From positions 160,823-224,822 of the forward strand of contig NZ_QRUF01000001.1 in the NCBI RefSeq assembly GCF_003458415.1: a stretch of 64,000 bases of DNA, read 5' to 3'. Positions 1 through 64,000 of the stretch are shown here, piece by piece. The notes below the pieces were generated by a model. That model saw only the letters and a program-made list of their open reading frames with translations, was not told the origin of the DNA and ran no database searches. The translations under genes and the position numbers were made by a program. The DNA is from Collinsella sp. AF25-2LB. GTDB lineage: Bacteria; Actinomycetota; Coriobacteriia; Coriobacteriales; Coriobacteriaceae. The first letter of the stretch is position 1, and every line of letters starts with the position of its first letter.

Positions 1-101
1 ATGCCACGACGTGCGAGCTCGTCGAGCATTGCCCAAGTGGCGTCGCTCATCTGCTTATCGCTCGTCAGCAGCGTCCCATCCATATCGGAAAACACAATCA
101 T
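1..101 (-). CDS. HAD-family hydrolase, Cof-type (N-terminal fragment)
   Basis: Only the first 33 codons lie in the window; the gene runs off the left edge. The protein opens MIVFSDMDGTLL, which is HAD motif I with the nucleophile and general-acid aspartates (DxDGT), followed by a segment typical of Cof-type phosphatases acting on small phosphorylated metabolites. The ATG at 101 is preceded by an AAAGGA-like ribosome binding site. The substrate cannot be read from this fragment. Confidence 0.8.
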   Translation of the reverse strand, partial: MIVFSDMDGTLLTSDKQMSDATWAMLDELARRG

Positions 102-123
102 TCGTTGCGATCCTTTCTACTGG

Positions 124-161
124 CATAAAAAGTGTGGCCAAGGGCTTGGGTCCCTGGCCAC
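124..161 (-). terminator. Rho-independent terminator of the citrate synthase gene
   Basis: On the minus strand GTGGCCA (161-155) pairs with TGGCCAC (140-134) and is followed by ACTTTTTAT. It lies just past the stop codon of gltA. Confidence 0.75.
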
Positions 162-187
162 GCTCGAGTTCTATAACGGTCCGCGTC

Positions 188-1606
188 CTAGCGGTCAGCG
201 AGCGGCTTGTACTCCAGCGGCTCGATCACCGGACGATAGGCCGGGCGAATAATACGGTGCGCGCAGAAGAGCTCTTCCATGCGGTGCGCAGACCAGCCGG
301 CCATGCGGGCGACGGCGAACAGCGGCGTAAAGAGCGTCTCGGGCACGCCGAGCATCTTGTAGATAAAGCCCGTGTACAGGTCGATGTTGGCACAGATGGG
401 CTTGGTCATGCCGTGATCGCGCATCACTTGCGGGGCCAGGCGCTCGATGCGCTCGATGAGCGCGAACTCCTCGCCCAGGTCCTTCTTGGCGGCAAGCGTG
501 CGCGCGTAACGACGGCACACCTCGGCACGCGGGTCGCTCAGCGTGTAGACGGCGTGGCCCATACCGTAGATGAGACCCGTGCCGTCGAAGGCCTGCTTGT
601 CGAGGATCTTGCCCAGGTAGGCTGCGACCTCGTCCTCGTCCTCCCAATTGGAGACATGCGCGCGGATGTCCTCGTGCATGGAGACAACCTTGGCGTTGGC
701 GCCACCGTGGCGCGGGCCCTTGAGTGAGCCGATAGCCGCGGCGTAGGCGGAATACGGGTCGGTGGCCGAGGAGGACAGCACGCGGCAGGCAAACGTGGAG
801 TTGTTGCCGCCTCCGTGTTCGGCATGCAGCATGAGCATCACGTCGAGCAGCATGGCTTCGTCGCGGGTGAATGCCATGCCGCCGCGCAACACCTGCAGGA
901 TGGTCTCGGCGGTGGAGAGACCGGGTGTGGGGTGCGGTACATGAACCTCGGAGCCGCGGCGCTTGGCGACCGAGGCCATATGCGCGAAGGCGGCGATGCG
1001 GGGGAGACGGGCGAGCATGGAGATGGCGACGTCGATTTCGTGCTCGGGCGTAATGGCGTCGGGCTCGGCGTCGAAGGCGTAGAGCAGCAGCACGGCGCGC
1101 TGAAGCACATTCATGATGCTCGACGACACCGTGGTCATGGGGAACTCTTTGACGTACTCATCGCTCAGGTGCCTAAAAGCGCCCAGACGTCCGCAAAAAC
1201 CGTCGAGCTCCTCTTTGTTGGGCAGCGAGCCCGTGATGAGCAGGTAGGCGACCTCTTCGTAGCCATAGCGATTCTCGGCCTGGGCGTTGTTGACCAGGTC
1301 CTCGATGCTGTAGCCGCGCAGCGTAAGCTTGCCCTGGTCGGGCACGACTTTGCCGTCGACCTTGTTGTAGCCGTGCACGTCCGAGATGCGGGTAAGGCCC
1401 GCGACCACGCCCGAGCCATCGGCATTGCGCAGGCCGCGCTTGACGTTATGCTCTACGAACAGGCCCTCGTCGTACGGGGCGGTCGGCAGGCCGTGGTAGA
1501 GGCTTTCACTCTCAGACGAAATCTGACGGCTCGCCTCGTAATCCAGAACCAGGCGGCTCAGGTGATCGTCGAAGCGGTAGTAGATTTTCTTGGCGTCGTA
1601 GGCCAT
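188..1606 (-). CDS. gltA: Citrate synthase
   Basis: Condenses oxaloacetate and acetyl-CoA to citrate in the cytoplasm. The 472-residue product has the three catalytic residues of the family in order: His in HAEHGGGNN (about residue 265), His in GMGHAVY (about 350) and Asp in ANIDLY (about 405). The sequence RHGGANAK, typical of the oxaloacetate site, lies between the two histidines. The N-terminal 100 residues are longer than in short citrate synthases, as in other anaerobic Gram-positives. The ATG at 1606 follows GGAGAGGAG. No other TCA-cycle gene is next to it, so in an anaerobe it probably feeds 2-oxoglutarate and glutamate synthesis, which would fit the glutamate synthase genes further along. 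Its own terminator follows. Confidence 0.95.
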   Translation of the reverse strand: MAYDAKKIYYRFDDHLSRLVLDYEASRQISSESESLYHGLPTAPYDEGLFVEHNVKRGLRNADGSGVVAGLTRISDVHGYNKVDGKVVPDQGKLTLRGYSIEDLVNNAQAENRYGYEEVAYLLITGSLPNKEELDGFCGRLGAFRHLSDEYVKEFPMTTVSSSIMNVLQRAVLLLYAFDAEPDAITPEHEIDVAISMLARLPRIAAFAHMASVAKRRGSEVHVPHPTPGLSTAETILQVLRGGMAFTRDEAMLLDVMLMLHAEHGGGNNSTFACRVLSSSATDPYSAYAAAIGSLKGPRHGGANAKVVSMHEDIRAHVSNWEDEDEVAAYLGKILDKQAFDGTGLIYGMGHAVYTLSDPRAEVCRRYARTLAAKKDLGEEFALIERIERLAPQVMRDHGMTKPICANIDLYTGFIYKMLGVPETLFTPLFAVARMAGWSAHRMEELFCAHRIIRPAYRPVIEPLEYKPLADR

Positions 1607-1683
1607 GCGCGCTCCTCTCCGGTCCGCTTTGGGGCCGCGCGCTTGGACGATATGACGTCAAGCTGCCCCGAGCGGCTTGTTCA

Positions 1684-1971
1684 CTACAGGCGGTACATAA
1701 AGTTAAAGACGTCCTCGCGCTGGATGGACACGTTGACGCCCGAAAGCTCGCCGGCCTCGGCCAGGGCCTTCTGCAGCTCGGCGAAGTCGAGCTTGGACTC
1801 GGCGGTGTCGGCCAGCATGGTCATGGTGAAGATGTCCTCGATAATGGACTGCGTGATGTCGCGGATGTCGACGTTGGCCTCGCCCAGAACGCGGGTGACG
1901 CCGGCGACGATGCCGGGGCGGTTCTTGCCAAGGACGGTGATGACGATACGGGAGGACGAGATCTCGGCCAT
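1684..1971 (-). CDS. ACT-domain protein (UPF0237 type)
   Basis: A 95-residue protein consisting of one ACT domain, opening with the beta strand SRIVITVLGKNRPGIVAG and the helix-linked NVDIRDITQSI. Stand-alone ACT proteins of this size are thought to sense amino acids or other small ligands; the ligand is not known here. The ATG at 1971 is preceded by AAAGGG. It lies 77 bp upstream of gltA on the same strand and may be co-transcribed with it. Confidence 0.85.
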   Translation of the reverse strand: MAEISSSRIVITVLGKNRPGIVAGVTRVLGEANVDIRDITQSIIEDIFTMTMLADTAESKLDFAELQKALAEAGELSGVNVSIQREDVFNFMYRL

Positions 1972-2367
1972 GGGAAACCCTTTCGCGTGGTTGCGGCGCG
2001 CGCGGGGCGCTCCGCTACGGTACAGTGTTCATCATTGTACCTGTCTGGCGCAAAAAAGGCGCGCTCGCTGCGGCGTTACATGCCTGCAACATGAGCGTAA
2101 GGGGGAAGGCCGTACGGGGAAGAGCCGTCTGGCGCGTGTCCGGCTCGTGTTGGGTTGATTTCCGATCTCAGCCGAACACATTGAGCGGACAGGCCGTTCC
2201 CGCAGTCAGCCGAACGCCTCCGACGGCTGATTCCGAACTGGAAGCGGAGGGCATCCCCGCCCTTCGGTAGGGGATACCGCTCCGCGGCGCATGCCGCGGG
2301 CGGCGCCCCTATCGGACCACCGTGACCTCAGTTGGGATGGGCCCAGCACTGCCGCGTACTCGGTGAG
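1972..2367. other. Gene-free stretch with left boundary repeat of the island
   Basis: I see no gene here. The first part should carry the promoter of the ACT gene (TACAAT at 2039-2034 on the minus strand is a possible -10, with no clear -35). The left 64-bp copy of the island boundary repeat lies at 2153-2216. Beyond it is GC-rich sequence with no clear ribosome binding site or codon structure, ending at the stop of the integrase remnant. Confidence 0.6.
2153..2216 (+). repeat. Left boundary direct repeat (attL-like)
   Basis: Begins GGTTGATTTCCGATCTCAGC. It matches 9365-9428 at 62 of 64 positions; the differences are a C/A and a C/T. Confidence 0.7.
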
Positions 2368-3093
2368 CTAGAGCCAACTGTTCATCTTCACGTCGCGTAT
2401 GGCGATATTTCGGTCGTCCGGCTCGGTGATGCCGTAGCCGAACGCCTGGAGCGTCTCGATGGACTCCTGGATCCTCTGTTGGAACATGGGACCCGGATCG
2501 ACCCTCGGCCCGAGGTGCCCGCGCCAAAGGCACGGCGTGGCGCGCAGCATGTTATGGATTTTGGAGATGGGCTCGATGTCGGCGTAGACGTTGAGCGTCG
2601 CCATGGCGTCCTTGTGGCCGAGGATCGATTGGAGCGCCTTGATATCGCCGCCTTGGCGGATCCACTGCGTTGCGAACGTGTGGCGAAGGCCGTGGAACGT
2701 GATCAGCTCGTCGTTGGTGCCCATGAGGCCGTTGGTCTCCGAGAACGTCTTGAGCGCCCTGCGGATATAGCTTGTCGTCGCGAAGGTCGCGCCCGGCTCC
2801 GACAGGATGTAGCAGTCCCCGATCTCGACCGCCCCGGTAAGGCCGCGCAAGCGCAGCTTTCCGCAGTCGATCTCGTGGGTCTCCTTCAGGAAGGGGAGTA
2901 GGCCGACCGGGTCGATGGGGATACCCCTGGCGTCATGGGTCTTGGTGTCCTTGATGAACGAACCCATTCCCTTCGCGTACGCCACCGAGTGTCTGATCGA
3001 GATCAGGCCCGTCTCGAAATCCACATCGCACCACCGAAGGCCGCAGACCTCGCCGATTCGCATCCCCGTGTGCAGGGCGAGTACGACCGCCCT
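2368..3093 (-). pseudogene. Tyrosine recombinase/integrase, N-terminus missing
   Basis: The catalytic half of a phage-type integrase is present: Arg in MRIGEVCGLRW, the HGLRHTFAT box (HxxR), the later His in LGHKD and the nucleophile Tyr in LNVYADI. What is missing is the first 150-200 residues (arm-binding and core-binding domains). Read upstream from ATG 3063 the frame stays open through ALHTG, as in intact integrases, and is cut by the TAG at 3094-3096 that ends the upstream regulator gene. The deletion therefore joined the regulator end to the integrase middle. No ribosome binding site serves the remnant, and without DNA-binding domains it should be inactive. Confidence 0.8.
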
Positions 3094-3345
3094 CTAATCC
3101 TCGGCGGACCAATCGAGTCCGAACTCCTTTCGGGCATCCTCTTCGCTCATGACTTCGAGAAGGTCTCCGGGTTGGCAACGAAGGGCGAGGCATAGCTGTT
3201 CGAGTGTGTTGAAGCGAATGCCGCGAATATGCCCTTTTTTAATACGGGACAGGTTCACGGGCGTGGTTCCAATCCTTTCGGCAAGTTCGTTCGAGGAAAT
3301 CTTTCGCTCGGCCATGATCTTGTCGAGGCGAACAATTACGGGCAT
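3094..3345 (-). CDS. XRE/Cro-type transcriptional regulator (YozG-like)
   Basis: An 83-residue helix-turn-helix protein. The recognition region reads SSNELAERIGTTPVNLSRIKKG, then FNTLEQLCLALRCQPGDLL, the usual close of the small Cro/CI (HTH_26) group. These proteins are commonly encoded with a DUF2975 membrane protein, and that gene is 9 bp upstream here, so the two form an operon. It may bind the palindrome at 3905-3923 in the divergent promoter region (inference). The tail EEDARKEFGLDWSAED abuts the integrase remnant exactly at the stop codon, so the last residues may have been altered by that rearrangement. Confidence 0.85.
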   Translation of the reverse strand: MPVIVRLDKIMAERKISSNELAERIGTTPVNLSRIKKGHIRGIRFNTLEQLCLALRCQPGDLLEVMSEEDARKEFGLDWSAED

Positions 3346-3354
3346 GGCGTTTCC

Positions 3355-3867
3355 TTACGCAATCTCGTCGGAGTCGAGGTACAGCTCTCGGGCGTACAAG
3401 AAGAGCTGGGAAAGCATGAACAGGACGATGCCGAGAACCAGAGAGGTCCAATCGAATGATGAAGCGATCTCTTGGGCGCCGACGGCCCCCTCGCCGCCAA
3501 ACATCGAAACGGAGGTTTTGAGTGAGCCGGCGTAGAGGCTGGTGGCAGCTTGAACAACGAAGAGAATGCCGAGCACCTTCAAGCATGTCGCAGACCCTTT
3601 CTTGAAGGGGTCTCCGCTCTTGATCGTCCACACGAGAACGGCGCTGAGGATGGTCGTAGCGATACCGATGACGGCAGGGACCAATGTCGAGATCGCAAGG
3701 GCTGGATACGCGGGGGAGTCTGCAATTACAGGGTTGTCGAGCACTTCGATTGCTGGCTTTAAGGAGAACGCCACTTGTGCGATGGCGGTGGCGCAAAGGG
3801 TCGCAGAGGCTATCGCACATGCGATGCGGAAGGAATGAAGCCGGGGAGTGCGATTGTCGGAACTCAT
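3355..3867 (-). CDS. DUF2975-like membrane protein
   Basis: A 170-residue protein with four likely membrane segments (about residues 14-35, 55-80, 97-117 and 138-160), ending in the charged stretch ARELYLDSDEIA that closes DUF2975 proteins after their last helix. The ATG at 3867 follows a strong GGAGGTT. It is the first gene of a two-gene operon with the XRE regulator. The function of the family is unknown; the membrane protein may signal to the regulator. Confidence 0.75.
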   Translation of the reverse strand: MSSDNRTPRLHSFRIACAIASATLCATAIAQVAFSLKPAIEVLDNPVIADSPAYPALAISTLVPAVIGIATTILSAVLVWTIKSGDPFKKGSATCLKVLGILFVVQAATSLYAGSLKTSVSMFGGEGAVGAQEIASSFDWTSLVLGIVLFMLSQLFLYARELYLDSDEIA

Positions 3868-3904
3868 AATAACCTCCGAAGAATTTAAAAAACTCAGGTT
3901 ACTT

Positions 3905-3923
3905 TTTAACAGTTTATGTTAAA
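3905..3923. promoter_or_regulatory. Perfect palindrome, candidate operator
   Basis: TTTAACA (3905-3911) and TGTTAAA (3917-3923) form a perfect 7-bp inverted repeat with a 5-bp spacer. It lies in the 135-bp gap between the divergent DUF2975/XRE operon and the exporter operon, about 40 bp upstream of the DUF2975 start codon. The XRE protein encoded nearby is the obvious candidate ligand. Confidence 0.45.
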
Positions 3924-3946
3924 TTGACTTTGCCGGCAAGTAATAA

Positions 3947-3969
3947 GGGCCGAGCATTTTGTTCGGCCC
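3947..3969 (+). promoter_or_regulatory. Stem-loop in the leader of the exporter operon
   Basis: GGGCCGA (3947-3953) pairs with TCGGCCC (3963-3969) around a 9-nt loop, 33 bp before the permease start. It is followed only by TCTGTTCC, so it is a weak terminator at best; it could be an attenuator or an mRNA-stabilising hairpin. Confidence 0.4.
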
Positions 3970-4002
3970 CTCTGTTCCGACTGGATGAGGTTAAGGTTGG
4001 CG

Positions 4003-6234
4003 ATGAATATGCTCAAAATCTCGAAGGCGATCTTTAGGTCGCTTCTCTCCTCCAGGTCGCTCTGTGTTGTCGTTGTTGCGTTGATGGCTCTTTGTGCTCT
4101 GCCCGTCTTCAGGAGCGCGGCTGGCATCGACGGACGGGTCGAATACCTCGAGTCGGGAATAACCCGTGTTGAGCAGGAATTGTCAGCATCCTATGCGGAT
4201 GCGCTTGTGAATGCGGGGGAGGACGGTGTCTATACCTCTTCATCAAGCATGCCCGCGCTTCTGTACCCTCTTGCCGCGGGACGTCTTATCTTGGCACCGC
4301 TCTCTCCCCTACTTCCGTTTCTGCAGATATCGGATGGAGAGTACACCTATTATGACGGATCGAAGGAGTACTTGCTATGGGTCGCAACGGCCGTTGCCGT
4401 CTCGTTCCTTGCCGCGCGTCTTAACAAACGTGAAAAGCTCATCATCCAGGCACCGATGGGCGAGCTGGGTAGACTTGTTGCATCGAGCGTATGGGCGAGT
4501 GTTTTTGCAATGCTTGCCGTCCTCGCCATCAATCTTCCAGGGATAATCGCCGCGCTTGTGAAGAATGGCCCGGGCTCGCCGTTCTATCCGATAGGCTACA
4601 TTCAATATGCGACTCCGGTTATCAAACCGGCTTGGCTGGTGTTCGCGCAGACGGCCATCTTGCAATTCTTGGTGGCAGCGTTCATCTCGCTTGTCGTTCA
4701 CCTTGCCGTGAAGATTGCCAATAACCCTACGCTTGGAATCGTGTTCGTATGTGCCCTGATGGGGGTGACGATGGTTCCCGGGTATTACGGAAGATCCATC
4801 GCTTTACGTGAGTTCGCCCTGTTGAATCCCCTTACGTATGCGAACACTGAGTTGACCGTCGGCGCCTATAGCCCGTACCCGACAACGCAGATAGTGAATC
4901 TGCCTGGACTTTGCTTCGAGCGTGGCGCGATTGCCCTCGTATGTGCAATCGGGATCGAGGTGCTGGCAATTAGCCTGCTTTGCGTTGCTGGAAAGAGCGG
5001 CTGCGCGTGCCCGATATCCCCGATTTGTCTTGAGAGAGGTTCCTTCACTGCATCGAGAACGGCAACTCGTTCGAGCGCTTGTGCCTCCGCCGTTGCATAC
5101 GTAAGAACGATGGGGAAACTGCTCCTGCGTTCTCCTACCCTCGCCGTATGCGCGATTGCAATGTCGACGACGATGCTGGCCCCGGCTCTGGTCGAGATGT
5201 TTCCTGACGCTGATAACGTTTCCGCTGTTCGGTATAGGGATGGGGAGCTCCGTTCAATAGATCGGTATCTAGAGCAGAACGCTGCGAATATGGACGTCGA
5301 GGGCAAAGCGGCCCTGGAAGACATGCGGGATGCTCTTTCGGGTTTCGTGTATGCGCCTATGCCTGCGGAGGGGTTTCGAAGCCTTGCGACGTACGAGCGC
5401 GCTCGAGGTGAGCTGGGCGCGGCAGATGCGACTCTCCTGCAATCGATCGGAATCGAGCCGGAGACTCCTTCTCGTGCGGAGGCGCGCGCCCTTCTGCTTG
5501 AGTCGATCGCGAGCTTGCCGGACCCCAAGGTTTACGAGTTAAGTACGAAGATGCCCCCATTAATCCTCCTTTCGTATCTCCAGGCAGCGCTTCCCTCCTT
5601 ATTTTTGCTGTTGCCCGTGGTTGTCACATCGCTCGCGTGCACCCACCTGCAGTGTCGTTCCCTTCTGGTTCTCCAGATCCCCGCAACAGCGCATGTGCGT
5701 TTTCTGACGGCTGTTGCGCTGGCTCTCCTGCTTGGCTTGGTGCTGCTTTTGGTGTCGATGGTTCCCGCTGTCGTTGTGTCCGTGATTAAGAACGGTGCGG
5801 GTGGATCGGAGTATCCCGTCGCTCTCATTCGGGCGGGAGCTTCGACAACGTCCATGGTGGGGAAGGCGGTGTTGTGCAGTATTCCGTTGCTGGTCATGGC
5901 ATACGGCGTGATTTCCGTCGTCGCTGCGTTGACAGCAGCGATTAGCCGCAACCCCGTTGTCACCGGAATGGTTTGCGCGGTTCTCTTGGTGTTGGGTTCG
6001 TTGAGCGCTCATGTTGAAAGCGTGGGCATGGGCGTCGCGCTGCTGGCTCCATTCGCCTCGTTTGATCCCGCTTCCCAGGTGGGGACGATTGGGTTCCTTG
6101 GGCGAGGGACGAACGCGATGCCTTTTGGAGAGGTCGCCGGCGCATCGGGCGCTCTGCTGGTGGTCTTGGGCGCCGTATCTCCGTTGATGGTGCGCCTGAG
6201 TGTTCCAAAGATCGAAAGGGGACGATCTCGATGA
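4003..6234 (+). CDS. ABC-exporter permease with internally duplicated membrane domain
   Basis: A polytopic membrane protein of 743 residues from the ATG at 4003, chosen because AAGG lies 6 nt upstream; an ATG at 3985 would add six residues but lacks a ribosome binding site. The protein looks like two fused copies of one unit. Each half has an N-terminal helix, an extracytoplasmic stretch, then several helices with the signature KNGxGxxxYP (KNGPGSPFYP in the first half, KNGAGGSEYP in the second). The next gene is its probable ATPase, overlapping by 4 bp. A third version of the unit occurs in the gene at 7125. I do not recognise a named family; the layout resembles permeases that serve bacteriocin export or immunity. 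Confidence 0.75.
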   Translation: MNMLKISKAIFRSLLSSRSLCVVVVALMALCALPVFRSAAGIDGRVEYLESGITRVEQELSASYADALVNAGEDGVYTSSSSMPALLYPLAAGRLILAPLSPLLPFLQISDGEYTYYDGSKEYLLWVATAVAVSFLAARLNKREKLIIQAPMGELGRLVASSVWASVFAMLAVLAINLPGIIAALVKNGPGSPFYPIGYIQYATPVIKPAWLVFAQTAILQFLVAAFISLVVHLAVKIANNPTLGIVFVCALMGVTMVPGYYGRSIALREFALLNPLTYANTELTVGAYSPYPTTQIVNLPGLCFERGAIALVCAIGIEVLAISLLCVAGKSGCACPISPICLERGSFTASRTATRSSACASAVAYVRTMGKLLLRSPTLAVCAIAMSTTMLAPALVEMFPDADNVSAVRYRDGELRSIDRYLEQNAANMDVEGKAALEDMRDALSGFVYAPMPAEGFRSLATYERARGELGAADATLLQSIGIEPETPSRAEARALLLESIASLPDPKVYELSTKMPPLILLSYLQAALPSLFLLLPVVVTSLACTHLQCRSLLVLQIPATAHVRFLTAVALALLLGLVLLLVSMVPAVVVSVIKNGAGGSEYPVALIRAGASTTSMVGKAVLCSIPLLVMAYGVISVVAALTAAISRNPVVTGMVCAVLLVLGSLSAHVESVGMGVALLAPFASFDPASQVGTIGFLGRGTNAMPFGEVAGASGALLVVLGAVSPLMVRLSVPKIERGRSR

Positions 6235-6971
6235 TTGACCTTCAAACGCTGACGATCTCTTATGGAAAGAAGGTGCTCGTAGATTCGGTGAACGCTGAGT
6301 TTGCCCCGGGTACGGTCTACGGTCTCGTCGCTCCGAACGGGCATGGAAAGACGACGTTGCTGCGTGCGATGGCAGGTTTGCCGGGTCCTCGCGTGGACGG
6401 GAGCATCGTTCTGGATGAGGTGCAGGGTACGGGTGCGAGAGAGGTCCGTTCTATGATCTTCTATGCACCTGGTGAGGGGACGCTGCTGTATCCCGGATTG
6501 CGTGCGGAAGATCACCTCAAGATGGTTTGCGATATGTGGCCGCATGCTCGCGATATCGAAGAGATAGTGGAACAAACGCAGATAGGCGAGTTCGCGAAGA
6601 TGAGGATCCGCACTCTGAGCCAGGGCATGAAGCAGCAGCTTACCCTGGCGATTGCGTATGCGACGGGCGCGCGGTACCTTCTATTAGATGAGCCCATGAA
6701 CGCGCTCGACCCCAGCAGGGTGGACTTGCATTCCGAGATTCTCAGGAAGCTGGCCGATTCTGGTACGTGCATCATCATGTCATCCCACATCTTGGATTCG
6801 GTCGATAGGCTGTGCGATGAGATTCTGTTTTTGAAGGATGGGAGGCTCATTAGAAGCATTCCGCAAGATGATGCTGCGCCGAAGTCTCCTGGATCCCATT
6901 TCGCAAAGCCTGCCGGACGCGCCGAGGGTGCGCTAAGCACGTATCGGCGACTCTACGAAAAGGGCGGGTAG
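6231..6971 (+). CDS. ABC transporter ATP-binding protein
   Basis: A 246-residue nucleotide-binding domain. Walker A is APNGHGKTT (about residue 36), the signature loop is LSQGMKQQ, Walker B is YLLLDEPMNALD, and the switch His is in IIMSSH. The LSxGMKQQ form is typical of ATPases that pair with ABC-2-like exporters of peptides or drugs. The start codon overlaps the stop of the permease gene (ATGA), so the two are translationally coupled. The C-terminal 40 residues after the ATPase core are not conserved in an obvious way. Confidence 0.9.
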   Translation: MIDLQTLTISYGKKVLVDSVNAEFAPGTVYGLVAPNGHGKTTLLRAMAGLPGPRVDGSIVLDEVQGTGAREVRSMIFYAPGEGTLLYPGLRAEDHLKMVCDMWPHARDIEEIVEQTQIGEFAKMRIRTLSQGMKQQLTLAIAYATGARYLLLDEPMNALDPSRVDLHSEILRKLADSGTCIIMSSHILDSVDRLCDEILFLKDGRLIRSIPQDDAAPKSPGSHFAKPAGRAEGALSTYRRLYEKGG

Positions 6972-7124
6972 AAATGCAAGTTAAAAATCTATGTGGTCAA
7001 TATAATACCGTTGAACCCGCGTATCGATACCGCTCAGCCATCCGCCTCGCCCCCGTCGCACGTATCTTCATCCGGTCTGTCATTATTAATCTAACGATGC
7101 TTTGGGAAATGTGGGTGCTTCCAA

Positions 7125-8939
7125 ATGTACTGTCGACTTCTTCTCAAACTAATCCTAAGAGACAAGGCCGTATGGATCTCTACGCTCGTTCTCGCCGCAG
7201 CCTTCTCCATCCCCATTGCGTTCAATTCACCCATCTACGGGCCCTTCTTTATGAAACAGGGCATGCAGAGCTTTGTCGACGCATTCAATACGCGCGCGCC
7301 CCAGGCCGGCGGCACAGACCTATCTCCAGAGCAGCAAAATGACGCGGAGCTTGCAAGATACGCGAACGCCGCCCTTGCCGCTCAAACCGACGCCGCCTTT
7401 CTCGATTCTGCCGAGAGCTACTACGCGCTCATGGGCGAAGGCTTCCAATCCGGGTCCATCGTGGGAGACCGAGAGACCAATGACGCAGACCTCGCGTATT
7501 GCCGCGCCCTGAGCAGCTCCGGCATCACGGATATCCCGGCCTCCGCAAACGACCTGCCATTCCTTTCCTTCCTGCCTTACGCCATTGCCACGGCGCCGTC
7601 TTTCCTCCCCTTCATCCCCTTCCTTCTCTCGTCGATACTCGTGCTCGGCGCCACAAGGCCCGGGACCCTGGCGGCGAAGGCGCCCGTGCCCAAATTCCGG
7701 CGCCTTATCCAGATCGTGTTTTCGATAATCGTCGCGGGGACCGCGATGCTCCTCGCCGGCCTCGCACCCGGGGGCATTTACGCCTCGGTCCTAAACGGCT
7801 TCGGGCAAATTGGGTACCCGATCGCCTTCTTCCATGACGGCGCGCTTACCACCACGACCGCGGGAAACGTCTTCACGACCCTGCTTCTCGCGCTGCTTGC
7901 GGGCGGAACCTTGATATCCGTTTGCTCCGCCGTCCTATCGACCGCAACGAGGCGCGTCCTCGCGGGCCCCCTTACCTCCGCGCTGCTTGTCGCGGCTCCG
8001 GTATTCCCGTTACTGTCCGATTCGGCACTGGGGCATAGCGCCGCGCTCAATCTCCTGCCGCTGGCCGTGTTCTCGCCTATCGAGGCAACGGGTTACGTAG
8101 GATGCTTCCCGACAGAATTCATTGGCTCCGGTTCAGGCAGCGCATCGATGCTTGCCGTGGCCCTGGCATACGTCGCGGTCCTTTTTGCGGTCGGCGCCGT
8201 TGCGACACGTTCGCCCAAACAGGCTGGACCCGCTAAAAAGCACCATGGGCTCGAGCTTCTGGACGCGAGCGTGGGATACGGGAGCACGACGATACTTTCA
8301 ATCGGATCGCTTTTCCTGAGCCCGGGAACGGCGGTGGGCCTCGTTGCTCCCAACGGCTCGGGGAAAACCACCCTTCTTGAAGCGCTGTCGGGCCAATTTC
8401 CCACCCGCATCCGCTCGGGAAGCCTGTTGGCAGACGGAATCTGCCAGCGTCGATCAGCCGAATTTGCAGAACTCGTCTACCTGAGCTCTTCGGGCAGCGC
8501 GGATCTCTATCCCACGCTATCGGCCATCGAGCACCTTGCTTTCGTTAGGGAGGCGTGGAAATCGGCCGCCGACATCGACTCGCTCTGCGACTCCCTCGGA
8601 ATCTCCCCATATCTCGACAAGCCGACCCGTAAACTCTCGACAGGAATGAAGCAGCAGGTAAAGCTTGCCATGGCGATAGCGACCGATTGCCCGTACCTCA
8701 TCCTCGATGAACCGCTGAACGGCCTCGATCCGGGAAAACGGAAAACCTCCTGCGACGCGATGCGCAGCGAGGTGGCGCGGGGACGCAGCGTGCTCATTTC
8801 AAGCCATCTACTCGACGACCTGGCAGACCTCACCAACTCGTTCTACTTCATCGAGGCCGGCACGCTCGTGGAAAAGATCGAGTCGTCCTCGCAGACGCTC
8901 AAGCAGGAATACCTCGATACATACGAGCGAGGTGAATGA
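7125..8939 (+). CDS. ABC half-transporter: permease fused to ATPase
   Basis: A 604-residue fusion. Residues 1-360 are a membrane unit like each half of the 743-residue permease, including the matching LNGFGQIGYP motif; residues 370-604 are a full ATPase with APNGSGKTT (Walker A), LSTGMKQQ (signature), YLILDEPLNGLD (Walker B) and LISSH (switch). As a half-transporter it may dimerise or pair with the upstream permease. The ribosome binding site is weak. It lies 153 bp after the first ATPase gene and runs directly into the peptide gene, so this module probably exports, or gives protection from, that peptide. Together the cassette has three permease units and two ATPases. Confidence 0.8.
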   Translation: MYCRLLLKLILRDKAVWISTLVLAAAFSIPIAFNSPIYGPFFMKQGMQSFVDAFNTRAPQAGGTDLSPEQQNDAELARYANAALAAQTDAAFLDSAESYYALMGEGFQSGSIVGDRETNDADLAYCRALSSSGITDIPASANDLPFLSFLPYAIATAPSFLPFIPFLLSSILVLGATRPGTLAAKAPVPKFRRLIQIVFSIIVAGTAMLLAGLAPGGIYASVLNGFGQIGYPIAFFHDGALTTTTAGNVFTTLLLALLAGGTLISVCSAVLSTATRRVLAGPLTSALLVAAPVFPLLSDSALGHSAALNLLPLAVFSPIEATGYVGCFPTEFIGSGSGSASMLAVALAYVAVLFAVGAVATRSPKQAGPAKKHHGLELLDASVGYGSTTILSIGSLFLSPGTAVGLVAPNGSGKTTLLEALSGQFPTRIRSGSLLADGICQRRSAEFAELVYLSSSGSADLYPTLSAIEHLAFVREAWKSAADIDSLCDSLGISPYLDKPTRKLSTGMKQQVKLAMAIATDCPYLILDEPLNGLDPGKRKTSCDAMRSEVARGRSVLISSHLLDDLADLTNSFYFIEAGTLVEKIESSSQTLKQEYLDTYERGE

Positions 8940-8940
8940 C

Positions 8941-9285
8941 ATGAAACTATTTGAACAGTTGAAGTCCAATGCGTCGCGCATGGCTGTCTACGCCATCCTC
9001 GTGGCAACGGCTTTATGCGGAATCGCGGCACCTGTCTATGCGCTCAACGGGGAGAAAGGCGATGTCGAACCCGCGTACATGGCTTCGACGGTTAAGGACC
9101 GGTACAAAGCCTTCTCTGGAGACACGTTTTACGTAGCAGAGTACGACACGACCTACCGTCAGCTTCGCTACAACAAGGGCTACGACTATCTAGGCGCAGA
9201 GGCAATCAGCTATACGTCGGGTTGGTACCGCTCCAACTATGGACACATAACCCAGTTCAAGTGTAACTACCGTGTGTACAACTAA
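8941..9285 (+). CDS. Small secreted tyrosine-rich peptide, candidate bacteriocin precursor
   Basis: 114 residues from the ATG at 8941, which has GAGGTG 6 nt upstream; a GTG at 8932 lies inside that ribosome binding site and is unlikely. Residues 1-34 form a Sec signal peptide (KSNAS.., hydrophobic AVYAILVATALCGIAA, cleavage after VYA). The predicted mature chain of about 80 residues has 13 tyrosines, one cysteine, no membrane segment and an aromatic C-terminus ending RVYN. Secreted peptides with aromatic ends next to dedicated ABC exporters recall the lactococcin 972 group, but I see no convincing motif match, so this is an inference from context. The gene starts 1 bp after the half-transporter stop and ends the operon. 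Confidence 0.7.
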   Translation: MKLFEQLKSNASRMAVYAILVATALCGIAAPVYALNGEKGDVEPAYMASTVKDRYKAFSGDTFYVAEYDTTYRQLRYNKGYDYLGAEAISYTSGWYRSNYGHITQFKCNYRVYN

Positions 9286-9299
9286 AGCAACCGGCCGGG

Positions 9300-9335
9300 A
9301 CGAGGGGTGACGCAAAAGCGTCGCCCCTCGTTTTT
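9300..9335 (+). terminator. Rho-independent terminator of the exporter/peptide operon
   Basis: A 14-bp stem (9300-9313 with 9318-9331, one G-T pair) with an AAAA loop, followed by five T. It starts 15 bp after the peptide stop codon. Confidence 0.95.
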
Positions 9336-9364
9336 AACCATGTCAACTGAACCTAGTTCAGTTT

Positions 9365-9428
9365 GGTTGATTTCCGATCTCAGCCGAACACATTGAGCGG
9401 AAAGGCCGTTCCCGCAGTCAGTCGAACG
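9365..9428 (+). repeat. Right boundary direct repeat (attR-like)
   Basis: The second copy of the 64-bp sequence at 2153-2216. It lies between the island terminator and the rpmE promoter, so the island ends cleanly before core sequence. Confidence 0.7.
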
Positions 9429-9539
9429 TCCCCGGGGCCCTTCTCAGGCCCCGGGGACGGCATTTTCCCAGTTGAAGGAACGGTGGAGATGTGTTTCGAT
9501 GGGTCAGATTCGTGTCGTTCCGAAAAGACCGTGAACCTT

Positions 9540-9568
9540 TTGTGTGACACGCGGCGCCGTGGTACCAT
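9540..9568 (+). promoter_or_regulatory. Probable promoter of rpmE
   Basis: TTGTGT (9540-9545) and TACCAT (9563-9568) are spaced by 17 bp. Transcription would start near 9575, just before the leader hairpins. Confidence 0.5.
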
Positions 9569-9581
9569 AGCCGAGTTTGTT

Positions 9582-9630
9582 GTCTTGGTCGGAAACCAAG
9601 ACGCCTTATGCGCTGATCGGTAACCAGCGC
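9582..9630 (+). promoter_or_regulatory. Tandem hairpins in the rpmE leader
   Basis: Hairpin 1: GTCTTGGT (9582-9589) with ACCAAGAC (9595-9602), 5-nt loop. Hairpin 2: GCGCTG (9610-9615) with CAGCGC (9625-9630), 9-nt loop. They end about 10 nt before the ribosome binding site of rpmE. Structured leaders that bind the ribosomal protein are known for L31 genes in several bacterial groups, so feedback control is plausible; I cannot match this to a known model from memory. Confidence 0.5.
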
Positions 9631-9652
9631 CTGACCAATAAGGAGTCCTACC

Positions 9653-10078
9653 ATGAAGCAGGGTATCCATCCCCAGTATGTCGAGTGCACGGTGACGTGC
9701 TCCTGCGGCAACACCTTCAAGACGCACGCTACCGTGTCCGAGATGAAGGTCGAGCTTTGCAACGAGTGCCACCCGTTCTACACCGGCCAGCAGAAGTTCG
9801 TCGACACCGGTGGACGCGTCCAGCGCTTCGCCGACAAGTTCGGTGGCGCCGCTGCCGCTCAGCTCAAGAAGGCCGAGGAGGCCAAGGCCGCCAAGGCCGC
9901 CAAGGCTGCTGAGGCCGAGGCTGCTCGCAAGGCCGCCGCTGAGGCTAAGGCTGCCGAGAAGGCTAAGCGTGCCGCTAAGTTCGCCGAGGAGGCTGCTAAG
10001 CAGGCCGCCGAGGCTCCCGCAGAGGCTCCCGTCGAGGAGGCCGCTGCTGAGGCCGAGACCACCGAGGCTGCTGAGTAA
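9653..10078 (+). CDS. rpmE: Ribosomal protein bL31 with long alanine-rich tail
   Basis: Residues 1-70 are a complete zinc-type bL31: MKQGIHPQY opening, a CSC pair near residue 17, [10 protein letters not shown] near residue 38, then the [10 protein letters not shown] end. Four cysteines mark the zinc-binding (C+) form. A further 70 residues follow, made almost only of Ala, Glu and Lys ([16 protein letters not shown] and similar), so the product is 141 residues, about twice the usual length. The tail should be a charged helix or disordered extension. AGGAGT precedes the ATG. Confidence 0.95.
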
Positions 10079-10113
10079 ATAGCTCGCCGCGGAATTGCTC
10101 GCATTCATGGCAT

Positions 10114-10155
10114 AAGGGCCGCGCATCCGTTTGGGTGCGTGGCCCTTTTCTTTTT
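10114..10155 (+). terminator. Terminator of rpmE
   Basis: AAGGGCC (10114-10120) and GGCCCTT bracket the sub-stem GCGCATCC/GGGTGCG, followed by TTCTTTTT. The loop CATCCGTTTGGGTG is nearly identical to that of the prfB terminator at 14498. Confidence 0.9.
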
Positions 10156-10259
10156 ATTGGTGCAAGCTAACCCGTCCCCATTGCACCGGGTTGGTGCGAA
10201 GGGGCAGATTGGTTTGCGCCAAATGGCAAAGAGACAGCGTTTTCCCAGATAAAAGCTGA

Positions 10260-10287
10260 CAAAATAAACCGGTCCCTTTTTGGCAGG
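10260..10287 (+). repeat. 28-bp intergenic repeat, copy 1
   Basis: CAAAATAAACCGGTCCCTTT and onward, with TTGGCAGG at the end; the same 28 bp with one change occurs at 22441-22468. It lies in the 339-bp gap before secA, which otherwise holds only the rpmE terminator, short GTCCCC/GGGGCAG palindromic sequence near 10170-10207 and the secA promoter. Confidence 0.6.
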
Positions 10288-10417
10288 CTGTCGTAGTTAT
10301 TACGTGGTCGAGTGTGTCGACCGCATAGGCGGCGCCTTGTTTGGCTAAAGTACATTTATCTGTGTTTAACTCGTCCAAGGTTTCATGCCGCGGGCGATGG
10401 CCAAAAAGGAAAACCAC

Positions 10418-13224
<2,807 letters not shown>

Positions 13225-13225
<1 letters not shown>

Positions 13226-14373
13226 TGGCCGAGACTCTAGAGGTAACGCCTGCCGAGTTGGACGCATTTGCGGACCGACTCGGCGAGGTCGAGTCGTACC
13301 TCCATTTGGACGAGAAGCGCACCCGCGTAACGGAGCTCGAGGCCAAAAGCGTCGCCCCGGGCTTTTGGGACGATGCCGATGCCGCTCGCGCCACGATGGA
13401 GGAGATTGCGCGCGCCAAGGAGGACATCGCCGCCGTGGATACCGCGCGTGGTGAGCTTTCCGATGCTCGCGCCGCGTTGGAGCTTGCCGAGGAAATGGGC
13501 GATGACCCCGATGCCGCTGCGCTGCGTGAGGAGGCTGCCGCTACGGCGGAGCGCCTATCCCGCGCTATCGACGAGCTTGAGCTTGCGAGCTGGTTTACCG
13601 GGGAGTTCGACCATGGCGACGCGATTGTGACCATCAAACCCGGACAGGGTGGCTTGGAGGCCCAGGACTGGACCTTCATGCTCTTTAAGATGTACATGAA
13701 GTACTGCCAGCGCCGCGGTTGGAAGGTCACCATCAACGATTGCCCCGCGGCCGAGGTCATCGGCATCGATCGTGCGACCTTTACCGTCGAAGGCAAGGAT
13801 GCCTTTGGCATGCTTCGTGCCGAGGCCGGTGTTCACCGCCTGGTGCGCATTAGCCCCACCGACGACAAGAAGCGCCGCCAGACTACGTTTGCCGGCGTCG
13901 AGGTCATTCCGGTACTACCCGACGATATCGATATCGAGATTAGTCCCGATGACATTCGCGTCGACGTGTACCATGCAAGCGGCCCGGGCGGTCAGGGCGT
14001 CAACACCACCGACTCCGCCGTGCGCGTGACGCATTTCCCCAGCGGTATCGTGGTCACGTGTCAAAACGAGCGCAGCCAGATTCAAAACAAGGCCGCTTGC
14101 ATGCAGATCCTCAAGGCTCGTCTGTACGAGATTGAGCTCGAAAAGCGCGCTGAGGCCCTGGATGAGATTCGCGGGCCCAAGACCACTATCGGCTTTGGCA
14201 ACCAGATCCGCAGCTATGTGCTCTACCCGTACCAGATGGTTAAGGACCTGCGCACGGGCGTGGAGACCAGCAACGTCGAGGCCGTTCTTGACGACGGCGA
14301 TCTGGATCCGTTTGTGATTGGCTATCACCGTTGGGCTACCGGCAACGCTGATGCAGAAGGCTCGGAGGTCTAA
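13225..14373 (+). CDS. prfB: Peptide chain release factor 2
   Basis: 382 residues in one open frame, so no programmed frameshift of the E. coli type. The GGQ motif that triggers peptidyl-tRNA hydrolysis is in SGPGGQGVNTTDSAV (about residue 255), in the form typical of actinobacterial RF2. The stop-codon recognition tripeptide, SPF in the usual RF2, reads SPT here (RLVRISPTDDKKRRQ, codons at 13852-13860). I still call RF2 because of length, the N-terminal domain and the FAGVEV context. It directly follows secA (1-bp overlap) and ends in a terminator. Confidence 0.95.
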
Positions 14374-14497
14374 AACATCGGGCGGCTTCAAGCCGATGCC
14401 AAGCCTAACGGTTGGACGGGTTTGTATCCAGAACAAACCCTGCGCAGGGGTGGTTTTTGTTCGGCGAATCGGTAGAATCGAATACAGCAAGAAGTTC

Positions 14498-14526
14498 AAA
14501 GCGCATCCGTTTGGGTGCGCTTTTTT
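14498..14526 (+). terminator. Terminator of prfB, abutting the next ribosome binding site
   Basis: AAAGCGCA(T)CC pairs with GG(T)GCGCTTT, followed by a run of T. Its last T is next to GAGGGAGG, the ribosome binding site of the gene at 14539, so terminator and translation start are packed within 40 bp. Confidence 0.85.
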
Positions 14527-14538
14527 GAGGGAGGCAGC

Positions 14539-15429
14539 ATGGCATATCGTCTGGACATCAAGCGCATTCTTTCGATGAACTTCTTTCACGACCTGCCCCA
14601 GATCATGTTGGGGTGTGCCTTGGCCGCCATCGCGACCGACTTGTTTTTGATTCCCAACGGTCTTGCCGCCGGTGGCGTTACGGGCCTTGCGACTATTATC
14701 CAGGCTGTCGGCGCGGCGCGAGGCGTGTCGCTTCCCGTCGGTATCCAGACCATCGTGATGAACGCCTTGCTGTTGTTGGTCGTTATGCGCGAGGGTGGCA
14801 TGTTCTACGTGGTGCAGACCGCGACGGGCTTTGTGCTGCTGGGCTTCTTTACCGATCTGTTCGCCCCGTTTGTAGCACCTCTGGCGGATGCGGACCTGAT
14901 GCTCCCTGCCATGTGGGGCGGCATTATTACGGGCATCGGTTACGGCATGGTGTTGCGCGCCGGCGCCAACACCGGCGGCTCGGACACGATTGGCCAAATC
15001 ATCTCGCGTAACACCTCGCTGCCGGTGGGCTCGACCGTCATGGCGATCGATGTTGCCGTATGCGCGCTGTCGGCTCCGGTCTTTTCAATCGAAAACGCAC
15101 TATATGCAGGCCTTTCGATGGTCATTAGCGGCTACGTGATCGATGCCGTGGTCGATGGTGGCAACAAACGCCGTATGGTACTCATCATCTCGGACAAGTT
15201 CCCTGATATCGCTGCCGATATCATGTATGGCCTGGGTCGTGGTTGTACCAAGTTTAAGGCGACTGGCATGTATTCGGGTGCCGAGAAGCCGGTGATTATG
15301 GTCATCGTGAGCCGTCGAGAGCTCAATACCCTCAAGACGATCGTGCGCGAGCGCGATCCTCACGCCATTGTGACGGTCGCTGACGTTACGGAAGCCTTCG
15401 GCGAGGGATTCAAGGACATTAGCGCGTAG
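14539..15429 (+). CDS. YitT-family membrane protein with DUF2179 domain
   Basis: 296 residues. Residues 20-200 form about six membrane segments with FLIPNGLAAGGVTGLATI near the start and GANTGGSDTIGQI after the third, both typical of YitT proteins. Residues 205-290 are a soluble DUF2179 domain (VLIISDKFPDIAADIM, then ..VIMVIVSRREL). The family is widespread in Gram-positives; the transported compound is not established. The ATG at 14539 is preceded by GAGGGAGG. No promoter is obvious between the prfB terminator and this start, so expression may rely on readthrough. Confidence 0.9.
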   Translation: MAYRLDIKRILSMNFFHDLPQIMLGCALAAIATDLFLIPNGLAAGGVTGLATIIQAVGAARGVSLPVGIQTIVMNALLLLVVMREGGMFYVVQTATGFVLLGFFTDLFAPFVAPLADADLMLPAMWGGIITGIGYGMVLRAGANTGGSDTIGQIISRNTSLPVGSTVMAIDVAVCALSAPVFSIENALYAGLSMVISGYVIDAVVDGGNKRRMVLIISDKFPDIAADIMYGLGRGCTKFKATGMYSGAEKPVIMVIVSRRELNTLKTIVRERDPHAIVTVADVTEAFGEGFKDISA

Positions 15430-15636
15430 GGTCGACTGCGTTCCATCCAAAAGACGTTCACATTGATAAACCGTTTCATCAGCGGTTCTGCCTGCTCAAT
15501 TGTTCAAATAATGATAAATACTCTGGTAAAGCTTCCAGTTTCCAGCATAATGAATGACGTACGTGCATTGCGGCTGTGTTGGGATTACCTTCGGTGCCGT
15601 GCGCATCTTGTCTTAAGAGGATGAAAGGAAGGCACA

Positions 15637-16467
15637 ATGAGCGACGAAGAGCTCAAAAAGGTTGCCAACGAGGTAAGGAAGGGCATCGTCACCGGCGTGC
15701 ACGCTGCCAAGTCCGGCCATCCGGGCGGTTCGCTCGGCGCCGCCGACATCATGACCTATCTGTACTTTGAGGAAATGAACGTCGACCCAGCTAATCCCCG
15801 CAAGGCCGATCGCGACCGCTTTGTGCTCTCCAAGGGCCATTGCGCTCCGGGCCTGTACGCCGTGCTCGCCGAGCGTGGGTTCTTCCCCAAGGAGGACCTC
15901 GAGACGCTGCGCCATATCGGCAGCCACCTGCAGGGTCACCCCAACATGAACGACACCCCGGGCGTCGACATGTCCACCGGCTCGCTCGGCCAGGGCATCT
16001 CCACCGCTGTGGGCATGGCCGTTGCCGCCAAGCACTGGGGCGATACTTACCGCACGTACGCCCTGCTGGGCGATGGCGAGAGCGAGGAGGGCCAGGTCTG
16101 GGAGGCCGCCATGTTTGCCGGCAACCAGCAGCTCGACAACCTCTGCGTGATCGTCGACCACAACGGCCTGCAGATCGACGGCCCCGTCGAGGAGGTCAAC
16201 GACCCCATGCCGCTGGCAGACAAGTTCCGCGCCTTCAAGTTCCATGTGGTGGAGCTCGCCGACGGCAACGACTTTGACCAGATCCGCGCCGCCTTTGCCG
16301 AGGCCCGCGCCACCAAGGGTCAGCCTACCGCCATTATCGCCGAGACCACAAAGGGCAAGGGCGTCTCCTTTATGGAGAACCAGGTGGGTTGGCACGGTAA
16401 GGCCCCCAACGATGAACAGTTTGAGCAGGCCATGGCAGAGCTCACGGCCGCCGGAGAGGAGCTCTAG
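15637..16467 (+). CDS. Transketolase, N-terminal subunit
   Basis: 276 residues covering the thiamine-diphosphate domain. KSGHPGGSLG near residue 27 and the ThDP motif GDGESEEGQVWEAAMFAGN ending IVDHNG (about 145-180) are visible. It works with the next gene product as a split transketolase that moves two-carbon ketol units in the pentose phosphate pathway. The ATG is preceded by GAAAGGAAGG. The 207-bp gap before it should contain the promoter. Split transketolases are common in anaerobic Gram-positives. Confidence 0.95.
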   Translation: MSDEELKKVANEVRKGIVTGVHAAKSGHPGGSLGAADIMTYLYFEEMNVDPANPRKADRDRFVLSKGHCAPGLYAVLAERGFFPKEDLETLRHIGSHLQGHPNMNDTPGVDMSTGSLGQGISTAVGMAVAAKHWGDTYRTYALLGDGESEEGQVWEAAMFAGNQQLDNLCVIVDHNGLQIDGPVEEVNDPMPLADKFRAFKFHVVELADGNDFDQIRAAFAEARATKGQPTAIIAETTKGKGVSFMENQVGWHGKAPNDEQFEQAMAELTAAGEEL

Positions 16468-16468
16468 G

Positions 16469-17410
16469 ATGGCAGATGTCAAGAAAATCGCCACGCGCGT
16501 AAGCTACGGCGAGGCCCTCGTCGAGCTCGCCAACGAGCACGATGACTTTGTGGTCCTCGACGCCGACCTGGCTGCCGCCACGCAGACCGGCAAGTTCAAG
16601 GCAGCCTGCCCCGACCGCTTCTTCGATGTGGGCATTGCCGAGAGCAACCTGATGGGCGTCGCCGCCGGTATCGCGACCACCGGCCGCGTTGCCTTCGCGA
16701 GCACCTTTGCCATGTTCGCTGCCGGTCGCGCCTTTGAGCAGGTCCGCAACTCCATCGGCTACCCGCACCTCAACGTTAAGATCGGTGCCACGCATGCCGG
16801 TATCTCGGTGGGCGAGGATGGCGCCACGCACCAGTGCTGCGAGGATATTGCCCTCATGCGCGTCATCCCCGGCATGACTGTGATCGTTCCTGCCGACGAC
16901 GTCGAGGCCCGCGCCGTAACGCGCGCCGCCTACGAGTGCGACGGTCCGGTGTACATGCGCTTCGCTCGTTTGGCCTCGCCGGTTATCAACGACCCCGAGA
17001 CCTACAACTTCGAGTTGGGTAAGGGCATTGTCATGCGCGAGGGCGCCGACGTCACCATCATCGCCTGCGGCCTGATGGTCGGCGAGGCTCTCGAGGCCGC
17101 CGAGCAGCTCGCTGCCGAGGGCATCGACGCCGAGGTCATCAACATGCACACCATCAAGCCCATCGATGCCGACCTGATCGTCAAGAGCGCCACCAAGACC
17201 GGCCACGTCGTGACCGTCGAGGAGCATTCTGTAATCGGTGGCCTGGGCAGCGCCGTTGCCGACGTCCTGTGCGAGCAGTGCCCGACGCCCCTCAAGAAGA
17301 TCGGCGTCAACGACACCTTTGGCGAGTCCGGCCCGGGTGCCGAGCTCTTGCACAAGTATGGCCTGGACGCCGCCAACATCGTGGCGACCACCAAGGAGTT
17401 CTTGGCATAA
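16469..17410 (+). CDS. Transketolase, C-terminal subunit
   Basis: 313 residues containing the pyrimidine-binding domain (GIAESNLMGVAAGIA, with the catalytic Glu of GIAE) and the C-terminal transketolase domain (VTIIACGLMVGEALEAA, VEEHSVIGGLGSAV). It starts 1 bp after the stop of the N-terminal subunit gene, whose end provides the ribosome binding site GGAGAGGAG, so the subunits are made in a fixed ratio. The ATG at 16469 is used; longer readings upstream lie inside the previous gene. Confidence 0.95.
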   Translation: MADVKKIATRVSYGEALVELANEHDDFVVLDADLAAATQTGKFKAACPDRFFDVGIAESNLMGVAAGIATTGRVAFASTFAMFAAGRAFEQVRNSIGYPHLNVKIGATHAGISVGEDGATHQCCEDIALMRVIPGMTVIVPADDVEARAVTRAAYECDGPVYMRFARLASPVINDPETYNFELGKGIVMREGADVTIIACGLMVGEALEAAEQLAAEGIDAEVINMHTIKPIDADLIVKSATKTGHVVTVEEHSVIGGLGSAVADVLCEQCPTPLKKIGVNDTFGESGPGAELLHKYGLDAANIVATTKEFLA

Positions 17411-17458
17411 GGCAAGGCGGATCTCAAGGACTGCTTCGCCAGAACTATGGAAACCCGG

Positions 17459-17491
17459 CAGGGGCGCTCTCTTGGAGAGCGCCCCTGTTTC
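17459..17491 (+). terminator. Terminator of the transketolase operon
   Basis: CAGGGGCGCTCTC and GAGAGCGCCCCTG form a 13-bp stem with a short loop, followed by TTTC. Confidence 0.85.
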
Positions 17492-17492
17492 A

Positions 17493-17557
17493 GTTGCGGT
17501 GAAATAGGGACTGATTAGACCTTTTAACTGGTAAAACAGTCCCTATTTCACCGCAAC
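17493..17557. repeat. Intergenic palindrome, GTTGCGGTGAAATAGG family, copy 1
   Basis: Perfect 21-bp inverted arms (17493-17513 and 17537-17557) around a 23-bp centre. A second, slightly diverged copy is at 26677-26740. Both lie directly after a gene or terminator. No coding potential. Confidence 0.8.
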
Positions 17558-17694
17558 TCATGAAGACGCCCCTCAAGCACGGTCCCATCAGGAAAAAGGG
17601 CATATATCGACAAAGCGCAATTCAGACCCTTCCAGCTTTGTATATGCAGCACCTCAAGATAAACGCAGCGACCCCTTAGTTATCGCAGGCCGGA

Positions 17695-17803
17695 CACAGG
17701 GTTACTCTCCAAATCTTTCCGCAGGACGGAGGAGCCCCCGCCGCACGTAGTGCGCAGCGGGGGCTCCGACATGTCCGAGGACGATTTGGAGAGTAACCCT
17801 GTG
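17695..17803. repeat. Nested palindrome of 109 bp
   Basis: Outer arms of 21 bp match perfectly (17695-17715 and 17783-17803, starting CACAGGGTTACTCTCC). Inside, GGAGCCCCCGC (17731-17741) pairs with GCGGGGGCTCC (17757-17767), and CGCAC pairs with GTGCG at the tip. This could be a small non-autonomous element (MITE-like) or a cruciform. It fills most of the 504-bp gap between the transketolase operon and ftsE, together with the palindrome at 17493; I see no gene in that gap. Confidence 0.75.
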
Positions 17804-17914
17804 CACGGCCGACGGGATCCCTAAGCACGCCATGCTTCTTATGTGCAGCAAAGCTAATGCTGCTAAAATACAAAGCGCTCATGTAGTTTAAACGCACGAC
17901 GATAAGGAGCACCA

Positions 17915-19135
17915 GTGGGTAACCACTTCCGTACCTCCGGTGCGGGCGATGATGCCCCCAAGACGCAGGCAGGCGTCCAGGGCAGTCGTTTCGCCACTCC
18001 GGATTCAGAGGGCCAGCCTGTTGCTCAGGCCCCCGCTCAGCCGGCAGATCAGGCACAGCCGGCATCCGATCCCTTTGCCTACAATCCAACCAGCGATGTC
18101 GCGCTTTCCGGCACGGCGGGTTTTGAGCCCGTTCAGGCCGTGACCGCTCGCGTGGAGCAGCCTCAGGCTGGTGCCGCCACGCCGCAGCCTACCATGGCCG
18201 GCATTCCCGACCCCTTGGCCCCTGCGACGCCGGCTCCTCAGCCTGCGCAGTCCGGTCTCTTTGCCGCTATTCCCGACCCCACGCAGCCTGCTGCCCCGGT
18301 GGTCGAGAGCGATCAGGCAGCCGAGGTCGCAAGCCTCGATAACGCGCTCAACAACCCCGATTTTACGTCGGTGTTTGCGCCCATCGATCCGCAGGCCAGC
18401 CGCAAGAAGATGGCCAAGCAGGCCGGTGTCGAGCCCGTCATCCTTATGGAGCATGTCACCAAGATCTATCCGGCACAGCCTAACAAGCCTGCACTCGACG
18501 ACATCAACATCGAGATCTATCCGGGCGAGTTCGTCTTCCTGGTCGGTCACTCCGGCTCGGGTAAGACCACGCTGCTGTCGACGCTCAACCGCGACGTCAA
18601 GCCGACGAGCGGCCGCATCCTGGTTGCCGGTCAGGACCTCATGAAGATCAAGAACCGTAAGGTTCCGTTCCTGCGCCGCCAGATTGGCGCCGTGTTCCAG
18701 GACTTTAAGCTTCTGCCGCAAAAGACCGCCTACGAAAACGTGGCGTTTGCCCTGCAGTGCATCGGCAAGCCCAAGGGCGTCATTCGCAGCCAGGTGCCCG
18801 AGGTGCTGCGTCTGGTCGGTCTGGCCGATCAGATGGACTCGCTGCCCGACCAGCTTTCCGGTGGCGAGCAGCAGCGCGTTGCCGTCGCCCGTGCTATGGT
18901 CAACCGTCCGCCGCTGCTGATCTGCGACGAGCCCACGGGCAACCTCGACCCGGCGATCTCGCTGGGCATCATGAAGCTGCTTGAGCGTATTAACCGCACC
19001 GGCACCACCGTGATCGTCGCCACGCACGACCGCGAGATGGTCGATAGCATGCACCGTCGCGTGATCGCCCTCGAGGGCGGCCACGTCATCCGCGACCAGG
19101 AGAGGGGAGGTTACGGCAACTATGGCACCAACTAA
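17915..19135 (+). CDS. ftsE: Cell-division ATPase FtsE with long disordered N-terminus
   Basis: 406 residues from a GTG at 17915 that has AAGGAG 5 nt upstream. Residues 175-400 are a normal FtsE: Walker A GHSGSGKTT, signature LSGGEQQRVAVARA, Walker B LLICDEPTGNLD, switch VATHD. The first 170 residues are a Pro/Ala/Gln/Asp-rich, repeat-like stretch without predicted fold (runs such as PAQPADQAQPASDPF). FtsE is normally about 225 residues, so this extension is remarkable; the ribosome binding site argues it is translated. With FtsX it controls peptidoglycan hydrolases at the septum. Confidence 0.93.
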   Translation: MGNHFRTSGAGDDAPKTQAGVQGSRFATPDSEGQPVAQAPAQPADQAQPASDPFAYNPTSDVALSGTAGFEPVQAVTARVEQPQAGAATPQPTMAGIPDPLAPATPAPQPAQSGLFAAIPDPTQPAAPVVESDQAAEVASLDNALNNPDFTSVFAPIDPQASRKKMAKQAGVEPVILMEHVTKIYPAQPNKPALDDINIEIYPGEFVFLVGHSGSGKTTLLSTLNRDVKPTSGRILVAGQDLMKIKNRKVPFLRRQIGAVFQDFKLLPQKTAYENVAFALQCIGKPKGVIRSQVPEVLRLVGLADQMDSLPDQLSGGEQQRVAVARAMVNRPPLLICDEPTGNLDPAISLGIMKLLERINRTGTTVIVATHDREMVDSMHRRVIALEGGHVIRDQERGGYGNYGTN

Positions 19136-20042
19136 CGTGGGCTACTCCTTCAAAGAGGCAATCAGCCACTTCTTCCGTAACTGGACTACCTCGCTCGGCG
19201 CCGTCATCACGATCTTCCTTTCGCTGTTTATCATCGGCCTGTTCATCATGGGCTCTGCGATGCTGAACTCCGTGATCGGCACCGTCGAGGATCAGGTTGT
19301 CATCAACGCGTTCATTAGTGATGACGCCGATCAGGCCGATGTTCAGGCTTTTGAGGCCGAGCTTAAGACGTGGAATAACGTCAAGTCCGTGACCTATAAG
19401 GACAAGGACGACGCGCTGGCCGAGTATACGAGCAAGATGTCGGGCAACGCCGACGCCACCATGAGCGCGCTCGATGGCCAGAACCCGCTGCCGGCTTCCT
19501 TCGCTATTGAGATGGACGATCCGTCCAAGGTCGAGAGCACGGCAAAGAAGCTCAAGAAGGATGCCGATTTCCAGAAGATCGCGGATGACGGCGACGTCAA
19601 CGCGAGCGTGCTGTACGGCCAGGAGGAAGTGAGCCGCCTGTTCCAGGTGACCAACTACATCCGCATCGCCGCCGTGGTGCTCGTTGGTCTTCTGACCTTT
19701 ATCGCATTCATCTTCATCAACAACACGATTCGCCTGTCCATCACGGCGCGTCGTCGTGAGATTGCGATTATGCGTCTGGTCGGCGCCAGCAACGGCTTCA
19801 TTCGTGGCCCGTTTATCACCGAGGGCGTGCTGCAGGCCATTTTGGGCTCGCTGCTTTCCATCGGCGTTCTGGAGCTGCTGCGCAATCTGATGATCCCGCG
19901 TCTGCAGGAGAGCATCGGCTGGATGTCGTTTGCCCTGCCGATGCAGTACTACCTGGTGACCTATGCTGCGCTGATTCTGGTCGGCGTGATTATCGGTCTC
20001 TTTGGTTCTGCCATCGCCATGCGCCGCTACCTGCGCGTGTAG
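19122..20042 (+). CDS. ftsX: Cell-division membrane protein FtsX
   Basis: 306 residues. A first membrane segment (about 25-50) is followed by an extracellular domain of about 120 residues and three more segments near residues 178-200, 225-250 and 275-298, the FtsX layout. RRREIAIMRLVGASNGFIRGPF is the cytoplasmic loop that contacts FtsE. The start overlaps ftsE by 14 bp, indicating translational coupling. The extracellular domain should activate a cell-wall hydrolase; no such hydrolase gene is adjacent, since RNase R follows. Confidence 0.95.
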   Translation: MAPTNVGYSFKEAISHFFRNWTTSLGAVITIFLSLFIIGLFIMGSAMLNSVIGTVEDQVVINAFISDDADQADVQAFEAELKTWNNVKSVTYKDKDDALAEYTSKMSGNADATMSALDGQNPLPASFAIEMDDPSKVESTAKKLKKDADFQKIADDGDVNASVLYGQEEVSRLFQVTNYIRIAAVVLVGLLTFIAFIFINNTIRLSITARRREIAIMRLVGASNGFIRGPFITEGVLQAILGSLLSIGVLELLRNLMIPRLQESIGWMSFALPMQYYLVTYAALILVGVIIGLFGSAIAMRRYLRV

Positions 20043-20066
20043 GCATGCTTGGAATTCATCCCTTCC

Positions 20067-20100
20067 AACGGGTCGTCTCTTATGGGGCGGCCCGTTTTTT
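20067..20100 (+). terminator. Terminator of ftsEX
   Basis: AACGGGTCG (20067-20075) pairs with CGGCCCGTT (20088-20096), followed by TTTT. Confidence 0.8.
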
Positions 20101-20177
20101 GATCCCTAGGGGACGGCAGGAAAGCGAATCATTTGGGTAGACTCTTTGGAGTTCGCAATCGATAGTTAGGAGGCGCC

Positions 20178-22313
20178 ATGGGGCGCAATAACAAGCATAA
20201 GCGTGGAGCTCGCAATCAGCGCGGGCCGGTGCGCAGCGAACGCCGTCCGAGCCTGACCGGGCGCGTGCAGCTCCATGAGCATAGCGCCTACGTTGTAACC
20301 GAAAACGGCGACTACAAGGTCATGGGCCGCGGTAAGCGCGAGATCATGGATGGCGATACCGTTGCCGTGAGCATTAAGAACAGCCCGCACGGTGAGCGGC
20401 GCGCCGTGATCGAAAGCGTGGTTGAGCGTGCAGCCATAAGCGTGGTGGGCACGTACCAGACCGCCGGTCCGCTCGGTGTGATCGAGCCGCTCGATTCGCG
20501 TCTGAAGGCCGACTTCTTCATTCTGCCCGAGGATACCTCGGCGGATCGTCTGGGTGTCCACCCGGGTGATGCTGTTGTCGCGCGCATTTTGACCTACCCG
20601 ACGCGCCTGGAATCGGGTACCGTGACGATCGAACGCCGCATTGGCGGAGATGACGCGCCCGATTTGGGCGTTCAATATGTGATGGCGCGTTACGGCTATA
20701 CCGATAGCTATCCCGAGGCCGCGCTGGACGAGGCCGAGGGGCTTTCGCTCGATGTGTCCGCGGCGCTTAAGGACCCGCTCCGCCGCGATCTGCGCGACCG
20801 CTTTGTCATCACGATCGACCCAGTCGACGCGCGCGACTTTGACGACGCCATTTCGCTGGAGCGAACGCCCGAGGGTGGCTACAAGCTGGGTGTGCATATC
20901 GCCGACGTTTCACACTATGTGGCTTGGGACGGGCATATCGATCTTGAGGCTCGCCATCGTACGACATCGGTGTATCTGGCCGATCGCGTGCTTCCCATGC
21001 TGCCCGAACGCCTGTCCTGTGACCTGTGCTCGCTTCGCCCTGACGAGGACCGTCTTGCGTTTACCGTTGACATTGAGCTCGATGCACAGGGTCGCGTGCG
21101 GCATTACGATCCGTACCCCAGCGTGATTCGCTCGCGTGTGCGTATGGACTATGACGGCGCCGAGGCGCTGCTGGTGCGTGCCGGCGCGGTTGAGTATTCG
21201 GTGCTGGAGGGTGCAGCCGAGGATGTTGCGGCTGCCGAGACCTCGCGCGAGGAAGCGCTTGAGCGCGGTCTTGCGTGCGAGGAGGCCGCCCGCGGCTACA
21301 ACGTCGACCTCGGCGATTTCCTTGTCGCCGCTAACGAACTCGCCGAACTCCGCCGTCGTATCCGTCGCGCCCGCGGCTCGGTCGATTTTGACACGGCCGA
21401 GATTCGTGCTCTGTTGGATGAGGACGGAGTGCCCGTGCAGATTGTGGCGCGTGAGCGTTCGTGTGCCACGTCGCTTATCGAGGAAGCTATGCTGCTCGCC
21501 AACGAGTGCGTTGCAGAGTGGCTGGCAGACCGTGATATCGAGGCCTGCTATCGCGTGCATGAGGATCCGAGCCCCGATAGCCTGCACGGTGCCGCCGTTG
21601 CGCTGGCGCAGCTAGGCATCATCGACGATCGCCGTGCTGCCGGTATTGCCCTGGGGAGCCCCGATGAGCTGCAGGCTGCAGTCGATGCTGCCGCCGGTAC
21701 GGCCAACGCACCGCTCGTTAACACGCTGCTTCTGCGCAGCATGCAGCGCGCGCTGTACAAGCCGCGCAACGAGGGCCACTTTGCGCTCGCCGCGCCGTGC
21801 TACTGTCACTTTACGAGTCCCATCCGTCGCTACCCCGATCTGGTGGTGCACCGCGTGCTCAAACTGCAGTTGGCCTATGAGCGGCTCGGCGGCAAGGACG
21901 CCTTGGTCCGTACGCCGCGGCTGATCGGCAAGGGGCGCGAGTCGCTGCCGCGCATTCTGCCGCAGATCTGCCGCGCATGCAGCGATGCCGAGCGCGCGGC
22001 AGATGCCGCCAGCCATGCGACGCAAAAGATCAAGATTGCCCAGTACTATGAGGACCGTCTGGGCGAGCGCTATGCCGGAACCGTCTCGTGGGTTAGCAGT
22101 ATGGGCCTCTTTGTGCGCTTGGACCTGACGCAGGTCGAAGGCTTGGTTTCGATCAAGAGCCTGGGCAACGAGTGGTTTGAGTTCGACGAGGACGCGCTAA
22201 CGCTCACAGGTGCCGACACGGGCACCCGTTACGAGCTGGGGCAGCGCGTAATTATCGAGGTCTCGCGCGTCAATACCACGCGTGGGCACTTGGACTTTAA
22301 GCTTATCCATTAG
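20178..22313 (+). CDS. rnr: Ribonuclease R
   Basis: A 711-residue 3'-5' exoribonuclease that degrades structured RNA. Order of domains: basic N-terminus, cold-shock-like RNA-binding domains (to about residue 200), the RNB catalytic domain with the metal-binding series DPVDARDFDDAISLE (about 220), and a C-terminal S1 domain (RYAGTVSWVSSMGLFVRLD). AGGAGG lies upstream of the ATG. In many Gram-positives rnr and smpB are close; here smpB is 4 kb away, with recombinase and tRNA genes in between. RNase R and SmpB act together in trans-translation. Confidence 0.95.
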   Translation: MGRNNKHKRGARNQRGPVRSERRPSLTGRVQLHEHSAYVVTENGDYKVMGRGKREIMDGDTVAVSIKNSPHGERRAVIESVVERAAISVVGTYQTAGPLGVIEPLDSRLKADFFILPEDTSADRLGVHPGDAVVARILTYPTRLESGTVTIERRIGGDDAPDLGVQYVMARYGYTDSYPEAALDEAEGLSLDVSAALKDPLRRDLRDRFVITIDPVDARDFDDAISLERTPEGGYKLGVHIADVSHYVAWDGHIDLEARHRTTSVYLADRVLPMLPERLSCDLCSLRPDEDRLAFTVDIELDAQGRVRHYDPYPSVIRSRVRMDYDGAEALLVRAGAVEYSVLEGAAEDVAAAETSREEALERGLACEEAARGYNVDLGDFLVAANELAELRRRIRRARGSVDFDTAEIRALLDEDGVPVQIVARERSCATSLIEEAMLLANECVAEWLADRDIEACYRVHEDPSPDSLHGAAVALAQLGIIDDRRAAGIALGSPDELQAAVDAAAGTANAPLVNTLLLRSMQRALYKPRNEGHFALAAPCYCHFTSPIRRYPDLVVHRVLKLQLAYERLGGKDALVRTPRLIGKGRESLPRILPQICRACSDAERAADAASHATQKIKIAQYYEDRLGERYAGTVSWVSSMGLFVRLDLTQVEGLVSIKSLGNEWFEFDEDALTLTGADTGTRYELGQRVIIEVSRVNTTRGHLDFKLIH

Positions 22314-22341
22314 CCAAATCCCGGCTCATGGTGGGGGAGCG

Positions 22342-22372
22342 GAGGGCGGCCTTTCGGGACCGCCCTTTGCAT
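22342..22372 (+). terminator. Terminator of rnr
   Basis: AGGGCGG (22343-22349) pairs with CCGCCCT (22360-22366) with further pairing inward; a short T-rich tail follows. Confidence 0.7.
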
Positions 22373-22440
22373 TTGAATCGTGGCTACCTTGCCGTCTGCT
22401 CGGCCGCCCGCTTACCTGCTATTTGAGAGGTAGAACCTAC

Positions 22441-22468
22441 CAAAATAAACCTGTCCCTTTTTGGCAGG
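22441..22468 (+). repeat. 28-bp intergenic repeat, copy 2
   Basis: Differs at one base from 10260-10287. In this copy TAAACCTG and CAGGTTTA make a hairpin around TCCCTTTTTGG. It lies 22 bp before the serine recombinase start. Confidence 0.6.
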
Positions 22469-22490
22469 TTTACAAGAAAGCGGGGATGAG

Positions 22491-23096
22491 ATGGCGACGG
22501 TGTACGGTTATGCGCGGGTGAGTTCGCGCGATCAGAATCTTAATCGGCAGCTGGATGCGCTGGGCGCCTATGGCGTGGGCTCAGCGAATATTTATGCCGA
22601 CCATGCGAGCGGCAAGGACTTCGATCGACCGCGTTATCGCGAGCTGCTGCACGTTCTGGGAGACGGGGACGTGCTGGTGGTGCTTTCTATCGACCGACTT
22701 GGTCGTAATTACTCCGAGATTCTTGAGGAATGGCGGCGCATTACCAAGGAGCTCGGGGTTGCCATTGTGGTGTTGGACATGCCATTGCTTGACACGCGTG
22801 TCAGGGCCAGCGGCGCGCCGGATGTGACCAACACCCTGATTGTCGATATTGTGCTGCAACTGCTGAGCTACGTGGCGCAGGTGGAACGCGAGAATATCCA
22901 TCGGCGCCAGGCGGAGGGAATTGCAGCGGCGCGGGCGCGAGGGGTCCGTTTCGGTCGACCTCGCAAGCCGTGCCCTCCTCAGTTTGAGCTAGTGCGCGAT
23001 AGCTATGAGGCAGGCGATATTACCCGCAGCCAGGCAGCAAAGTGCCTGGGCGTGTGCGTGGGGACGTTTGATCGCTGGATGCGCGAGGCGGGGTAG
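22491..23096 (+). CDS. Serine recombinase (resolvase/invertase family)
   Basis: 201 residues. The catalytic serine is in YARVSSRDQN (about residue 10); the arginine cluster is carried by SIDRLGRNYSE and AQVERENIHRRQAEGI. A C-terminal helix-turn-helix (TRSQAAKCLGVCVGTFDRWM) follows, so the protein is full-length for the resolvase/DNA-invertase group and looks active. No transposase, invertible promoter or res site is apparent beside it. It may be a stray element-derived gene or may act on a distant site. It sits between rnr and a VanZ-like gene on the same strand. Confidence 0.9.
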   Translation: MATVYGYARVSSRDQNLNRQLDALGAYGVGSANIYADHASGKDFDRPRYRELLHVLGDGDVLVVLSIDRLGRNYSEILEEWRRITKELGVAIVVLDMPLLDTRVRASGAPDVTNTLIVDIVLQLLSYVAQVERENIHRRQAEGIAAARARGVRFGRPRKPCPPQFELVRDSYEAGDITRSQAAKCLGVCVGTFDRWMREAG

Positions 23097-23201
23097 GGGT
23101 TTGCGTCGCCTTGTCGCTTCCTGTTGCGATTCAAATTTTGATACGGTGACGATGTCATTTGGGGCTACACTCGCTGATATTCAAAAAAAGGAGGTTGGCC
23201 C

Positions 23202-23783
23202 TTGGCGCGCGTAAAACAAATAATCGGATGGACCGCGATCGTTCTGTTCGCTGCAACGCTGGCGGGCATCTGGGTGCTGACGGAGCAAAATGCGGTGGAG
23301 ACGTCGTTGCTGAGCGAGTCCACCGCGCGTGTGGTGGAGGGTCAGGCTACGGGCGTTCAGGCCGCCGATGCCACGGGTGAAGCCCAGACGGAGAACGGAA
23401 TGACCGGGGGCACCGATTCGGCTGCCTCGAATGTCCGGTCTGGCCGACTTGCTTCCATTCGCATGTGGGTGGGCGCAAACGTCCGTCGCGTTGCCCATAC
23501 CGTAGAGTTTTTCTTCGTCGGATTGTTCGCCTCGGTGATCGTGGCTTGCTTTTCCAGGCGTCCGTGGAGCGTGTGCTCCCGTTGCGTGCCCGTATTGCTC
23601 TTTTGCGCCGCCTGCTCCGTTGGCGATCAGGTACATAAGATCTTTGTTCCCGGCAGGCATTTCGACGTTATCGATTTAGGATTCGATGCTGCGGGCTATA
23701 TCACCGCCATGCTGTTGGTATTGCTGGCAGCGGCGTTGGTGCGCCATGCGACTCGGCCGATCGGCGCCCATGCAAGGCGCTAG
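23202..23783 (+). CDS. VanZ-like membrane protein
   Basis: 193 residues from a TTG start at 23202, picked because AAAGGAGG lies 7 nt upstream. One helix at residues 7-27, a polar stretch, then three helices. The later part carries the VanZ pattern: AHTVEFFFVGLF, then SVGDQVHKIFVPGRHFDVIDLGFDAAGY, which matches the usual DExxQ-fxpgRxxDxxDxxxNxxG layout. VanZ-like proteins are linked to glycopeptide tolerance in some species, but most are of unknown function. Confidence 0.75.
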   Translation: MARVKQIIGWTAIVLFAATLAGIWVLTEQNAVETSLLSESTARVVEGQATGVQAADATGEAQTENGMTGGTDSAASNVRSGRLASIRMWVGANVRRVAHTVEFFFVGLFASVIVACFSRRPWSVCSRCVPVLLFCAACSVGDQVHKIFVPGRHFDVIDLGFDAAGYITAMLLVLLAAALVRHATRPIGAHARR

Positions 23784-23905
23784 CCTTAAGACGAGACATC
23801 GCGACTGCCTATGCTTCGACATTGACTACAATAACGGCTGCAATCGCGAGCGGTCGTCGATGTGCAGTTTTCCATACACCTGTTTTCTCTAAGAAAGGAA
23901 ATCCC

Positions 23906-24265
23906 ATGGCGGTATTGTTTGTTGAATATCCCAAGTGCTCGACCTGTAAGAAGGCCAAGGCATGGCTGGACGAACATGGGGTAGAGTATATCGACCGCGA
24001 TATCGTTTTGGACAATCCCACGGCTGATGAGCTTGCGACCTGGATTGCTCGTTCGGGGCTGCCGGTGCGGCGCTTCTTTAATTCGTCGGGCATGAAATAT
24101 CGAGAGCTGGGCCTGAAGGCGCGTCTGGATGCGGGCATGACGGATCGGGAATGCTATGAGCTGCTGGCGACCGACGGCATGCTGGTCAAGCGTCCGCTGC
24201 TGGTGGGCGACGACTTTGCGATTCCTGGCTTTAGGGAAGCGGCTTGGGCCGAGGCGTTGCTGTAG
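23906..24265 (+). CDS. ArsC/Spx-family protein
   Basis: 119 residues with a thioredoxin-like fold. The N-terminal CSTCKKAK motif (CxxC) and the later LLVKRPLLV segment (here MLVKRPLLV) define the ArsC-related/YffB-Spx group. The motif is closest to the reductase-like branch rather than to true Spx, which also binds RNA polymerase. The ATG follows AAGAAAGGAAA. Arsenate reduction is unproven: no arsenic genes are nearby. Confidence 0.85.
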   Translation: MAVLFVEYPKCSTCKKAKAWLDEHGVEYIDRDIVLDNPTADELATWIARSGLPVRRFFNSSGMKYRELGLKARLDAGMTDRECYELLATDGMLVKRPLLVGDDFAIPGFREAAWAEALL

Positions 24266-24337
24266 CGGCTCCGGAAAATGCGACCCGTTTTGAGTGATCG
24301 GGGTGGGATGTGTTTTCCATCGGCGGGCTCGCTCGGC

Positions 24338-24748
24338 TCAATCCTCGAGCTGTGCCCATTCGTGCGGATCGTAGACCTTTACGTGCTTGTTGGGCTTGCC
24401 GCTCCAGTACTCCTCGTCCATAAAGGGCAGATATGCCTGAACGCCGGGACAGATAAAGGGAATCCGCTGCTGTTGCAGTCGCTCGCGCTGGCGCTGCTCC
24501 AGGTGCGCCTCGGATATGACGGTCGGCATACCGGACAGCTCGACGAGGCTTGCCTGGATTCGCTTAAGGTCGGGGAGTCCCGCGTGCCATGACACTCGCA
24601 TGATCAAAAAGGATGCACGGCGGTATTTTGCCTGCATCACCGTGATGGCGGGGCGCAGTGTGGGATGGATTTTGTCCCGTTCGGGCCAAAGGTCAGCAGT
24701 GATCTCGAGGCCCAGGGTCTCCCATAGGTAATCAAGCTCTTCGTCCAT
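24338..24748 (-). CDS. Hypothetical protein, resembles the N-terminal part of a MarR-like regulator
   Basis: 136 residues from the ATG at 24748 (GAGG 4 nt upstream). The stretch LEQRQRERLQQQRIPFICPGVQAYLPFM is like a segment found in some Gram-positive MarR-type proteins, where it precedes a winged helix. Here the chain ends soon after (HEWAQLED), so the DNA-binding part is absent. It could be a truncated gene or a stand-alone sensor domain. It ends in TGA, rare in this window, and is convergent with the ArsC-like gene. Confidence 0.55.
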   Translation of the reverse strand: MDEELDYLWETLGLEITADLWPERDKIHPTLRPAITVMQAKYRRASFLIMRVSWHAGLPDLKRIQASLVELSGMPTVISEAHLEQRQRERLQQQRIPFICPGVQAYLPFMDEEYWSGKPNKHVKVYDPHEWAQLED

Positions 24749-24950
24749 GGTGCCTCGATATCCGTGCAATGATGACGGTTCGATTGTGCCATCAGCCGTG
24801 AGTGCTGCATTGTTGTAATCTACCAGCGGTAGATGTGGGATGTTTTACGGGCTTTGACGCCGTAGGTGTCGCTGGTGCTTCACAGGTCCTTCACGGGTTG
24901 GACTAAATTAGGCCAATTTGACTGAATTTCAAAAAAGTCAAAATTGGGGC

Positions 24951-24979
24951 TTGCGTCACGGCGAGACTTCCCGTATATT
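24951..24979 (+). promoter_or_regulatory. Promoter of the tRNA-Gln/tRNA-Glu unit
   Basis: TTGCGT (24951-24956), 17-bp spacer, TATATT (24974-24979). Directly upstream is an AT-rich inverted repeat, CCAATTTGACT (24913-24923) and AGTCAAAATTGG (24936-24947), which may be an upstream element or the end of an older unit. Confidence 0.6.
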
Positions 24980-25023
24980 TCTTTCTTGCGCAAAGGCACA
25001 GCCGAGCGCAGCGATGCAGTCAT

Positions 25024-25097
25024 TGGGATGTCGTCTAATGGCAGGACAGCGGATTCTGGTTCCGTCAATGGGGGTTCGACTCCCTCCATCCCAGCCA
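25024..25097 (+). tRNA. tRNA-Gln (CTG anticodon)
   Basis: Acceptor TGGGATG pairs with CATCCCA; anticodon loop TTCTGGT gives CTG; the T-loop is TTCGACT; CCA is encoded (25095-25097). The D-arm TCTAATGGCAGGA is typical for glutamine tRNA. Confidence 0.93.
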
Positions 25098-25114
25098 TTG
25101 CATTTGCTACATAT

Positions 25115-25191
25115 GGCCCGTTCGTCTAGCGGTTTAGGACGCCGCCCTCTCAAGGCGGAGATCACCAGTTCGAATCTGGTACGGGCTACCA
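25115..25191 (+). tRNA. tRNA-Glu (CTC anticodon)
   Basis: Acceptor GGCCCGT pairs with ACGGGCT (one G-T); the anticodon stem CCGCC/GGCGG encloses CTCTCAA, giving CTC; the T-loop is TTCGAAT; CCA is encoded. It lies 17 bp after tRNA-Gln, so both are transcribed together. Confidence 0.93.
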
Positions 25192-25200
25192 AAATTGAAC

Positions 25201-25228
25201 GCCCGGGCCTCGTAAGAGACCCGGGTTT
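25201..25228 (+). terminator. Terminator of the tRNA unit
   Basis: CCCGGG(C)CTC and GAG(A)CCCGGG pair around GTAA, followed by TTTT. Confidence 0.85.
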
Positions 25229-25285
25229 TGTGTATTAACCGTATATACGGCGCCTGCCGTGTTTCGCTCAGATCGAGGAGTAGCC

Positions 25286-26203
25286 ATGGATCTGCCCATC
25301 AGCTTGCAAGACATCACGTATGCCGAGAACTATCTGGCGCAGGGCGACCTGGCTACGGCGACGCCGCTGCTGGAGCGTCTGGTGGAGCTCGCCGAGGAGT
25401 ATATCGACGCTGAGTGCAAGACGGAGGAGAAGCGTCAATACTTTAGCTTCGATAGCAAGTTTGAGCGCTTGGCCTATCGCCGCGTGGAGAAGGATCCGCG
25501 CGAGCTCGTGCAGGTCGAGGTGCCGTTTGACCGCCTGTACTCTGACATGGCGTTTGCCTACATTCGCCAGCAGGATTATGTGAGTGCTCGCAACGCCTTG
25601 ATGCAGGCCGTGCGCTGGGACCCCATGAACTGCAACTGCCGCCTGGATCTGGCCGAGCTGTTCCGCGCTCTCGAGGACAAGCAGGAATGGGCATCGCTCT
25701 CGTTCTCGGTGCTGGAGCGTGCAAGCGATGGCAAGTGCGCCGCCCGCGCTTACGCCAATCTAGGTCAGTACTTCTTGGAGCCCGAGACCGAGAACGTTTC
25801 GGCTGCCGTGGGCTGCGCGCGTCTGGCGCTGCGCCTGGCGCCCAACGATGCGCATACGACGCGCCTGCTCAACAAGATCCATACCACCTATCCGGATGCC
25901 GCCGATGAGAGCGACGACCACGTGATGGGTGAACTGGCCCTGCAAGGCGTGCCGACCTCGCCTTCGGCCGAGATTGCCATCTGCCTGATTATGTGCGCGA
26001 CCGATGCTGCAAGCGACGGCGACAAGCAGGAGGCGACGCGCCTGACGGTACGTGCTCGCGACTTGGTGGGCGAGGAGGCCTGCGCGGCGATTATCAAACT
26101 GGTGCGCGAGAGCGATGCCGAGCTCAATGCCGAGCGCAAGGCAAAGCGCGAGGCTGCGGGCTCAAACGCCGATGGCGCCAAGGAGGCCGGCGATGCCCAG
26201 TAA
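25286..26203 (+). CDS. TPR-repeat protein
   Basis: 305 residues, soluble, mostly helical. Tetratricopeptide-like repeats are visible, e.g. AENYLAQGDLATATPLLERL (residues 12-31), DMAFAYIRQQDYVSARNALMQAV (about 87-110) and the following units. The C-terminal 40 residues are rich in Lys, Glu and Ala. No catalytic motif. The ATG follows GAGGAG. It overlaps smpB by 11 bp and supplies that gene's ribosome binding site, so the two are expressed together; a link to ribosome rescue is only suggested by position. Confidence 0.8.
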   Translation: MDLPISLQDITYAENYLAQGDLATATPLLERLVELAEEYIDAECKTEEKRQYFSFDSKFERLAYRRVEKDPRELVQVEVPFDRLYSDMAFAYIRQQDYVSARNALMQAVRWDPMNCNCRLDLAELFRALEDKQEWASLSFSVLERASDGKCAARAYANLGQYFLEPETENVSAAVGCARLALRLAPNDAHTTRLLNKIHTTYPDAADESDDHVMGELALQGVPTSPSAEIAICLIMCATDAASDGDKQEATRLTVRARDLVGEEACAAIIKLVRESDAELNAERKAKREAAGSNADGAKEAGDAQ

Positions 26204-26663
26204 GCGCGAGCGCAAACTCATTTCCAAGAATCGCTCGGCACATCACGAGTACTTTATCGATGAGACGTTTGAGTGCGGTATTGAGCTGAGTGGCACCGAG
26301 GTCAAGTCGATTCGCGAGCGCGCCTGCCAGATCACCGATACCTTCGCGCTGATCCGCGGCGGGGAGTGCTGGCTCGTCGGCCTGCATATCCACCCTTATA
26401 GCCATGGTGGCGTGTGGAATCGCGATCCTGACCGTCGGCGTCGTCTGCTGCTGCACCGCAAGGAGATCGACTTTCTTGACGGCAAACTTCGCAACCGTGG
26501 TTATGCGCTGGTTCCGTTGGAGCTCTACTTTAATACCGACGGCCGCGTAAAGCTGCTGCTGGGTCTGGGTCGCGGCAAGAAGCTCTACGACAAGCGCGAG
26601 GACATGGCCAAGCGTGATGTCCAACGCGAGATCGACCGCGCCCTTAAGGAACGCAACCGCTAG
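26193..26663 (+). CDS. smpB: SsrA-binding protein SmpB
   Basis: 156 residues. The family features are clear: NRSAHHEYFIDETFECGIELSGTEVKSIR near the N-terminus, HIHPYSHGG in the middle, and a basic C-terminal tail GKKLYDKREDMAKRDVQREI. It binds tmRNA and brings it to stalled ribosomes. No tmRNA gene is adjacent in this window. Confidence 0.97.
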   Translation: MPSKRERKLISKNRSAHHEYFIDETFECGIELSGTEVKSIRERACQITDTFALIRGGECWLVGLHIHPYSHGGVWNRDPDRRRRLLLHRKEIDFLDGKLRNRGYALVPLELYFNTDGRVKLLLGLGRGKKLYDKREDMAKRDVQREIDRALKERNR

Positions 26664-26676
26664 GCACTCTGTATAA

Positions 26677-26740
26677 GTTGCGGTGGAATACGGACTGTTT
26701 TCCTGTTTGAGGGGCTATTCAGTCCCTATTTCACCGCAAC
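26677..26740. repeat. Intergenic palindrome, GTTGCGGTGAAATAGG family, copy 2
   Basis: The right arm (26720-26740) is identical to the right arm of copy 1 at 17537-17557; the left arm (26677-26697) has two changes. It begins 13 bp after the smpB stop. Confidence 0.75.
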
Positions 26741-26783
26741 TGCGGGCGTCTCATCTTTCTTACTGTTCTGACACATATGTCTC

Positions 26784-26817
26784 AAAGGCGGCGTCCGTTA
26801 TGGGTGCCGCCTTTTTT
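26784..26817 (+). terminator. Terminator downstream of smpB
   Basis: AAAGGCGGC (26784-26792) pairs with GCCGCCTTT (26806-26814), followed by TTT. Confidence 0.8.
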
Positions 26818-26868
26818 GTGGGTACATACATTCATGAGGTTCCAACCCGAGCTAGGGGAGTGATCGTT

Positions 26869-27372
26869 ATGGACAAAACTGCGTTCTTTACCATGCCGAG
26901 CGGTCTGTACGTGGTGAGCGCTGCGGCAGACGGGCTGCGCGCCGGCTGCGTCATCAATACTGCGGTGCAGGTGACGTCCATGCCGCCGCGTATTTCGGTT
27001 GCCGTGAACAAGGACAATGTCACCTCGGGCGTCATCGCATCGGCCAAAGCGTTCGCGCTGACCGTGATCGGTCAGACCGCCGACATGCTCTACATCGGTA
27101 ACTTTGGGTTCCGCACCAGCAGCGATTATGACAAGTTTGCCAAATACGAGACCCGCGAGACGGCTCTGGGCATGCCCTATGTGCCCGAGCACGCGGCGGC
27201 CCTGTTTAGCTGCCGTTTGATCGACACTGTGGATGTGGGAACGCATCTGCTGTTTATTGGCGAGGTCGAGGATGCGGAGCGCCTGAGCGACGAGACGCCG
27301 CTGACGTACGACTACTATCACAAGGTGCTAAAGGGCAAGACGCCGCCCAAAGCCTCGTCGTATCAAGGCTAG
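26869..27372 (+). CDS. Flavin reductase-like protein (FMN-binding split barrel)
   Basis: 167 residues with the family pattern: FTMPSGLYVVSAAADG at the start, GCVINTAVQVTSMPPRISVAVNKDN (flavin contact region) and a C-terminal LTYDYYHKVLKGKTPPKA end that is usual for High-Molecular-Weight rubredoxin-like flavin reductases. The ATG at 26869 follows AGGGGAG. A rubredoxin gene follows at 27461, so the pair probably passes electrons from NAD(P)H to oxygen- or peroxide-detoxifying partners (inference). Confidence 0.85.
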   Translation: MDKTAFFTMPSGLYVVSAAADGLRAGCVINTAVQVTSMPPRISVAVNKDNVTSGVIASAKAFALTVIGQTADMLYIGNFGFRTSSDYDKFAKYETRETALGMPYVPEHAAALFSCRLIDTVDVGTHLLFIGEVEDAERLSDETPLTYDYYHKVLKGKTPPKASSYQG

Positions 27373-27389
27373 AAATGTTCTAAAAATAC

Positions 27390-27417
27390 TTGCATTATAC
27401 TATTGAGAATATATACT
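27390..27417 (+). promoter_or_regulatory. Promoter of the rubredoxin gene
   Basis: TTGCAT (27390-27395), 16-bp spacer, TATACT (27412-27417). The area is unusually AT-rich with ATTATACTATTGAGAATATA between, which could hold a metal- or redox-regulator site. Confidence 0.6.
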
Positions 27418-27460
27418 AATAAGTAAGTACACCAGCAGTCACGTTCGAGAGGAGAACATC

Positions 27461-27604
27461 ATGGCTGAGGAGAAGAAGACGTATAAGTTTGTGTGCACCG
27501 TTTGCGGTTACGAGGTTGAGGTCGACACGCCCGAGCTGCCCGAGGATTACGTGTGCCCGGTGTGCGGCGTCGGCCCCGATGAGTTTGAGCTCGTCGAGGA
27601 GTAA
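27461..27604 (+). CDS. Rubredoxin
   Basis: A 47-residue protein. Two CxxC knuckles, CTVCGYE and CPVCGVG, ligate a single iron, and the intervening ELPEDYVCP and final DEFELVEE match rubredoxin. It starts at the ATG after AGGAGAAC. It is the likely electron carrier for the flavin reductase encoded just upstream, with its own promoter at 27390. Confidence 0.92.
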
Positions 27605-27644
27605 CTCGTAGACACACGGCGATTAGCCATACAGAGCTCTGTCC

Positions 27645-27681
27645 AAGGGTCCCGGCTGGATATTCCGGCTGGGACCCTTTT
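27645..27681 (+). terminator. Terminator of the rubredoxin gene
   Basis: AAGGGTCCC (27645-27653) pairs with GGGACCCTT (27671-27679), followed by TT. A degenerate half of the 59-bp palindrome family (right arm only, 27713-27729) lies shortly after. Confidence 0.75.
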
Positions 27682-27757
27682 GATTTATCTGACGGTTTAA
27701 AACGGCCTTACGTGTTACAGATTGAGACGTTATATCTGGACAGCCACGCTATCCCAA

Positions 27758-29014
27758 TTACATCCCCGTTAGCAGCACGATGTCGAGAATCGTCACGATG
27801 ACGCCGATCCCTACGAGCAGCGCGTTGAGCGGGCGCGAGTTGGCGTATTTGCCCATAACGCGGGGCGAACTGGTGAGTCGTATGAGCACAAAGACCGTAA
27901 TCGGCAACTGAAGCGACAACAATGCCTGACTCCAGATGAGACCCTCAAAAGGATTCGGGACGATCAGGCACGCCGCCACTGCGCCGACGAAACAGACCGC
28001 CACTCCAATCGATGAGTGCCGGTCGTGGATGTCGTATTCCTCGTCGAACATGCCCGCGGTGATGGTTCCCGCCGCCATGCCCGCTGTCACGCTGCTCGAT
28101 AGTCCCGCGAACAGCAGCGCTACCGCAAAGATGGTCGAGCTCGCCGGGCCCAAGATGGGGGAGAGCGTGGCCGCTGCGACGGCGAGGTCGTCTACGACAA
28201 TGCCGTGCGCAAAGAAGGTCGTTGCGGCCAGGATGACCATGGCCGAGTTGATCGCCCAGCCCACGCCCATCGAAAAGAGCGTGTCGAAGAGCTCATAGCG
28301 CAGACGCTCTTCGATAACCTGCTCGCCTTGGCCTTCGAAGTGCATGGATTGGATGACCTCGGAGTGCAGGAAGAGGTTGTGGGGCATAACGACCGCGCCT
28401 AGGACACTTACGATAATCGCGGCCGAGCCGGTGGGCATACGGGGTGTGATCCAGCTTGTGGCGGCTTGCGGCCAGTCGACGTTGACTAGTGCAAGCTCGG
28501 CCAAAAACGAAAGTCCTACCACGCCCACGAAGGCGATGATCCATCGCTCGGCGCGTTTGTAGGAGCTTGTCATGAGCATGGCAATCGATGCCGCCGCGAC
28601 GATGACGCAGCCGGCGCGTACGGGCAGGCCAAAGAGCATTTGAAGCGCGATCGCACCGCCCAGGACTTCGGCCATGGCGGTGGCGATGGTCGCGAGGTAG
28701 GCGCTGGCGAGCACCGTGCGCCCAACGAAGCGGGGGAGAAAGCGGGTCGTGGCCTCGGCAAGGCAGGCGCCCGTGGCGATGCCCAGGTGCGCCGCGTTGT
28801 GCTGCAAGACGATCAGCATAATCGTGGACAGCGTGACGATCCACAGCAGCGCGTAGCCAAACTGCGAGCCCGCGGCCATATTGGAGGCCCAGTTGCCCGG
28901 GTCGATAAAGCCGACGGTCACGAGCAATCCGGGGCCGATATGCCGTGCGATGTCGAGTCCTCCGTGACCGCCGGTGCGTCGGGAGCCAAAATGATGTTTG
29001 AGATGGTTGATCAT
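27758..29014 (-). CDS. Nramp-family divalent metal transporter
   Basis: 418 residues with 11 likely membrane segments. Metal-binding residues are present: DPGNW in the first helix (about residue 38) and GAVVMPHN in the sixth (about 206), where Met marks selection for Mn2+/Fe2+ rather than Mg2+. The ATG at 29014 has GGAG upstream. It is convergent with the rubredoxin gene. No Fur- or MntR-like gene lies nearby. Confidence 0.93.
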   Translation of the reverse strand: MINHLKHHFGSRRTGGHGGLDIARHIGPGLLVTVGFIDPGNWASNMAAGSQFGYALLWIVTLSTIMLIVLQHNAAHLGIATGACLAEATTRFLPRFVGRTVLASAYLATIATAMAEVLGGAIALQMLFGLPVRAGCVIVAAASIAMLMTSSYKRAERWIIAFVGVVGLSFLAELALVNVDWPQAATSWITPRMPTGSAAIIVSVLGAVVMPHNLFLHSEVIQSMHFEGQGEQVIEERLRYELFDTLFSMGVGWAINSAMVILAATTFFAHGIVVDDLAVAAATLSPILGPASSTIFAVALLFAGLSSSVTAGMAAGTITAGMFDEEYDIHDRHSSIGVAVCFVGAVAACLIVPNPFEGLIWSQALLSLQLPITVFVLIRLTSSPRVMGKYANSRPLNALLVGIGVIVTILDIVLLTGM

Positions 29015-29135
29015 GGTGCGCTCCTGCGTGCCGTTTGCTTGACGCCGGAAAGGATACCCGTTTTAGGCTCAAAAGTTAATCAAGACTAACAAAATTGCTG
29101 TATTTGAATAGGATGGTGAAAGGGAGTTGCCGAAA

Positions 29136-29274
29136 TGTCTTGATCTGTAACAACTAGGGATGGAAATTGGGTCTAGGTGTTACAGATCAAGACAGGAAGA
29201 AATGGTCCTATGGAAAATCTCGATCTGCAACAGCTGGCCGCCAAAACCGGCCCTTCGTGTTACAGATTGAGATG
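29136..29274. repeat. Two 59-bp palindrome units (29136-29194, 29216-29274)
   Basis: Unit 29136 has perfect 17-bp arms (TGTCTTGATCTGTAACA and its complement), in which both arms carry matching changes from the family consensus TGTCTCGATCTGTAACA. Unit 29216 starts 80 bp later and is more diverged. They lie in the 443-bp gap between the Nramp gene and gltB, which otherwise holds only the gltB promoter. Confidence 0.85.
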
Positions 29275-29457
29275 TTTGAAACGGCGAGCTTACGGGCCGA
29301 ACATGGGGTCCTTGTTGTCGCCCTTGAGGTCGGTGGCACCCACTCGTAGGGTGTGCGTTACGCGATTGTTTCGAAACGGGCGGGAAACACAACGGGCCGG
29401 CGATGCACCTAGTATGCCTATTCAACTGACTGTCTAAATATCTAGGGGAGGATCGCG

Positions 29458-32400
29458 ATGCAGGCAGATTCCGCTCAGCAGCAGGGCCTTTATCGCCCCG
29501 AATTCGACCACGATGCATGTGGCATCGGCGCGCTTGCCGATATCAACGGCGAGCGCCATCACCAGATTCTGGACGATGCGCTGTCCATTCTGGTCAACTT
29601 GGAGCACCGCGGCGGTACGGGACTCGAGAAGAATACCGGCGACGGCGCCGGCATCCTGTTTCAGGTCCCGCATCACTTTTTCCGCAAAGAGGCTCAAAAG
29701 TGCGGCCAGATTCTGCCGGCAGAGGGCGACTATGGCGTGGCCATGCTGTTCTTCCCGCAGGACGACAAGGGCGTAGAGGATGCCCGTCGCGTGTTTGAGG
29801 AGGGCTGCGCCGAGGCCGGCGTGCCGCTGCTCTTTTGGCGCGAGGTGCCCGTCGACCCGCACGACCTGGGCGAGACGGCCCGCGCCTGCATGCCTACTAT
29901 CCTGCAGGCTTTCCTGGGCCGTCCGGACGACACGCTCGCCGGCGATGCCTTTGAGCGTCGCCTGTACGTGTGCCGCCGCACCATCGAAAAGAAGGCCGAC
30001 GCTGAGTTCGCCCTGCGCGACAAGATCTTCTATGTGTGCTCCATGAGCTCGCGCACCATCGTGTACAAAGGTATGCTGGTCGCCACGCAGATGCGCCGTT
30101 TCTTCATCGACCTCAACGACGCCGCTGTCAAAACGGCCGTGGCGCTCGTCCACTCGCGCTACTCCACCAACACCACGCCCAGCTGGGAGCGCGCACATCC
30201 CAACCGCTTTATCATCCACAACGGCGAGATCAACACCCTCAAGGGCAACGTCAACTGGATTCGCGCCCGCGAACCCAACCTGTACAGCCCCGTGCTGCAG
30301 CACGATCTTGAGCGCGTGATGCCCATCATCAACCGCGAGGGCTCCGACTCCGCGATTCTGGACAATGTGCTTGAGTTTTTGGTCATGAACGGTCGCCCGC
30401 TTACACGTGCCGCGTCCATGCTGCTGCCCGAGCCGTGGGACCACAACGACAATCTGAGCGAGGAACGCCGCGCCTACGACGCCTACCAGTCCATGCTCAT
30501 GGAGCCGTGGGATGGCCCGGCGGCCATCGCCTTTACCGACGGTCGCACGCTGGGTGCCGCCCTCGACCGTAACGGCCTGCGTCCCGCCCGCTACTATGTG
30601 ACGCGCGACGGTCGCTTTATGCTGGCAAGCGAGGTGGGCACCATCGAGGTGAGCCCCGAGAACATCCTGACGAGCGGCTGTCTGGGGCCGGGCCAGATGC
30701 TCGAGGTCGATTTTGCCCGCGGCCGCGTGATCTACAACGACGAGCTGCGCGCCCGCTATGCCAAGGAAAAGCCCTACCGTGATTGGATTGCCGAGGAGAC
30801 GCTGACCGTTGACGCGCTCGATGAGCCCGTTGCGGCAACACCCGCCGAGGACGACGAGGTGCCCGCCGCCGTGCGCATGGCCAAGCTCGGGTATCACTGG
30901 GATGATGTTGACGAAGTCGTGCGTCCCATGGCCCAGCAGGGCAAGGCGCCGCTCGCCTCGATGGGTATCGATGCGCCGCTGGCCTGCCTGTCCAAGAAGA
31001 CGCGCTCGTTCTTCGACTACTTCTATCAGCTGTTCGCTCAGGTCACGAACCCGCCGATCGACGCTCTTCGCGAGCATATGGTCACCTCGACCACGCTCTA
31101 CCTGGGCAACCACGGCAACCTGCTCGAGGACTCCCGTACGGCCTGCCAGCTGGTGCGCCTGGAGCGTCCGCTGCTGAGCGAGGAGGAGTTCGACCGCATT
31201 TGCGCCATCGACCGCGTGGGCTTTAAGACCCGCCGTTTCCGTGCCGTCTACCGCCGCGATGCCGGCGAGGGTGCGCTGCAGGCTGCGCTCAAGCAGCTTG
31301 CAGAGGACGTTGAGGCTGCGGTCTGCGACGGCGTGAACATCGTGGTGTTGAGCGATCGTGCCGCTGCGGGCGAGGTGCCCGTACCGTCGCTGCTCGCCGT
31401 GGGCTGCGTGCACAACCACCTGATTCGCGCCGGCGTGCGTACCTTTGCCGACATCGTGGTGGAGTGCGGCGACGCCGTGTCCCCGCACGACTTTGCTGCA
31501 CTGGTGGGCTACTCCGCGAGCGGCATCTATCCGTACAACGCACATGCGTGCATCCGCGATCTGGCGGCACGCGGCGACCTGGACGTGACGGCCGAGCAGG
31601 GCATCGCCAACTACAACAAGGCTGCGACCGCCGGCATCGTTTCCATCATGTCCAAGATGGGCATCTCCACGGTGCAGAGCTACCATTCGGCGCAGATCTT
31701 CGAGGCCGTGGGCTTCACTCCGGAGTTCGTCAACGCGTACTTCGCCGGCACGTTGAGCCGTGTGGGCGGTATGGGTGTCGAGGACGTCGAGCGCGAGCAG
31801 AATGAGCGCTACGACGCCGCGCTCGCTATCCTTAAGAGCCCGGCTCCCGATCAGCTGCCCACGCTGGGTCTGACCAAGTGGCGCCCGCTCGGCGGCGAGG
31901 ATCACCTTATCGACCCGCAGACCGTCTACCTGCTGCAGACCGCCTGCCGCGAGGACAGCTACGACACCTTTAAGGAGTACAGCGCCCGCCTGCACCGCAC
32001 CGGCCGTGCCGTGCGCCTGCGTGACCTGCTGGACTTTAATGCCAACGGTCGCACGCCGGTTTCGCTCGACGAGGTGGAGCCCGCGCTCAACATCGTCCGC
32101 CGCTTTAACACCGGCGCCATGTCGTACGGTTCCATCAGCAAAGAGGCACACGAGTGCATGGCCATCGCCATGAACCGCCTGCACGGCCGTTCCAATTCCG
32201 GCGAGGGCGGCGAGGATCCGCGTCGCGAGACCCCACTGGCTAACGGTGACTCCAAGAACTCCGCGATCAAGCAGGTAGCAAGTGCGCGATTTGGCGTGAC
32301 GAGCCGCTACCTGTGCAGCGCCTTCGAGATTCAGATCAAGATGGCCCAGGGCGCCAAGCCCGGCGAGGGCGGTCACCTGCCCGGCAGGAAGGTCTACCCC

Positions 32401-34155
32401 TGGATTGCCGAGGTCCGTCAGTCCACGCCCGGCATCGGCCTGATCTCGCCTCCGCCGCACCACGACATCTACTCCATCGAGGACCTGGCAGAGCTGATCT
32501 TTGACCTTAAGAACGCCAACCCCGGCGCGCGCGTGTCGGTCAAGCTGGTCAGCGAGGCCGGCGTCGGCACCATCGCCACCGGCGTGGCCAAGGGCGCTGC
32601 CGACAAGATTTTGATCAGCGGCCACAATGGCGGCTCGGGTGCCGCTGCGCGCGACTCTATCTGGCACGCGGGTCTGCCGCTGGAGCTTGGCCTTGCCGAG
32701 GCCCAGCAGACGCTGCTGCAAAACGGTTTGCGCTCACGCGTGGTGCTCGAGGCCGATGGCAAGCTCATGGACGGCACCGACGTCGCCGTCGCCTGCCTGC
32801 TGGGTGCCGAGGAGTTTGGCTTTGCGACCATGCCGCTCATCTCGATGGGCTGCCTCATGCAGCGCGACTGCCAGCAGGATACCTGCCCGGCCGGCATCGC
32901 TACGCAAAACTGCCGCCTGCGTCGCGGCTTCCGCGGCAAGCCAGAGCACGTCGAGCACTTTATGCTCTTTGTTGCCGAGCAGCTGCGCGAGGTCATGGCG
33001 AGCCTGGGCTTCCGCACCGTCGACGAGATGGTCGGCCATCCCAAGTGCCTGCGCCAGATCGAGGTCCCGGGCAACCGCAAGGCCAACCTGCTCGATCTGT
33101 CGCCCGTGCTGGCAAGCGCGACCTGTGAGTTTGGTGCCCACATCCCGGGCGCCGACGGCCGTCACTTCCTGCCCCAGATGGCTGCGGACAGCGAGCTCGA
33201 TAAGACGCTCGACTCCACGTTGTTTGTGCCCTATACGGCCGATGCCCGTGCGCACCTGCGTCCGATTCGCTTTCGCGCCGATATCGCCAACGTCAACCGC
33301 TGCGTGGGCACCATCTTGGGCAACGCGGTGACCAAGGCGCATCCCGAGGGCCTGCCCGCCGGCTCCATCACCATCGATTGCGATGGTTCGGCCGGTCAGA
33401 GCTTTGGCGCCTTCCTGCCGCGCGGCATTACGCTCAACGTGTGCGGCGACGCCAACGACTACTTTGGCAAGGGCCTTTCGGGCGGCGAGGTGTCGGTGCG
33501 CCCCAACCCGCATGCGACCTACAAGTTCGACGAGAACATCATCGTGGGCAACGTTGCGTTCTTTGGCGCTACGAGCGGTCGCGGCTTCATTAACGGCCTG
33601 GCCGGCCAGCGCTTTGGCGTACGCAACTCCGGTGCCACCGTGGTGGTCGAGGGCTGCGGCAACCATGGCTGCGAGTACATGACGGGAGGTCTGGCGCTCA
33701 TCCTGGGCGAGGTCGGGCAGAACTTCGCCGCCGGCATGACGGGCGGCGTGGCTTACGTCTTTGACCAGTACGGCACGCTCGATGCCCGTGTGAACCACGA
33801 GAGCGTTGAGCTTAAAGCCCCGACGGCCGGTGAGCTGGCGCAGATTCGCGAGCTCATCCAGGAGCACGTGGACGCGACGCAGAGCCCGCGCGGCATTAAG
33901 CTGCTCTACAGCTTTGAGACGATGAGCAAGCACTTTGTGAAGGTCATTCCAACCGAGTACGAGCGCGTGCTGGCGATTGTCGCCGCCGCCGAGGCCGTCG
34001 GCAAGACGCATGAGCAGGCCGAGGAGCTGGCGTTTGACATTGTGACCGGTCGCGCCGACGCCGCCGATGTCGCTCGCTTTGATGTGGCGGGTGGTGTCGC
34101 TGGCGCTGTGCCCGCCGCCGCCAGCTCTGTTGCTTCGACCAAGAAGGAGGCGTAA
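29458..34155 (+). CDS. gltB: Glutamate synthase, large subunit
   Basis: 1565 residues. The mature N-terminal nucleophile is the Cys in HDACGIGAL (residue 21), so the first 20 residues are a propeptide to be removed. Next come the glutaminase domain (about 21-440), the central domain, the FMN-binding synthase domain with the 3Fe-4S cysteines in CLMQRDCQQDTCPAG (about residue 1135-1150), and the right-handed beta-helix of GXGXG repeats (GLSGGEVSV, GNVAFFGATSGRGF, and so on). It transfers the amide of glutamine to 2-oxoglutarate. GGGGAGGAT precedes the ATG. The small subunit gene follows after 5 bp. Confidence 0.98.
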   Translation: MQADSAQQQGLYRPEFDHDACGIGALADINGERHHQILDDALSILVNLEHRGGTGLEKNTGDGAGILFQVPHHFFRKEAQKCGQILPAEGDYGVAMLFFPQDDKGVEDARRVFEEGCAEAGVPLLFWREVPVDPHDLGETARACMPTILQAFLGRPDDTLAGDAFERRLYVCRRTIEKKADAEFALRDKIFYVCSMSSRTIVYKGMLVATQMRRFFIDLNDAAVKTAVALVHSRYSTNTTPSWERAHPNRFIIHNGEINTLKGNVNWIRAREPNLYSPVLQHDLERVMPIINREGSDSAILDNVLEFLVMNGRPLTRAASMLLPEPWDHNDNLSEERRAYDAYQSMLMEPWDGPAAIAFTDGRTLGAALDRNGLRPARYYVTRDGRFMLASEVGTIEVSPENILTSGCLGPGQMLEVDFARGRVIYNDELRARYAKEKPYRDWIAEETLTVDALDEPVAATPAEDDEVPAAVRMAKLGYHWDDVDEVVRPMAQQGKAPLASMGIDAPLACLSKKTRSFFDYFYQLFAQVTNPPIDALREHMVTSTTLYLGNHGNLLEDSRTACQLVRLERPLLSEEEFDRICAIDRVGFKTRRFRAVYRRDAGEGALQAALKQLAEDVEAAVCDGVNIVVLSDRAAAGEVPVPSLLAVGCVHNHLIRAGVRTFADIVVECGDAVSPHDFAALVGYSASGIYPYNAHACIRDLAARGDLDVTAEQGIANYNKAATAGIVSIMSKMGISTVQSYHSAQIFEAVGFTPEFVNAYFAGTLSRVGGMGVEDVEREQNERYDAALAILKSPAPDQLPTLGLTKWRPLGGEDHLIDPQTVYLLQTACREDSYDTFKEYSARLHRTGRAVRLRDLLDFNANGRTPVSLDEVEPALNIVRRFNTGAMSYGSISKEAHECMAIAMNRLHGRSNSGEGGEDPRRETPLANGDSKNSAIKQVASARFGVTSRYLCSAFEIQIKMAQGAKPGEGGHLPGRKVYPWIAEVRQSTPGIGLISPPPHHDIYSIEDLAELIFDLKNANPGARVSVKLVSEAGVGTIATGVAKGAADKILISGHNGGSGAAARDSIWHAGLPLELGLAEAQQTLLQNGLRSRVVLEADGKLMDGTDVAVACLLGAEEFGFATMPLISMGCLMQRDCQQDTCPAGIATQNCRLRRGFRGKPEHVEHFMLFVAEQLREVMASLGFRTVDEMVGHPKCLRQIEVPGNRKANLLDLSPVLASATCEFGAHIPGADGRHFLPQMAADSELDKTLDSTLFVPYTADARAHLRPIRFRADIANVNRCVGTILGNAVTKAHPEGLPAGSITIDCDGSAGQSFGAFLPRGITLNVCGDANDYFGKGLSGGEVSVRPNPHATYKFDENIIVGNVAFFGATSGRGFINGLAGQRFGVRNSGATVVVEGCGNHGCEYMTGGLALILGEVGQNFAAGMTGGVAYVFDQYGTLDARVNHESVELKAPTAGELAQIRELIQEHVDATQSPRGIKLLYSFETMSKHFVKVIPTEYERVLAIVAAAEAVGKTHEQAEELAFDIVTGRADAADVARFDVAGGVAGAVPAAASSVASTKKEA

Positions 34156-34160
34156 GTGCC

Positions 34161-35642
34161 ATGGGTAAGCCCGGTGCTTTTCTTGATATCGATCGCGTGA
34201 CCCACGAGCTTCGTCCCGTGGAGGAGCGCAGCCATGATTTTGATCCGCTGTACGTGGAGCTCGATGACGATGCACGTCGCGCCCAGGCGAGCCGTTGCAT
34301 GATGTGCGGCGTGGCGTTTTGCCAGATGGGCGCGAGCTTTGGCAAGGCACGCCCGAGCGGCTGCCCGCTGCACAACCTGATTCCCGAGTGGAATGAGCTG
34401 GTGTACCGCGGCCGCTGGGACGAGGCTGCCGAGCGTCTGTCGCTCACCTCGCCCATGCCCGAGTTCACGAGTCGCGTGTGCCCGGCGCTGTGCGAGGCCG
34501 CATGCAACTTGGGGTCGGTCGACGGTCAGCCCACGACGATCCATGACAACGAGCGTGCGATCAGCGACCACGAATGGGCAAACGGTGGCCCGCGTCGCTT
34601 TGAGCCGGCGGGGGAGGGCGCACCCACGGTCGCCGTGGTGGGCTCCGGTCCTGCTGGTCTGGTGGCAGCATGGGAGCTCGCGCGTCGCGGCGCCCGCGTG
34701 ACGGTGTTTGAGCGTGACGACCGTCCGGGCGGTTTGCTTATGTATGGCATTCCCAACATGAAGCTCGGGAAGTCCGTGGTCGAGCGTCGCGTGGCGCTCA
34801 TGCGCGAGCTGGGCATTGTGTTTGAGCTGAGCGCAGATGTGACGGACCCTGCGGTGGCAGCCAAGCTCGATGGCTTTGACGCTGTCGTGGTGGCTGCCGG
34901 CGCTCGTGCTCCGCGTGGGCTTTCGGCTGCGAACATTGATGCCCCGGGCGTGGTGTACGCCGTGGACTACCTGACGGCTTCGACCGTCTCGGTGCTCGAT
35001 GGCGGAGAGCCCGTGGTGAACGCGTGCGGCCTGGACGTCGTGGTCATTGGCGGCGGCGATACCGGTAACGACTGCGTGGGCACCGCGGTACGTCAGGGTG
35101 CGCGCAGCGTGCGCCAGTTTGAGTTCTTGCCGGCGGCGCCTGATGCGCGCGCGGCGAGCAACCCCTGGCCGCAGTGGCCAAACGTTAAGAAGACCGACTA
35201 CGGCCAGCAGGAGGCCATCGCTGCCATGGGCGGCGAGATGCGCGCTTGGGGCGTGGATACGCTCGAGGTGCTGCTGGACAAGAAGGGCGCGGCCGCGGGC
35301 CTGCGCGTGGTCGATCTGGATTGGTCGGCTGGCAAGCCCGAGCGCATCGCGGGCTCCGAGCACGAGGTGCCGGCGCAGCTGGTGCTCATCGCCTGCGGCT
35401 TTACGGGTCCTGAGCATGGCGTGTTCGATGCGGTAGGCGTGCCTGTTGCCACCGCTGGTCGTCCGCTGCCTGTGATGGCCGTCGAGGACTCGCATCTTGC
35501 GGCGCGTGTCGACGGCGTCGCCGCGGATGCCGCGCCGGTGTATGTTGCCGGTGATGCGCGCAACGGCAGCTCGCTCGTTGTGAACGCCATGGCCGACGCC
35601 CTGGCCTGCGCTGCCGAGGTCGCCGAGGCGCTGGAGCTGTAA
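34161..35642 (+). CDS. gltD: Glutamate synthase, small subunit
   Basis: 493 residues. The N-terminal domain carries the cysteines for two 4Fe-4S clusters (CMMCGVAFC, GCPLHN, CPALCEAAC); then the FAD site VAVVGSGPAGLVAAWELA (about 155) and the NADPH site VVVIGGGDTGNDCVG (about 295). It supplies electrons from NADPH to GltB. The N-terminus PGAFLDIDR is typical. It is co-transcribed with gltB. Confidence 0.97.
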   Translation: MGKPGAFLDIDRVTHELRPVEERSHDFDPLYVELDDDARRAQASRCMMCGVAFCQMGASFGKARPSGCPLHNLIPEWNELVYRGRWDEAAERLSLTSPMPEFTSRVCPALCEAACNLGSVDGQPTTIHDNERAISDHEWANGGPRRFEPAGEGAPTVAVVGSGPAGLVAAWELARRGARVTVFERDDRPGGLLMYGIPNMKLGKSVVERRVALMRELGIVFELSADVTDPAVAAKLDGFDAVVVAAGARAPRGLSAANIDAPGVVYAVDYLTASTVSVLDGGEPVVNACGLDVVVIGGGDTGNDCVGTAVRQGARSVRQFEFLPAAPDARAASNPWPQWPNVKKTDYGQQEAIAAMGGEMRAWGVDTLEVLLDKKGAAAGLRVVDLDWSAGKPERIAGSEHEVPAQLVLIACGFTGPEHGVFDAVGVPVATAGRPLPVMAVEDSHLAARVDGVAADAAPVYVAGDARNGSSLVVNAMADALACAAEVAEALEL

Positions 35643-35994
35643 AGTAGTCATTTAAGAACGTCCCCAATGACTGGTCATTTTTGTCTAGTCGTTGGGGACA
35701 CTCTTTGCGAGCGGTTCGTTCGTTTGTCGACGCGCGAGTGTCCATTCGGCGTCTTCTTGAGCTGTGGTGCTCTGCTGTTTCTGTGGTGGCCGGGGGCGCT
35801 TGGCTCAAAAGGGCGGGTTGGCCGCCTATGTTTACCTGCGGTTTTGTTCCAGTGCGCATTTTCGGTCAAGCTTTTCGTCAAGTGTTTGGTCAGCATCTGG
35901 TTTGCAGCCGGAGGCCTATTTTGCCCGCGCTGGTCGTGGCTGCCCACCCTCCTCGTAAGCTCAAATTGAGGTCCATCAGTTTGAGGAGGATGCC
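35643..35994. other. Gene-free stretch with a hairpin
   Basis: GTCCCCAATGACT (35660-35672) pairs with AGTCGTTGGGGAC (35687-35699), probably the terminator of gltBD or a GTCCCC-type intergenic repeat. Short open frames exist on both strands (for example 35667-35969), but none has a convincing ribosome binding site or family likeness. The region close to 35985 carries the AGGAGG of the next gene. Confidence 0.6.
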
Positions 35995-36702
35995 ATGACT
36001 GATCACGCTTTAGATCGAGCGCAGCTGGCCGAAGCCGTCGGCAACGATATTGCCGACATGGCCCATTTTTGGATGCTGCGGAAGTTCCAGTTTTTGGAGC
36101 CGGCGCGTGAACAGTTCGAGATCATTGTCGACCCGTGGCTCAGCTATTGCACCGAGCCTTCGCAAAACGAAATCATGGCCTACAACATGGCATTTACCGA
36201 TTGGCTGCTCTTCGAGCGCCCCTATCGCCATGGCAAGACGTTGCTCGAGCTGTATGTTGAAGAGCCGCCGACATTGCTTTCGCCTGCCTCGCTCAAGCGG
36301 CTCGAGCAGGTACGCGACACACAGTATTTCTCGCGCTTTGGCATTTTGGACAAGGATCCTGCGAACGGCATGGTTGCGCTGAAGGATACGCGCACCGACC
36401 GTCGCTTTGATGTCTACGACCCGCATATCGTGCAAAAGGAGCATTGGAGCGACGGCGCGATTGCGGTGCGCCTCGCCTGCGTCGACGATGTCTGGCTGAC
36501 GGCGGGACAACTCTATCTGTATGACATCGCACGCCTGAGTGACACGGCGGTCGATGGGCCTGGTGCGGTGCATCCGGAGGACCTGCAGGATGGCTTTGAC
36601 ACCTTGTGCATCAGTTTCTTCTTGCGTCTGGTCCGCGACATCATGGGCGCCCAGGGGCGGTACGTAAAGTCGCTCAACATCTACGAGCAGGAGTGGGAGT
36701 AG
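35995..36702 (+). CDS. Hypothetical protein
   Basis: A 235-residue soluble, acidic protein with no recognised motif. The middle (SRFGILDKDPANGMVALKDTRTDRRFDVYDP) has a beta-rich pattern like that in some SEC-C-associated proteins: a statement of Dp..G.v.L.D..t...f.Vyd. There is no SEC-C cysteine motif. Codon use is that of core genes and AGGAGG precedes the ATG, so I take it as real. It is followed by four units of the 59-bp palindrome. Confidence 0.65.
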   Translation: MTDHALDRAQLAEAVGNDIADMAHFWMLRKFQFLEPAREQFEIIVDPWLSYCTEPSQNEIMAYNMAFTDWLLFERPYRHGKTLLELYVEEPPTLLSPASLKRLEQVRDTQYFSRFGILDKDPANGMVALKDTRTDRRFDVYDPHIVQKEHWSDGAIAVRLACVDDVWLTAGQLYLYDIARLSDTAVDGPGAVHPEDLQDGFDTLCISFFLRLVRDIMGAQGRYVKSLNIYEQEWE

Positions 36703-36737
36703 GGGATGTGACTGGCGTCGCCTGCTGCCCCTGACTT

Positions 36738-37036
36738 TGTCTCAATCTGTAACGTTTAGGGACAAAAAACCGGTCTACCTGTTACAGATCGAGACGAACG
36801 CTTGGGCGCCGCTGGTTTGTCTAAATCTGTAACGTTTGGGGGCTGGAGAACGTCTAACTGTTACAGAACGAGACGTTTGGCACCTGGTTGGGGGAATGTC
36901 TCAATCTGTAACATCTACAGGCCAAAATTCGACCTACCTGTTACAGATTGAGACAAAGGGTGGACGCGGTACCGAAAGATCTTGGTCTGTAACATCTAGC
37001 GGTCAAAAATCGGTCTTTCTGTTACAGATCGAGGCG
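36738..37036. repeat. Four 59-bp palindrome units in tandem
   Basis: Units at 36738-36796, 36818-36875, 36897-36955 and 36978-37036; starts are 79-81 bp apart. Arms follow TGTCTCGATCTGTAACA and its complement with a few changes each; centres share a loose GTTTAG..AAAA..CTACC pattern. Spacers of about 21 bp do not resemble one another. The last unit ends just before the start of the nuclease-like gene. Confidence 0.9.
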
Positions 37037-37061
37037 TTTGCCGACAGTGGCAGCGGTGACA

Positions 37062-38132
37062 ATGGTCCATTTGTCCGATGTGGTGGTGATGGAAGTGTCT
37101 AATACCGTTTTTAAACACAAGCATGCAGCACGTAACACCTTGGCGCGGAACAGGATGCTCGCGCGGCTCACGGAGGCGACCGAGCAAGGTGCACTGCTCG
37201 CAACGCATGACAATGCCGAGCTCATGTGGCTACGACGCCATGTTGGAACCGACGATATCGCGGAGCCCGAGCCGTACCTGTTCTGTTTTCAGCATGATTG
37301 GGATGCATTGACGCCGGCGGAGCGAGCGCTGAGGACTATCAAAGGGCTTGCGGAGTTTCATCCCGATTGGGCGTTTTGGGGCTATGACGCGGCGCTTTTG
37401 TGGGGTCTGGAGGTGCCGAATGATCTGCTCGGGCCACGATATCTTGTTAAGACGGGTTGCTCGGTGCCGCTGAGTGCAGGATGTCGGCTGTTGCGTCCGC
37501 AGGCGGCGGGTGCACTTGAACAAGCCGACGGCGTGCAGGTGACGTCGTTTTGGCGCACGGTGGAGGATTGCTTACTGCGTGCGCCGTTCTCCTACGGGTT
37601 GGCGATTGCCGATTCTGCACCGCGGGCGAAAGGCGTATCACGTTGGGATTTGTGCGAGCGCCTCCGCGCCGATTGCGAGGGCAGGCGAGGGTATCGCAGG
37701 GCACAGGTGATTGCGTCGTATGCGGACGGGCTGTCCGAAAACGGCGGCGAGTCTCGGTTCCGAGCGTTCTTTATTGCGTACGGCTTTCCAGTTCCGGAGC
37801 TGCAGGTGGAGTTTCGCGACCCGCTCGATCCGAGCCAGGCGTTTCGCGTCGACTATTTTTGGCGGCTCATGGACGGGACGTGTGTCATCGGCGAGCTCGA
37901 CGGAAAGGGGAAGTACACCTTGCAGAACGGCGAGGGTCGGGAGTCGGTCGGCCCATTCGTGGCAGAACGTCAGCGAGAGTCCCATCTGACGATGCTCGGG
38001 CACAAGGTGCTTCGGTTTACGTTTGATGAACTCAAGAACCCGGGGAAGCTGGCTGAAAAGATGAGGTTGGCGGGTATTCCGCGACGGCCCGATTTGGCTG
38101 AGGAGTGGAGACGTCAGTGGTATGGGCGCTGA
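37062..38132 (+). CDS. AbiEi/DUF559-type protein with putative nuclease domain
   Basis: About 356 residues from the ATG at 37062; an ATG at 37089 is an alternative, since neither has a strong ribosome binding site. The C-terminal 110 residues look like a PD-(D/E)xK nuclease fold of the DUF559/Vsr-like group: FRVDYFWRLMDGTCVIGELDGKGKY (Asp, Glu and Lys in the expected order) and later RQRESHLTMLGHKVLRFTFDEL. The N-terminal part resembles the AbiEi-antitoxin-like regions that are fused to such domains in actinobacteria. It stops in TGA. It is flanked on both sides by 59-bp palindrome units. Its activity is unproven. Confidence 0.7.
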   Translation: MVHLSDVVVMEVSNTVFKHKHAARNTLARNRMLARLTEATEQGALLATHDNAELMWLRRHVGTDDIAEPEPYLFCFQHDWDALTPAERALRTIKGLAEFHPDWAFWGYDAALLWGLEVPNDLLGPRYLVKTGCSVPLSAGCRLLRPQAAGALEQADGVQVTSFWRTVEDCLLRAPFSYGLAIADSAPRAKGVSRWDLCERLRADCEGRRGYRRAQVIASYADGLSENGGESRFRAFFIAYGFPVPELQVEFRDPLDPSQAFRVDYFWRLMDGTCVIGELDGKGKYTLQNGEGRESVGPFVAERQRESHLTMLGHKVLRFTFDELKNPGKLAEKMRLAGIPRRPDLAEEWRRQWYGR

Positions 38133-38139
38133 GAGGTTT

Positions 38140-38279
38140 TGTCTCGATCTGTAACGTTTAGAAGTTGTTTGAGTTCGTAATTGTTACAGATCGAGACAAA
38201 CCGGTGAAACGTCGACCGAATGTCTCGATCTGTAACATCAGGGGGCCCAATAACCCTGTACCTGTTACAGATCGAGACA
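38140..38279. repeat. Two 59-bp palindrome units (38140-38198, 38221-38279)
   Basis: Both units have fully complementary 17-bp arms in the consensus form. The centre of the second also pairs (CAGGG with CCCTG). They start 7 bp after the nuclease-like gene and may act as its transcript end. Confidence 0.9.
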
Positions 38280-38427
38280 TTCCCCTGATGTTGCTGGGGT
38301 GGGGCTGCAACGTATTCCGTCCCCCACATCCCCTCTTCCCTCCGTTAACCGATATGCTCGACTTTAGGTCGCTGCATTAGGTGATAATGGACAAATGTTC
38401 AAGTTAATCGTGAGGGAGGAGCTCGAT

Positions 38428-39798
38428 ATGGCGTCTGCCGATCGTCCCACGTTGTTTATCAATGCGACCGTCTTGGATGGCTCGGAGCATATGGAGCCGC
38501 AGCCCGATATGGCCGTGGCCGTCGAGCGTGGCATCATCACCTGGATTGGTCCGAGCGCCGTGGCGCAGGCGCCGGCGGGCGCCGAGGTCATCGACCTGGC
38601 AGGGGCGTATCTCATGCCGGGCCTCATCAATATGCATGTGCATCTGTGCGGTTCGGGCAAACCGGTTTCGGCGGGCGATGCGGGCGCGCTGATGAAGAAG
38701 CTCGATAATCCCGTGGGGCGCGCCATCGTGCGCCATATCTTCAAGGGCAGCGCTCAGCAGCAGCTGGCAAGCGGCGTGACCACGGTGCGCGGCGCGGGCG
38801 ACCCGCTGTTTGCCGATCTGGCCGTGCGCGATGCTATCGATGCCGGCAAGTATCAAGGTCCTCGCCTGGTGGCGCCGGGAACGGGCGTCACGGTGCCGGG
38901 CGGCCATGGTGCGGGCCTGTTCGCCCAGGTGGCCAACAGTCCCGCCGAGGCAGCCGAACAGGTGCGCGACCTGTATGTGCGCGGTGCCGACGTCATTAAG
39001 CTGTTCGTAACGGGCGGCGTATTCGATGCGACCGAGGTGGGCGAGCCGGGCGTGCTGCGTATGCCGGTGGAGGTTGCCACGGCGGCATGCAAGGCGGCGC
39101 ACGATATGGGCCTTCCGGTTATGGCCCATGTCGAGAGTACCGAGGGCGTGAAGGCCGCGCTTGAGGCCGGCGTTGACACGATTGAGCACGGCGCTCCGTT
39201 GACACCCGAGATCTTGGAGCTGTACCGTGGCGCCGCGGGCACGCAGCTCGAGGGGCGTGCTCCGAGTGTGACCTGCACTATCAGCCCGGCGCTGCCGTTT
39301 GTATTGCTCGACCCGGAAAAGACCCATTCGACTGACACGCAAAAGAAGAACGGCGATATCGTGTGCTCGGGTATTATCGAGAGCGCTCGTGCCGCACTGG
39401 AAGCTGGCGTTAAGGTGGGCCTTGGCACGGACTCGAGCTGCCCGTTCGTGACGCAGTACGACATGTGGCGTGAGGTGGCCTATTTTGCCAAGTATGTCGG
39501 CGTGAGCAACGCCTTCGCGCTGCATACAGCTACGCAAGTCAATGCTGAGCTGCTGGGGCTGGGCGGCGAGACCGGCACAATTGAGTGCGGCAAGGCTGCC
39601 GATATCTTGGTGACGCGCGAGAACCCGCTCGATGACCTGTGCGCTCTGCGTGAGCCGATGCACGTGATGTGTCGCGGCGATCTGGTGCGCAAGCTCAAGG
39701 TGAAGCGCATCCTCGAGGTGGACGCCGAGCTCGACGCGATTATGGCCATGCCTGCCGAGGCGTTGGCCGAGGAGCTTGCCCGCGATGGCGTGGCGTAA
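38428..39798 (+). CDS. Amidohydrolase (metal-dependent, imidazolonepropionase/prolidase-like)
   Basis: 456 residues from the ATG at 38428 with GAGGGAGGAG upstream. Metal ligands of the TIM-barrel amidohydrolases are visible: HVH in NMHVHL (about residue 72), Lys in DVIKLFVTGG (about 190), His in VMAHVES (about 232), His in IEHGAP (about 252) and Asp in LGTDSSCPF (about 335). The N-terminal beta-sandwich and the closing CGKAADILV are as usual. Similar proteins hydrolyse Xaa-Pro dipeptides or imidazolone-like substrates; the true substrate is open. Confidence 0.85.
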   Translation: MASADRPTLFINATVLDGSEHMEPQPDMAVAVERGIITWIGPSAVAQAPAGAEVIDLAGAYLMPGLINMHVHLCGSGKPVSAGDAGALMKKLDNPVGRAIVRHIFKGSAQQQLASGVTTVRGAGDPLFADLAVRDAIDAGKYQGPRLVAPGTGVTVPGGHGAGLFAQVANSPAEAAEQVRDLYVRGADVIKLFVTGGVFDATEVGEPGVLRMPVEVATAACKAAHDMGLPVMAHVESTEGVKAALEAGVDTIEHGAPLTPEILELYRGAAGTQLEGRAPSVTCTISPALPFVLLDPEKTHSTDTQKKNGDIVCSGIIESARAALEAGVKVGLGTDSSCPFVTQYDMWREVAYFAKYVGVSNAFALHTATQVNAELLGLGGETGTIECGKAADILVTRENPLDDLCALREPMHVMCRGDLVRKLKVKRILEVDAELDAIMAMPAEALAEELARDGVA

Positions 39799-39849
39799 GC
39801 GCGCGATATGGTGATGCGACAAAGGGACAATCCTTTTGTCATAATCAGA

Positions 39850-39887
39850 AAAAGCCGAGGTCCCAGTGCGAGGCCTCGGCTTTTATT
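39850..39887. terminator. Bidirectional terminator
   Basis: AAAAGCCGAGG (39850-39860) pairs with CCTCGGCTTTT (39874-39884). It lies between convergent genes and has a T tract in both directions. Confidence 0.85.
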
Positions 39888-39905
39888 TGTCCCATGGTAT
39901 GGCGG

Positions 39906-40379
39906 CTATGAGCGCGTCTCCATCTTGGCATGGCACTTGGGGCAGGTGACGCAGATCTTGCCTTTGCCCTTGGGAACGGAGAGCATCTGGCCGCAGTTGG
40001 GGCACTTAAGATAGGCCGTGGTCTTGCGGCCCTTCCACATCTTCTTGGCTGTGCGCTTGGCACGTTCAAAGTCTTCCTTGCTAGTACCGGCTGCGCGCGA
40101 GGCGTTGGCCGCTGCAGCTCCGCCGCCCAAGCTAGCTACAAACTTGCCCAAGCCGGGTACGTTTGCAGTCGCGGCGACAAAGGCCTCGTTCTCCTTGTGA
40201 CGTGCGTCGATATTTTTGGACAGGCCGCGCAGCACGCCAATCACGATTACGGCGATGGCAATCCAGCTGAGCCACTGGATGCGGGCTATCGATCCGATCA
40301 TCGCGATGACGATGCCGGCAAAACCCATCACGATGGTGAGTTCATCGGCACCATTGCGACCCTTCATAAAGTCATTCAT
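39906..40379 (-). CDS. Membrane protein with C-terminal zinc ribbon
   Basis: 157 residues from the ATG at 40379 (AAAGG upstream). Two membrane helices lie at residues 15-55 (IVMGFAGIVIAMIGSI, WLSWIAIAVIVIGVL), followed by a basic soluble linker and a zinc ribbon made of CPNCGQ and CPKCHAK. A helix pair with a terminal zinc ribbon suggests a membrane-anchored adaptor. The function is unknown. Confidence 0.75.
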   Translation of the reverse strand: MNDFMKGRNGADELTIVMGFAGIVIAMIGSIARIQWLSWIAIAVIVIGVLRGLSKNIDARHKENEAFVAATANVPGLGKFVASLGGGAAAANASRAAGTSKEDFERAKRTAKKMWKGRKTTAYLKCPNCGQMLSVPKGKGKICVTCPKCHAKMETRS

Positions 40380-40433
40380 GCAAATTGCCTTTCGTTCGAT
40401 ATGCTGCACGCCTTTATACCCGATTTAGAGCAA

Positions 40434-40481
40434 GGGGGACAGGTTAATCTGCACCAATGTGGTGCAAACATACCTGTCCCC
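40434..40481. repeat. Intergenic GGGGACAGGT palindrome
   Basis: GGGGACAGGT (40435-40444) pairs with ACCTGTCCCC (40472-40481), and TGCACC pairs with GGTGCA inside. A partial second copy of the right half follows to 40515. A relative is at 55171-55217. Confidence 0.7.
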
Positions 40482-40525
40482 GGAATACCAAGACGGTGCA
40501 AACGTACCTGTCCCCAATGCCCCAA

Positions 40526-40798
40526 TTACTTGGAGAGTTTGTCGACGACGCGTTCGATTTCGGCGAGTTTGGCGGCTTTGAGGTCTTCGTCGCCCGATTC
40601 GATTGCCGAAGTCACGCAGCCCTCGATATGCGCCTTGAGCACGTCGGCGTTAATGCGCGCGAGGAGCGCCTGTGTGGCCATGAGCTGTGTGGAGATATCG
40701 ACGCAGTAGCGGTCCTCCTCGACCATCCGCAGGATGCCGTCGATCTGACCGCGTGCCGTCTTGAGCATGCGGGTCACCGATTTATGGTCTGCCATCAT
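40526..40798 (-). CDS. csoR: Copper-sensing repressor CsoR
   Basis: 90 residues, one CsoR/DUF156 helical domain. The Cu(I)-binding set is present: Cys in RYCVDI (about residue 32), His in KAHIEGC and Cys four residues on (about 57 and 61). It should bind the operator upstream of copA (43605-43621) and release it when copper binds. It is the last gene of copA-copZ-csoR, so the repressor is under its own control. Start at 40798 or the adjacent ATG at 40795. Confidence 0.93.
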   Translation of the reverse strand: MMADHKSVTRMLKTARGQIDGILRMVEEDRYCVDISTQLMATQALLARINADVLKAHIEGCVTSAIESGDEDLKAAKLAEIERVVDKLSK

Positions 40799-40837
40799 GG
40801 CGGGTCCTCGTTTCTGGTCGGGGGTACGTGCGGGTCG

Positions 40838-41059
40838 TTATGCGGCGGTCACCGAAAGGGCGTGGAACTTCTCGCCGGCGCCCTCGACGGCGGCAGCGAG
40901 CTGCTCAGCGGTCACGGTGTCGGCGCACTCCACCTGTACGGTCTGAGTCTCGTGATCGGCGTCGGCGTCGGTCACGCCGGCCACGTTGAGCAACGCCGTC
41001 TCGACGGTGGCGTCGCAGTGGCCGCACATAAGGCCGGAAGTCTTAATTGTGAAACGCAT
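40838..41059 (-). CDS. Copper chaperone-like heavy-metal domain protein
   Basis: 73 residues from the ATG at 41059, which follows GAGAGGAA. The metal-binding loop is GLMCGHCDATVE (CxxC); the usual GMTC is replaced by GLMC. The rest follows the beta-alpha-beta pattern of CopZ. It lies between copA and csoR on the same strand and probably carries Cu(I) to CopA. Confidence 0.9.
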   Translation of the reverse strand: MRFTIKTSGLMCGHCDATVETALLNVAGVTDADADHETQTVQVECADTVTAEQLAAAVEGAGEKFHALSVTAA

Positions 41060-41206
41060 GGGTATTCCTCTCTGTTGTGTCGGCTTTCCCAGGCACCCGA
41101 CCTTGACCTTCAAGCCGTCGCTCGCGCACCAAAGTACGCGTCGCTCCTCTTTCAGGTCAATCTCGGGCACCTGGAAAACCCGTTCTAAATGGACTTAATG
41201 GCGATC

Positions 41207-43546
41207 CTATTTTGCCACTTTGGGCTTAAAGGATTTTAGGCGCAGAGCGTTGCTTACGACACATACGCTCGACAGGCTCATGGCCGCAGCGCCAAACATC
41301 GGCGAGAGCTGCCATCCGGTGAGCGGGAAGAACACGCCCGCCGCCAGCGGAATGCCGATGCCGTTGTAGAACAGCGCCCAGAACAGGTCCTGCTTGATGT
41401 TGCGGATCGTGGCGCGCGAAAGCTCGATGGCCCGCGCAACATCCATGAGGTCACTGCGCATGAGCACCACATCAGCCCCTTCTTTGGCGATGTCGGCGCC
41501 GGTGCCGATAGCAAGGCCCACGTCGGCGCGCGCCAGGGCGGGGGAGTCATTGATGCCGTCGCCCACCATGGCGACCTTGCCGCCCGCATCCTGCAGTTCG
41601 CGCACGTGGCGTTCCTTGTCGGCGGGGAGAACGTCGGCGATGACCTGTTCGCTGCTCAGCCCCACGCGGCGGGCGATCGCTTCGGCGGTGACGCGGTTGT
41701 CGCCGGTGAGCATGCGCACGTCGACGCCAAGCGAGCGCAGTGCGGCGATGGCCCCGGCGCTCGTCTCCTTGACCTCGTCAGCCACGGCAACGGTGCCGGC
41801 AAGCTCGCCGTTCTTGGCAAAGAACAGCGGCGTCTTGCCCTCGGCGGCAAATTGCTCGGCAAGACCCGCGGGCACGGTAACGCCCAACTCGTTCATCAGG
41901 CGTACGTTGCCGGCTGCAATGGCGTTTTGCCCCTCGCGCGCCGTAACGCCGCGACCGGGCACGGCGGTAAAGTCCTCGACCATGCGTGCGACGATCTCGC
42001 GTGTCTCGCACTCGGCCATAATCGCCTCGGCCAGCGGGTGCTCGCTCGAGCGCTCCAACGCGGCGGCCAGCTTGAGCAGCGCCTTTTCGCTCATGGCGGG
42101 CGAGCCGTCGGCGCGCGTGGCTGCCACGATATCGGTCACGGCAGGCTTACCGCGGGTGACGGTGCCCGTCTTGTCGAGCACCACGGTGCCCACGCTGCGC
42201 AGGTTCTCCAGTGCCTCGGCGCTCTTAAACAGAATGCCCATCTCGGCGCCCTTGCCGGTGCCGACCATAATGGCGACGGGCGTGGCCAGGCCCAGCGCGC
42301 ACGGGCAGCTGATCACCAGCACAGCGACGGCGGAGGTGAGCGCTTCGTTGACGCTTCCGGTCAGTGCCATCCACACCACGAAGGTCACGGCCGAGATCAC
42401 GAACACCACGGGCACAAACACGCCGGCGACCTTGTCGGCCAGGCGGGCGATGGGCGCCTTGGTGGCGTTGGCATCCTCGACGAGCTGGATAATCTTGGCG
42501 AGCGACGTGTCGGCGCCCACACGCGTGGCGCGGAAGGTAAACGAGCCCGTGCGGTTGACCGTGGCCGCATTGACAGTGTCGCCGGCGGTCTTCTCCACGG
42601 GGATGGACTCGCCGGTGAGCGCGCTCTCGTCCACGGCCGAGCTGCCCTCGAGCACCACGCCATCGACGGGGATGGACTCGCCGGGGCGCACGCGCAGGAC
42701 CTGGCCGGGAAGGATGGCGTCGACATCGACGGTGGTTTCGGTGCCGTCCTCTGCTACGACGGTCGCGGTCTTGGGCGCCAAGTCGATGAGCGCCTCGATG
42801 GCGCCGCCGGTCTTGGATTTGCTGCGTGTCTCGAGATATTTGCCCACGGTGACGAGCGACAGGATTGTGCCGGCGCTCTCAAAATACAGGTTGTCCATGC
42901 CCGTCATCATGGCCTCGTGGACCTGACCCGCGGCTAGCTGGTCGGCCATGATGAACATGGCGTAGAGCGACCAGGCGATGGAAGCAGTGGCGCCCACGGC
43001 AATAAGGGCGTCCATGGTAGGCGCGCCGTGCGCAAGCGATTTAAACCCGTTGATAAAGTATGCGTCGTTGACGTAGACGATGGGAATGAGCAGGACGAGC
43101 TCGGTGAGCGCGAGCGTCATGCTGTGGGTGTGGTCGGTGAAGACGCCGGGCAGTGGCCAACCGAGCATGTGCCCCATGCCTATGTAGAACAGTGGGATGA
43201 GGAATACGATCGAGACGATGAGGCGGGTGCGCATGGCAGAGGCGGCGGCCTCCAACTTTTTGGTCGGCGACTCCATATGGGCGGCGCCGGACCTGGCTTG
43301 CGCACTTCCGCTTTGGACAGCGTCGGTGCCCGCGCTGACGGGCGAGGCCGAGTAGCCCGCGCGGTCGACAGCGGTGCAGATGTCGTCGGGGGAGACCTGC
43401 GCAGGGTCGTAGTCCACCAGCATAGAGCCGGCGAGCAGATTGACCGCGACGCTTTGGACGCCGTCGAGCTTGCTCACGGCACGGTCCACGTGCGCCTGGC
43501 AGGCGGCGCACGTCATGCCGCCCACATCGAACTTATCTTGAGCCAT
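41207..43546 (-). CDS. copA: Copper-exporting P1B-type ATPase
   Basis: 779 residues from the ATG at 43546 (AAAGGAG upstream). One N-terminal metal-binding domain ([12 protein letters not shown]), a variable linker, eight membrane segments, the CPC motif [11 protein letters not shown] (about residue 395), LTGES, the phosphorylated Asp in DKTGT (about 437), SEHPLAEA and the hinge [10 protein letters not shown]. Closing signatures [12 protein letters not shown] and [15 protein letters not shown] are those of Cu(I) exporters. It is the first gene of the copper operon and is led by a CsoR-type operator. Confidence 0.96.
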
Positions 43547-43593
43547 GGCTTCTCCTTTCTGTGACGTAGTGTCGGAAATGTTAACCATCCGAT

Positions 43594-43624
43594 ACTATAC
43601 ACCCATACCCCCTGGGGGTGTCCA
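43594..43624 (-). promoter_or_regulatory. copA promoter with CsoR-type operator
   Basis: On the minus strand TGGACA (43624-43619) and TATAGT (43599-43594) are 19 bp apart. The long spacer contains the GC-rich palindrome ATACCCCCTGGGGGTGT (43605-43621), which resembles known CsoR sites (runs of C facing runs of G with TA flanks). Confidence 0.75.
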
Positions 43625-43696
43625 GTACAGAAATAATATATGAGATTTCGTTACAGATGAGGATGGATGGTTGGCCGATGGACCGTCCCAACCAAG

Positions 43697-43916
43697 CATC
43701 TCAATCTGTAACATCTAGCAGGGAAAATGACCTCTAACTGTTACAGATCGAGACATTGCGTCGAGCCACAACTTAACGTCTCAATCTGTAATATCTGGGG
43801 ACCGTTTTGCCTGCTAGATGTTACAGATCGAGACAAACCATTCGGGGGTAACCCGAACATCTCGATCTGTAACAGTAAGACCGATGTTTGGGTCTTAGTT
43901 GTTACAGATCGAGACA
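43697..43916. repeat. Three 59-bp palindrome units in tandem
   Basis: Units at 43697-43755, 43777-43835 and 43858-43916; starts 80-81 bp apart. In the third, the centre TAAGACC pairs with GGTCTTA, extending the stem. They fill most of the 498-bp gap between the copA promoter and the next gene; the rest is the terminator below. Confidence 0.9.
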
Positions 43917-43946
43917 ATCTCGGAGCAGATGCCCCGGGCATACAAC

Positions 43947-43988
43947 GTAAAACGCCGGGGAGCCCGCGTGATGGGCGCCCCGGCGCAT
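43947..43988 (-). terminator. Terminator of the surface-protein gene
   Basis: CGCCGGGG(C)GCCC and GGGC(T)CCCCGGCG pair on the minus strand and are followed by TTTTACG. Confidence 0.85.
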
Positions 43989-44044
43989 GTTGGGCAGGGT
44001 TTGCGAAGCGGTGGGAGGGAGGAGAAGCCGTCCTCCCGAAATCC

Positions 44045-47000
44045 TTACTCCTGACGACGCTTCTTGTCAGTCAGGAAGACGCCGGCGGCTACGAGCACGA
44101 CACCTCCGATGACAAACGTCTCACCGGCGAGCGCAGCATTGTCGCCCGTGGTGGGAAGCGCCGAGTTGTCGGCCGTCTTGGCGTTGCCGGCAGACGGCTT
44201 TCCAGCAACCGGCTTAGCGGCGGCCTGCGTGATCTTGGCCTGCTCGGCCTTCGCCGCCTCCTGCTCCTGACGAGCGATCTCGTCCTTCAGGGCCTGCTCG
44301 GCGGCAACGCGTTTTGCCTTTGCCTCGTTGTAGGCGTTGAGAGCCTCGGTGTAGGCGGGCGTCGCAGCATCAAGGTCTGCCTGAGCGGCATCAAGTGCGG
44401 CCTTTGCGTTATGTTCTGCCTGCTTGGCGGCGACGCACTTGGCAAAGAGGGCATTGAGCGTATCGTTCGCGTTTGCGTCAGAGCCAGTAGCAATGCCGTT
44501 TTCGACGTTGATGGACTTGAGCTTTCCGAGAGTAGCGGCAGCGGCGTCCGATGCGGCCTGAGAATTCTCGACCGCCTGTTCGGCGTTTGCGATGGCGTCG
44601 TTTGCCGCACCAAGGGCGACTCCGGCCTCAGTCACTGCTGTGTCGGCGTCCTTCTTGGCCGCCTCGGCGGTGGCAAGATTATCGGCTGCATTGCTCAGGG
44701 CGTCGGCACGGGCCTTCTTTGAAGCAAAGTCGTTTTCCGCCGTGGCCAGATTGCTTGTGGCGTGCTCCGCGGTCGCCGCCTTGGCCTCGGCGTTGTCCTT
44801 CGCGGTGTCGAGGGCCTGCTTCTTGGCAGCCCCGTCGAGCTTCGCCTTTTCGAGAGCGCTCTGGGCAGACGTCTGGGCTGCCGTGGCTTCATCAAGCGCC
44901 TGATGGGCCTCATCGGCTTTCTCCTGAGCCGCAGCAACATCGGCTGAATACTTGGCAAGTTCCTTCTTTGCATCTTGCAGAGCCTGCTGCTTTACGAGAG
45001 TCTCTGCCTTGGCGTCATCAACCTTCTTCTGACTCTGAGCGGCTTGCTCTTGCGATGCCTTAAGCTCGGCGCGCTTCTGGTTGACGACCTGCTCTGCGGT
45101 CGCCACGTTGCTTTGGGCGGCTTTGACCTGGTTTTCGGCTTCGGCAACTTTTCCGTTTGCCTTGGCGAGATTCTGCTTTGCTAGGGCAACAGCGGCGGCG
45201 GCACTTGCTACGCTGTCGTTCTTGGCGGCAAGGTCGCTATTCGCGGCAACAATGCCTTCCTGCTTTTGAGCGACGAGGGTCTCAGCTGCCTTTACGGCAT
45301 CGGCTTTCGATGCCGCCGTGCTGCGCTTTTGCTCAAGGTTCGTCTTTGCGGCGGCAAGGTTATCGCTGGCTTTGGAGAGGCTCAGCTGATACTGATCAAA
45401 GAGATTCTCGAGTTCATCGATCGAGTATTCTTTTTCGTACGAACCGTAATTGTTGTCGATCTCCAAGACGAACACATACGGCCAAAGGGTTCCGCGCGAG
45501 TTGATGCCGTATCCCATGGTTTTGGCGTTAGGTTGTACGATATTCAAATAATGGCCGACGGTGCCAAAGTCTGCCCCTTGCTTTTCGAATTCGGTTTTGT
45601 GGCTCCAGAAAGTATCCCAAGCATCTTTGGGGGCAACGTTGCCAAGGCCGGCTTTCGCCGCAGCCTCGTCAAATATCTCCTTTTCAGCATCGACCCATTG
45701 GTGCGCGATGTTTTCTTTAGTACTGAAGTTCCAGGCGGCATTTTCACAATTGGCGTAATCTGAGTGACCTAGCGTTTTGTCAGAGTAATTGGAGTCGGAT
45801 TGAGCGATTGCCATTTGCTCGGCCGTCACCCTAAGCTCACTCAATCCAACGCTTGCACGGTATTCGTTAATCTCGCGCAGCTTGTTAAACGATAGCTTGG
45901 CGTTGTCGAGTGACGTGCCGTCTTTTTTATCGCCAATGGTCGTCGGGTTTTTATCGCTCTGCCTATAGATGATGTTTGCAGCGTCGTTGGCGCCGATGAA
46001 CTGGTAGAAGCCGATGACGCTCTGCGCCTCCGCCGTCGTTGCCTTATCGGTTGCTGCCTTGCATGTATCGTATGCTTTCTGTGCATCGATAACGGCTTGA
46101 TCGGCGGCCTCCTGGTTTGCCTTGGCAGTTTCGAGCGCCTTGTCTGCCTGCTCCTTCTCGGCTTTTGCCTGGTCGACTTGTTTCTGAGCGGCCATTGCCT
46201 TCTCCAGTTCGGCAGCATGTGCCTGCTTCGCCGAGGTCAACTCCGATTGCGCCGCATCGGCTTTCGTCTGGGCTGCCGTTACATCATGTTCGGCTGCTGC
46301 GACTGTCTGCTTCTTGGCTTCGAGCTCGCTTTCGGCGCCGGTGAGGGCGTCCCGCTTGGATGCAACGTCGCTATTTGCCTGAGAAAGGCCTGCTTCGGCA
46401 GTCGCCTGCTGCTGTTTCGCCTGGTCGAGTGCGCTTTGGGCAGCATCGACCTTTGCCTGGGCGGCGTCATACTCCGGGCCCTCGGCGCCTGCCTTTGCGG
46501 CCGCCAAATCGGCTTGTGCGCTGTCGTACGCTGTCTGTGCCGCGACTACCTTACCATCCGCGGCGTTCTTTTCCTGCTGAGCGGAAGCCAGCGTGCCTGC
46601 CGCTTCGTCGTAAGCGCTCTGCGCGGCGCTCTGAGCCTGCTGAGCGTCAGCGAGCGCGGAATCGGCAGTGGCCTTCGCAGCCTTTGCTTGATCCAGAGCG
46701 GCCTGCGCATCTGCGGCAGCCTGCTCGGCGACCTTGATTTCCTCCGGCGTTGCGTTGGCGGCTGCCTTTTGGGCTGCCTCGAGCTTGGCCTGCGCATCAG
46801 CTGCCGCCTGTTTTGCGGCGTCAAGGACCTTCGACTTGTCCTCGGCGTCGGTCTTGGCTGCATCGAGCTTTCCCTGGGCATCCTTCAGCGTGGCACTGGC
46901 GCTGTCGGCCGCCTTGACGCTTTCATCGAGCTGGCGAGCATATTCGGCGCGCGCGGCGGCCTCTGCCTGCGAATTATCGGAGACGGAGACGTCATAGGTG

Positions 47001-47380
47001 CTTTGTGCGTTGTCGCGTGCCGCCTGCTTTTCGGTATAGGGGGCAGCCACCGTGTCGTAGTCGGATTTGGCGTCTGCCTCGGCAGCCTTTGCGGCGTCGA
47101 TCGCAGCCTGCAAGTCGGCAATCTTCTGGGCGTCTGCCTTTACTGCGGAGCCTGCCGCCTCGCCGGCGTGGACAGCAAGCGGGGACATGATCGCGTCCTG
47201 TGCCGTGGTATCACTCACATCGTTGGCAAATGCCGAGAACGGCGCGAGCAGCGACGAGCCGGTCATAGCGATGGTGGTTGCCGCGGTGACGGCGAGTCGT
47301 GTTGCCTTGTGGCCCGAGAATGTGGGGCGAGGCTTGGCGCCGCCTGAGACTTCCGAGTGTTTAGGTGCGTACTTTGTCAT
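44045..47380 (-). CDS. LPxTG surface protein with coiled-coil arms and central CAP domain
   Basis: 1111 residues from the ATG at 47380. Signal peptide (about residues 1-52, ending PFSAFAND), a first Ala/Lys/Glu/Gln-rich coiled coil (about 70-430), a globular CAP/SCP-like domain (about 440-640, with LREINEYRASVGL, GHSDYANCENAAWN, WDTFWSHK, GYGINSRG), a second coiled coil (about 650-1050), then a sortase signal LPTTGDN with hydrophobic tail and KKRRQE. The CAP domain would be held away from the wall. Antigen or adhesion roles are typical for such proteins. The repeats are internal AAAA-type heptads rather than exact copies. Confidence 0.9.
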   Translation of the reverse strand: MTKYAPKHSEVSGGAKPRPTFSGHKATRLAVTAATTIAMTGSSLLAPFSAFANDVSDTTAQDAIMSPLAVHAGEAAGSAVKADAQKIADLQAAIDAAKAAEADAKSDYDTVAAPYTEKQAARDNAQSTYDVSVSDNSQAEAAARAEYARQLDESVKAADSASATLKDAQGKLDAAKTDAEDKSKVLDAAKQAAADAQAKLEAAQKAAANATPEEIKVAEQAAADAQAALDQAKAAKATADSALADAQQAQSAAQSAYDEAAGTLASAQQEKNAADGKVVAAQTAYDSAQADLAAAKAGAEGPEYDAAQAKVDAAQSALDQAKQQQATAEAGLSQANSDVASKRDALTGAESELEAKKQTVAAAEHDVTAAQTKADAAQSELTSAKQAHAAELEKAMAAQKQVDQAKAEKEQADKALETAKANQEAADQAVIDAQKAYDTCKAATDKATTAEAQSVIGFYQFIGANDAANIIYRQSDKNPTTIGDKKDGTSLDNAKLSFNKLREINEYRASVGLSELRVTAEQMAIAQSDSNYSDKTLGHSDYANCENAAWNFSTKENIAHQWVDAEKEIFDEAAAKAGLGNVAPKDAWDTFWSHKTEFEKQGADFGTVGHYLNIVQPNAKTMGYGINSRGTLWPYVFVLEIDNNYGSYEKEYSIDELENLFDQYQLSLSKASDNLAAAKTNLEQKRSTAASKADAVKAAETLVAQKQEGIVAANSDLAAKNDSVASAAAAVALAKQNLAKANGKVAEAENQVKAAQSNVATAEQVVNQKRAELKASQEQAAQSQKKVDDAKAETLVKQQALQDAKKELAKYSADVAAAQEKADEAHQALDEATAAQTSAQSALEKAKLDGAAKKQALDTAKDNAEAKAATAEHATSNLATAENDFASKKARADALSNAADNLATAEAAKKDADTAVTEAGVALGAANDAIANAEQAVENSQAASDAAAATLGKLKSINVENGIATGSDANANDTLNALFAKCVAAKQAEHNAKAALDAAQADLDAATPAYTEALNAYNEAKAKRVAAEQALKDEIARQEQEAAKAEQAKITQAAAKPVAGKPSAGNAKTADNSALPTTGDNAALAGETFVIGGVVLVAAGVFLTDKKRRQE

Positions 47381-47520
47381 TTCTTCTCCCAATCGTTGAA
47401 GGGGTACCTACGACAATTCGTACGTTACGACCGCCGAAAGGGCTCCTGTTGCGCAACATTGGCAAGGAAACATCGACGCACTTGAGTCACATTTATGAGG
47501 CGAAGTTCTCGGCAAGCTAA

Positions 47521-47740
47521 TGTCTCAATCTGTAACATCTAGCAGTGAAAATGACCTCTAACTGTTACAGATCGAGACGGACCATCCGCGGTCAACTCAA
47601 ATGTCTCGTTCTGTAACATCTAGAGAGGTTTTTGACCCCTTACTGTTACAGATTGAGATGTTGTCTCGCGGGGTTGGGGTTTGTCTCGTTCTGTAACATC
47701 TAGACCTGTATCTGCCGAGCTGGTGTTACAGATCGAGACA
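47521..47740. repeat. Three 59-bp palindrome units in tandem
   Basis: Units at 47521-47579, 47602-47660 and 47682-47740; starts 80-81 bp apart. The first is nearly identical, centre included, to the unit at 43697. They lie in the 401-bp gap between the surface-protein start and the kinase stop. Confidence 0.9.
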
Positions 47741-47781
47741 TTTGCCGGGGAGGGGTCCCGTCACGGCAAGACGCCCGCCGC

Positions 47782-49866
47782 CTAGATACAGAACCCGGGA
47801 ATCACACAGGTTAGCTTGTTTGGCTTTTCCGCAGGCGTTGCGTACGTAAAGACGTCGCCGTCGTGGCCCACACGGTTTATGTAGAGCGTGCCTTCGGTCT
47901 CCGATGAGTCGGGGCTCACCGTGCGCTCCCACCAGCAGGTGTCCTTGCCCTTCCACTGGCGGACCATCGTCTCGTTCGTGGAATACGGGCTCACCTTGAG
48001 CTCGCGGAAGAGCTGATACTCCTTGCCCTCGCCGTTGTAGATTTCTGCCAGGTAGTGATAGTCCTTGGCAAACGAATCGGACGGTTGCGTACCGCACAGC
48101 TCGACCATGGCGGGCAGCCAAAGGGTTGCGGGCAACTCGCTCAGGCACGATGCGCTGTTGGCGGCGCCCACATTGTTCGAGACCTTCTTGACCCCTTTAA
48201 TGAGTGCGCGCAACTTGTTGGGCAGCAGCTTAAGGCCGTCGCCGTCGAGCCATTCCCGCAGCTCGCAATCTGCCCAGCCGGCGCTCGGCGGTTCAGACGC
48301 AGCGTTGCGCTCGGCAATACCCGCGTCGAACATAAACGTCAGTCCGGCCTTGCCCGTCCCGTCCAGAAGCTCATCGTGACGGATGCCCACAAGCTGCGCG
48401 CCGACCTCCAGCCCGTTGGTGAGTTTCACGCGCTTGGTACACGGATAGGGGATATGCCCGTTGTCATCGAGCAGATGATAGCGCTTGGCAATCTCGCGTG
48501 CCTCGCTACGGGTCTCGGCGGCCTTAATCTTGAGCGAGATCTCCTGCAGCTGATCCCAAGTGTAGTCGTCAAGCGAACCGCGGATGCCGTTCAGGTAGTC
48601 GGGGATGCCAAAGCCATGGGTCGCCGCCCCAATGACGCTGAGCCCCGCAACGACTGCAACGACGCCACCGATAATAAAGCGGCGGCGGGTCATGGCATCG
48701 TGCCGGGCCTGCTCCAGGATCTCTCGCGCGCGCTCGCCGGCGACGTCGACCTTAAGGTGCGTACCGGAGTCGATGTCGATTGCGGCGTCACTGCCCGCGC
48801 CTTCGCGGCCCTCGGATTCGGCATCGGTGAGGTATGCCGAGAGCGCCTCGAGCATCTGCTGCTCGGTGGGACGATCGCACTGCTCGACTGAGAGACCCTT
48901 CATGATGATTTGGACGAGCGCTTCATCGCCCTCGCAGCGCGGCTCGAGCGGTGCCGGCTTGGTCTTGGTCTTTACGAGATAGAACGAGCCGGTTGCAGCG
49001 GCGTCCGTCGACTCAAAGTCAAACGGTTTGCGACCGCTGTAGAGCTGGTACAAAATGCTCGAAAGCGCATAGACGTCGATTGCCGGCGAACGGCGAAGGG
49101 CCGCGATGCCTTCGATATCCTGCGTGAGCATCTCGGGCGCGGCGTATGCGGGCGTGGCAAAGCGCCAGATGTCGGCGCGCCGGGTGATCGTGTCGTCGCC
49201 GAGAGCCATGGTCGCGGAGCCCATGTCGATGAGGCAGGGGTCAAAGGAACAATCAGCAATCTGCTGCTCGAGCGTTCGGCTGGTGGTGCGGAACATGATA
49301 TTGGCAGGCGAAAGGTCGCGATGGACGACCGGATTCACAAGGCCTTGGGTCATCAAGAGCGCACGAAGCACGGCGTTTCCGACGGCGGCGACCATCTGGG
49401 TGGTCAGCCCGCCCGAGGCGTCGTGAGGAAGCAGGGGCAGCGCCTGCTTGAGCGAGGTGCCCTCGACCCACTCCATGAGGATGAGAGGGTCATCCTCGCA
49501 CGATCCGTAGCCATAGACGCGCGGAAATCCGCGCAGGTGCGAGACGGTACACAGATGACGGTACTCCTCGAACAGCGCGGCGGTGCTGGCCAGGTGCGCT
49601 GCCGATTGCTCGGCGGAGCGGTCGGGGGCTTGGCCGGAAAGGATGGCGTTGTCCTTGAGTAGCTTGACGGCAAAGACCTCGCCGCTCGTGTTGGTCGCGC
49701 GCAGCACGTGTCCGATGTTGCCGTTGTTGCGGTGGGCCGTCTGGAGAATAAGCGTCATAAACCGACGCTTGGCGTCGTCCTCGGCGCTGGGGTCGACCGC
49801 CACGGCGGTGTCGAACGTGTCAAGACGGATGAGTTTGTCGCCATAGGCGCTATCGGTAGTATCCAT
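47782..49866 (-). CDS. Membrane Ser/Thr protein kinase with extracellular DUF6273-like domain
   Basis: 694 residues from the ATG at 49866 (AAAGGAA upstream). The cytoplasmic kinase domain (about 40-340) has the ATP-binding Lys in FAVKLLKD, HRDLSPANIMF as catalytic loop, a DMG in place of the usual DFG (CLIDMGSA), and YAAPEM. One membrane helix follows (about 405-430, RRFIIGGVVAVVAGLSVIGA). The outer part has GTPW-like features such as REWLDGDGLKLLPN and WWERTVSPDSSETEG, the pattern of DUF6273. It is probably a sensor kinase; the neighbouring FHA protein is a likely partner. Confidence 0.85.
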   Translation of the reverse strand: MDTTDSAYGDKLIRLDTFDTAVAVDPSAEDDAKRRFMTLILQTAHRNNGNIGHVLRATNTSGEVFAVKLLKDNAILSGQAPDRSAEQSAAHLASTAALFEEYRHLCTVSHLRGFPRVYGYGSCEDDPLILMEWVEGTSLKQALPLLPHDASGGLTTQMVAAVGNAVLRALLMTQGLVNPVVHRDLSPANIMFRTTSRTLEQQIADCSFDPCLIDMGSATMALGDDTITRRADIWRFATPAYAAPEMLTQDIEGIAALRRSPAIDVYALSSILYQLYSGRKPFDFESTDAAATGSFYLVKTKTKPAPLEPRCEGDEALVQIIMKGLSVEQCDRPTEQQMLEALSAYLTDAESEGREGAGSDAAIDIDSGTHLKVDVAGERAREILEQARHDAMTRRRFIIGGVVAVVAGLSVIGAATHGFGIPDYLNGIRGSLDDYTWDQLQEISLKIKAAETRSEAREIAKRYHLLDDNGHIPYPCTKRVKLTNGLEVGAQLVGIRHDELLDGTGKAGLTFMFDAGIAERNAASEPPSAGWADCELREWLDGDGLKLLPNKLRALIKGVKKVSNNVGAANSASCLSELPATLWLPAMVELCGTQPSDSFAKDYHYLAEIYNGEGKEYQLFRELKVSPYSTNETMVRQWKGKDTCWWERTVSPDSSETEGTLYINRVGHDGDVFTYATPAEKPNKLTCVIPGFCI

Positions 49867-50003
49867 GGCGTTCCTTTGTCTGGCATGGGTTGCCGCGCGT
49901 ATACGTGAGCAGTGCGGATATCGGTAAAGTACCATGATAGCCGCACTGCCCACGTATACCGCTGAGTATTGTCGTTTACGACGCAGAAGGTAGAAGACGA
50001 AAG

Positions 50004-50036
50004 ACGGACGGCGACCGTCTTCCGATCGCCGTCCGT
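50004..50036 (-). terminator. Terminator after the FHA gene
   Basis: ACGGACGGCGA pairs perfectly with TCGCCGTCCGT; on the minus strand CTTTCGTCTTC follows. The kinase gene downstream is thus at least partly separate. Confidence 0.65.
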
Positions 50037-50037
50037 G

Positions 50038-51000
50038 CTAGTCCACAATGACAAGGAATGTCGTGTAGAGACCCAGATGGAGCCTGTCGCTGTTGGCGAT
50101 TTCCACGGGGGGATAGATCTTGCCGGGCTCGCGTAGGTCGCGCGGCGGCTCGATTACGATATCGCCGTCGCCCGCGCCCGATTCGAGCACCGTGCCGTTG
50201 GTCGATCCAAGGCCCTGGGCGTACCAGTGCTCACCCTCAAGCCAAATGCGAAGATGTTCGCGCGATGCGTCGGCGCCCACATCGGTGATGCTGGGCGAGG
50301 TTTTGGGCAAGGATCCAATTACCGTGCCACGCGGATCGCGTGTGAGGGGATGGATTTGCATGTCGACGCAGTTGTCGGCATGTGTCCTGAGCAGACCGAG
50401 GTTGGGAGCGACGGCGTGCGGCTGATCCAGACTGCCCATAAAGCCACGTCCGACGGTAGTTTCGGTGGTGCCAAAGTGCCCACCCGTCTTGCTGTCGCAA
50501 AAGCGCTCGACGGTGGCCACGCCCTGAACGGGATCGGCGAGCGCCCCCGTTGCCACAAAGAGCATAAGGTAAAGCGTGCTTTTCTCACGCACGGCATTGC
50601 CGTCAAAGTTGTCGATGCGATTGAGGGCATTTGCATATAGGCGGCTGTCCAGCTTGTAGCTGGCGAGAGCCGACATCATTTCGTTGGCGGCCGGACCGCG
50701 ATAGTGCTCGGCGATTGCCCGATAGGCGGACTCGCCGCCGCCGAGCTTGCTGCAGATTGCCGCGGAAAGGTGGAGCGTGGTGACGGTAAAGTCGCTGTAG
50801 ATGGCGGGCGCGCACTGGTCAGGCTTGCGATGGACGATGTAACGGGTGAGATACGAGCGGTTGGAAGAGCATTTCTCGAGCAGGGTACTGCCGAGATAAG
50901 AGTTTCCATTGATGAGCATTCGGGCGATCTCGAGATGTTTAAGACCGCCGAACGAGCGAATATCGTTATAGAGGACCGAGCAAGGCGTCTCTGCTGCCAC
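50038..51000 (-). CDS. FHA-domain protein
   Basis: 320 residues from a GTG at 51000, chosen because AAAGGAGG lies 6 nt upstream. Residues 1-210 are an undefined helical region. The last 100 residues are an FHA domain: DASREHLRIWLEGEHWYAQGLGSTNGT (Ser, His and the STNGT turn that bind phosphothreonine) and a closing SDRLHLGLYTTFLVI. It should read phosphothreonine made by the kinase encoded next, on the same strand. Confidence 0.88.
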   Translation of the reverse strand: MAAETPCSVLYNDIRSFGGLKHLEIARMLINGNSYLGSTLLEKCSSNRSYLTRYIVHRKPDQCAPAIYSDFTVTTLHLSAAICSKLGGGESAYRAIAEHYRGPAANEMMSALASYKLDSRLYANALNRIDNFDGNAVREKSTLYLMLFVATGALADPVQGVATVERFCDSKTGGHFGTTETTVGRGFMGSLDQPHAVAPNLGLLRTHADNCVDMQIHPLTRDPRGTVIGSLPKTSPSITDVGADASREHLRIWLEGEHWYAQGLGSTNGTVLESGAGDGDIVIEPPRDLREPGKIYPPVEIANSDRLHLGLYTTFLVIVD

Positions 51001-51507
51001 GGATACCTCCTTTGATTGCTTCCTAGCCAATATGGCGATAGGAATTAATGGCTCCCGGTGGGCGACGTATTAAATGGCTGCGCAATATACAGCGTAACCA
51101 AAGCAACATTATAGGCCACATGTTCGAAATTGCAGGAAGACTGAGAGATTTGGTTTGGACTGGACGGAAATCCCCCTCTGTCTTGTTCTGTAACATTTGG
51201 ACCCGGTTTTGCCCTGCATCTGTTACAGATTGAGACAATCGGCCAGGCCCGCCCCGTCCGCCTCGTCATCTGTGGTTTACGTGGGGGCATACGGAGTGCG
51301 GGTATACTAACCGGCGGCGAATCTGCTCCATCGCTTAGAGCTGCTGCGTCTGGACGGCGCGTGATAGGGCTGCCAAAGCGATCGCCAGCGTGCTGAGCAA
51401 CGTCCTCTCTGTGCGCACCTGTTTTTGTATGTATTAGCGCACTACCAAGCACGCCCGCGCGGCCGCATGCCGTGCCCATTGCGCGTGCAGATAAGGAACA
51501 ACAACAT
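51001..51507. other. Gene-free divergent region with one palindrome and a long helicase leader
   Basis: Contains one 59-bp palindrome unit (51179-51237) and TATACT (51303-51308), a probable -10 for the helicase gene that would give a leader of about 190 nt. I see no gene in it. Confidence 0.6.
51179..51237. repeat. Single 59-bp palindrome unit
   Basis: Arms TGTCTTGTTCTGTAACA and TGTTACAGATTGAGACA-like; lone unit, with some arm mismatches. Confidence 0.75.
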
Positions 51508-53766
51508 ATGCGTAATTCTGTATCCGACGTCACGGACGCCGAGATTCTGGACGAGGCCCGCGAGGCCATGACCCAGGCTGCCTTCGATGCCGCCGATGAG
51601 GCCAATGCTGCCCAGACCGTCGAGTCCGCTACCGAGAGCCTGCCCGCCTTTGACGAGCTGGGCCTTTCGGACGAGATGCTTCGTGCTATCGAGAACCTAG
51701 GCTACACGGCGCCCACGCCTGTCCAGGCTGGCTCGATCCCCGTGGTGCTCGAGGGCCGCGACCTGCTTGCCGCTGCTCAGACCGGCACCGGCAAGACGGC
51801 CGCCTTCTTGCTGCCGACCATGAACAACCTGGAGCACATCGCTCCGCCCAAGCCCGTGCGCGAGCGTGGCGGTCGCAACCGCCGTCGCGGCGCCAAGAAG
51901 CCCGAGGGCAACGGTCGCGGTCCCTTGATGCTCGTCATCACCCCCACGCGCGAGCTTGCCCAGCAGATCGACGAGGTCGCGAGCAAGATTGCCGACGTCA
52001 CTGGCCATGTCGCCGTGACCGTCGTGGGCGGCGTGAGCTACAAGCCGCAGACCGCGGCGCTCAAGTACGGCTGTGACATCCTGGTCGCTACGCCGGGCCG
52101 TCTGGTTGACCTGATCGAGCAGGGCGCCTGCCACCTGGACGAGGTCAAGGTGCTGGTGCTGGACGAGGCCGACCGCATGCTCGACATGGGCTTTTTGCCC
52201 GCCGTCCGCCGCATTGTGCGCGAGACGCCGGCCGAGCGTCAGACGCTGCTGTTCTCGGCCACGCTCGACGAGGAGGCCGTGGGCGAGATCACCGACCTGG
52301 TGAGCGACCCGGCACGCGTGGAGATCGCGCCCGCCACGTCGACCGCCGACACCGTCGACCAGTTTGTATTCCCGGTGTCCATCGAGGCCAAGAACAATCT
52401 GCTGCCCGAGTTCCTCAAGAAGGAGGGCCCGGAGCGCACCATCGTCTTTATGCGCACCAAGCACCGCGCCGACAGCTGCTGCCGTCGTCTGGAGCGCAAG
52501 GGCATCAAGGCCGCCGCGATTCACGGCAACCGCAGCCAGGCTCAGCGCGAGCGTGCCCTTTCGGCCTTCCGCGACGGTACCGTCGACGTGTTGGTGGCAA
52601 CCGACGTGCTCGCCCGCGGCATCGACATCAGCGACGTGCGCTACGTCGTGAACTTTGACGTGCCGGCCGAGCCGACCGACTACATCCACCGTATTGGCCG
52701 TACGGGCCGCGCCGGCGAGCTGGGCTGGGCCATCACGTTTGTGACCGAGCAGGATGTCGATGAGTTCTACGAGATCGAGAAGCTCATGGACAAGACCGCC
52801 GACATCTACGAGGCCGGCGACCTGCATGTGGGCCCCAATCCGCCCGCGGTTGACCCCGAGCGCGATCCTGCGGCCTTTAAGGTGAAGAAGAAAACCAAGC
52901 GCGGCAAGTCCAAGAGCAAGAAGAAGCTTGAGCAGGCGCGTCGCGACGGCAAACGCAACGGCGACGATTACGGTGATGTGGCCGGTCGTTCCAACCGCGG
53001 TCGAGACGAGCGTCGCGGCGACGGTGAGCGTCCGAGCCGTCCCAAGCGCGGCGGCAAGACCCGCGTGCGCGAGGGCGTTCAGGCTCGCGTGGACGAGGCT
53101 GTGGAGAGCGTGGCCCGCGAGGTGGCTGCCGAGGAGCGCGGCGGTGCTGGTGTCGTTGAGCAGGCCCCGCGCGGCAACCGTGCCGAGCGCCGTGCCAAGC
53201 AGTTCCAGGGCGAGGCGCATCGCCGTCGCCGCGAGGACGAGGACCGCGGCGGTCGTCGCCGTGTTGAGCGCGAGGACGAGGGCCGTGGCTCGCGTGGCGG
53301 CAAGCGTGGTTCGGGCGATCGTCGTCGTTCCGGTCGCGATGGCGAGCGCGGCGGCCGTGATGAGCGCCGTGGCGGCGAGGGCCGCGGTTCGCGTGGCGAG
53401 CGTGGTACTCGCGGCGGCGAGTCCCGTGGCGGCAAGCGCTTTGATGAGCGCGGTGGCCGTGGCGGCGAGCATCGCGAGGGCACTCGTGGCAATGGCAGCC
53501 GCAGCGGTGCTGGCCGCTCTAACGAGTCGCGCGATCGCCGCGATCCGCGTGCCAGCCGCGATCGTCGCGATGACTGGCGCAACTACGACGATACCCGCGA
53601 GGAGCGTCGTGGCGGCTATCGTGGCGGGCGTGGCGGCAACCAGGCCGGCTCCCGCGGCGGCCGTGCCGGCGGTCGCGATAATCGTGGTAGCTATGGCAAT
53701 AGTCGTGGCGGCAAGCGCGGCGGCAGCTCCCGTCGCCCCGGTGACGGCGGCGGCAAGCGCAAGTAA
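51508..53766 (+). CDS. DEAD-box RNA helicase with long RGG-type tail
   Basis: 752 residues from the ATG at 51508 (AAGGAAC upstream). Helicase core (about 60-440): Q motif, AQTGTGKTAAF, PTRELAQQ, VLDEADRML, SATL, RGIDISDV and HRIGRTGRAG. The last 280 residues are basic and Arg/Gly-rich with many RGG, GGR and RDRR repeats, a low-complexity RNA-binding tail longer than usual for CsdA/RhlE types. It probably unwinds rRNA or mRNA structure. A long leader suggests cold-shock-type control, but no specific element is recognised. Confidence 0.92.
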   Translation: MRNSVSDVTDAEILDEAREAMTQAAFDAADEANAAQTVESATESLPAFDELGLSDEMLRAIENLGYTAPTPVQAGSIPVVLEGRDLLAAAQTGTGKTAAFLLPTMNNLEHIAPPKPVRERGGRNRRRGAKKPEGNGRGPLMLVITPTRELAQQIDEVASKIADVTGHVAVTVVGGVSYKPQTAALKYGCDILVATPGRLVDLIEQGACHLDEVKVLVLDEADRMLDMGFLPAVRRIVRETPAERQTLLFSATLDEEAVGEITDLVSDPARVEIAPATSTADTVDQFVFPVSIEAKNNLLPEFLKKEGPERTIVFMRTKHRADSCCRRLERKGIKAAAIHGNRSQAQRERALSAFRDGTVDVLVATDVLARGIDISDVRYVVNFDVPAEPTDYIHRIGRTGRAGELGWAITFVTEQDVDEFYEIEKLMDKTADIYEAGDLHVGPNPPAVDPERDPAAFKVKKKTKRGKSKSKKKLEQARRDGKRNGDDYGDVAGRSNRGRDERRGDGERPSRPKRGGKTRVREGVQARVDEAVESVAREVAAEERGGAGVVEQAPRGNRAERRAKQFQGEAHRRRREDEDRGGRRRVEREDEGRGSRGGKRGSGDRRRSGRDGERGGRDERRGGEGRGSRGERGTRGGESRGGKRFDERGGRGGEHREGTRGNGSRSGAGRSNESRDRRDPRASRDRRDDWRNYDDTREERRGGYRGGRGGNQAGSRGGRAGGRDNRGSYGNSRGGKRGGSSRRPGDGGGKRK

Positions 53767-53798
53767 CATACGCATCGCCCGCTAGAGCGAGGTGAACC

Positions 53799-53834
53799 AA
53801 GGGCCCCGAGCAACTACGCTCGGGGCCCTTTTTG
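53799..53834 (+). terminator. Terminator of the helicase gene
   Basis: AAGGGCCCCGAGC pairs with GCTCGGGGCCCTT around AACTAC, followed by TTT. Confidence 0.9.
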
Positions 53835-54387
53835 TTTGCCGTATCCGATCGCTAGTTCAAATGTGATTTCCTCGGGAATGCATCTAGAGGATGCCGTGGG
53901 CCTGTTTCCTACCATGCGGCAATGGGTCCCATGGGGTGCGCCGTGCATTTTTTGGAGTATTCTGCAGTTCGAGTTGTCTGCATATGATTTGACGTCGCCA
54001 ACGGTGGCTTTCGGATATCCCTAGCGAGCGTTCTGAGTCAGATTTCGTCGTTTTCCGGAGCAGGGGCGCGTCATTCTCGCCATGTCGGAACCCAAAATGA
54101 CGCAGCGCCCTAAAGGTTTGCCCGCTCGGGGTATTGCTGGCGCGGTCACGTTGCAGAATACTCCGTTTTTTGCACGGGCCAGGATGGGGTACCTCGGGAG
54201 AACACGGCGGTATCCCGTAAATATATACAATCTGTACCGTAATTTATACAAAACGAAGAGGCAGACAGCGTAGGGTTGGTGCATTGGGGTGCTTGATGCA
54301 CCAAAATGGGGATCCCACGTGCCGTATACTCTGGCTGGATGTGAAAACGGCTTGACGCGTTGCCAGACGTAGGGGGAGGGTGTCTCG
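53835..54387. other. Gene-free stretch with a distant inverted repeat
   Basis: GTGCA....GGAGTATTCTGCA occurs at 53943-53966 and, inverted, at 54152-54175: 18 of 24 positions are complementary, with an A/T-run mismatch in the middle. The 185 bp between them has no convincing gene; the 63-codon frame at 54082-54273 has no ribosome binding site or family likeness. The end of the region carries the promoter of the next gene. Confidence 0.5.
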
Positions 54388-55149
54388 ATGAGCGTATTCG
54401 AAATTGTGTTTAGTCCGACGGGTGGAACGCAGAAGGTGTCTGGCCTTGTGGCCGGGGCACTGGACAAGAATACCGTTACCGTCGATCTGACCGATAGCGG
54501 GCTAGATTTCAGCGCTGTCTCGATGACTGAGGACGACGTGGCCGTAATCTCTGTGCCGGCGTATGCCGGTAGAATCCCGGCTGTGGTGGCTGACCGGTTG
54601 GGCATGGTTCACGGCAACGGAGCGCGGGCCGTTCTGGTGTGCGTCTACGGAAACCGCGCGTTTGAGGACACGCTCGTAGAGCTGGAGGACGTTGCGAAGC
54701 ATGCGGGATTCCGGGTGATCGCGGCAGTTGCGGCCATTGCAGAACATTCCATTGCGCGACAGTTTGCTGCCGGTCGTCCGGATGCGCAGGATGCGGCGCA
54801 GCTTGCTGAGTTTGCTCAGCAAATTCAGCAAAAGCTGTTGGCTGAGGATGCGTCCGAGCCCTCTATCCCCGGCAATCGTCCTTATAAACAAGCTGGAGGT
54901 CACCGCATGGCGCCCGAGGCAACAGAGGATTGCGTCTCCTGCGGTGCATGCGCCGCGGCGTGCCCCGTTTGTGCTATCGACAAGGGTGACTCCAAACGAG
55001 CAGCTGGCGAGGCGTGCATCTCCTGCATGCGCTGCATCGCCGTATGTCCGCGAGGTGCTCGCAAGCTTGATTCCAGCAAACTATCCGCTGTTTCCCAGAT
55101 GCTGAGCAAGGTTTGCGTCGTGCGGAAGGAATGCGAGCTCTTCATCTAG
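54388..55149 (+). CDS. EFR1-type flavodoxin-ferredoxin protein
   Basis: 253 residues. Residues 1-150 have a flavodoxin-like fold opening with VFSPTGGTQKVS (phosphate loop). The C-terminal part has two 4Fe-4S motifs, CVSCGACAAACPVCAID and CISCMRCIAVCPRGA, each CxxCxxCxxxCP. Such proteins move low-potential electrons in anaerobes. GGGGGAGGG precedes the ATG. Confidence 0.88.
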   Translation: MSVFEIVFSPTGGTQKVSGLVAGALDKNTVTVDLTDSGLDFSAVSMTEDDVAVISVPAYAGRIPAVVADRLGMVHGNGARAVLVCVYGNRAFEDTLVELEDVAKHAGFRVIAAVAAIAEHSIARQFAAGRPDAQDAAQLAEFAQQIQQKLLAEDASEPSIPGNRPYKQAGGHRMAPEATEDCVSCGACAAACPVCAIDKGDSKRAAGEACISCMRCIAVCPRGARKLDSSKLSAVSQMLSKVCVVRKECELFI

Positions 55150-55170
55150 CGCATACGAAATTGGCGCAAT

Positions 55171-55217
55171 GGGGCCAGGTTAATCTGCACCGACCTGGTG
55201 CAAACAAACCTGTCCCC
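55171..55217. repeat. Intergenic GGGGCCAGGT palindrome
   Basis: GGGG(C)CAGGT and ACCTG(T)CCCC pair, with TGCACC/GGTGCA inside, as at 40434. It begins 22 bp after the upstream gene. Confidence 0.65.
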
Positions 55218-55379
55218 AATGCACCAGAGCAAGGAGTGTCCCCGGGTGCCGGCAGAAAAGGAACGTCCCTAAGTACCGCATAAATACCGTTTATCGGAGA
55301 AAAAATACCGTTCGCCGGTCATAATGATTGTTCCGGCTTTGGGCTTGTCTATAATAACCCCCGTAAAAGAAATGCGGAA

Positions 55380-55466
55380 GGTTACCGAGTCCCCTCGGAC
55401 GTGGGCCTAACCAAAGTCTTAGAACGGGTGTGTCTCAATGGGTGCATTCGATTGATTTTGGTTGGG
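55380..55466 (+). promoter_or_regulatory. Possible antiterminator switch in the PTS leader
   Basis: Structure 1: GGTTA (55380-55384) with TAACC (55408-55412), enclosing CCGAG (55385-55389) with CTCGG (55394-55398), a two-stem shape with an asymmetric internal loop like RNA antiterminators bound by BglG/LicT proteins. Structure 2: CCTAACCAAAGTC (55406-55418) with GATTTTGGTTGGG (55454-55466), 13 bp with two G-U pairs. Both need 55408-55412, so only one can form. The gene for a BglG/LicT-type protein is in the same operon. The T tract after structure 2 is weak (CTATATTTATG). Confidence 0.55.
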
Positions 55467-55492
55467 CTATATTTATGAAGGGACATGTCACC

Positions 55493-56005
55493 ATGGGTTT
55501 CTTTTCTCGCCTAATGGGTGGTTCGGATAAGCAGACGACTGCGGCTTCCGAGTTCGAAATCCTCGCTCCCGTTTCCGGCGAGCTTGTTAATCTAGAAAAA
55601 ACCAATGACCCCGCTTTTAGCAGCCGTGCAGTGGGCGATGGCGTTGCCGTGGTTCCCCAAGAGGGAACGGTGTGCGCTCCTGTTTCCGGTACCGTCGCCG
55701 CTCTGTTTCCGACTGAGCACGCGCTGGGCATCATGTCCGATAACAGCTCTGCTCAGGTGATGCTGCATATCGGAATCGACACTGTTAAACTTGAGGGCAA
55801 GGGCTTCCATGCGCTTGTTGCCCAGGGTGATCACGTTGACGCGGGCCAGCCCCTCGTCGAGGTCGATTTCGACGTGGTTCGCGCTGCCGGCTTTGATCCC
55901 ACGGTCTTCGTTATCGTGTGCGAGCGTTCGGAGAACTCGACTCTTCGTGAGCATGCTTCCGGCCCTGTTGCTGTTAAAGAGCCTGTCGTCTGGCTTTCCG
56001 AGTAA
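55493..56005 (+). CDS. PTS glucose-type IIA protein
   Basis: 170 residues from the ATG at 55493 (AAGGGA upstream; an in-frame ATG at 55475 is possible). A Crr-like IIA domain: PVSGELVNLEKTNDPAFSS, then the phosphorylated His in VMLHIGIDTVKLEGKGF (about residue 88). It receives phosphate from HPr and passes it to the IIB domain of the transporter encoded downstream. Confidence 0.9.
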   Translation: MGFFSRLMGGSDKQTTAASEFEILAPVSGELVNLEKTNDPAFSSRAVGDGVAVVPQEGTVCAPVSGTVAALFPTEHALGIMSDNSSAQVMLHIGIDTVKLEGKGFHALVAQGDHVDAGQPLVEVDFDVVRAAGFDPTVFVIVCERSENSTLREHASGPVAVKEPVVWLSE

Positions 56006-56023
56006 ATTCTTGTGGTGGGTACC

Positions 56024-56878
56024 GTGGTTATCAAGCGAGTTTTTAACAACAACGTCGCAATGGTCACTTCGGACGATGGCTCCGAGCTCATCGTCATCGG
56101 TCGAGGCCTCTGCTTTGGCCGTCATGCCGGCGATGCCATCGACGAGGCGTCGATCGAAAAGACCTACGCGTTGCAGGAGGGAACTTCTCAGGACTCGCGT
56201 ACGATTGACCGCTTGGCACATCTTTTGGAGTCCATCCCCACCGTCAACCTCGTGATTTCCGAGGAAATCGTTCAGATGCTTCGTCGAGAGCTCAATGCCG
56301 ACATCAACGATAAGATTCTCATTGCTCTCGCAGACCATATCAGCCTTGCTTTGGAGCGCGAGCGCAAGGGCGTCCCCTGTGAGAATCCGTTGCTACTCGA
56401 GATCCAGCAGTTCTATCGCAAGGAGTACGCGCTTGCGGGCCGTGCGCTGCAGATTATCAAGGAGTATATGGGCATCCAGATGAGCGAAGAAGAGCAGGGT
56501 TTCATTACGCTGCATATCGTCAACGCCACCATGCCGCAACGCTCCGATCGTCTGATTGTTTCGGTCCAGCTTGTTCGCGACGTGCTCGCGATTGTTTCTG
56601 AGCGCTATGCTACGACCCTCGATGACACCTCGCTGCCTTACGAACGTTTCGTTCGTCACCTGCAGTTTTTCGCACAGCGAGCGCTCGATCCTACGGCCGG
56701 GCAAATCAACGGAGACGCGCTGTTCCGAATCGATGAAACGGCGTATCTGTGTGCATTCTCGTGCGCGGACGCCATAGCCGCTCACTTGTCGTCTATCTAT
56801 AACGTTGTCGTTACCGATGCCGAAAAGAGTTATCTCGCATATCACATTGTTAACCTGCTTGGAGAACCTGGTCTCTAG
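56024..56878 (+). CDS. BglG/LicT-family transcriptional antiterminator
   Basis: About 284 residues from the GTG at 56024, where the RNA-binding domain begins as usual (VIKRVFNNNVAMV); a GTG at 56012 is also in frame. Order: CAT RNA-binding domain (1-55), PRD1 (about 65-165) and PRD2 (about 170-280), each with histidines for PTS phosphorylation (ADHISLALE, TLHIVNA, AYHIVNL). It should bind the leader at 55380-55412 and allow transcription when the sugar is present. Confidence 0.9.
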   Translation: MVIKRVFNNNVAMVTSDDGSELIVIGRGLCFGRHAGDAIDEASIEKTYALQEGTSQDSRTIDRLAHLLESIPTVNLVISEEIVQMLRRELNADINDKILIALADHISLALERERKGVPCENPLLLEIQQFYRKEYALAGRALQIIKEYMGIQMSEEEQGFITLHIVNATMPQRSDRLIVSVQLVRDVLAIVSERYATTLDDTSLPYERFVRHLQFFAQRALDPTAGQINGDALFRIDETAYLCAFSCADAIAAHLSSIYNVVVTDAEKSYLAYHIVNLLGEPGL

Positions 56879-56977
56879 GCATAACGTGCCCACACATCGA
56901 TTGATATAAGGCAAGGCTCACGGTCTTGTCTAGGGCACATCTGTCTTAATTTGCGGAAAAGGAAGGGGAGTACCGCT

Positions 56978-58594
56978 ATGACCGCAAAAAAGAAGTTCAA
57001 TTTCAAAGCGCCGTTGGAGGTGTTCGCGAAGTCGATCGTCCAGCCGATGATGTATCTCTCGGTTGCCGGCATCCTGCTCATCGTGGGCATTATTCTGACC
57101 AACAAGACCATCTGCGCTTTGGTCCCCGTACTGGGCTCCGGTCCGTTCCAACTTGTGGGCGCCGTTGTCTATCAGTCGCTGATGTTTATCATCAACAACC
57201 TCTCGATTCTGTTCTGCGTGGGCATCGCCGGCGCCATGGCAAAGAAGAACAAGGGTCATGCTTCGCTGATCGCCCTGATGTCGTTCTTCCTGTTCCTGCA
57301 GGCTAACAACATCGTGCTCAACGCCACCGGCTCTCTTGCCGATGCGAGCGGCATGCTCGGTCTTACCGGAACCGGCCAGGCCACCGTTATGGGCATCCAG
57401 GTACTCGATACTGGCGTGTTTGGCGGCATCATTCTCGGTTGCATCACCGGTGCCGTGTTCAACAAGTACTCGAACAAGCAGTTCCCCATTGCCCTTTCGA
57501 TGTTCTCGGGCGTTCGCTTCCCGTTCCTGATTATGATCATCATCTCCTGGATCATGGGCGCTGGCTTCTGCATCGTTTGGCCTCCGGTTCAGGGCGCCAT
57601 CTCCTCCGTTGCCGGCATCATTAAGGAGTCGGGCAACATCGGTCTGTTTATCTACGGCATGCTCAACAAGCTGCTCGTTCCCACCGGTCTGCACCACCTC
57701 ATCTACACCCCGTTCCAGTTCTCCGATGTGGGTGGCACCCTGACACTGGGCGATCAGGTTATCGCCGGCGCCTACCCCATCCGTGTCGCCGAGATGGCAA
57801 TGACGGGCCAGCCCTTCTCCGATAGCACCTACTTCAACAGCTACACCTTCAACAACCTGTGGCCCTACATCGGTATCGGTCTCGCCTTTATCGTCACCGC
57901 TTACAAGGGGAACAAGGATAAGACCAAGGCCGTTATCATCCCGCTGATCATCACCGCCGTGCTCTCCTGTGTCACCGAGCCCATGGACTTCCTCTTTGTC
58001 TTTGCCGCTCCCGTGCTCTTTGTCGTTCACTCGGTTCTTTCCGGCATCTTCCTGGTCCTGCTCAAGGTCCTCTCCGTGCCCGCTTCGACTGCAGGCGGCA
58101 TCATCAACATCGTGGTTTCCAACCTGGTCCTCGGTGTCGACAAGACCAACTGGCCGGTTATGCTGGTGCTTGGAGTCGTCAACGCCGCTCTGTACTTCTT
58201 CCTCTTCACCTTCCTTATTAAGAAGCTCAACCTCCACACGCCTGGTCGCGAGGAGGAGTCCGAGCTCGCCGAGTCCGTTGCCGAGGGCGAGGCCGCCGCG
58301 TCTGTCGCGGTGAAGCAGGGCGCTGTTGCCGCGGCTCCCGCAGAGGGCGTCGATGCAGGTATTGCCGACCTGGTCGCAGGTCTTGGTGGCAAGGACAACA
58401 TCGAGGAGCTCGAGAACTGCTTTACGCGTCTCCGCGTGAACGTTAAGAACCCGGACCTCATCAATGAGGACCTCATCAACCACGTGCCCAACAGCGGCAT
58501 CAACCGCAACGGCAATAATATCCAGATCATCTTTGGCATGAAGGTCGCCGAGATGCGCGACAAGGTCGAAAACGCAATTGAGAAGGAGCAGTAA
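56978..58594 (+). CDS. PTS alpha-glucoside transporter IICB
   Basis: 538 residues. The IIC membrane domain (about 1-425) has about ten helices; LVPTGLHHLIYTPFQF is the sugar-binding loop of the glucose/maltose group. After a linker rich in Ala and Glu comes a IIB domain with the phosphorylated Cys in ELENCFTRLRVNV (about 480). AAGGGGAG precedes the ATG. It is likely specific for alpha-glucosides such as maltose, since a GH4 enzyme follows after 3 bp. Confidence 0.9.
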   Translation: MTAKKKFNFKAPLEVFAKSIVQPMMYLSVAGILLIVGIILTNKTICALVPVLGSGPFQLVGAVVYQSLMFIINNLSILFCVGIAGAMAKKNKGHASLIALMSFFLFLQANNIVLNATGSLADASGMLGLTGTGQATVMGIQVLDTGVFGGIILGCITGAVFNKYSNKQFPIALSMFSGVRFPFLIMIIISWIMGAGFCIVWPPVQGAISSVAGIIKESGNIGLFIYGMLNKLLVPTGLHHLIYTPFQFSDVGGTLTLGDQVIAGAYPIRVAEMAMTGQPFSDSTYFNSYTFNNLWPYIGIGLAFIVTAYKGNKDKTKAVIIPLIITAVLSCVTEPMDFLFVFAAPVLFVVHSVLSGIFLVLLKVLSVPASTAGGIINIVVSNLVLGVDKTNWPVMLVLGVVNAALYFFLFTFLIKKLNLHTPGREEESELAESVAEGEAAASVAVKQGAVAAAPAEGVDAGIADLVAGLGGKDNIEELENCFTRLRVNVKNPDLINEDLINHVPNSGINRNGNNIQIIFGMKVAEMRDKVENAIEKEQ

Positions 58595-58597
58595 ACA

Positions 58598-59980
58598 ATG
58601 ATCATTACTCTGTGTGGTGGCGGATCCACCTTTACCCCCGGCATCGTCAAGTCCATCGCCCTGCGCAAGGACGAGCTCGACGTTGACGAGATTCGTCTGT
58701 ACGACATCAACGAGGAGCGCCAGCGCAAGATCGGCGTGCTCGTGGACTGGATTTTGCACGAGGACCTCGGCCTGGACATCAAGCTCACGGTGACCACCGA
58801 CAAAAAGACGGCTTTTACCGACGCGAGCTTCGTGTTTGCCCAGATGCGCGTGGGCGGCTACGCCATGCGCGAGCAGGACGAGAAGATTCCGCTGCGTCAC
58901 GGCTGCGTGGGTCAGGAGACTTGCGGTTGCGGCGGCCTTGCCTACGGCATGCGCACCATCTTCCCCATGGTCGAGCTGATCGATGACGTTGAGAAGTACG
59001 CCAAGAAGGACTACTGGATTCTCAACTACTCCAACCCTGCCGCCATCGTCTCCGAGGGCTGCCGCGTGCTGCGTCCCAACGCTCGTATCATCAACATCTG
59101 CGACATGCCGATCGCGATCATCGACGTGGTTTGCGCCGCGCTCGATATCGACAAGAAGGATGTCGAGTACGATTACTTTGGCCTCAACCACTTTGGTTGG
59201 TTCACCTCGATCCGCCACAAGGGCGAGGAGGTGCTCCCGCAGCTGCGCGAGTACATCAAGGAGCATGAGATTCTGCTGCCCGACTCTTACCTCAAGGGCA
59301 TGGGCTCGCTCATGGCAAAGAAGCCCGAGGAGGCCGTCGACGAGCACCCCGAGCAGAACCGCCACACCAAGGGCAGCTGGTACTACGTCTGGAAGGGCGA
59401 GTACGAGATCATGGAGTGCTTCCCGGAGTACCTGCCCAACACGTATCTGAACTACTACCTGCAGCAGAAGGAGTTCGTCGAGCACTCCAACCCCGAGCGC
59501 ACCCGTGCTAACGAGGTTGAGGAGACGCGTGAGAAGAACCTCTTTGATGGTATCGACCATTACGAGAAGACGGGCGAGATCGACGAGAGCACGTTCTATG
59601 CGGGTAGCCACGGCGACTGGATTGCCGATCTGGCTATCGCTCTGAAGAACGACACCAAGCAGCGCTTCCTGGTCATTTGCGAGAACAAGGGCGCCATCCC
59701 CAACATGCCCTACGACGCTATGGTCGAGCTGCCTGCCTACATTGGCAAGAACGGCCCCGAGGTCATCAGCCGCGACAACATTCCGCTGTTCCAGCAGGGC
59801 CTCATGATGCAGCAGCTGAACTCCGAGAAGCTCATTGTCGAGGCTACGATCGAGGGTTCGTACGAGAAGGCGCTTAAGGCCTTTACGCTCAACAAGACCG
59901 TGCCGTCGATGAAGGTCGCCAAGGAGGTTCTCGACGACATGATCGAGGCCAACAAGGGTTACTGGCCCGAGCTTAAGTAA
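58598..59980 (+). CDS. 6-phospho-alpha-glucosidase (GH4)
   Basis: 460 residues. NAD site IITLCGGGSTFTPGIVKS at the N-terminus, then RVGGYAMREQDEKIPLRHG, VGQETCG, LNYSNPA, the metal-binding Cys-containing ICDMP (about residue 168), and LNHFGWF (His about 199). These are the residues that hold NAD+ and Mn2+ in GH4 6-phospho-alpha-glucosidases (MalH/GlvA group; the CDMP form is typical of alpha-enzymes). It cleaves the phosphorylated disaccharide delivered by the PTS. Confidence 0.93.
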   Translation: MIITLCGGGSTFTPGIVKSIALRKDELDVDEIRLYDINEERQRKIGVLVDWILHEDLGLDIKLTVTTDKKTAFTDASFVFAQMRVGGYAMREQDEKIPLRHGCVGQETCGCGGLAYGMRTIFPMVELIDDVEKYAKKDYWILNYSNPAAIVSEGCRVLRPNARIINICDMPIAIIDVVCAALDIDKKDVEYDYFGLNHFGWFTSIRHKGEEVLPQLREYIKEHEILLPDSYLKGMGSLMAKKPEEAVDEHPEQNRHTKGSWYYVWKGEYEIMECFPEYLPNTYLNYYLQQKEFVEHSNPERTRANEVEETREKNLFDGIDHYEKTGEIDESTFYAGSHGDWIADLAIALKNDTKQRFLVICENKGAIPNMPYDAMVELPAYIGKNGPEVISRDNIPLFQQGLMMQQLNSEKLIVEATIEGSYEKALKAFTLNKTVPSMKVAKEVLDDMIEANKGYWPELK

Positions 59981-60013
59981 AAGCAACAGGGTCGCTGGCC
60001 GCATGCCTGAAGC

Positions 60014-60049
60014 AATGCCCCGCCCACGTGATTGCGTGGGCGGGGCATT
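60014..60049 (+). terminator. Terminator of the PTS operon
   Basis: AATGCCCCGCCCACG pairs perfectly with CGTGGGCGGGGCATT around TGATTG; only a short T-rich tail follows. Confidence 0.8.
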
Positions 60050-60236
60050 GTCGTTTGGTAACGCGTTTTATCAAATATGGCATTTATCTGCGATAATGTT
60101 CATTTTCACCGCTGATGGTGACATTTCATACCGCCTGCCGAACTGCGTGGAGACCTAACAACTTTTTAGGTCAGTGTTGTGCGTGTAGCAATTTCGCCCG
60201 GCCTCGCCTCCGGGCTGCCATGTGAGAGGGGATCTT

Positions 60237-62069
60237 ATGGCTCGACTGCACGTAATGGAACGCAGCCACGCTCAGGCCGTCATGGACGACCTGCACGATG
60301 CACTCGGACGTCGTCTGGCGGTGAGTTCACTCGCCCCGTGCCCCGTCGAGTTTACGGCGGCGCTCGTCAACCTGTGCTCCACCCAGAGCTGCGGCAAGTG
60401 CACGCCCTGCCGCGTGGGCCTGAGCGCGCTGAGCGACCTGCTCGCCGATGTGCTCGAGGGCCGCGCCGACGAGTCCACGCTCAACTTGATTGAGCGCACG
60501 GCCCGCACCATCTACCTTTCGAGCGACTGCGCCATCGGCTACGAAGCTGGCGCCATGGCACTCACGGCCATTCGCGGCTTCCGCGACGATTTTGAGCACC
60601 ACATCCGCGAGCACTCCTGCGGCTTTGACCGCGAGGCTCGCGTCCCGTGTGTCTCGGGCTGCCCGGCGCACGTCGACATTCCTGGTTACATCTCGCTCGT
60701 CGAGGCAGGCCGTTATGCCGACGCCGTCAAGGTCATCCGCAAGAACAACCCACTGCCGCTCGTCTGCGGCTTGGTGTGCGAGCATCCCTGCGAGATGCAC
60801 TGCCGCCGTGGCATGGTCGATGATCCCATGAACATTCTCGCCCTCAAGCGTTTTGCCGTTGAGCACAGTGACCTCAACGACCACAAGCCGCATGTAGTGG
60901 ACAACACCGGCAAGCGCATCGCCGTGATCGGCGGCGGCCCGGCCGGCCTTTCCTGTGCCTACTACCTGGCCGTGATGGGCCACAAGGTGACCATTTTTGA
61001 GCAGCGCCACCACTTGGGCGGCATGCTGCGCTACGGCATCCCCAGCTATCGTCTGCCGCGCGAGCGCCTGCAGGCCGAGATCGATTGGATCTTGAGCGCC
61101 GGCATCGACGTTGAGCTCGATCACTCCGTCAACGGCGAGGAGCTTGTCCGCCTGCGCGACGAGTTCGATGCCGTCTATCTGGCCATCGGTGCCCATAGCG
61201 ACAAGAAGCTCGGCCTTCCGGGCGAAGAGGCGCCCGGCGTGGAGTCGGCCGTCAAGATGCTGCGTGCCATTGGAGACGACGAACTGCCCGACCTGAGCGG
61301 CCAGCGCGTGTGCGTCATCGGCGGCGGCAACGTGGCCATGGACGTGGCGCGCTCTGCCGTGCGCTGCGGCGCCGAAAAGGTAAGCATCGTCTACCGCCGT
61401 CGCATCTGCGATATGACGGCTCAGGACGCCGAAATCGCCGGCGCCCAGGCCGAGGGTTGCGAGGTTCTGGAGCTTACGGCCCCGCTCGCTATCGAGACGG
61501 GCGAAGATGGTCGCGTGAGCGGCCTGCGCGTGCAACCGCAGATTATCGGCGAGCCCCGCCGCGGTCGTCCGGCTCCGCGTGCCGCCGCTACGCCCGAGCG
61601 CGTCATCCCCTGCGAGCGCGTGTTTGTCGCCATTGGCCAGGACATCGATTCCAAGCCGTTTGAGGACATGGGCATCGCCTGCAAGTGGGGTTGCGTGGTC
61701 ACCGACTCGGACGGTGCCGTGCCCAACTTCGATGGCCTCTTTAGCGGCGGCGACTGCCAGACCGGCCCCGCCACCGTCATCCGTGCCATCAACGCCGGCC
61801 GCGTGGCTTCGGCAAACATCGACCGCTATCTGGGCTTCGACCACAAGATCAAGCTCGACGTGGAGCTGCCGACCGTTCAGTTTAAGGGCAAGCACGAGTG
61901 CGGCCGCTGCGAGCTGGGTGAGCGCGAGGCCGGCGAGCGTATTCACGATTGGAATCTGGTCGAGCAGGGCCTTACCGAGGAGGAGGCGCGCCAGGAGGCA
62001 AGCCGCTGCCTGCGTTGCGACCACTTTGGTTTTGGCGCGTTCCGCGGAGGGAGGAACCTGGAATGGTAG
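60237..62069 (+). CDS. NuoF-type Fe-S/GltD-like flavin oxidoreductase
   Basis: 610 residues. The N-terminal 110 residues carry the N3-type cluster motif SCGKCTPCRVGL as in the end of NuoF. Then a GltD-like part: cysteines for 4Fe-4S clusters (CVSGCPAHVDIP, CGLVCEHPCEMHCRRG), FAD site RIAVIGGGPAGLSCAYYLA (about 226) and NAD(P) site RVCVIGGGNVAMDVARSA (about 361). A last CGRCELGE and CLRCDHFG follow. It should pass electrons from NAD(P)H to the hydrogenase encoded next (7-bp overlap). The ATG at 60237 follows GAGAGGGGA. Confidence 0.88.
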   Translation: MARLHVMERSHAQAVMDDLHDALGRRLAVSSLAPCPVEFTAALVNLCSTQSCGKCTPCRVGLSALSDLLADVLEGRADESTLNLIERTARTIYLSSDCAIGYEAGAMALTAIRGFRDDFEHHIREHSCGFDREARVPCVSGCPAHVDIPGYISLVEAGRYADAVKVIRKNNPLPLVCGLVCEHPCEMHCRRGMVDDPMNILALKRFAVEHSDLNDHKPHVVDNTGKRIAVIGGGPAGLSCAYYLAVMGHKVTIFEQRHHLGGMLRYGIPSYRLPRERLQAEIDWILSAGIDVELDHSVNGEELVRLRDEFDAVYLAIGAHSDKKLGLPGEEAPGVESAVKMLRAIGDDELPDLSGQRVCVIGGGNVAMDVARSAVRCGAEKVSIVYRRRICDMTAQDAEIAGAQAEGCEVLELTAPLAIETGEDGRVSGLRVQPQIIGEPRRGRPAPRAAATPERVIPCERVFVAIGQDIDSKPFEDMGIACKWGCVVTDSDGAVPNFDGLFSGGDCQTGPATVIRAINAGRVASANIDRYLGFDHKIKLDVELPTVQFKGKHECGRCELGEREAGERIHDWNLVEQGLTEEEARQEASRCLRCDHFGFGAFRGGRNLEW

Positions 62070-63706
62070 AGCTCAACAACCCCACTGTCAGCGATAACAC
62101 CGAAAGCGGAGCACTCAATATGGTCAAGCTCACTATCGATAATTGCGAGGTCGTGGTGCCCGAGCACACCACGATCCTGGACGCGGCCAAGTCCGTCGGC
62201 ATCCAGATTCCCACCCTGTGCTACCTGCGCGATCTGAACGAGATCGGCGGCTGCCGCGTGTGCGTGGTCGAGGTTGAGGGCTGCGACCAGCTGGTTGCCG
62301 CCTGCAACAACTACGTGCTCGATGGCATGGTGGTCCACACCAACAGCCCCAAGGCCCGCGAGGCGCGCCGCACCAACGTGCAGCTGCTGCTTTCGCAGCA
62401 CGATTCACGCTGCACGAGCTGTGTGCGCAGCGGTAACTGCAACCTGCAGACCATTGCCAACGACCTGGGCATTTTCTATCTGCCGTATCAAAGGCATTTG
62501 GCGGGCGAGGGCTGGGATTTCGATTTCCCCATCATCCGCGAAAACGACAAGTGCATTAAATGCATGCGCTGCATCAAGGTGTGCGAGAGCGTACAGGGCC
62601 TAGGGATTTGGGACCTGACCAACCGCGCCACGCATACCGCCGTGGGCACCCGCGGGCGCGTGCCGATCGGCAAGACCGATTGCGTCGCGTGCGGCCAGTG
62701 CATCACGCATTGCCCGACGGGCGCGCTGCGCGAGCGCGACGACACCGAGACCGTGTTTGACGCGCTCGCTAATCCCGACAAGATCGTGCTGGTGCAGATC
62801 GCGCCGGCCGTGCGTAGTGCTTGGGGCGAGGAGCTCGGCATTCCGCGCGAGGAGGCAACCGTCGAGCGTCTGGCTTGCGCGCTGCGCCGCGTAGGCTTTG
62901 AGTATGTGTTCGATACCGATTTCTCGGCCGACCTCACCATTATGGAGGAGGGCTCCGAGCTGCTCGAGCGCCTGGGCGCCGCCGCTAAGGGTGAGGGCGA
63001 CAGCCGCGGCTGGCCCATGTTTACGAGCTGCTGCCCGGGCTGGGTGCGCTTTGTGAAGGCACGTTACCCCGAGTTTGTCGACAGCCTGTCCACGTCAAAG
63101 TCGCCGCAGCAGATGTTCGGCGCTATCGCCAAGACCTACTACGCCAAGGTGCTGGGCGTGGAGCCCGAGCGTCTGTTCGTGGTGTCCGTTATGCCATGCA
63201 CGGCCAAGAAGGCCGAGTGTGCGCTGCCGAGCATGATGGGCGAGGGCGGCGCGCCCGACGTGGACGTTGCGCTGACGGTGCGCGAGATGGTGCGCATGAT
63301 CCGCGCGAGCCACGTGAGCGTTGACACGCTGGTCGAGGAGCCGCTCGATACGCCGTTGGGCTTTGGCACGGGCGCGGGTGTGATCTTTGGCGCCACGGGC
63401 GGCGTGATGGAGGCCGCCGTGCGCTCGGCATATTACCTGGTGACGGGCAAGAACCCGGATGCCGACTTCTTCACTGACGTGCGCGGACTCGAGGGCTGGA
63501 AGGAGGCCGTGGCCGATATCGACGGTACCAAGGTGCGCGTCGCCGTGGCGCACGGGCTGGGCAACGCCGCCCGTCTGCTCGACGCGATTCGCGACGGCCG
63601 TGTGAGATATGACTTTGTTGAGGTCATGGCGTGCCCGGGCGGCTGCGTCGGTGGCGGCGGTCAGCCCATCCACGACGGCTGCGAGCTGGCGGCTGAGCGT
63701 GGCTAG
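62063..63706 (+). CDS. [FeFe] hydrogenase, ended early by an in-frame TAG
   Basis: 547 residues to the TAG at 63704-63706. N-terminal 2Fe-2S domain (CYLRDLNEIGGCRVC), His-Cys3 cluster site (HDSRCTSCVRSGNC), two 4Fe-4S motifs (CIKCMRCIKVCE, CVACGQCITHCP), and the H-cluster motifs TSCCPGW, MPCTAKKAE and ACPGGCVGGGGQP. The same frame continues after the TAG with the usual C-terminal residues (IRFSHENPD, YREFLGEPLS, LLHT) to a stop at 63872. The active-site ligands lie before the TAG, but about 55 residues of the fold come after it. It may be a nonsense mutation, readthrough, or a sequence error. Confidence 0.9.
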   Translation: MVELNNPTVSDNTESGALNMVKLTIDNCEVVVPEHTTILDAAKSVGIQIPTLCYLRDLNEIGGCRVCVVEVEGCDQLVAACNNYVLDGMVVHTNSPKAREARRTNVQLLLSQHDSRCTSCVRSGNCNLQTIANDLGIFYLPYQRHLAGEGWDFDFPIIRENDKCIKCMRCIKVCESVQGLGIWDLTNRATHTAVGTRGRVPIGKTDCVACGQCITHCPTGALRERDDTETVFDALANPDKIVLVQIAPAVRSAWGEELGIPREEATVERLACALRRVGFEYVFDTDFSADLTIMEEGSELLERLGAAAKGEGDSRGWPMFTSCCPGWVRFVKARYPEFVDSLSTSKSPQQMFGAIAKTYYAKVLGVEPERLFVVSVMPCTAKKAECALPSMMGEGGAPDVDVALTVREMVRMIRASHVSVDTLVEEPLDTPLGFGTGAGVIFGATGGVMEAAVRSAYYLVTGKNPDADFFTDVRGLEGWKEAVADIDGTKVRVAVAHGLGNAARLLDAIRDGRVRYDFVEVMACPGGCVGGGGQPIHDGCELAAERG

Positions 63707-63874
63707 GTGCTGTGGAGCCTGGATGCGAAGGCGGACATTCGTTTCTCGCACGAGAATCCCGATGTCCAGGCGTGCTACCGCGAGTTCTTAGGCGAGCCGC
63801 TCTCGCCACTGGCCGAGGAGCTGCTGCATACCGACCATCACGCATGGACGATGCCTAACGAGGGGACATGCTAG
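63707..63874 (+). pseudogene. C-terminal remainder of the [FeFe] hydrogenase
   Basis: 55 codons in frame with the hydrogenase, after the TAG. They encode the conserved end of the family: SHENPD, REFLGEPLSPLAEELLHT. It has no ribosome binding site of its own. If the TAG were read as an amino acid the full protein would be 603 residues. Confidence 0.8.
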
Positions 63875-63876
63875 CG

Positions 63877-64000
63877 ATGCGCGCGTTTGATTTTGAGATG
63901 TCGCGCCGGGGGTTTGCCTCGGCGCTCGCCGCGGGCGCCCTGTCACTTGCGCTCGCGGGCTGTGGCGGCGGGGCTGCCGGTGCCGGGTCCGCCGCGGGCT
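63877..64000 (+). CDS. Tat-signal lipoprotein (N-terminal fragment)
   Basis: The gene runs off the right edge. The N-terminus holds a twin-arginine signal SRRGFASALAAG and a lipobox LALAGCGGG, so the product should be exported folded and anchored as a lipoprotein. It starts at the ATG at 63877 or at 63868, both in frame; GAGGGG at 63860 fits 63877 better. It follows the hydrogenase closely; many such lipoproteins are solute-binding proteins, but nothing here identifies the substrate. Confidence 0.7.
   Translation, partial: MRAFDFEMSRRGFASALAAGALSLALAGCGGGAAGAGSAAG

What the first reader, a model, noticed from the sequence alone, without database searches (positions are those of the whole stretch)
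29136..51237. A family of 59-bp palindromic units repeated at an 80-bp period
Fifteen units were found by eye: 29136, 29216, 36738, 36818, 36897, 36978, 38140, 38221, 43697, 43777, 43858, 47521, 47602, 47682 and 51179. Each is close to 59 bp with 17-bp arms near TGTCTCGATCTGTAACA and its complement. Within clusters the starts are 79-81 bp apart and the 21-bp spacers are unrelated. All lie between genes. Such strict phasing is unlike ordinary REP sequences and unlike CRISPR (arms inverted, centre variable). A transcription, DNA-bending or nucleoid-protein role is possible.
Basis: seen in the sequence. Interest (0 to 1): 0.8.

Follow-up and report, generated by a model that had tools for sequence, protein, structure and literature searches.

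The report
Phased inverted-repeat arrays in Collinsella
Gut bacteria around Collinsella aerofaciens carry tens of short DNA units between their genes, built from two mirror-image 17-base arms at a fixed distance and repeated every 80 bases, which look more like docking arrays for a still unknown DNA-binding protein than like RNA hairpins.

Summary
All 15 units are where stated; arm distance is 42 bp in 14 of 15, and steps are 79-81 bp. In 403 units from related DNA (redundant) the arm distance is identical in 396, and 229 of 241 neighbouring steps are 79-81 bp. The family is confined to one Collinsella clade: 22 of 43 genus genomes carry many units, 4 one or two, 17 none. Of 107 genera sampled in the order only Collinsella matched exactly. 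It is not an RNA hairpin: arms show no covariation and the 25-bp centre pairs less than chance. No unit lies in a predicted gene. Arms diverge 2-3% between orthologues, other parts 7-10%. Most likely these are BIME-like, DNA-level arrays of protein sites, binder unknown. New variant of a known kind.

The parts
29136..29194 (.). unit 1 of array a (59 bp)
29216..29274 (.). unit 2 of array a
36738..36796 (.). unit 1 of array b
36818..36875 (.). unit 2 of array b (58 bp, arm distance 41)
36897..36955 (.). unit 3 of array b
36978..37036 (.). unit 4 of array b
38140..38198 (.). unit 1 of array c
38221..38279 (.). unit 2 of array c
43697..43755 (.). unit 1 of array d; centre nearly identical to the unit at 47521
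43777..43835 (.). unit 2 of array d; its left part is joined to the right arm of the 47602 unit in G001
43858..43916 (.). unit 3 of array d
47521..47579 (.). unit 1 of array e
47602..47660 (.). unit 2 of array e
47682..47740 (.). unit 3 of array e
51179..51237 (.). single unit f
27713..27729 (-). remnant right arm of a degenerate unit, downstream of a hairpin plus T-run
43650..43664 (-). more degenerate right-half remnant upstream of array d
   Evidence: (family D2)
44045..47380 (-). gene (CAP-domain protein, 1111 aa) between arrays d and e; absent from the same place in G001, where arrays d and e are fused

Best explanation
Each unit is a double-stranded DNA element. It holds two inverted copies of a 17-bp recognition sequence for a sequence-specific DNA-binding protein (not identified), set about a dyad with a fixed 25-bp centre that looks bendable. 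Units are joined head to tail by 21-22-bp spacers, so arms alternate in orientation about every 40 bp. The arrays form regular nucleoprotein complexes in intergenic, largely untranscribed DNA, working like BIME-2 arrays: as loading sites for a topoisomerase (gyrase) or a nucleoid-architectural protein that bends or wraps about 60 bp per unit. Copy number changes by recombination or slippage between arms, often in 80-bp steps. Shown: geometry, clade restriction, intergenic position, arm conservation, absence of covariation, unit-sized copy-number changes. Inferred: that a protein binds, which protein, wrapping, and any benefit to the cell.
For: Fixed geometry (396 of 403 units with identical arm distance) although centres have diverged to 46% mean identity among 40 dissimilar units, against 29% for shuffled ones and 88% for the left arm. 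Arms differ at 31/1545 and 47/1545 sites between orthologous arrays, centres at 215/2575, spacers at 94/992, flanks at 391/5600 and 787/11200 (56 pairs). Arms vary independently of each other (covariation 0.122 against 0.128+-0.009 shuffled; 90.7% of cells paired against 91.1%), so sequence rather than pairing is kept. In 89 units the positions -3 to -1, 18-19, 27-29, 37-38 and 57-59 are A or T in 72-100%; the best-fitting period about the dyad is 10.1 bp, and the mean step of 80.3 bp is 8 x 10.04. 0 of 403 units fall in predicted genes; distance to gene 3' ends has median 91 bp, to 5' ends median 179 bp with a 5th percentile of 103 bp. Convergent pairs hold 54 of the 133 arrays with both neighbours, against 91 of 427 gaps of 80 bp or more in the same loci. 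Recognised terminators lie before the array in 9 of 10 cases.
Against: No binder is identified. ParB-type HTH proteins give no above-cut-off paralogue that tracks the units, HU/IHF (PF00216) was found in 0 of 43 genomes, and actinobacterial IHF is in 42 of 43 with or without units. The protein that does track the units is of the Y1 transposase family (21 of 22 unit-rich genomes), which favours the mobile-element rival. The 10.1-bp period is a broad peak (9.9-10.3 nearly as good), was not tested for significance, rests on few independent offsets, and differs from the 10.75 bp of the E. coli gyrase motif (PMC6379681, passages read). Bias towards the replication origin is weak (V-test p=0.025 in G103, 0.08 in G150; Rayleigh 0.10 and 0.31). 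Sites can be lost: one G103 array is absent from 14 of 18 alignable genomes. Unit detection allowed at most 3 mismatches per arm, which slightly favours conserved arms, and the 56 pairs are not independent.
Confidence: 0.45

Rival explanations
1. Non-autonomous palindromic mobile element (REP-, REPIN- or MITE-like). The arms are or were bound by a transposase, perhaps the clade's own Y1 (RAYT-like) protein; an 80-bp module spread in the ancestor of the C. aerofaciens clade and was amplified in tandem.
For: All 22 unit-rich genomes have a Y1 gene, against 15 of the other 21. One Y1 protein cluster (at least 60% identity, one copy per genome) is in 21 of 22 unit-rich genomes (not G111) and in none of the others, whose best match is about 41% identical; plain inheritance in the clade could also explain this. 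Clade-specific burst. The clade carries other palindromic families that are rare or missing in 400-kb samples of two relatives.
Against: Of the 56 Y1 loci of unit-rich genomes, fetched with about 3-6 kb on either side where the contig allowed, 1 holds units: a multi-copy IS200-type gene in G083, about 1.65 kb from a 3-unit array. The 21 genes of the co-occurring cluster have no family-1 arm within 1.5 kb (closest 4-6 mismatches of 15), and the three whose flanks were scanned show no dispersed palindrome. Arms stay conserved in place while the rest drifts. Centres are too diverged for recent copies. The one empty site examined shows loss between two copies of another palindrome, not a target duplication of the unit.
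Confidence: 0.3
2. RNA-level hairpin: terminator, 3'-end stabiliser or small RNA.
For: Inverted 17-bp arms can fold in any transcript (consensus -15.3 kcal/mol); position near gene 3' ends.
Against: No covariation in the arms and less pairing than shuffles in the centre (42.8% against 50.3+-2.0, 500 of 500 shuffles at least as high). No Rfam match at gathering score. Recognised terminators precede the array in 9 of 10 cases. The consensus has no T-run and a 25-nt loop.
Confidence: 0.07
3. Site-specific recombination sites that exchange small cassettes (attC- or invertase-like).
For: Centres are swapped with both flanks alike in 35 of 356 slot comparisons (clean cases L063/L067/L075). A gene with its arrays is missing in G001, with the junction inside an arm.
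Against: No inverted centre in the 356 comparisons, although inverted sites should invert the segment between them. Losing different units from a longer array gives the same 'swaps'. No recombinase was searched for or linked.
Confidence: 0.08
4. Operators of a local transcription regulator controlling neighbouring genes.
For: The 17-mer has TGT-ACA ends like many operators (seen in sequence). In G205 and G238 a unit lies between a regulator-like gene and a clpB-like gene (my reading of the proteins, no family search).
Against: Arrays avoid the last ~100 bp before start codons (5th percentile 103 bp); many sit between convergent genes; neighbours in the window are functionally mixed.
Confidence: 0.1

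Closest known systems
BIME-2 (bacterial interspersed mosaic elements) of enterobacteria
   Same: Extragenic arrays of palindromic units in alternating orientation, a few copies per array, copy number varying between strains. BIME-2 binds DNA gyrase (PMC2817692 and PMC6379681, passages read).
   Different: Here unit, centre and spacer lengths are fixed, centres vary freely, arms lack covariation, and no RAYT-type gene lies among the units.
REP / REPIN with RAYT
   Same: Short palindromes between genes, lineage-specific; a single-copy Y1-family protein co-occurs with them.
   Different: REPs are described as 20-40 bp hairpins, most tagged GTAG or CGTC (PMC3733652, abstract start and passages), with the RAYT gene delimited by inverted REPs (PMC2817692, passages). 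Neither the tag nor the flanking was seen.
Gyrase-motif DNA (E. coli, Mu strong gyrase site)
   Same: Phased A/T steps that suggest wrapping.
   Different: The gyrase motif has 10.75-bp phasing over about 130 bp and is degenerate (PMC6379681, passages); here about 10.1 bp and two strict sequence arms.
parS/Noc/SlmA/MatP-type chromosome sites (recalled)
   Same: Dispersed protein sites; the arm resembles parS at its ends (recalled).
   Different: Those are single short palindromes, not 80-bp-phased arrays (recalled); no above-cut-off ParB paralogue tracks the units.
CRISPR arrays
   Same: Conserved repeats with length-fixed variable spacers.
   Different: Repeats alternate in orientation; arrays have 1-8 units; centres share internal motifs (TAG, A/T triplet, CTA).

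Membership tests
REP (RAYT-associated) | unit is an imperfect hairpin whose stem is kept by compensatory changes | tested here: not met
   arms at shuffle level, centre below it
REP (RAYT-associated) | RAYT (Y1 transposase) gene delimited by inverted units | tested here: not met
   all 56 Y1 matches of the 22 unit-rich genomes (of 85) fetched: 55 hold no unit, 1 (G083, IS200-type) has a 3-unit array about 1.65 kb away on one side
REP (RAYT-associated) | a RAYT-type gene is present where the repeats are | tested here: met
   one Y1 cluster in 21 of 22 unit-rich genomes and 0 of the 21 others; shared ancestry alone could give this
REP (RAYT-associated) | GTAG or CGTC tag at one foot of the hairpin | tested here: not met
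   position tables: edges are A/T plus TGTCTC; no such tag conserved
BIME | extragenic, alternating palindromic units in small arrays | tested here: met
BIME | binds gyrase, IHF or Pol I | not testable with these tools
   needs binding or cleavage assays
CRISPR | direct repeats with foreign spacers | tested here: not met
   arms inverted; centres share motifs; spacer matches to phages were not searched
CRISPR | adjacent cas genes | not tested
   no CRISPR or defence library was searched
MITE | terminal inverted repeats with target-site duplication | tested here: inconclusive
   one empty site seen: loss between two copies of another palindrome, no duplication made by the unit
Rfam structured RNA | match to a curated family at gathering score | tested here: not met
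Intrinsic terminator | GC-rich hairpin followed by T-run | tested here: not met
   consensus has no T-run; terminators, where recognised, mostly precede arrays
Integron attC | asymmetric folded site at the 3' end of gene cassettes next to an integrase | not tested
   no integrase search made; centre shows no conserved pairing
parS / ParB | extra ParB-family protein present with the sites | tested here: not met
   one strong match in 42 of 43 genomes. Of 11 second matches one is above the cut-off (G001 only); 10 are below it, 9 of them in unit-rich genomes and 1 in G238. The one examined (G150) is a YhcG/DUF1016 PDDEXK protein

The most novel reading that the evidence does not exclude
The arrays are sequence-programmed nucleoprotein scaffolds: a clade-specific protein binds alternating arms every four helical turns and bends or wraps the phased A/T centre, giving a regular chromatin-like fibre at about 13-18 chromosomal stations in a genus in which no HU/IHF protein (PF00216) was detected.
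Probability: 0.15. Interest if true: 0.8.

Novelty: new variant of a known kind. Interest (0 to 1): 0.52.

Why it matters
Palindromic intergenic arrays are usually explained as transposase-made hairpins. Here is a family in a common human gut bacterium where the hairpin reading fails its test and geometry is kept after the centre sequence has largely drifted, yet one Y1-family protein follows the arrays through the clade without lying beside them. That makes a clean test system for whether such arrays are docking sites that organise DNA or the remains of mobile elements. Array copy number also varies between strains, often in 80-bp steps, which could serve as a typing marker.

Tried and rejected
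RNA hairpin or riboregulator: rejected on pair counts and lack of an Rfam match. ParB/Noc paralogue: none above cut-off that tracks the units; the weak second match of G150 is a YhcG-type nuclease. HU/IHF: none in 43 genomes; actinobacterial IHF is present with or without units. Origin-centred distribution: only weak (positions typed, clusters merged within 20 kb). Invertase or cassette recombinase: no inverted centre in 356 comparisons. Phage origin: of three viral contigs matched, one carries true units (L187, beside an integrase-like gene); two fail the arm scan. Hits in Crickella, Treponema and Bacteroides (L041, L054, L090) fail the arm scan and add no unit to any count. My first ORF scorer missed genes and was replaced.

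Literature: five searches for the family itself or for Collinsella repeats found no description in the held open-access library; I saw listings, plus passages of PMC8040213, PMC2817692 and PMC3733652. One further search each for BIME/gyrase and Topo-Seq; passages of PMC6379681 were read. Supplements were not searched, and most subscription papers are not held.
Full report
OBSERVATION. The 15 units are present as described. Arms of 17 bp start 42 bp apart in 14 of 15 and 41 bp apart in one; successive units inside a cluster start 79-81 bp apart. A remnant right arm lies at 27713 and a weaker half at 43650. The window is Collinsella-like DNA with 60.6% G+C. Its own assembly is not held; the nearest genome held, G001, shares 45% of sampled 31-mers. 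By its unit coordinates G001 matches the named record C. aerofaciens 1001271st1_C3 (my inference).

DISTRIBUTION. An exact-core pattern found units in 23 of 297 sampled genomes of the order, all in one genus of 107: 22 with 18-48 units each and one with a single unit; the reversed pattern gave none. A covariance model built from the 15 window units (R1) found many units in 22 of 43 genus genomes, one or two units in 4, and none in 17 (in one search the list of candidates scored per genome was capped, so counts there are lower bounds). Of the 4 low-copy genomes, G205 and G238 share one unit upstream of a clpB-like gene, at a place that also has units in C. aerofaciens loci. The G063 region is 92-94% identical to C. 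aerofaciens loci over several kb, so it may be acquired.

GEOMETRY. In 137 sequences (window plus L001-L136; many are orthologues or overlap) the left-to-right arm distance was 40 (15-bp arms) in 396 of 403 units, and right-to-next-left 40 or 41 in 254 of 263. Unit steps were 79-81 bp in 229 of 241, and 161 bp in 10 more, which is two periods. Length is kept although centres are diverged: mean identity 46% among 40 dissimilar units, against 29% for shuffled ones, while left arms average 88%. Flanking DNA shows 600 gap openings per 15373 mismatches in 1384 alignments. By that rate roughly one indel per pair of centres would be expected (my estimate), yet only 7 of 403 units differ in length.

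NOT A HAIRPIN. On 40 dissimilar units the arms form standard pairs in 90.7% of cells, against 91.1% after shuffling partners, with covariation 0.122 against 0.128+-0.009. The centre pairs in 42.8% against 50.3+-2.0, with all 500 shuffles at least as high. A separate test on 89 units agreed: pairing in the centre was below expectation at several positions, lowest z -3.1, with small positive deviations (z about 2) at two arm positions. Relatedness of units may contribute to the deficit. Arms are thus kept as sequence, not as a stem.

WHAT IS KEPT. Between 56 orthologous array pairs the arms differ at 2.0% and 3.0% of sites, centres 8.4%, spacers 9.5%, flanks 7.0%. Outside the arms, A or T is found in 72-100% of 89 units at -3 to -1, 18-19, 27-29, 37-38 and 57-59 (unit numbering with TCTC at 1-4). 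At the edges A and T are about equally common; position 19 is otherwise mostly G and 37 mostly C. The best single period is 10.1 bp about the dyad, a broad peak not tested for significance. Taken with the mean step of 80.3 bp this would place arms and A/T steps on one helical lattice. This is suggestive only, because few offsets are independent.

PLACE. By my own gene finder none of 403 units lies in a gene. Of 162 arrays, 133 had both neighbours within the locus: 54 convergent, 49 tandem, 30 divergent; gaps of 80 bp or more in the same loci number 91, 244 and 92. These loci were fetched because they hold units, and orthologues repeat. Arrays may lie close to 3' ends (median 91 bp) but mostly stay away from start codons (5th percentile 103 bp). 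In the complete genome G103 there are 18 arrays: 7 convergent, 8 tandem, 3 divergent. A recognisable terminator lay between a gene's 3' end and the array in 9 cases and beyond it in 1; none was found in 12. In the window the one terminator recognised also lies between gene 44045-47380 and its array. G103 has 43 units by fixed pattern after dropping one chance match at 3 mismatches and 44 by arm scan; G150 has 49. Clustering towards dnaA is weak.

DYNAMICS. Of 779 comparisons of array sites between loci (both directions counted, overlapping loci included), 683 differ by at most 420 bp. Of these 224 are within 3 bp of no change and 206 within 3 bp of a multiple of the 80-bp period, while 253 are neither; many of those rest on flanks that do not align up to the array. 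In G001 the left part of the window's 43777 unit is joined to the right arm and spacer of the 47602 unit, so the segment between them, including the CAP-domain gene, is missing and the junction lies in an arm. In 356 comparisons of the same slot (40-bp flanks at least 70% identical on both sides) the centre was at least 80% identical in 292, 60-80% in 29, and below 60% in 35; none was inverted. Clean replacements have flanks up to 97-100% identical. Loss of different units from a longer array, by slippage between arms, is the simplest cause. One G103 array is present in 4 genomes (G103, G075, G119, G178) and absent from 14 others that could be aligned; 4 loci could not. The arrayed allele has a different palindrome of about 39 bp on both sides, the empty one has a single copy.

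BINDER. ParB-type HTH is single and strong in 42 of 43 genomes. Of 11 second matches one is above the family cut-off (G001, 31.9 bits); 10 are below it, 9 in unit-rich genomes and 1 in G238, and the one examined (G150) is a YhcG/DUF1016 nuclease-like protein. HU/IHF (PF00216) gave 0 of 43, while 9 of 14 control genomes rang. Actinobacterial IHF is in 42 of 43, with or without units. Gyrase is a candidate by analogy with BIME-2 (PMC2817692, PMC6379681, passages read), though its motif has a 10.75-bp period.

Y1 TRANSPOSASES. Y1 matches occur in 37 of 43 genus genomes: all 22 unit-rich ones and 15 of the other 21. I fetched 81 of the 85 matches as stretches and had 4 as search loci. One cluster of proteins (at least 60% identity) holds exactly one member from each of 21 unit-rich genomes (all but G111) and none from the others; the best outside match is about 41% identical. 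So a clade-specific, single-copy, RAYT-like protein follows the units. Yet its genes have no unit beside them: R1 over all 56 Y1 loci of unit-rich genomes found units only near one IS200-type gene of G083, about 1.65 kb away, and within 1.5 kb of the 21 genes no family-1 arm is closer than 4 mismatches of 15. Co-occurrence may be shared ancestry or a functional link; binding or cleavage tests would decide.

CONCLUSION. The family works most like BIME-2 arrays but fails two defining tests of RAYT-associated REPs (paired stems, flanking of the transposase gene). I file it as a new variant of extragenic palindromic arrays, most likely DNA-level, binder unknown. The literature searches named above found no description.

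Noticed in passing
window 17493-17557 and 26677-26740; 13 copies in the 400-kb G150 sample (L225-L244), 1-2 in that of G164, 0 in that of G238: A second palindromic family, GTTGCGGTG(A/G)AATA...TATT(T/C)CACCGCAAC, 64-65 bp with a variable centre. Its arms seem to change in a paired way (GTTCC/GGAAC against GGGAC/GTCCC; by eye, not counted with a control), unlike the main family.
   Followed up: partly
window 22434-22470 and 39815-39843; L265-L268, L225-L244: Three more short palindromes (AACCACCAC..GTGGTGGTT, AACCTGCCA..TGGTAGGTT, TGTGACAAA..TTTGTCACA), 7-9 copies each in the G150 sample and 0-1 in samples of G164 and G238. Three of the 20 G150 stretches had been chosen because they hold arrays.
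   Followed up: partly
L164, L167, L159, L162, L341 and 16 further loci: A single-copy Y1-family (RAYT-like) protein in 21 of 22 unit-rich genomes and none of the other 21, at a place without flanking palindromes in the loci scanned.
   Followed up: partly
L216:15286-17100, L221:2086-4190, L224:10484-12240, L224:16977-18840 (G164): Composite elements of about 1.7-2 kb bounded by GTGGCATAG palindromes and containing further nested palindromes.
   Followed up: no
43 Collinsella genomes: No HU/IHF-type protein (PF00216) found in 43 of 43, while actinobacterial IHF is found in 42 of 43. Not checked in other Coriobacteriia.
   Followed up: no
L187:906-2289 (viral contig): A phage-like contig that carries two units about 120 bp from an integrase-like gene, so a phage may have integrated beside an array.
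   Followed up: no
window 37150-38130: About 1 kb between two arrays scores as non-coding and has no Pfam match in its longest frame.
   Followed up: no
window 44045-47380: A 1111-aa CAP-domain protein gene sits between two arrays and is missing from the same place in G001, where the two arrays are fused.
   Followed up: partly
window 9610-9645: L31-Coriobacteria ribosomal protein leader (Rfam RF03128, 35.1 bits).
   Followed up: no
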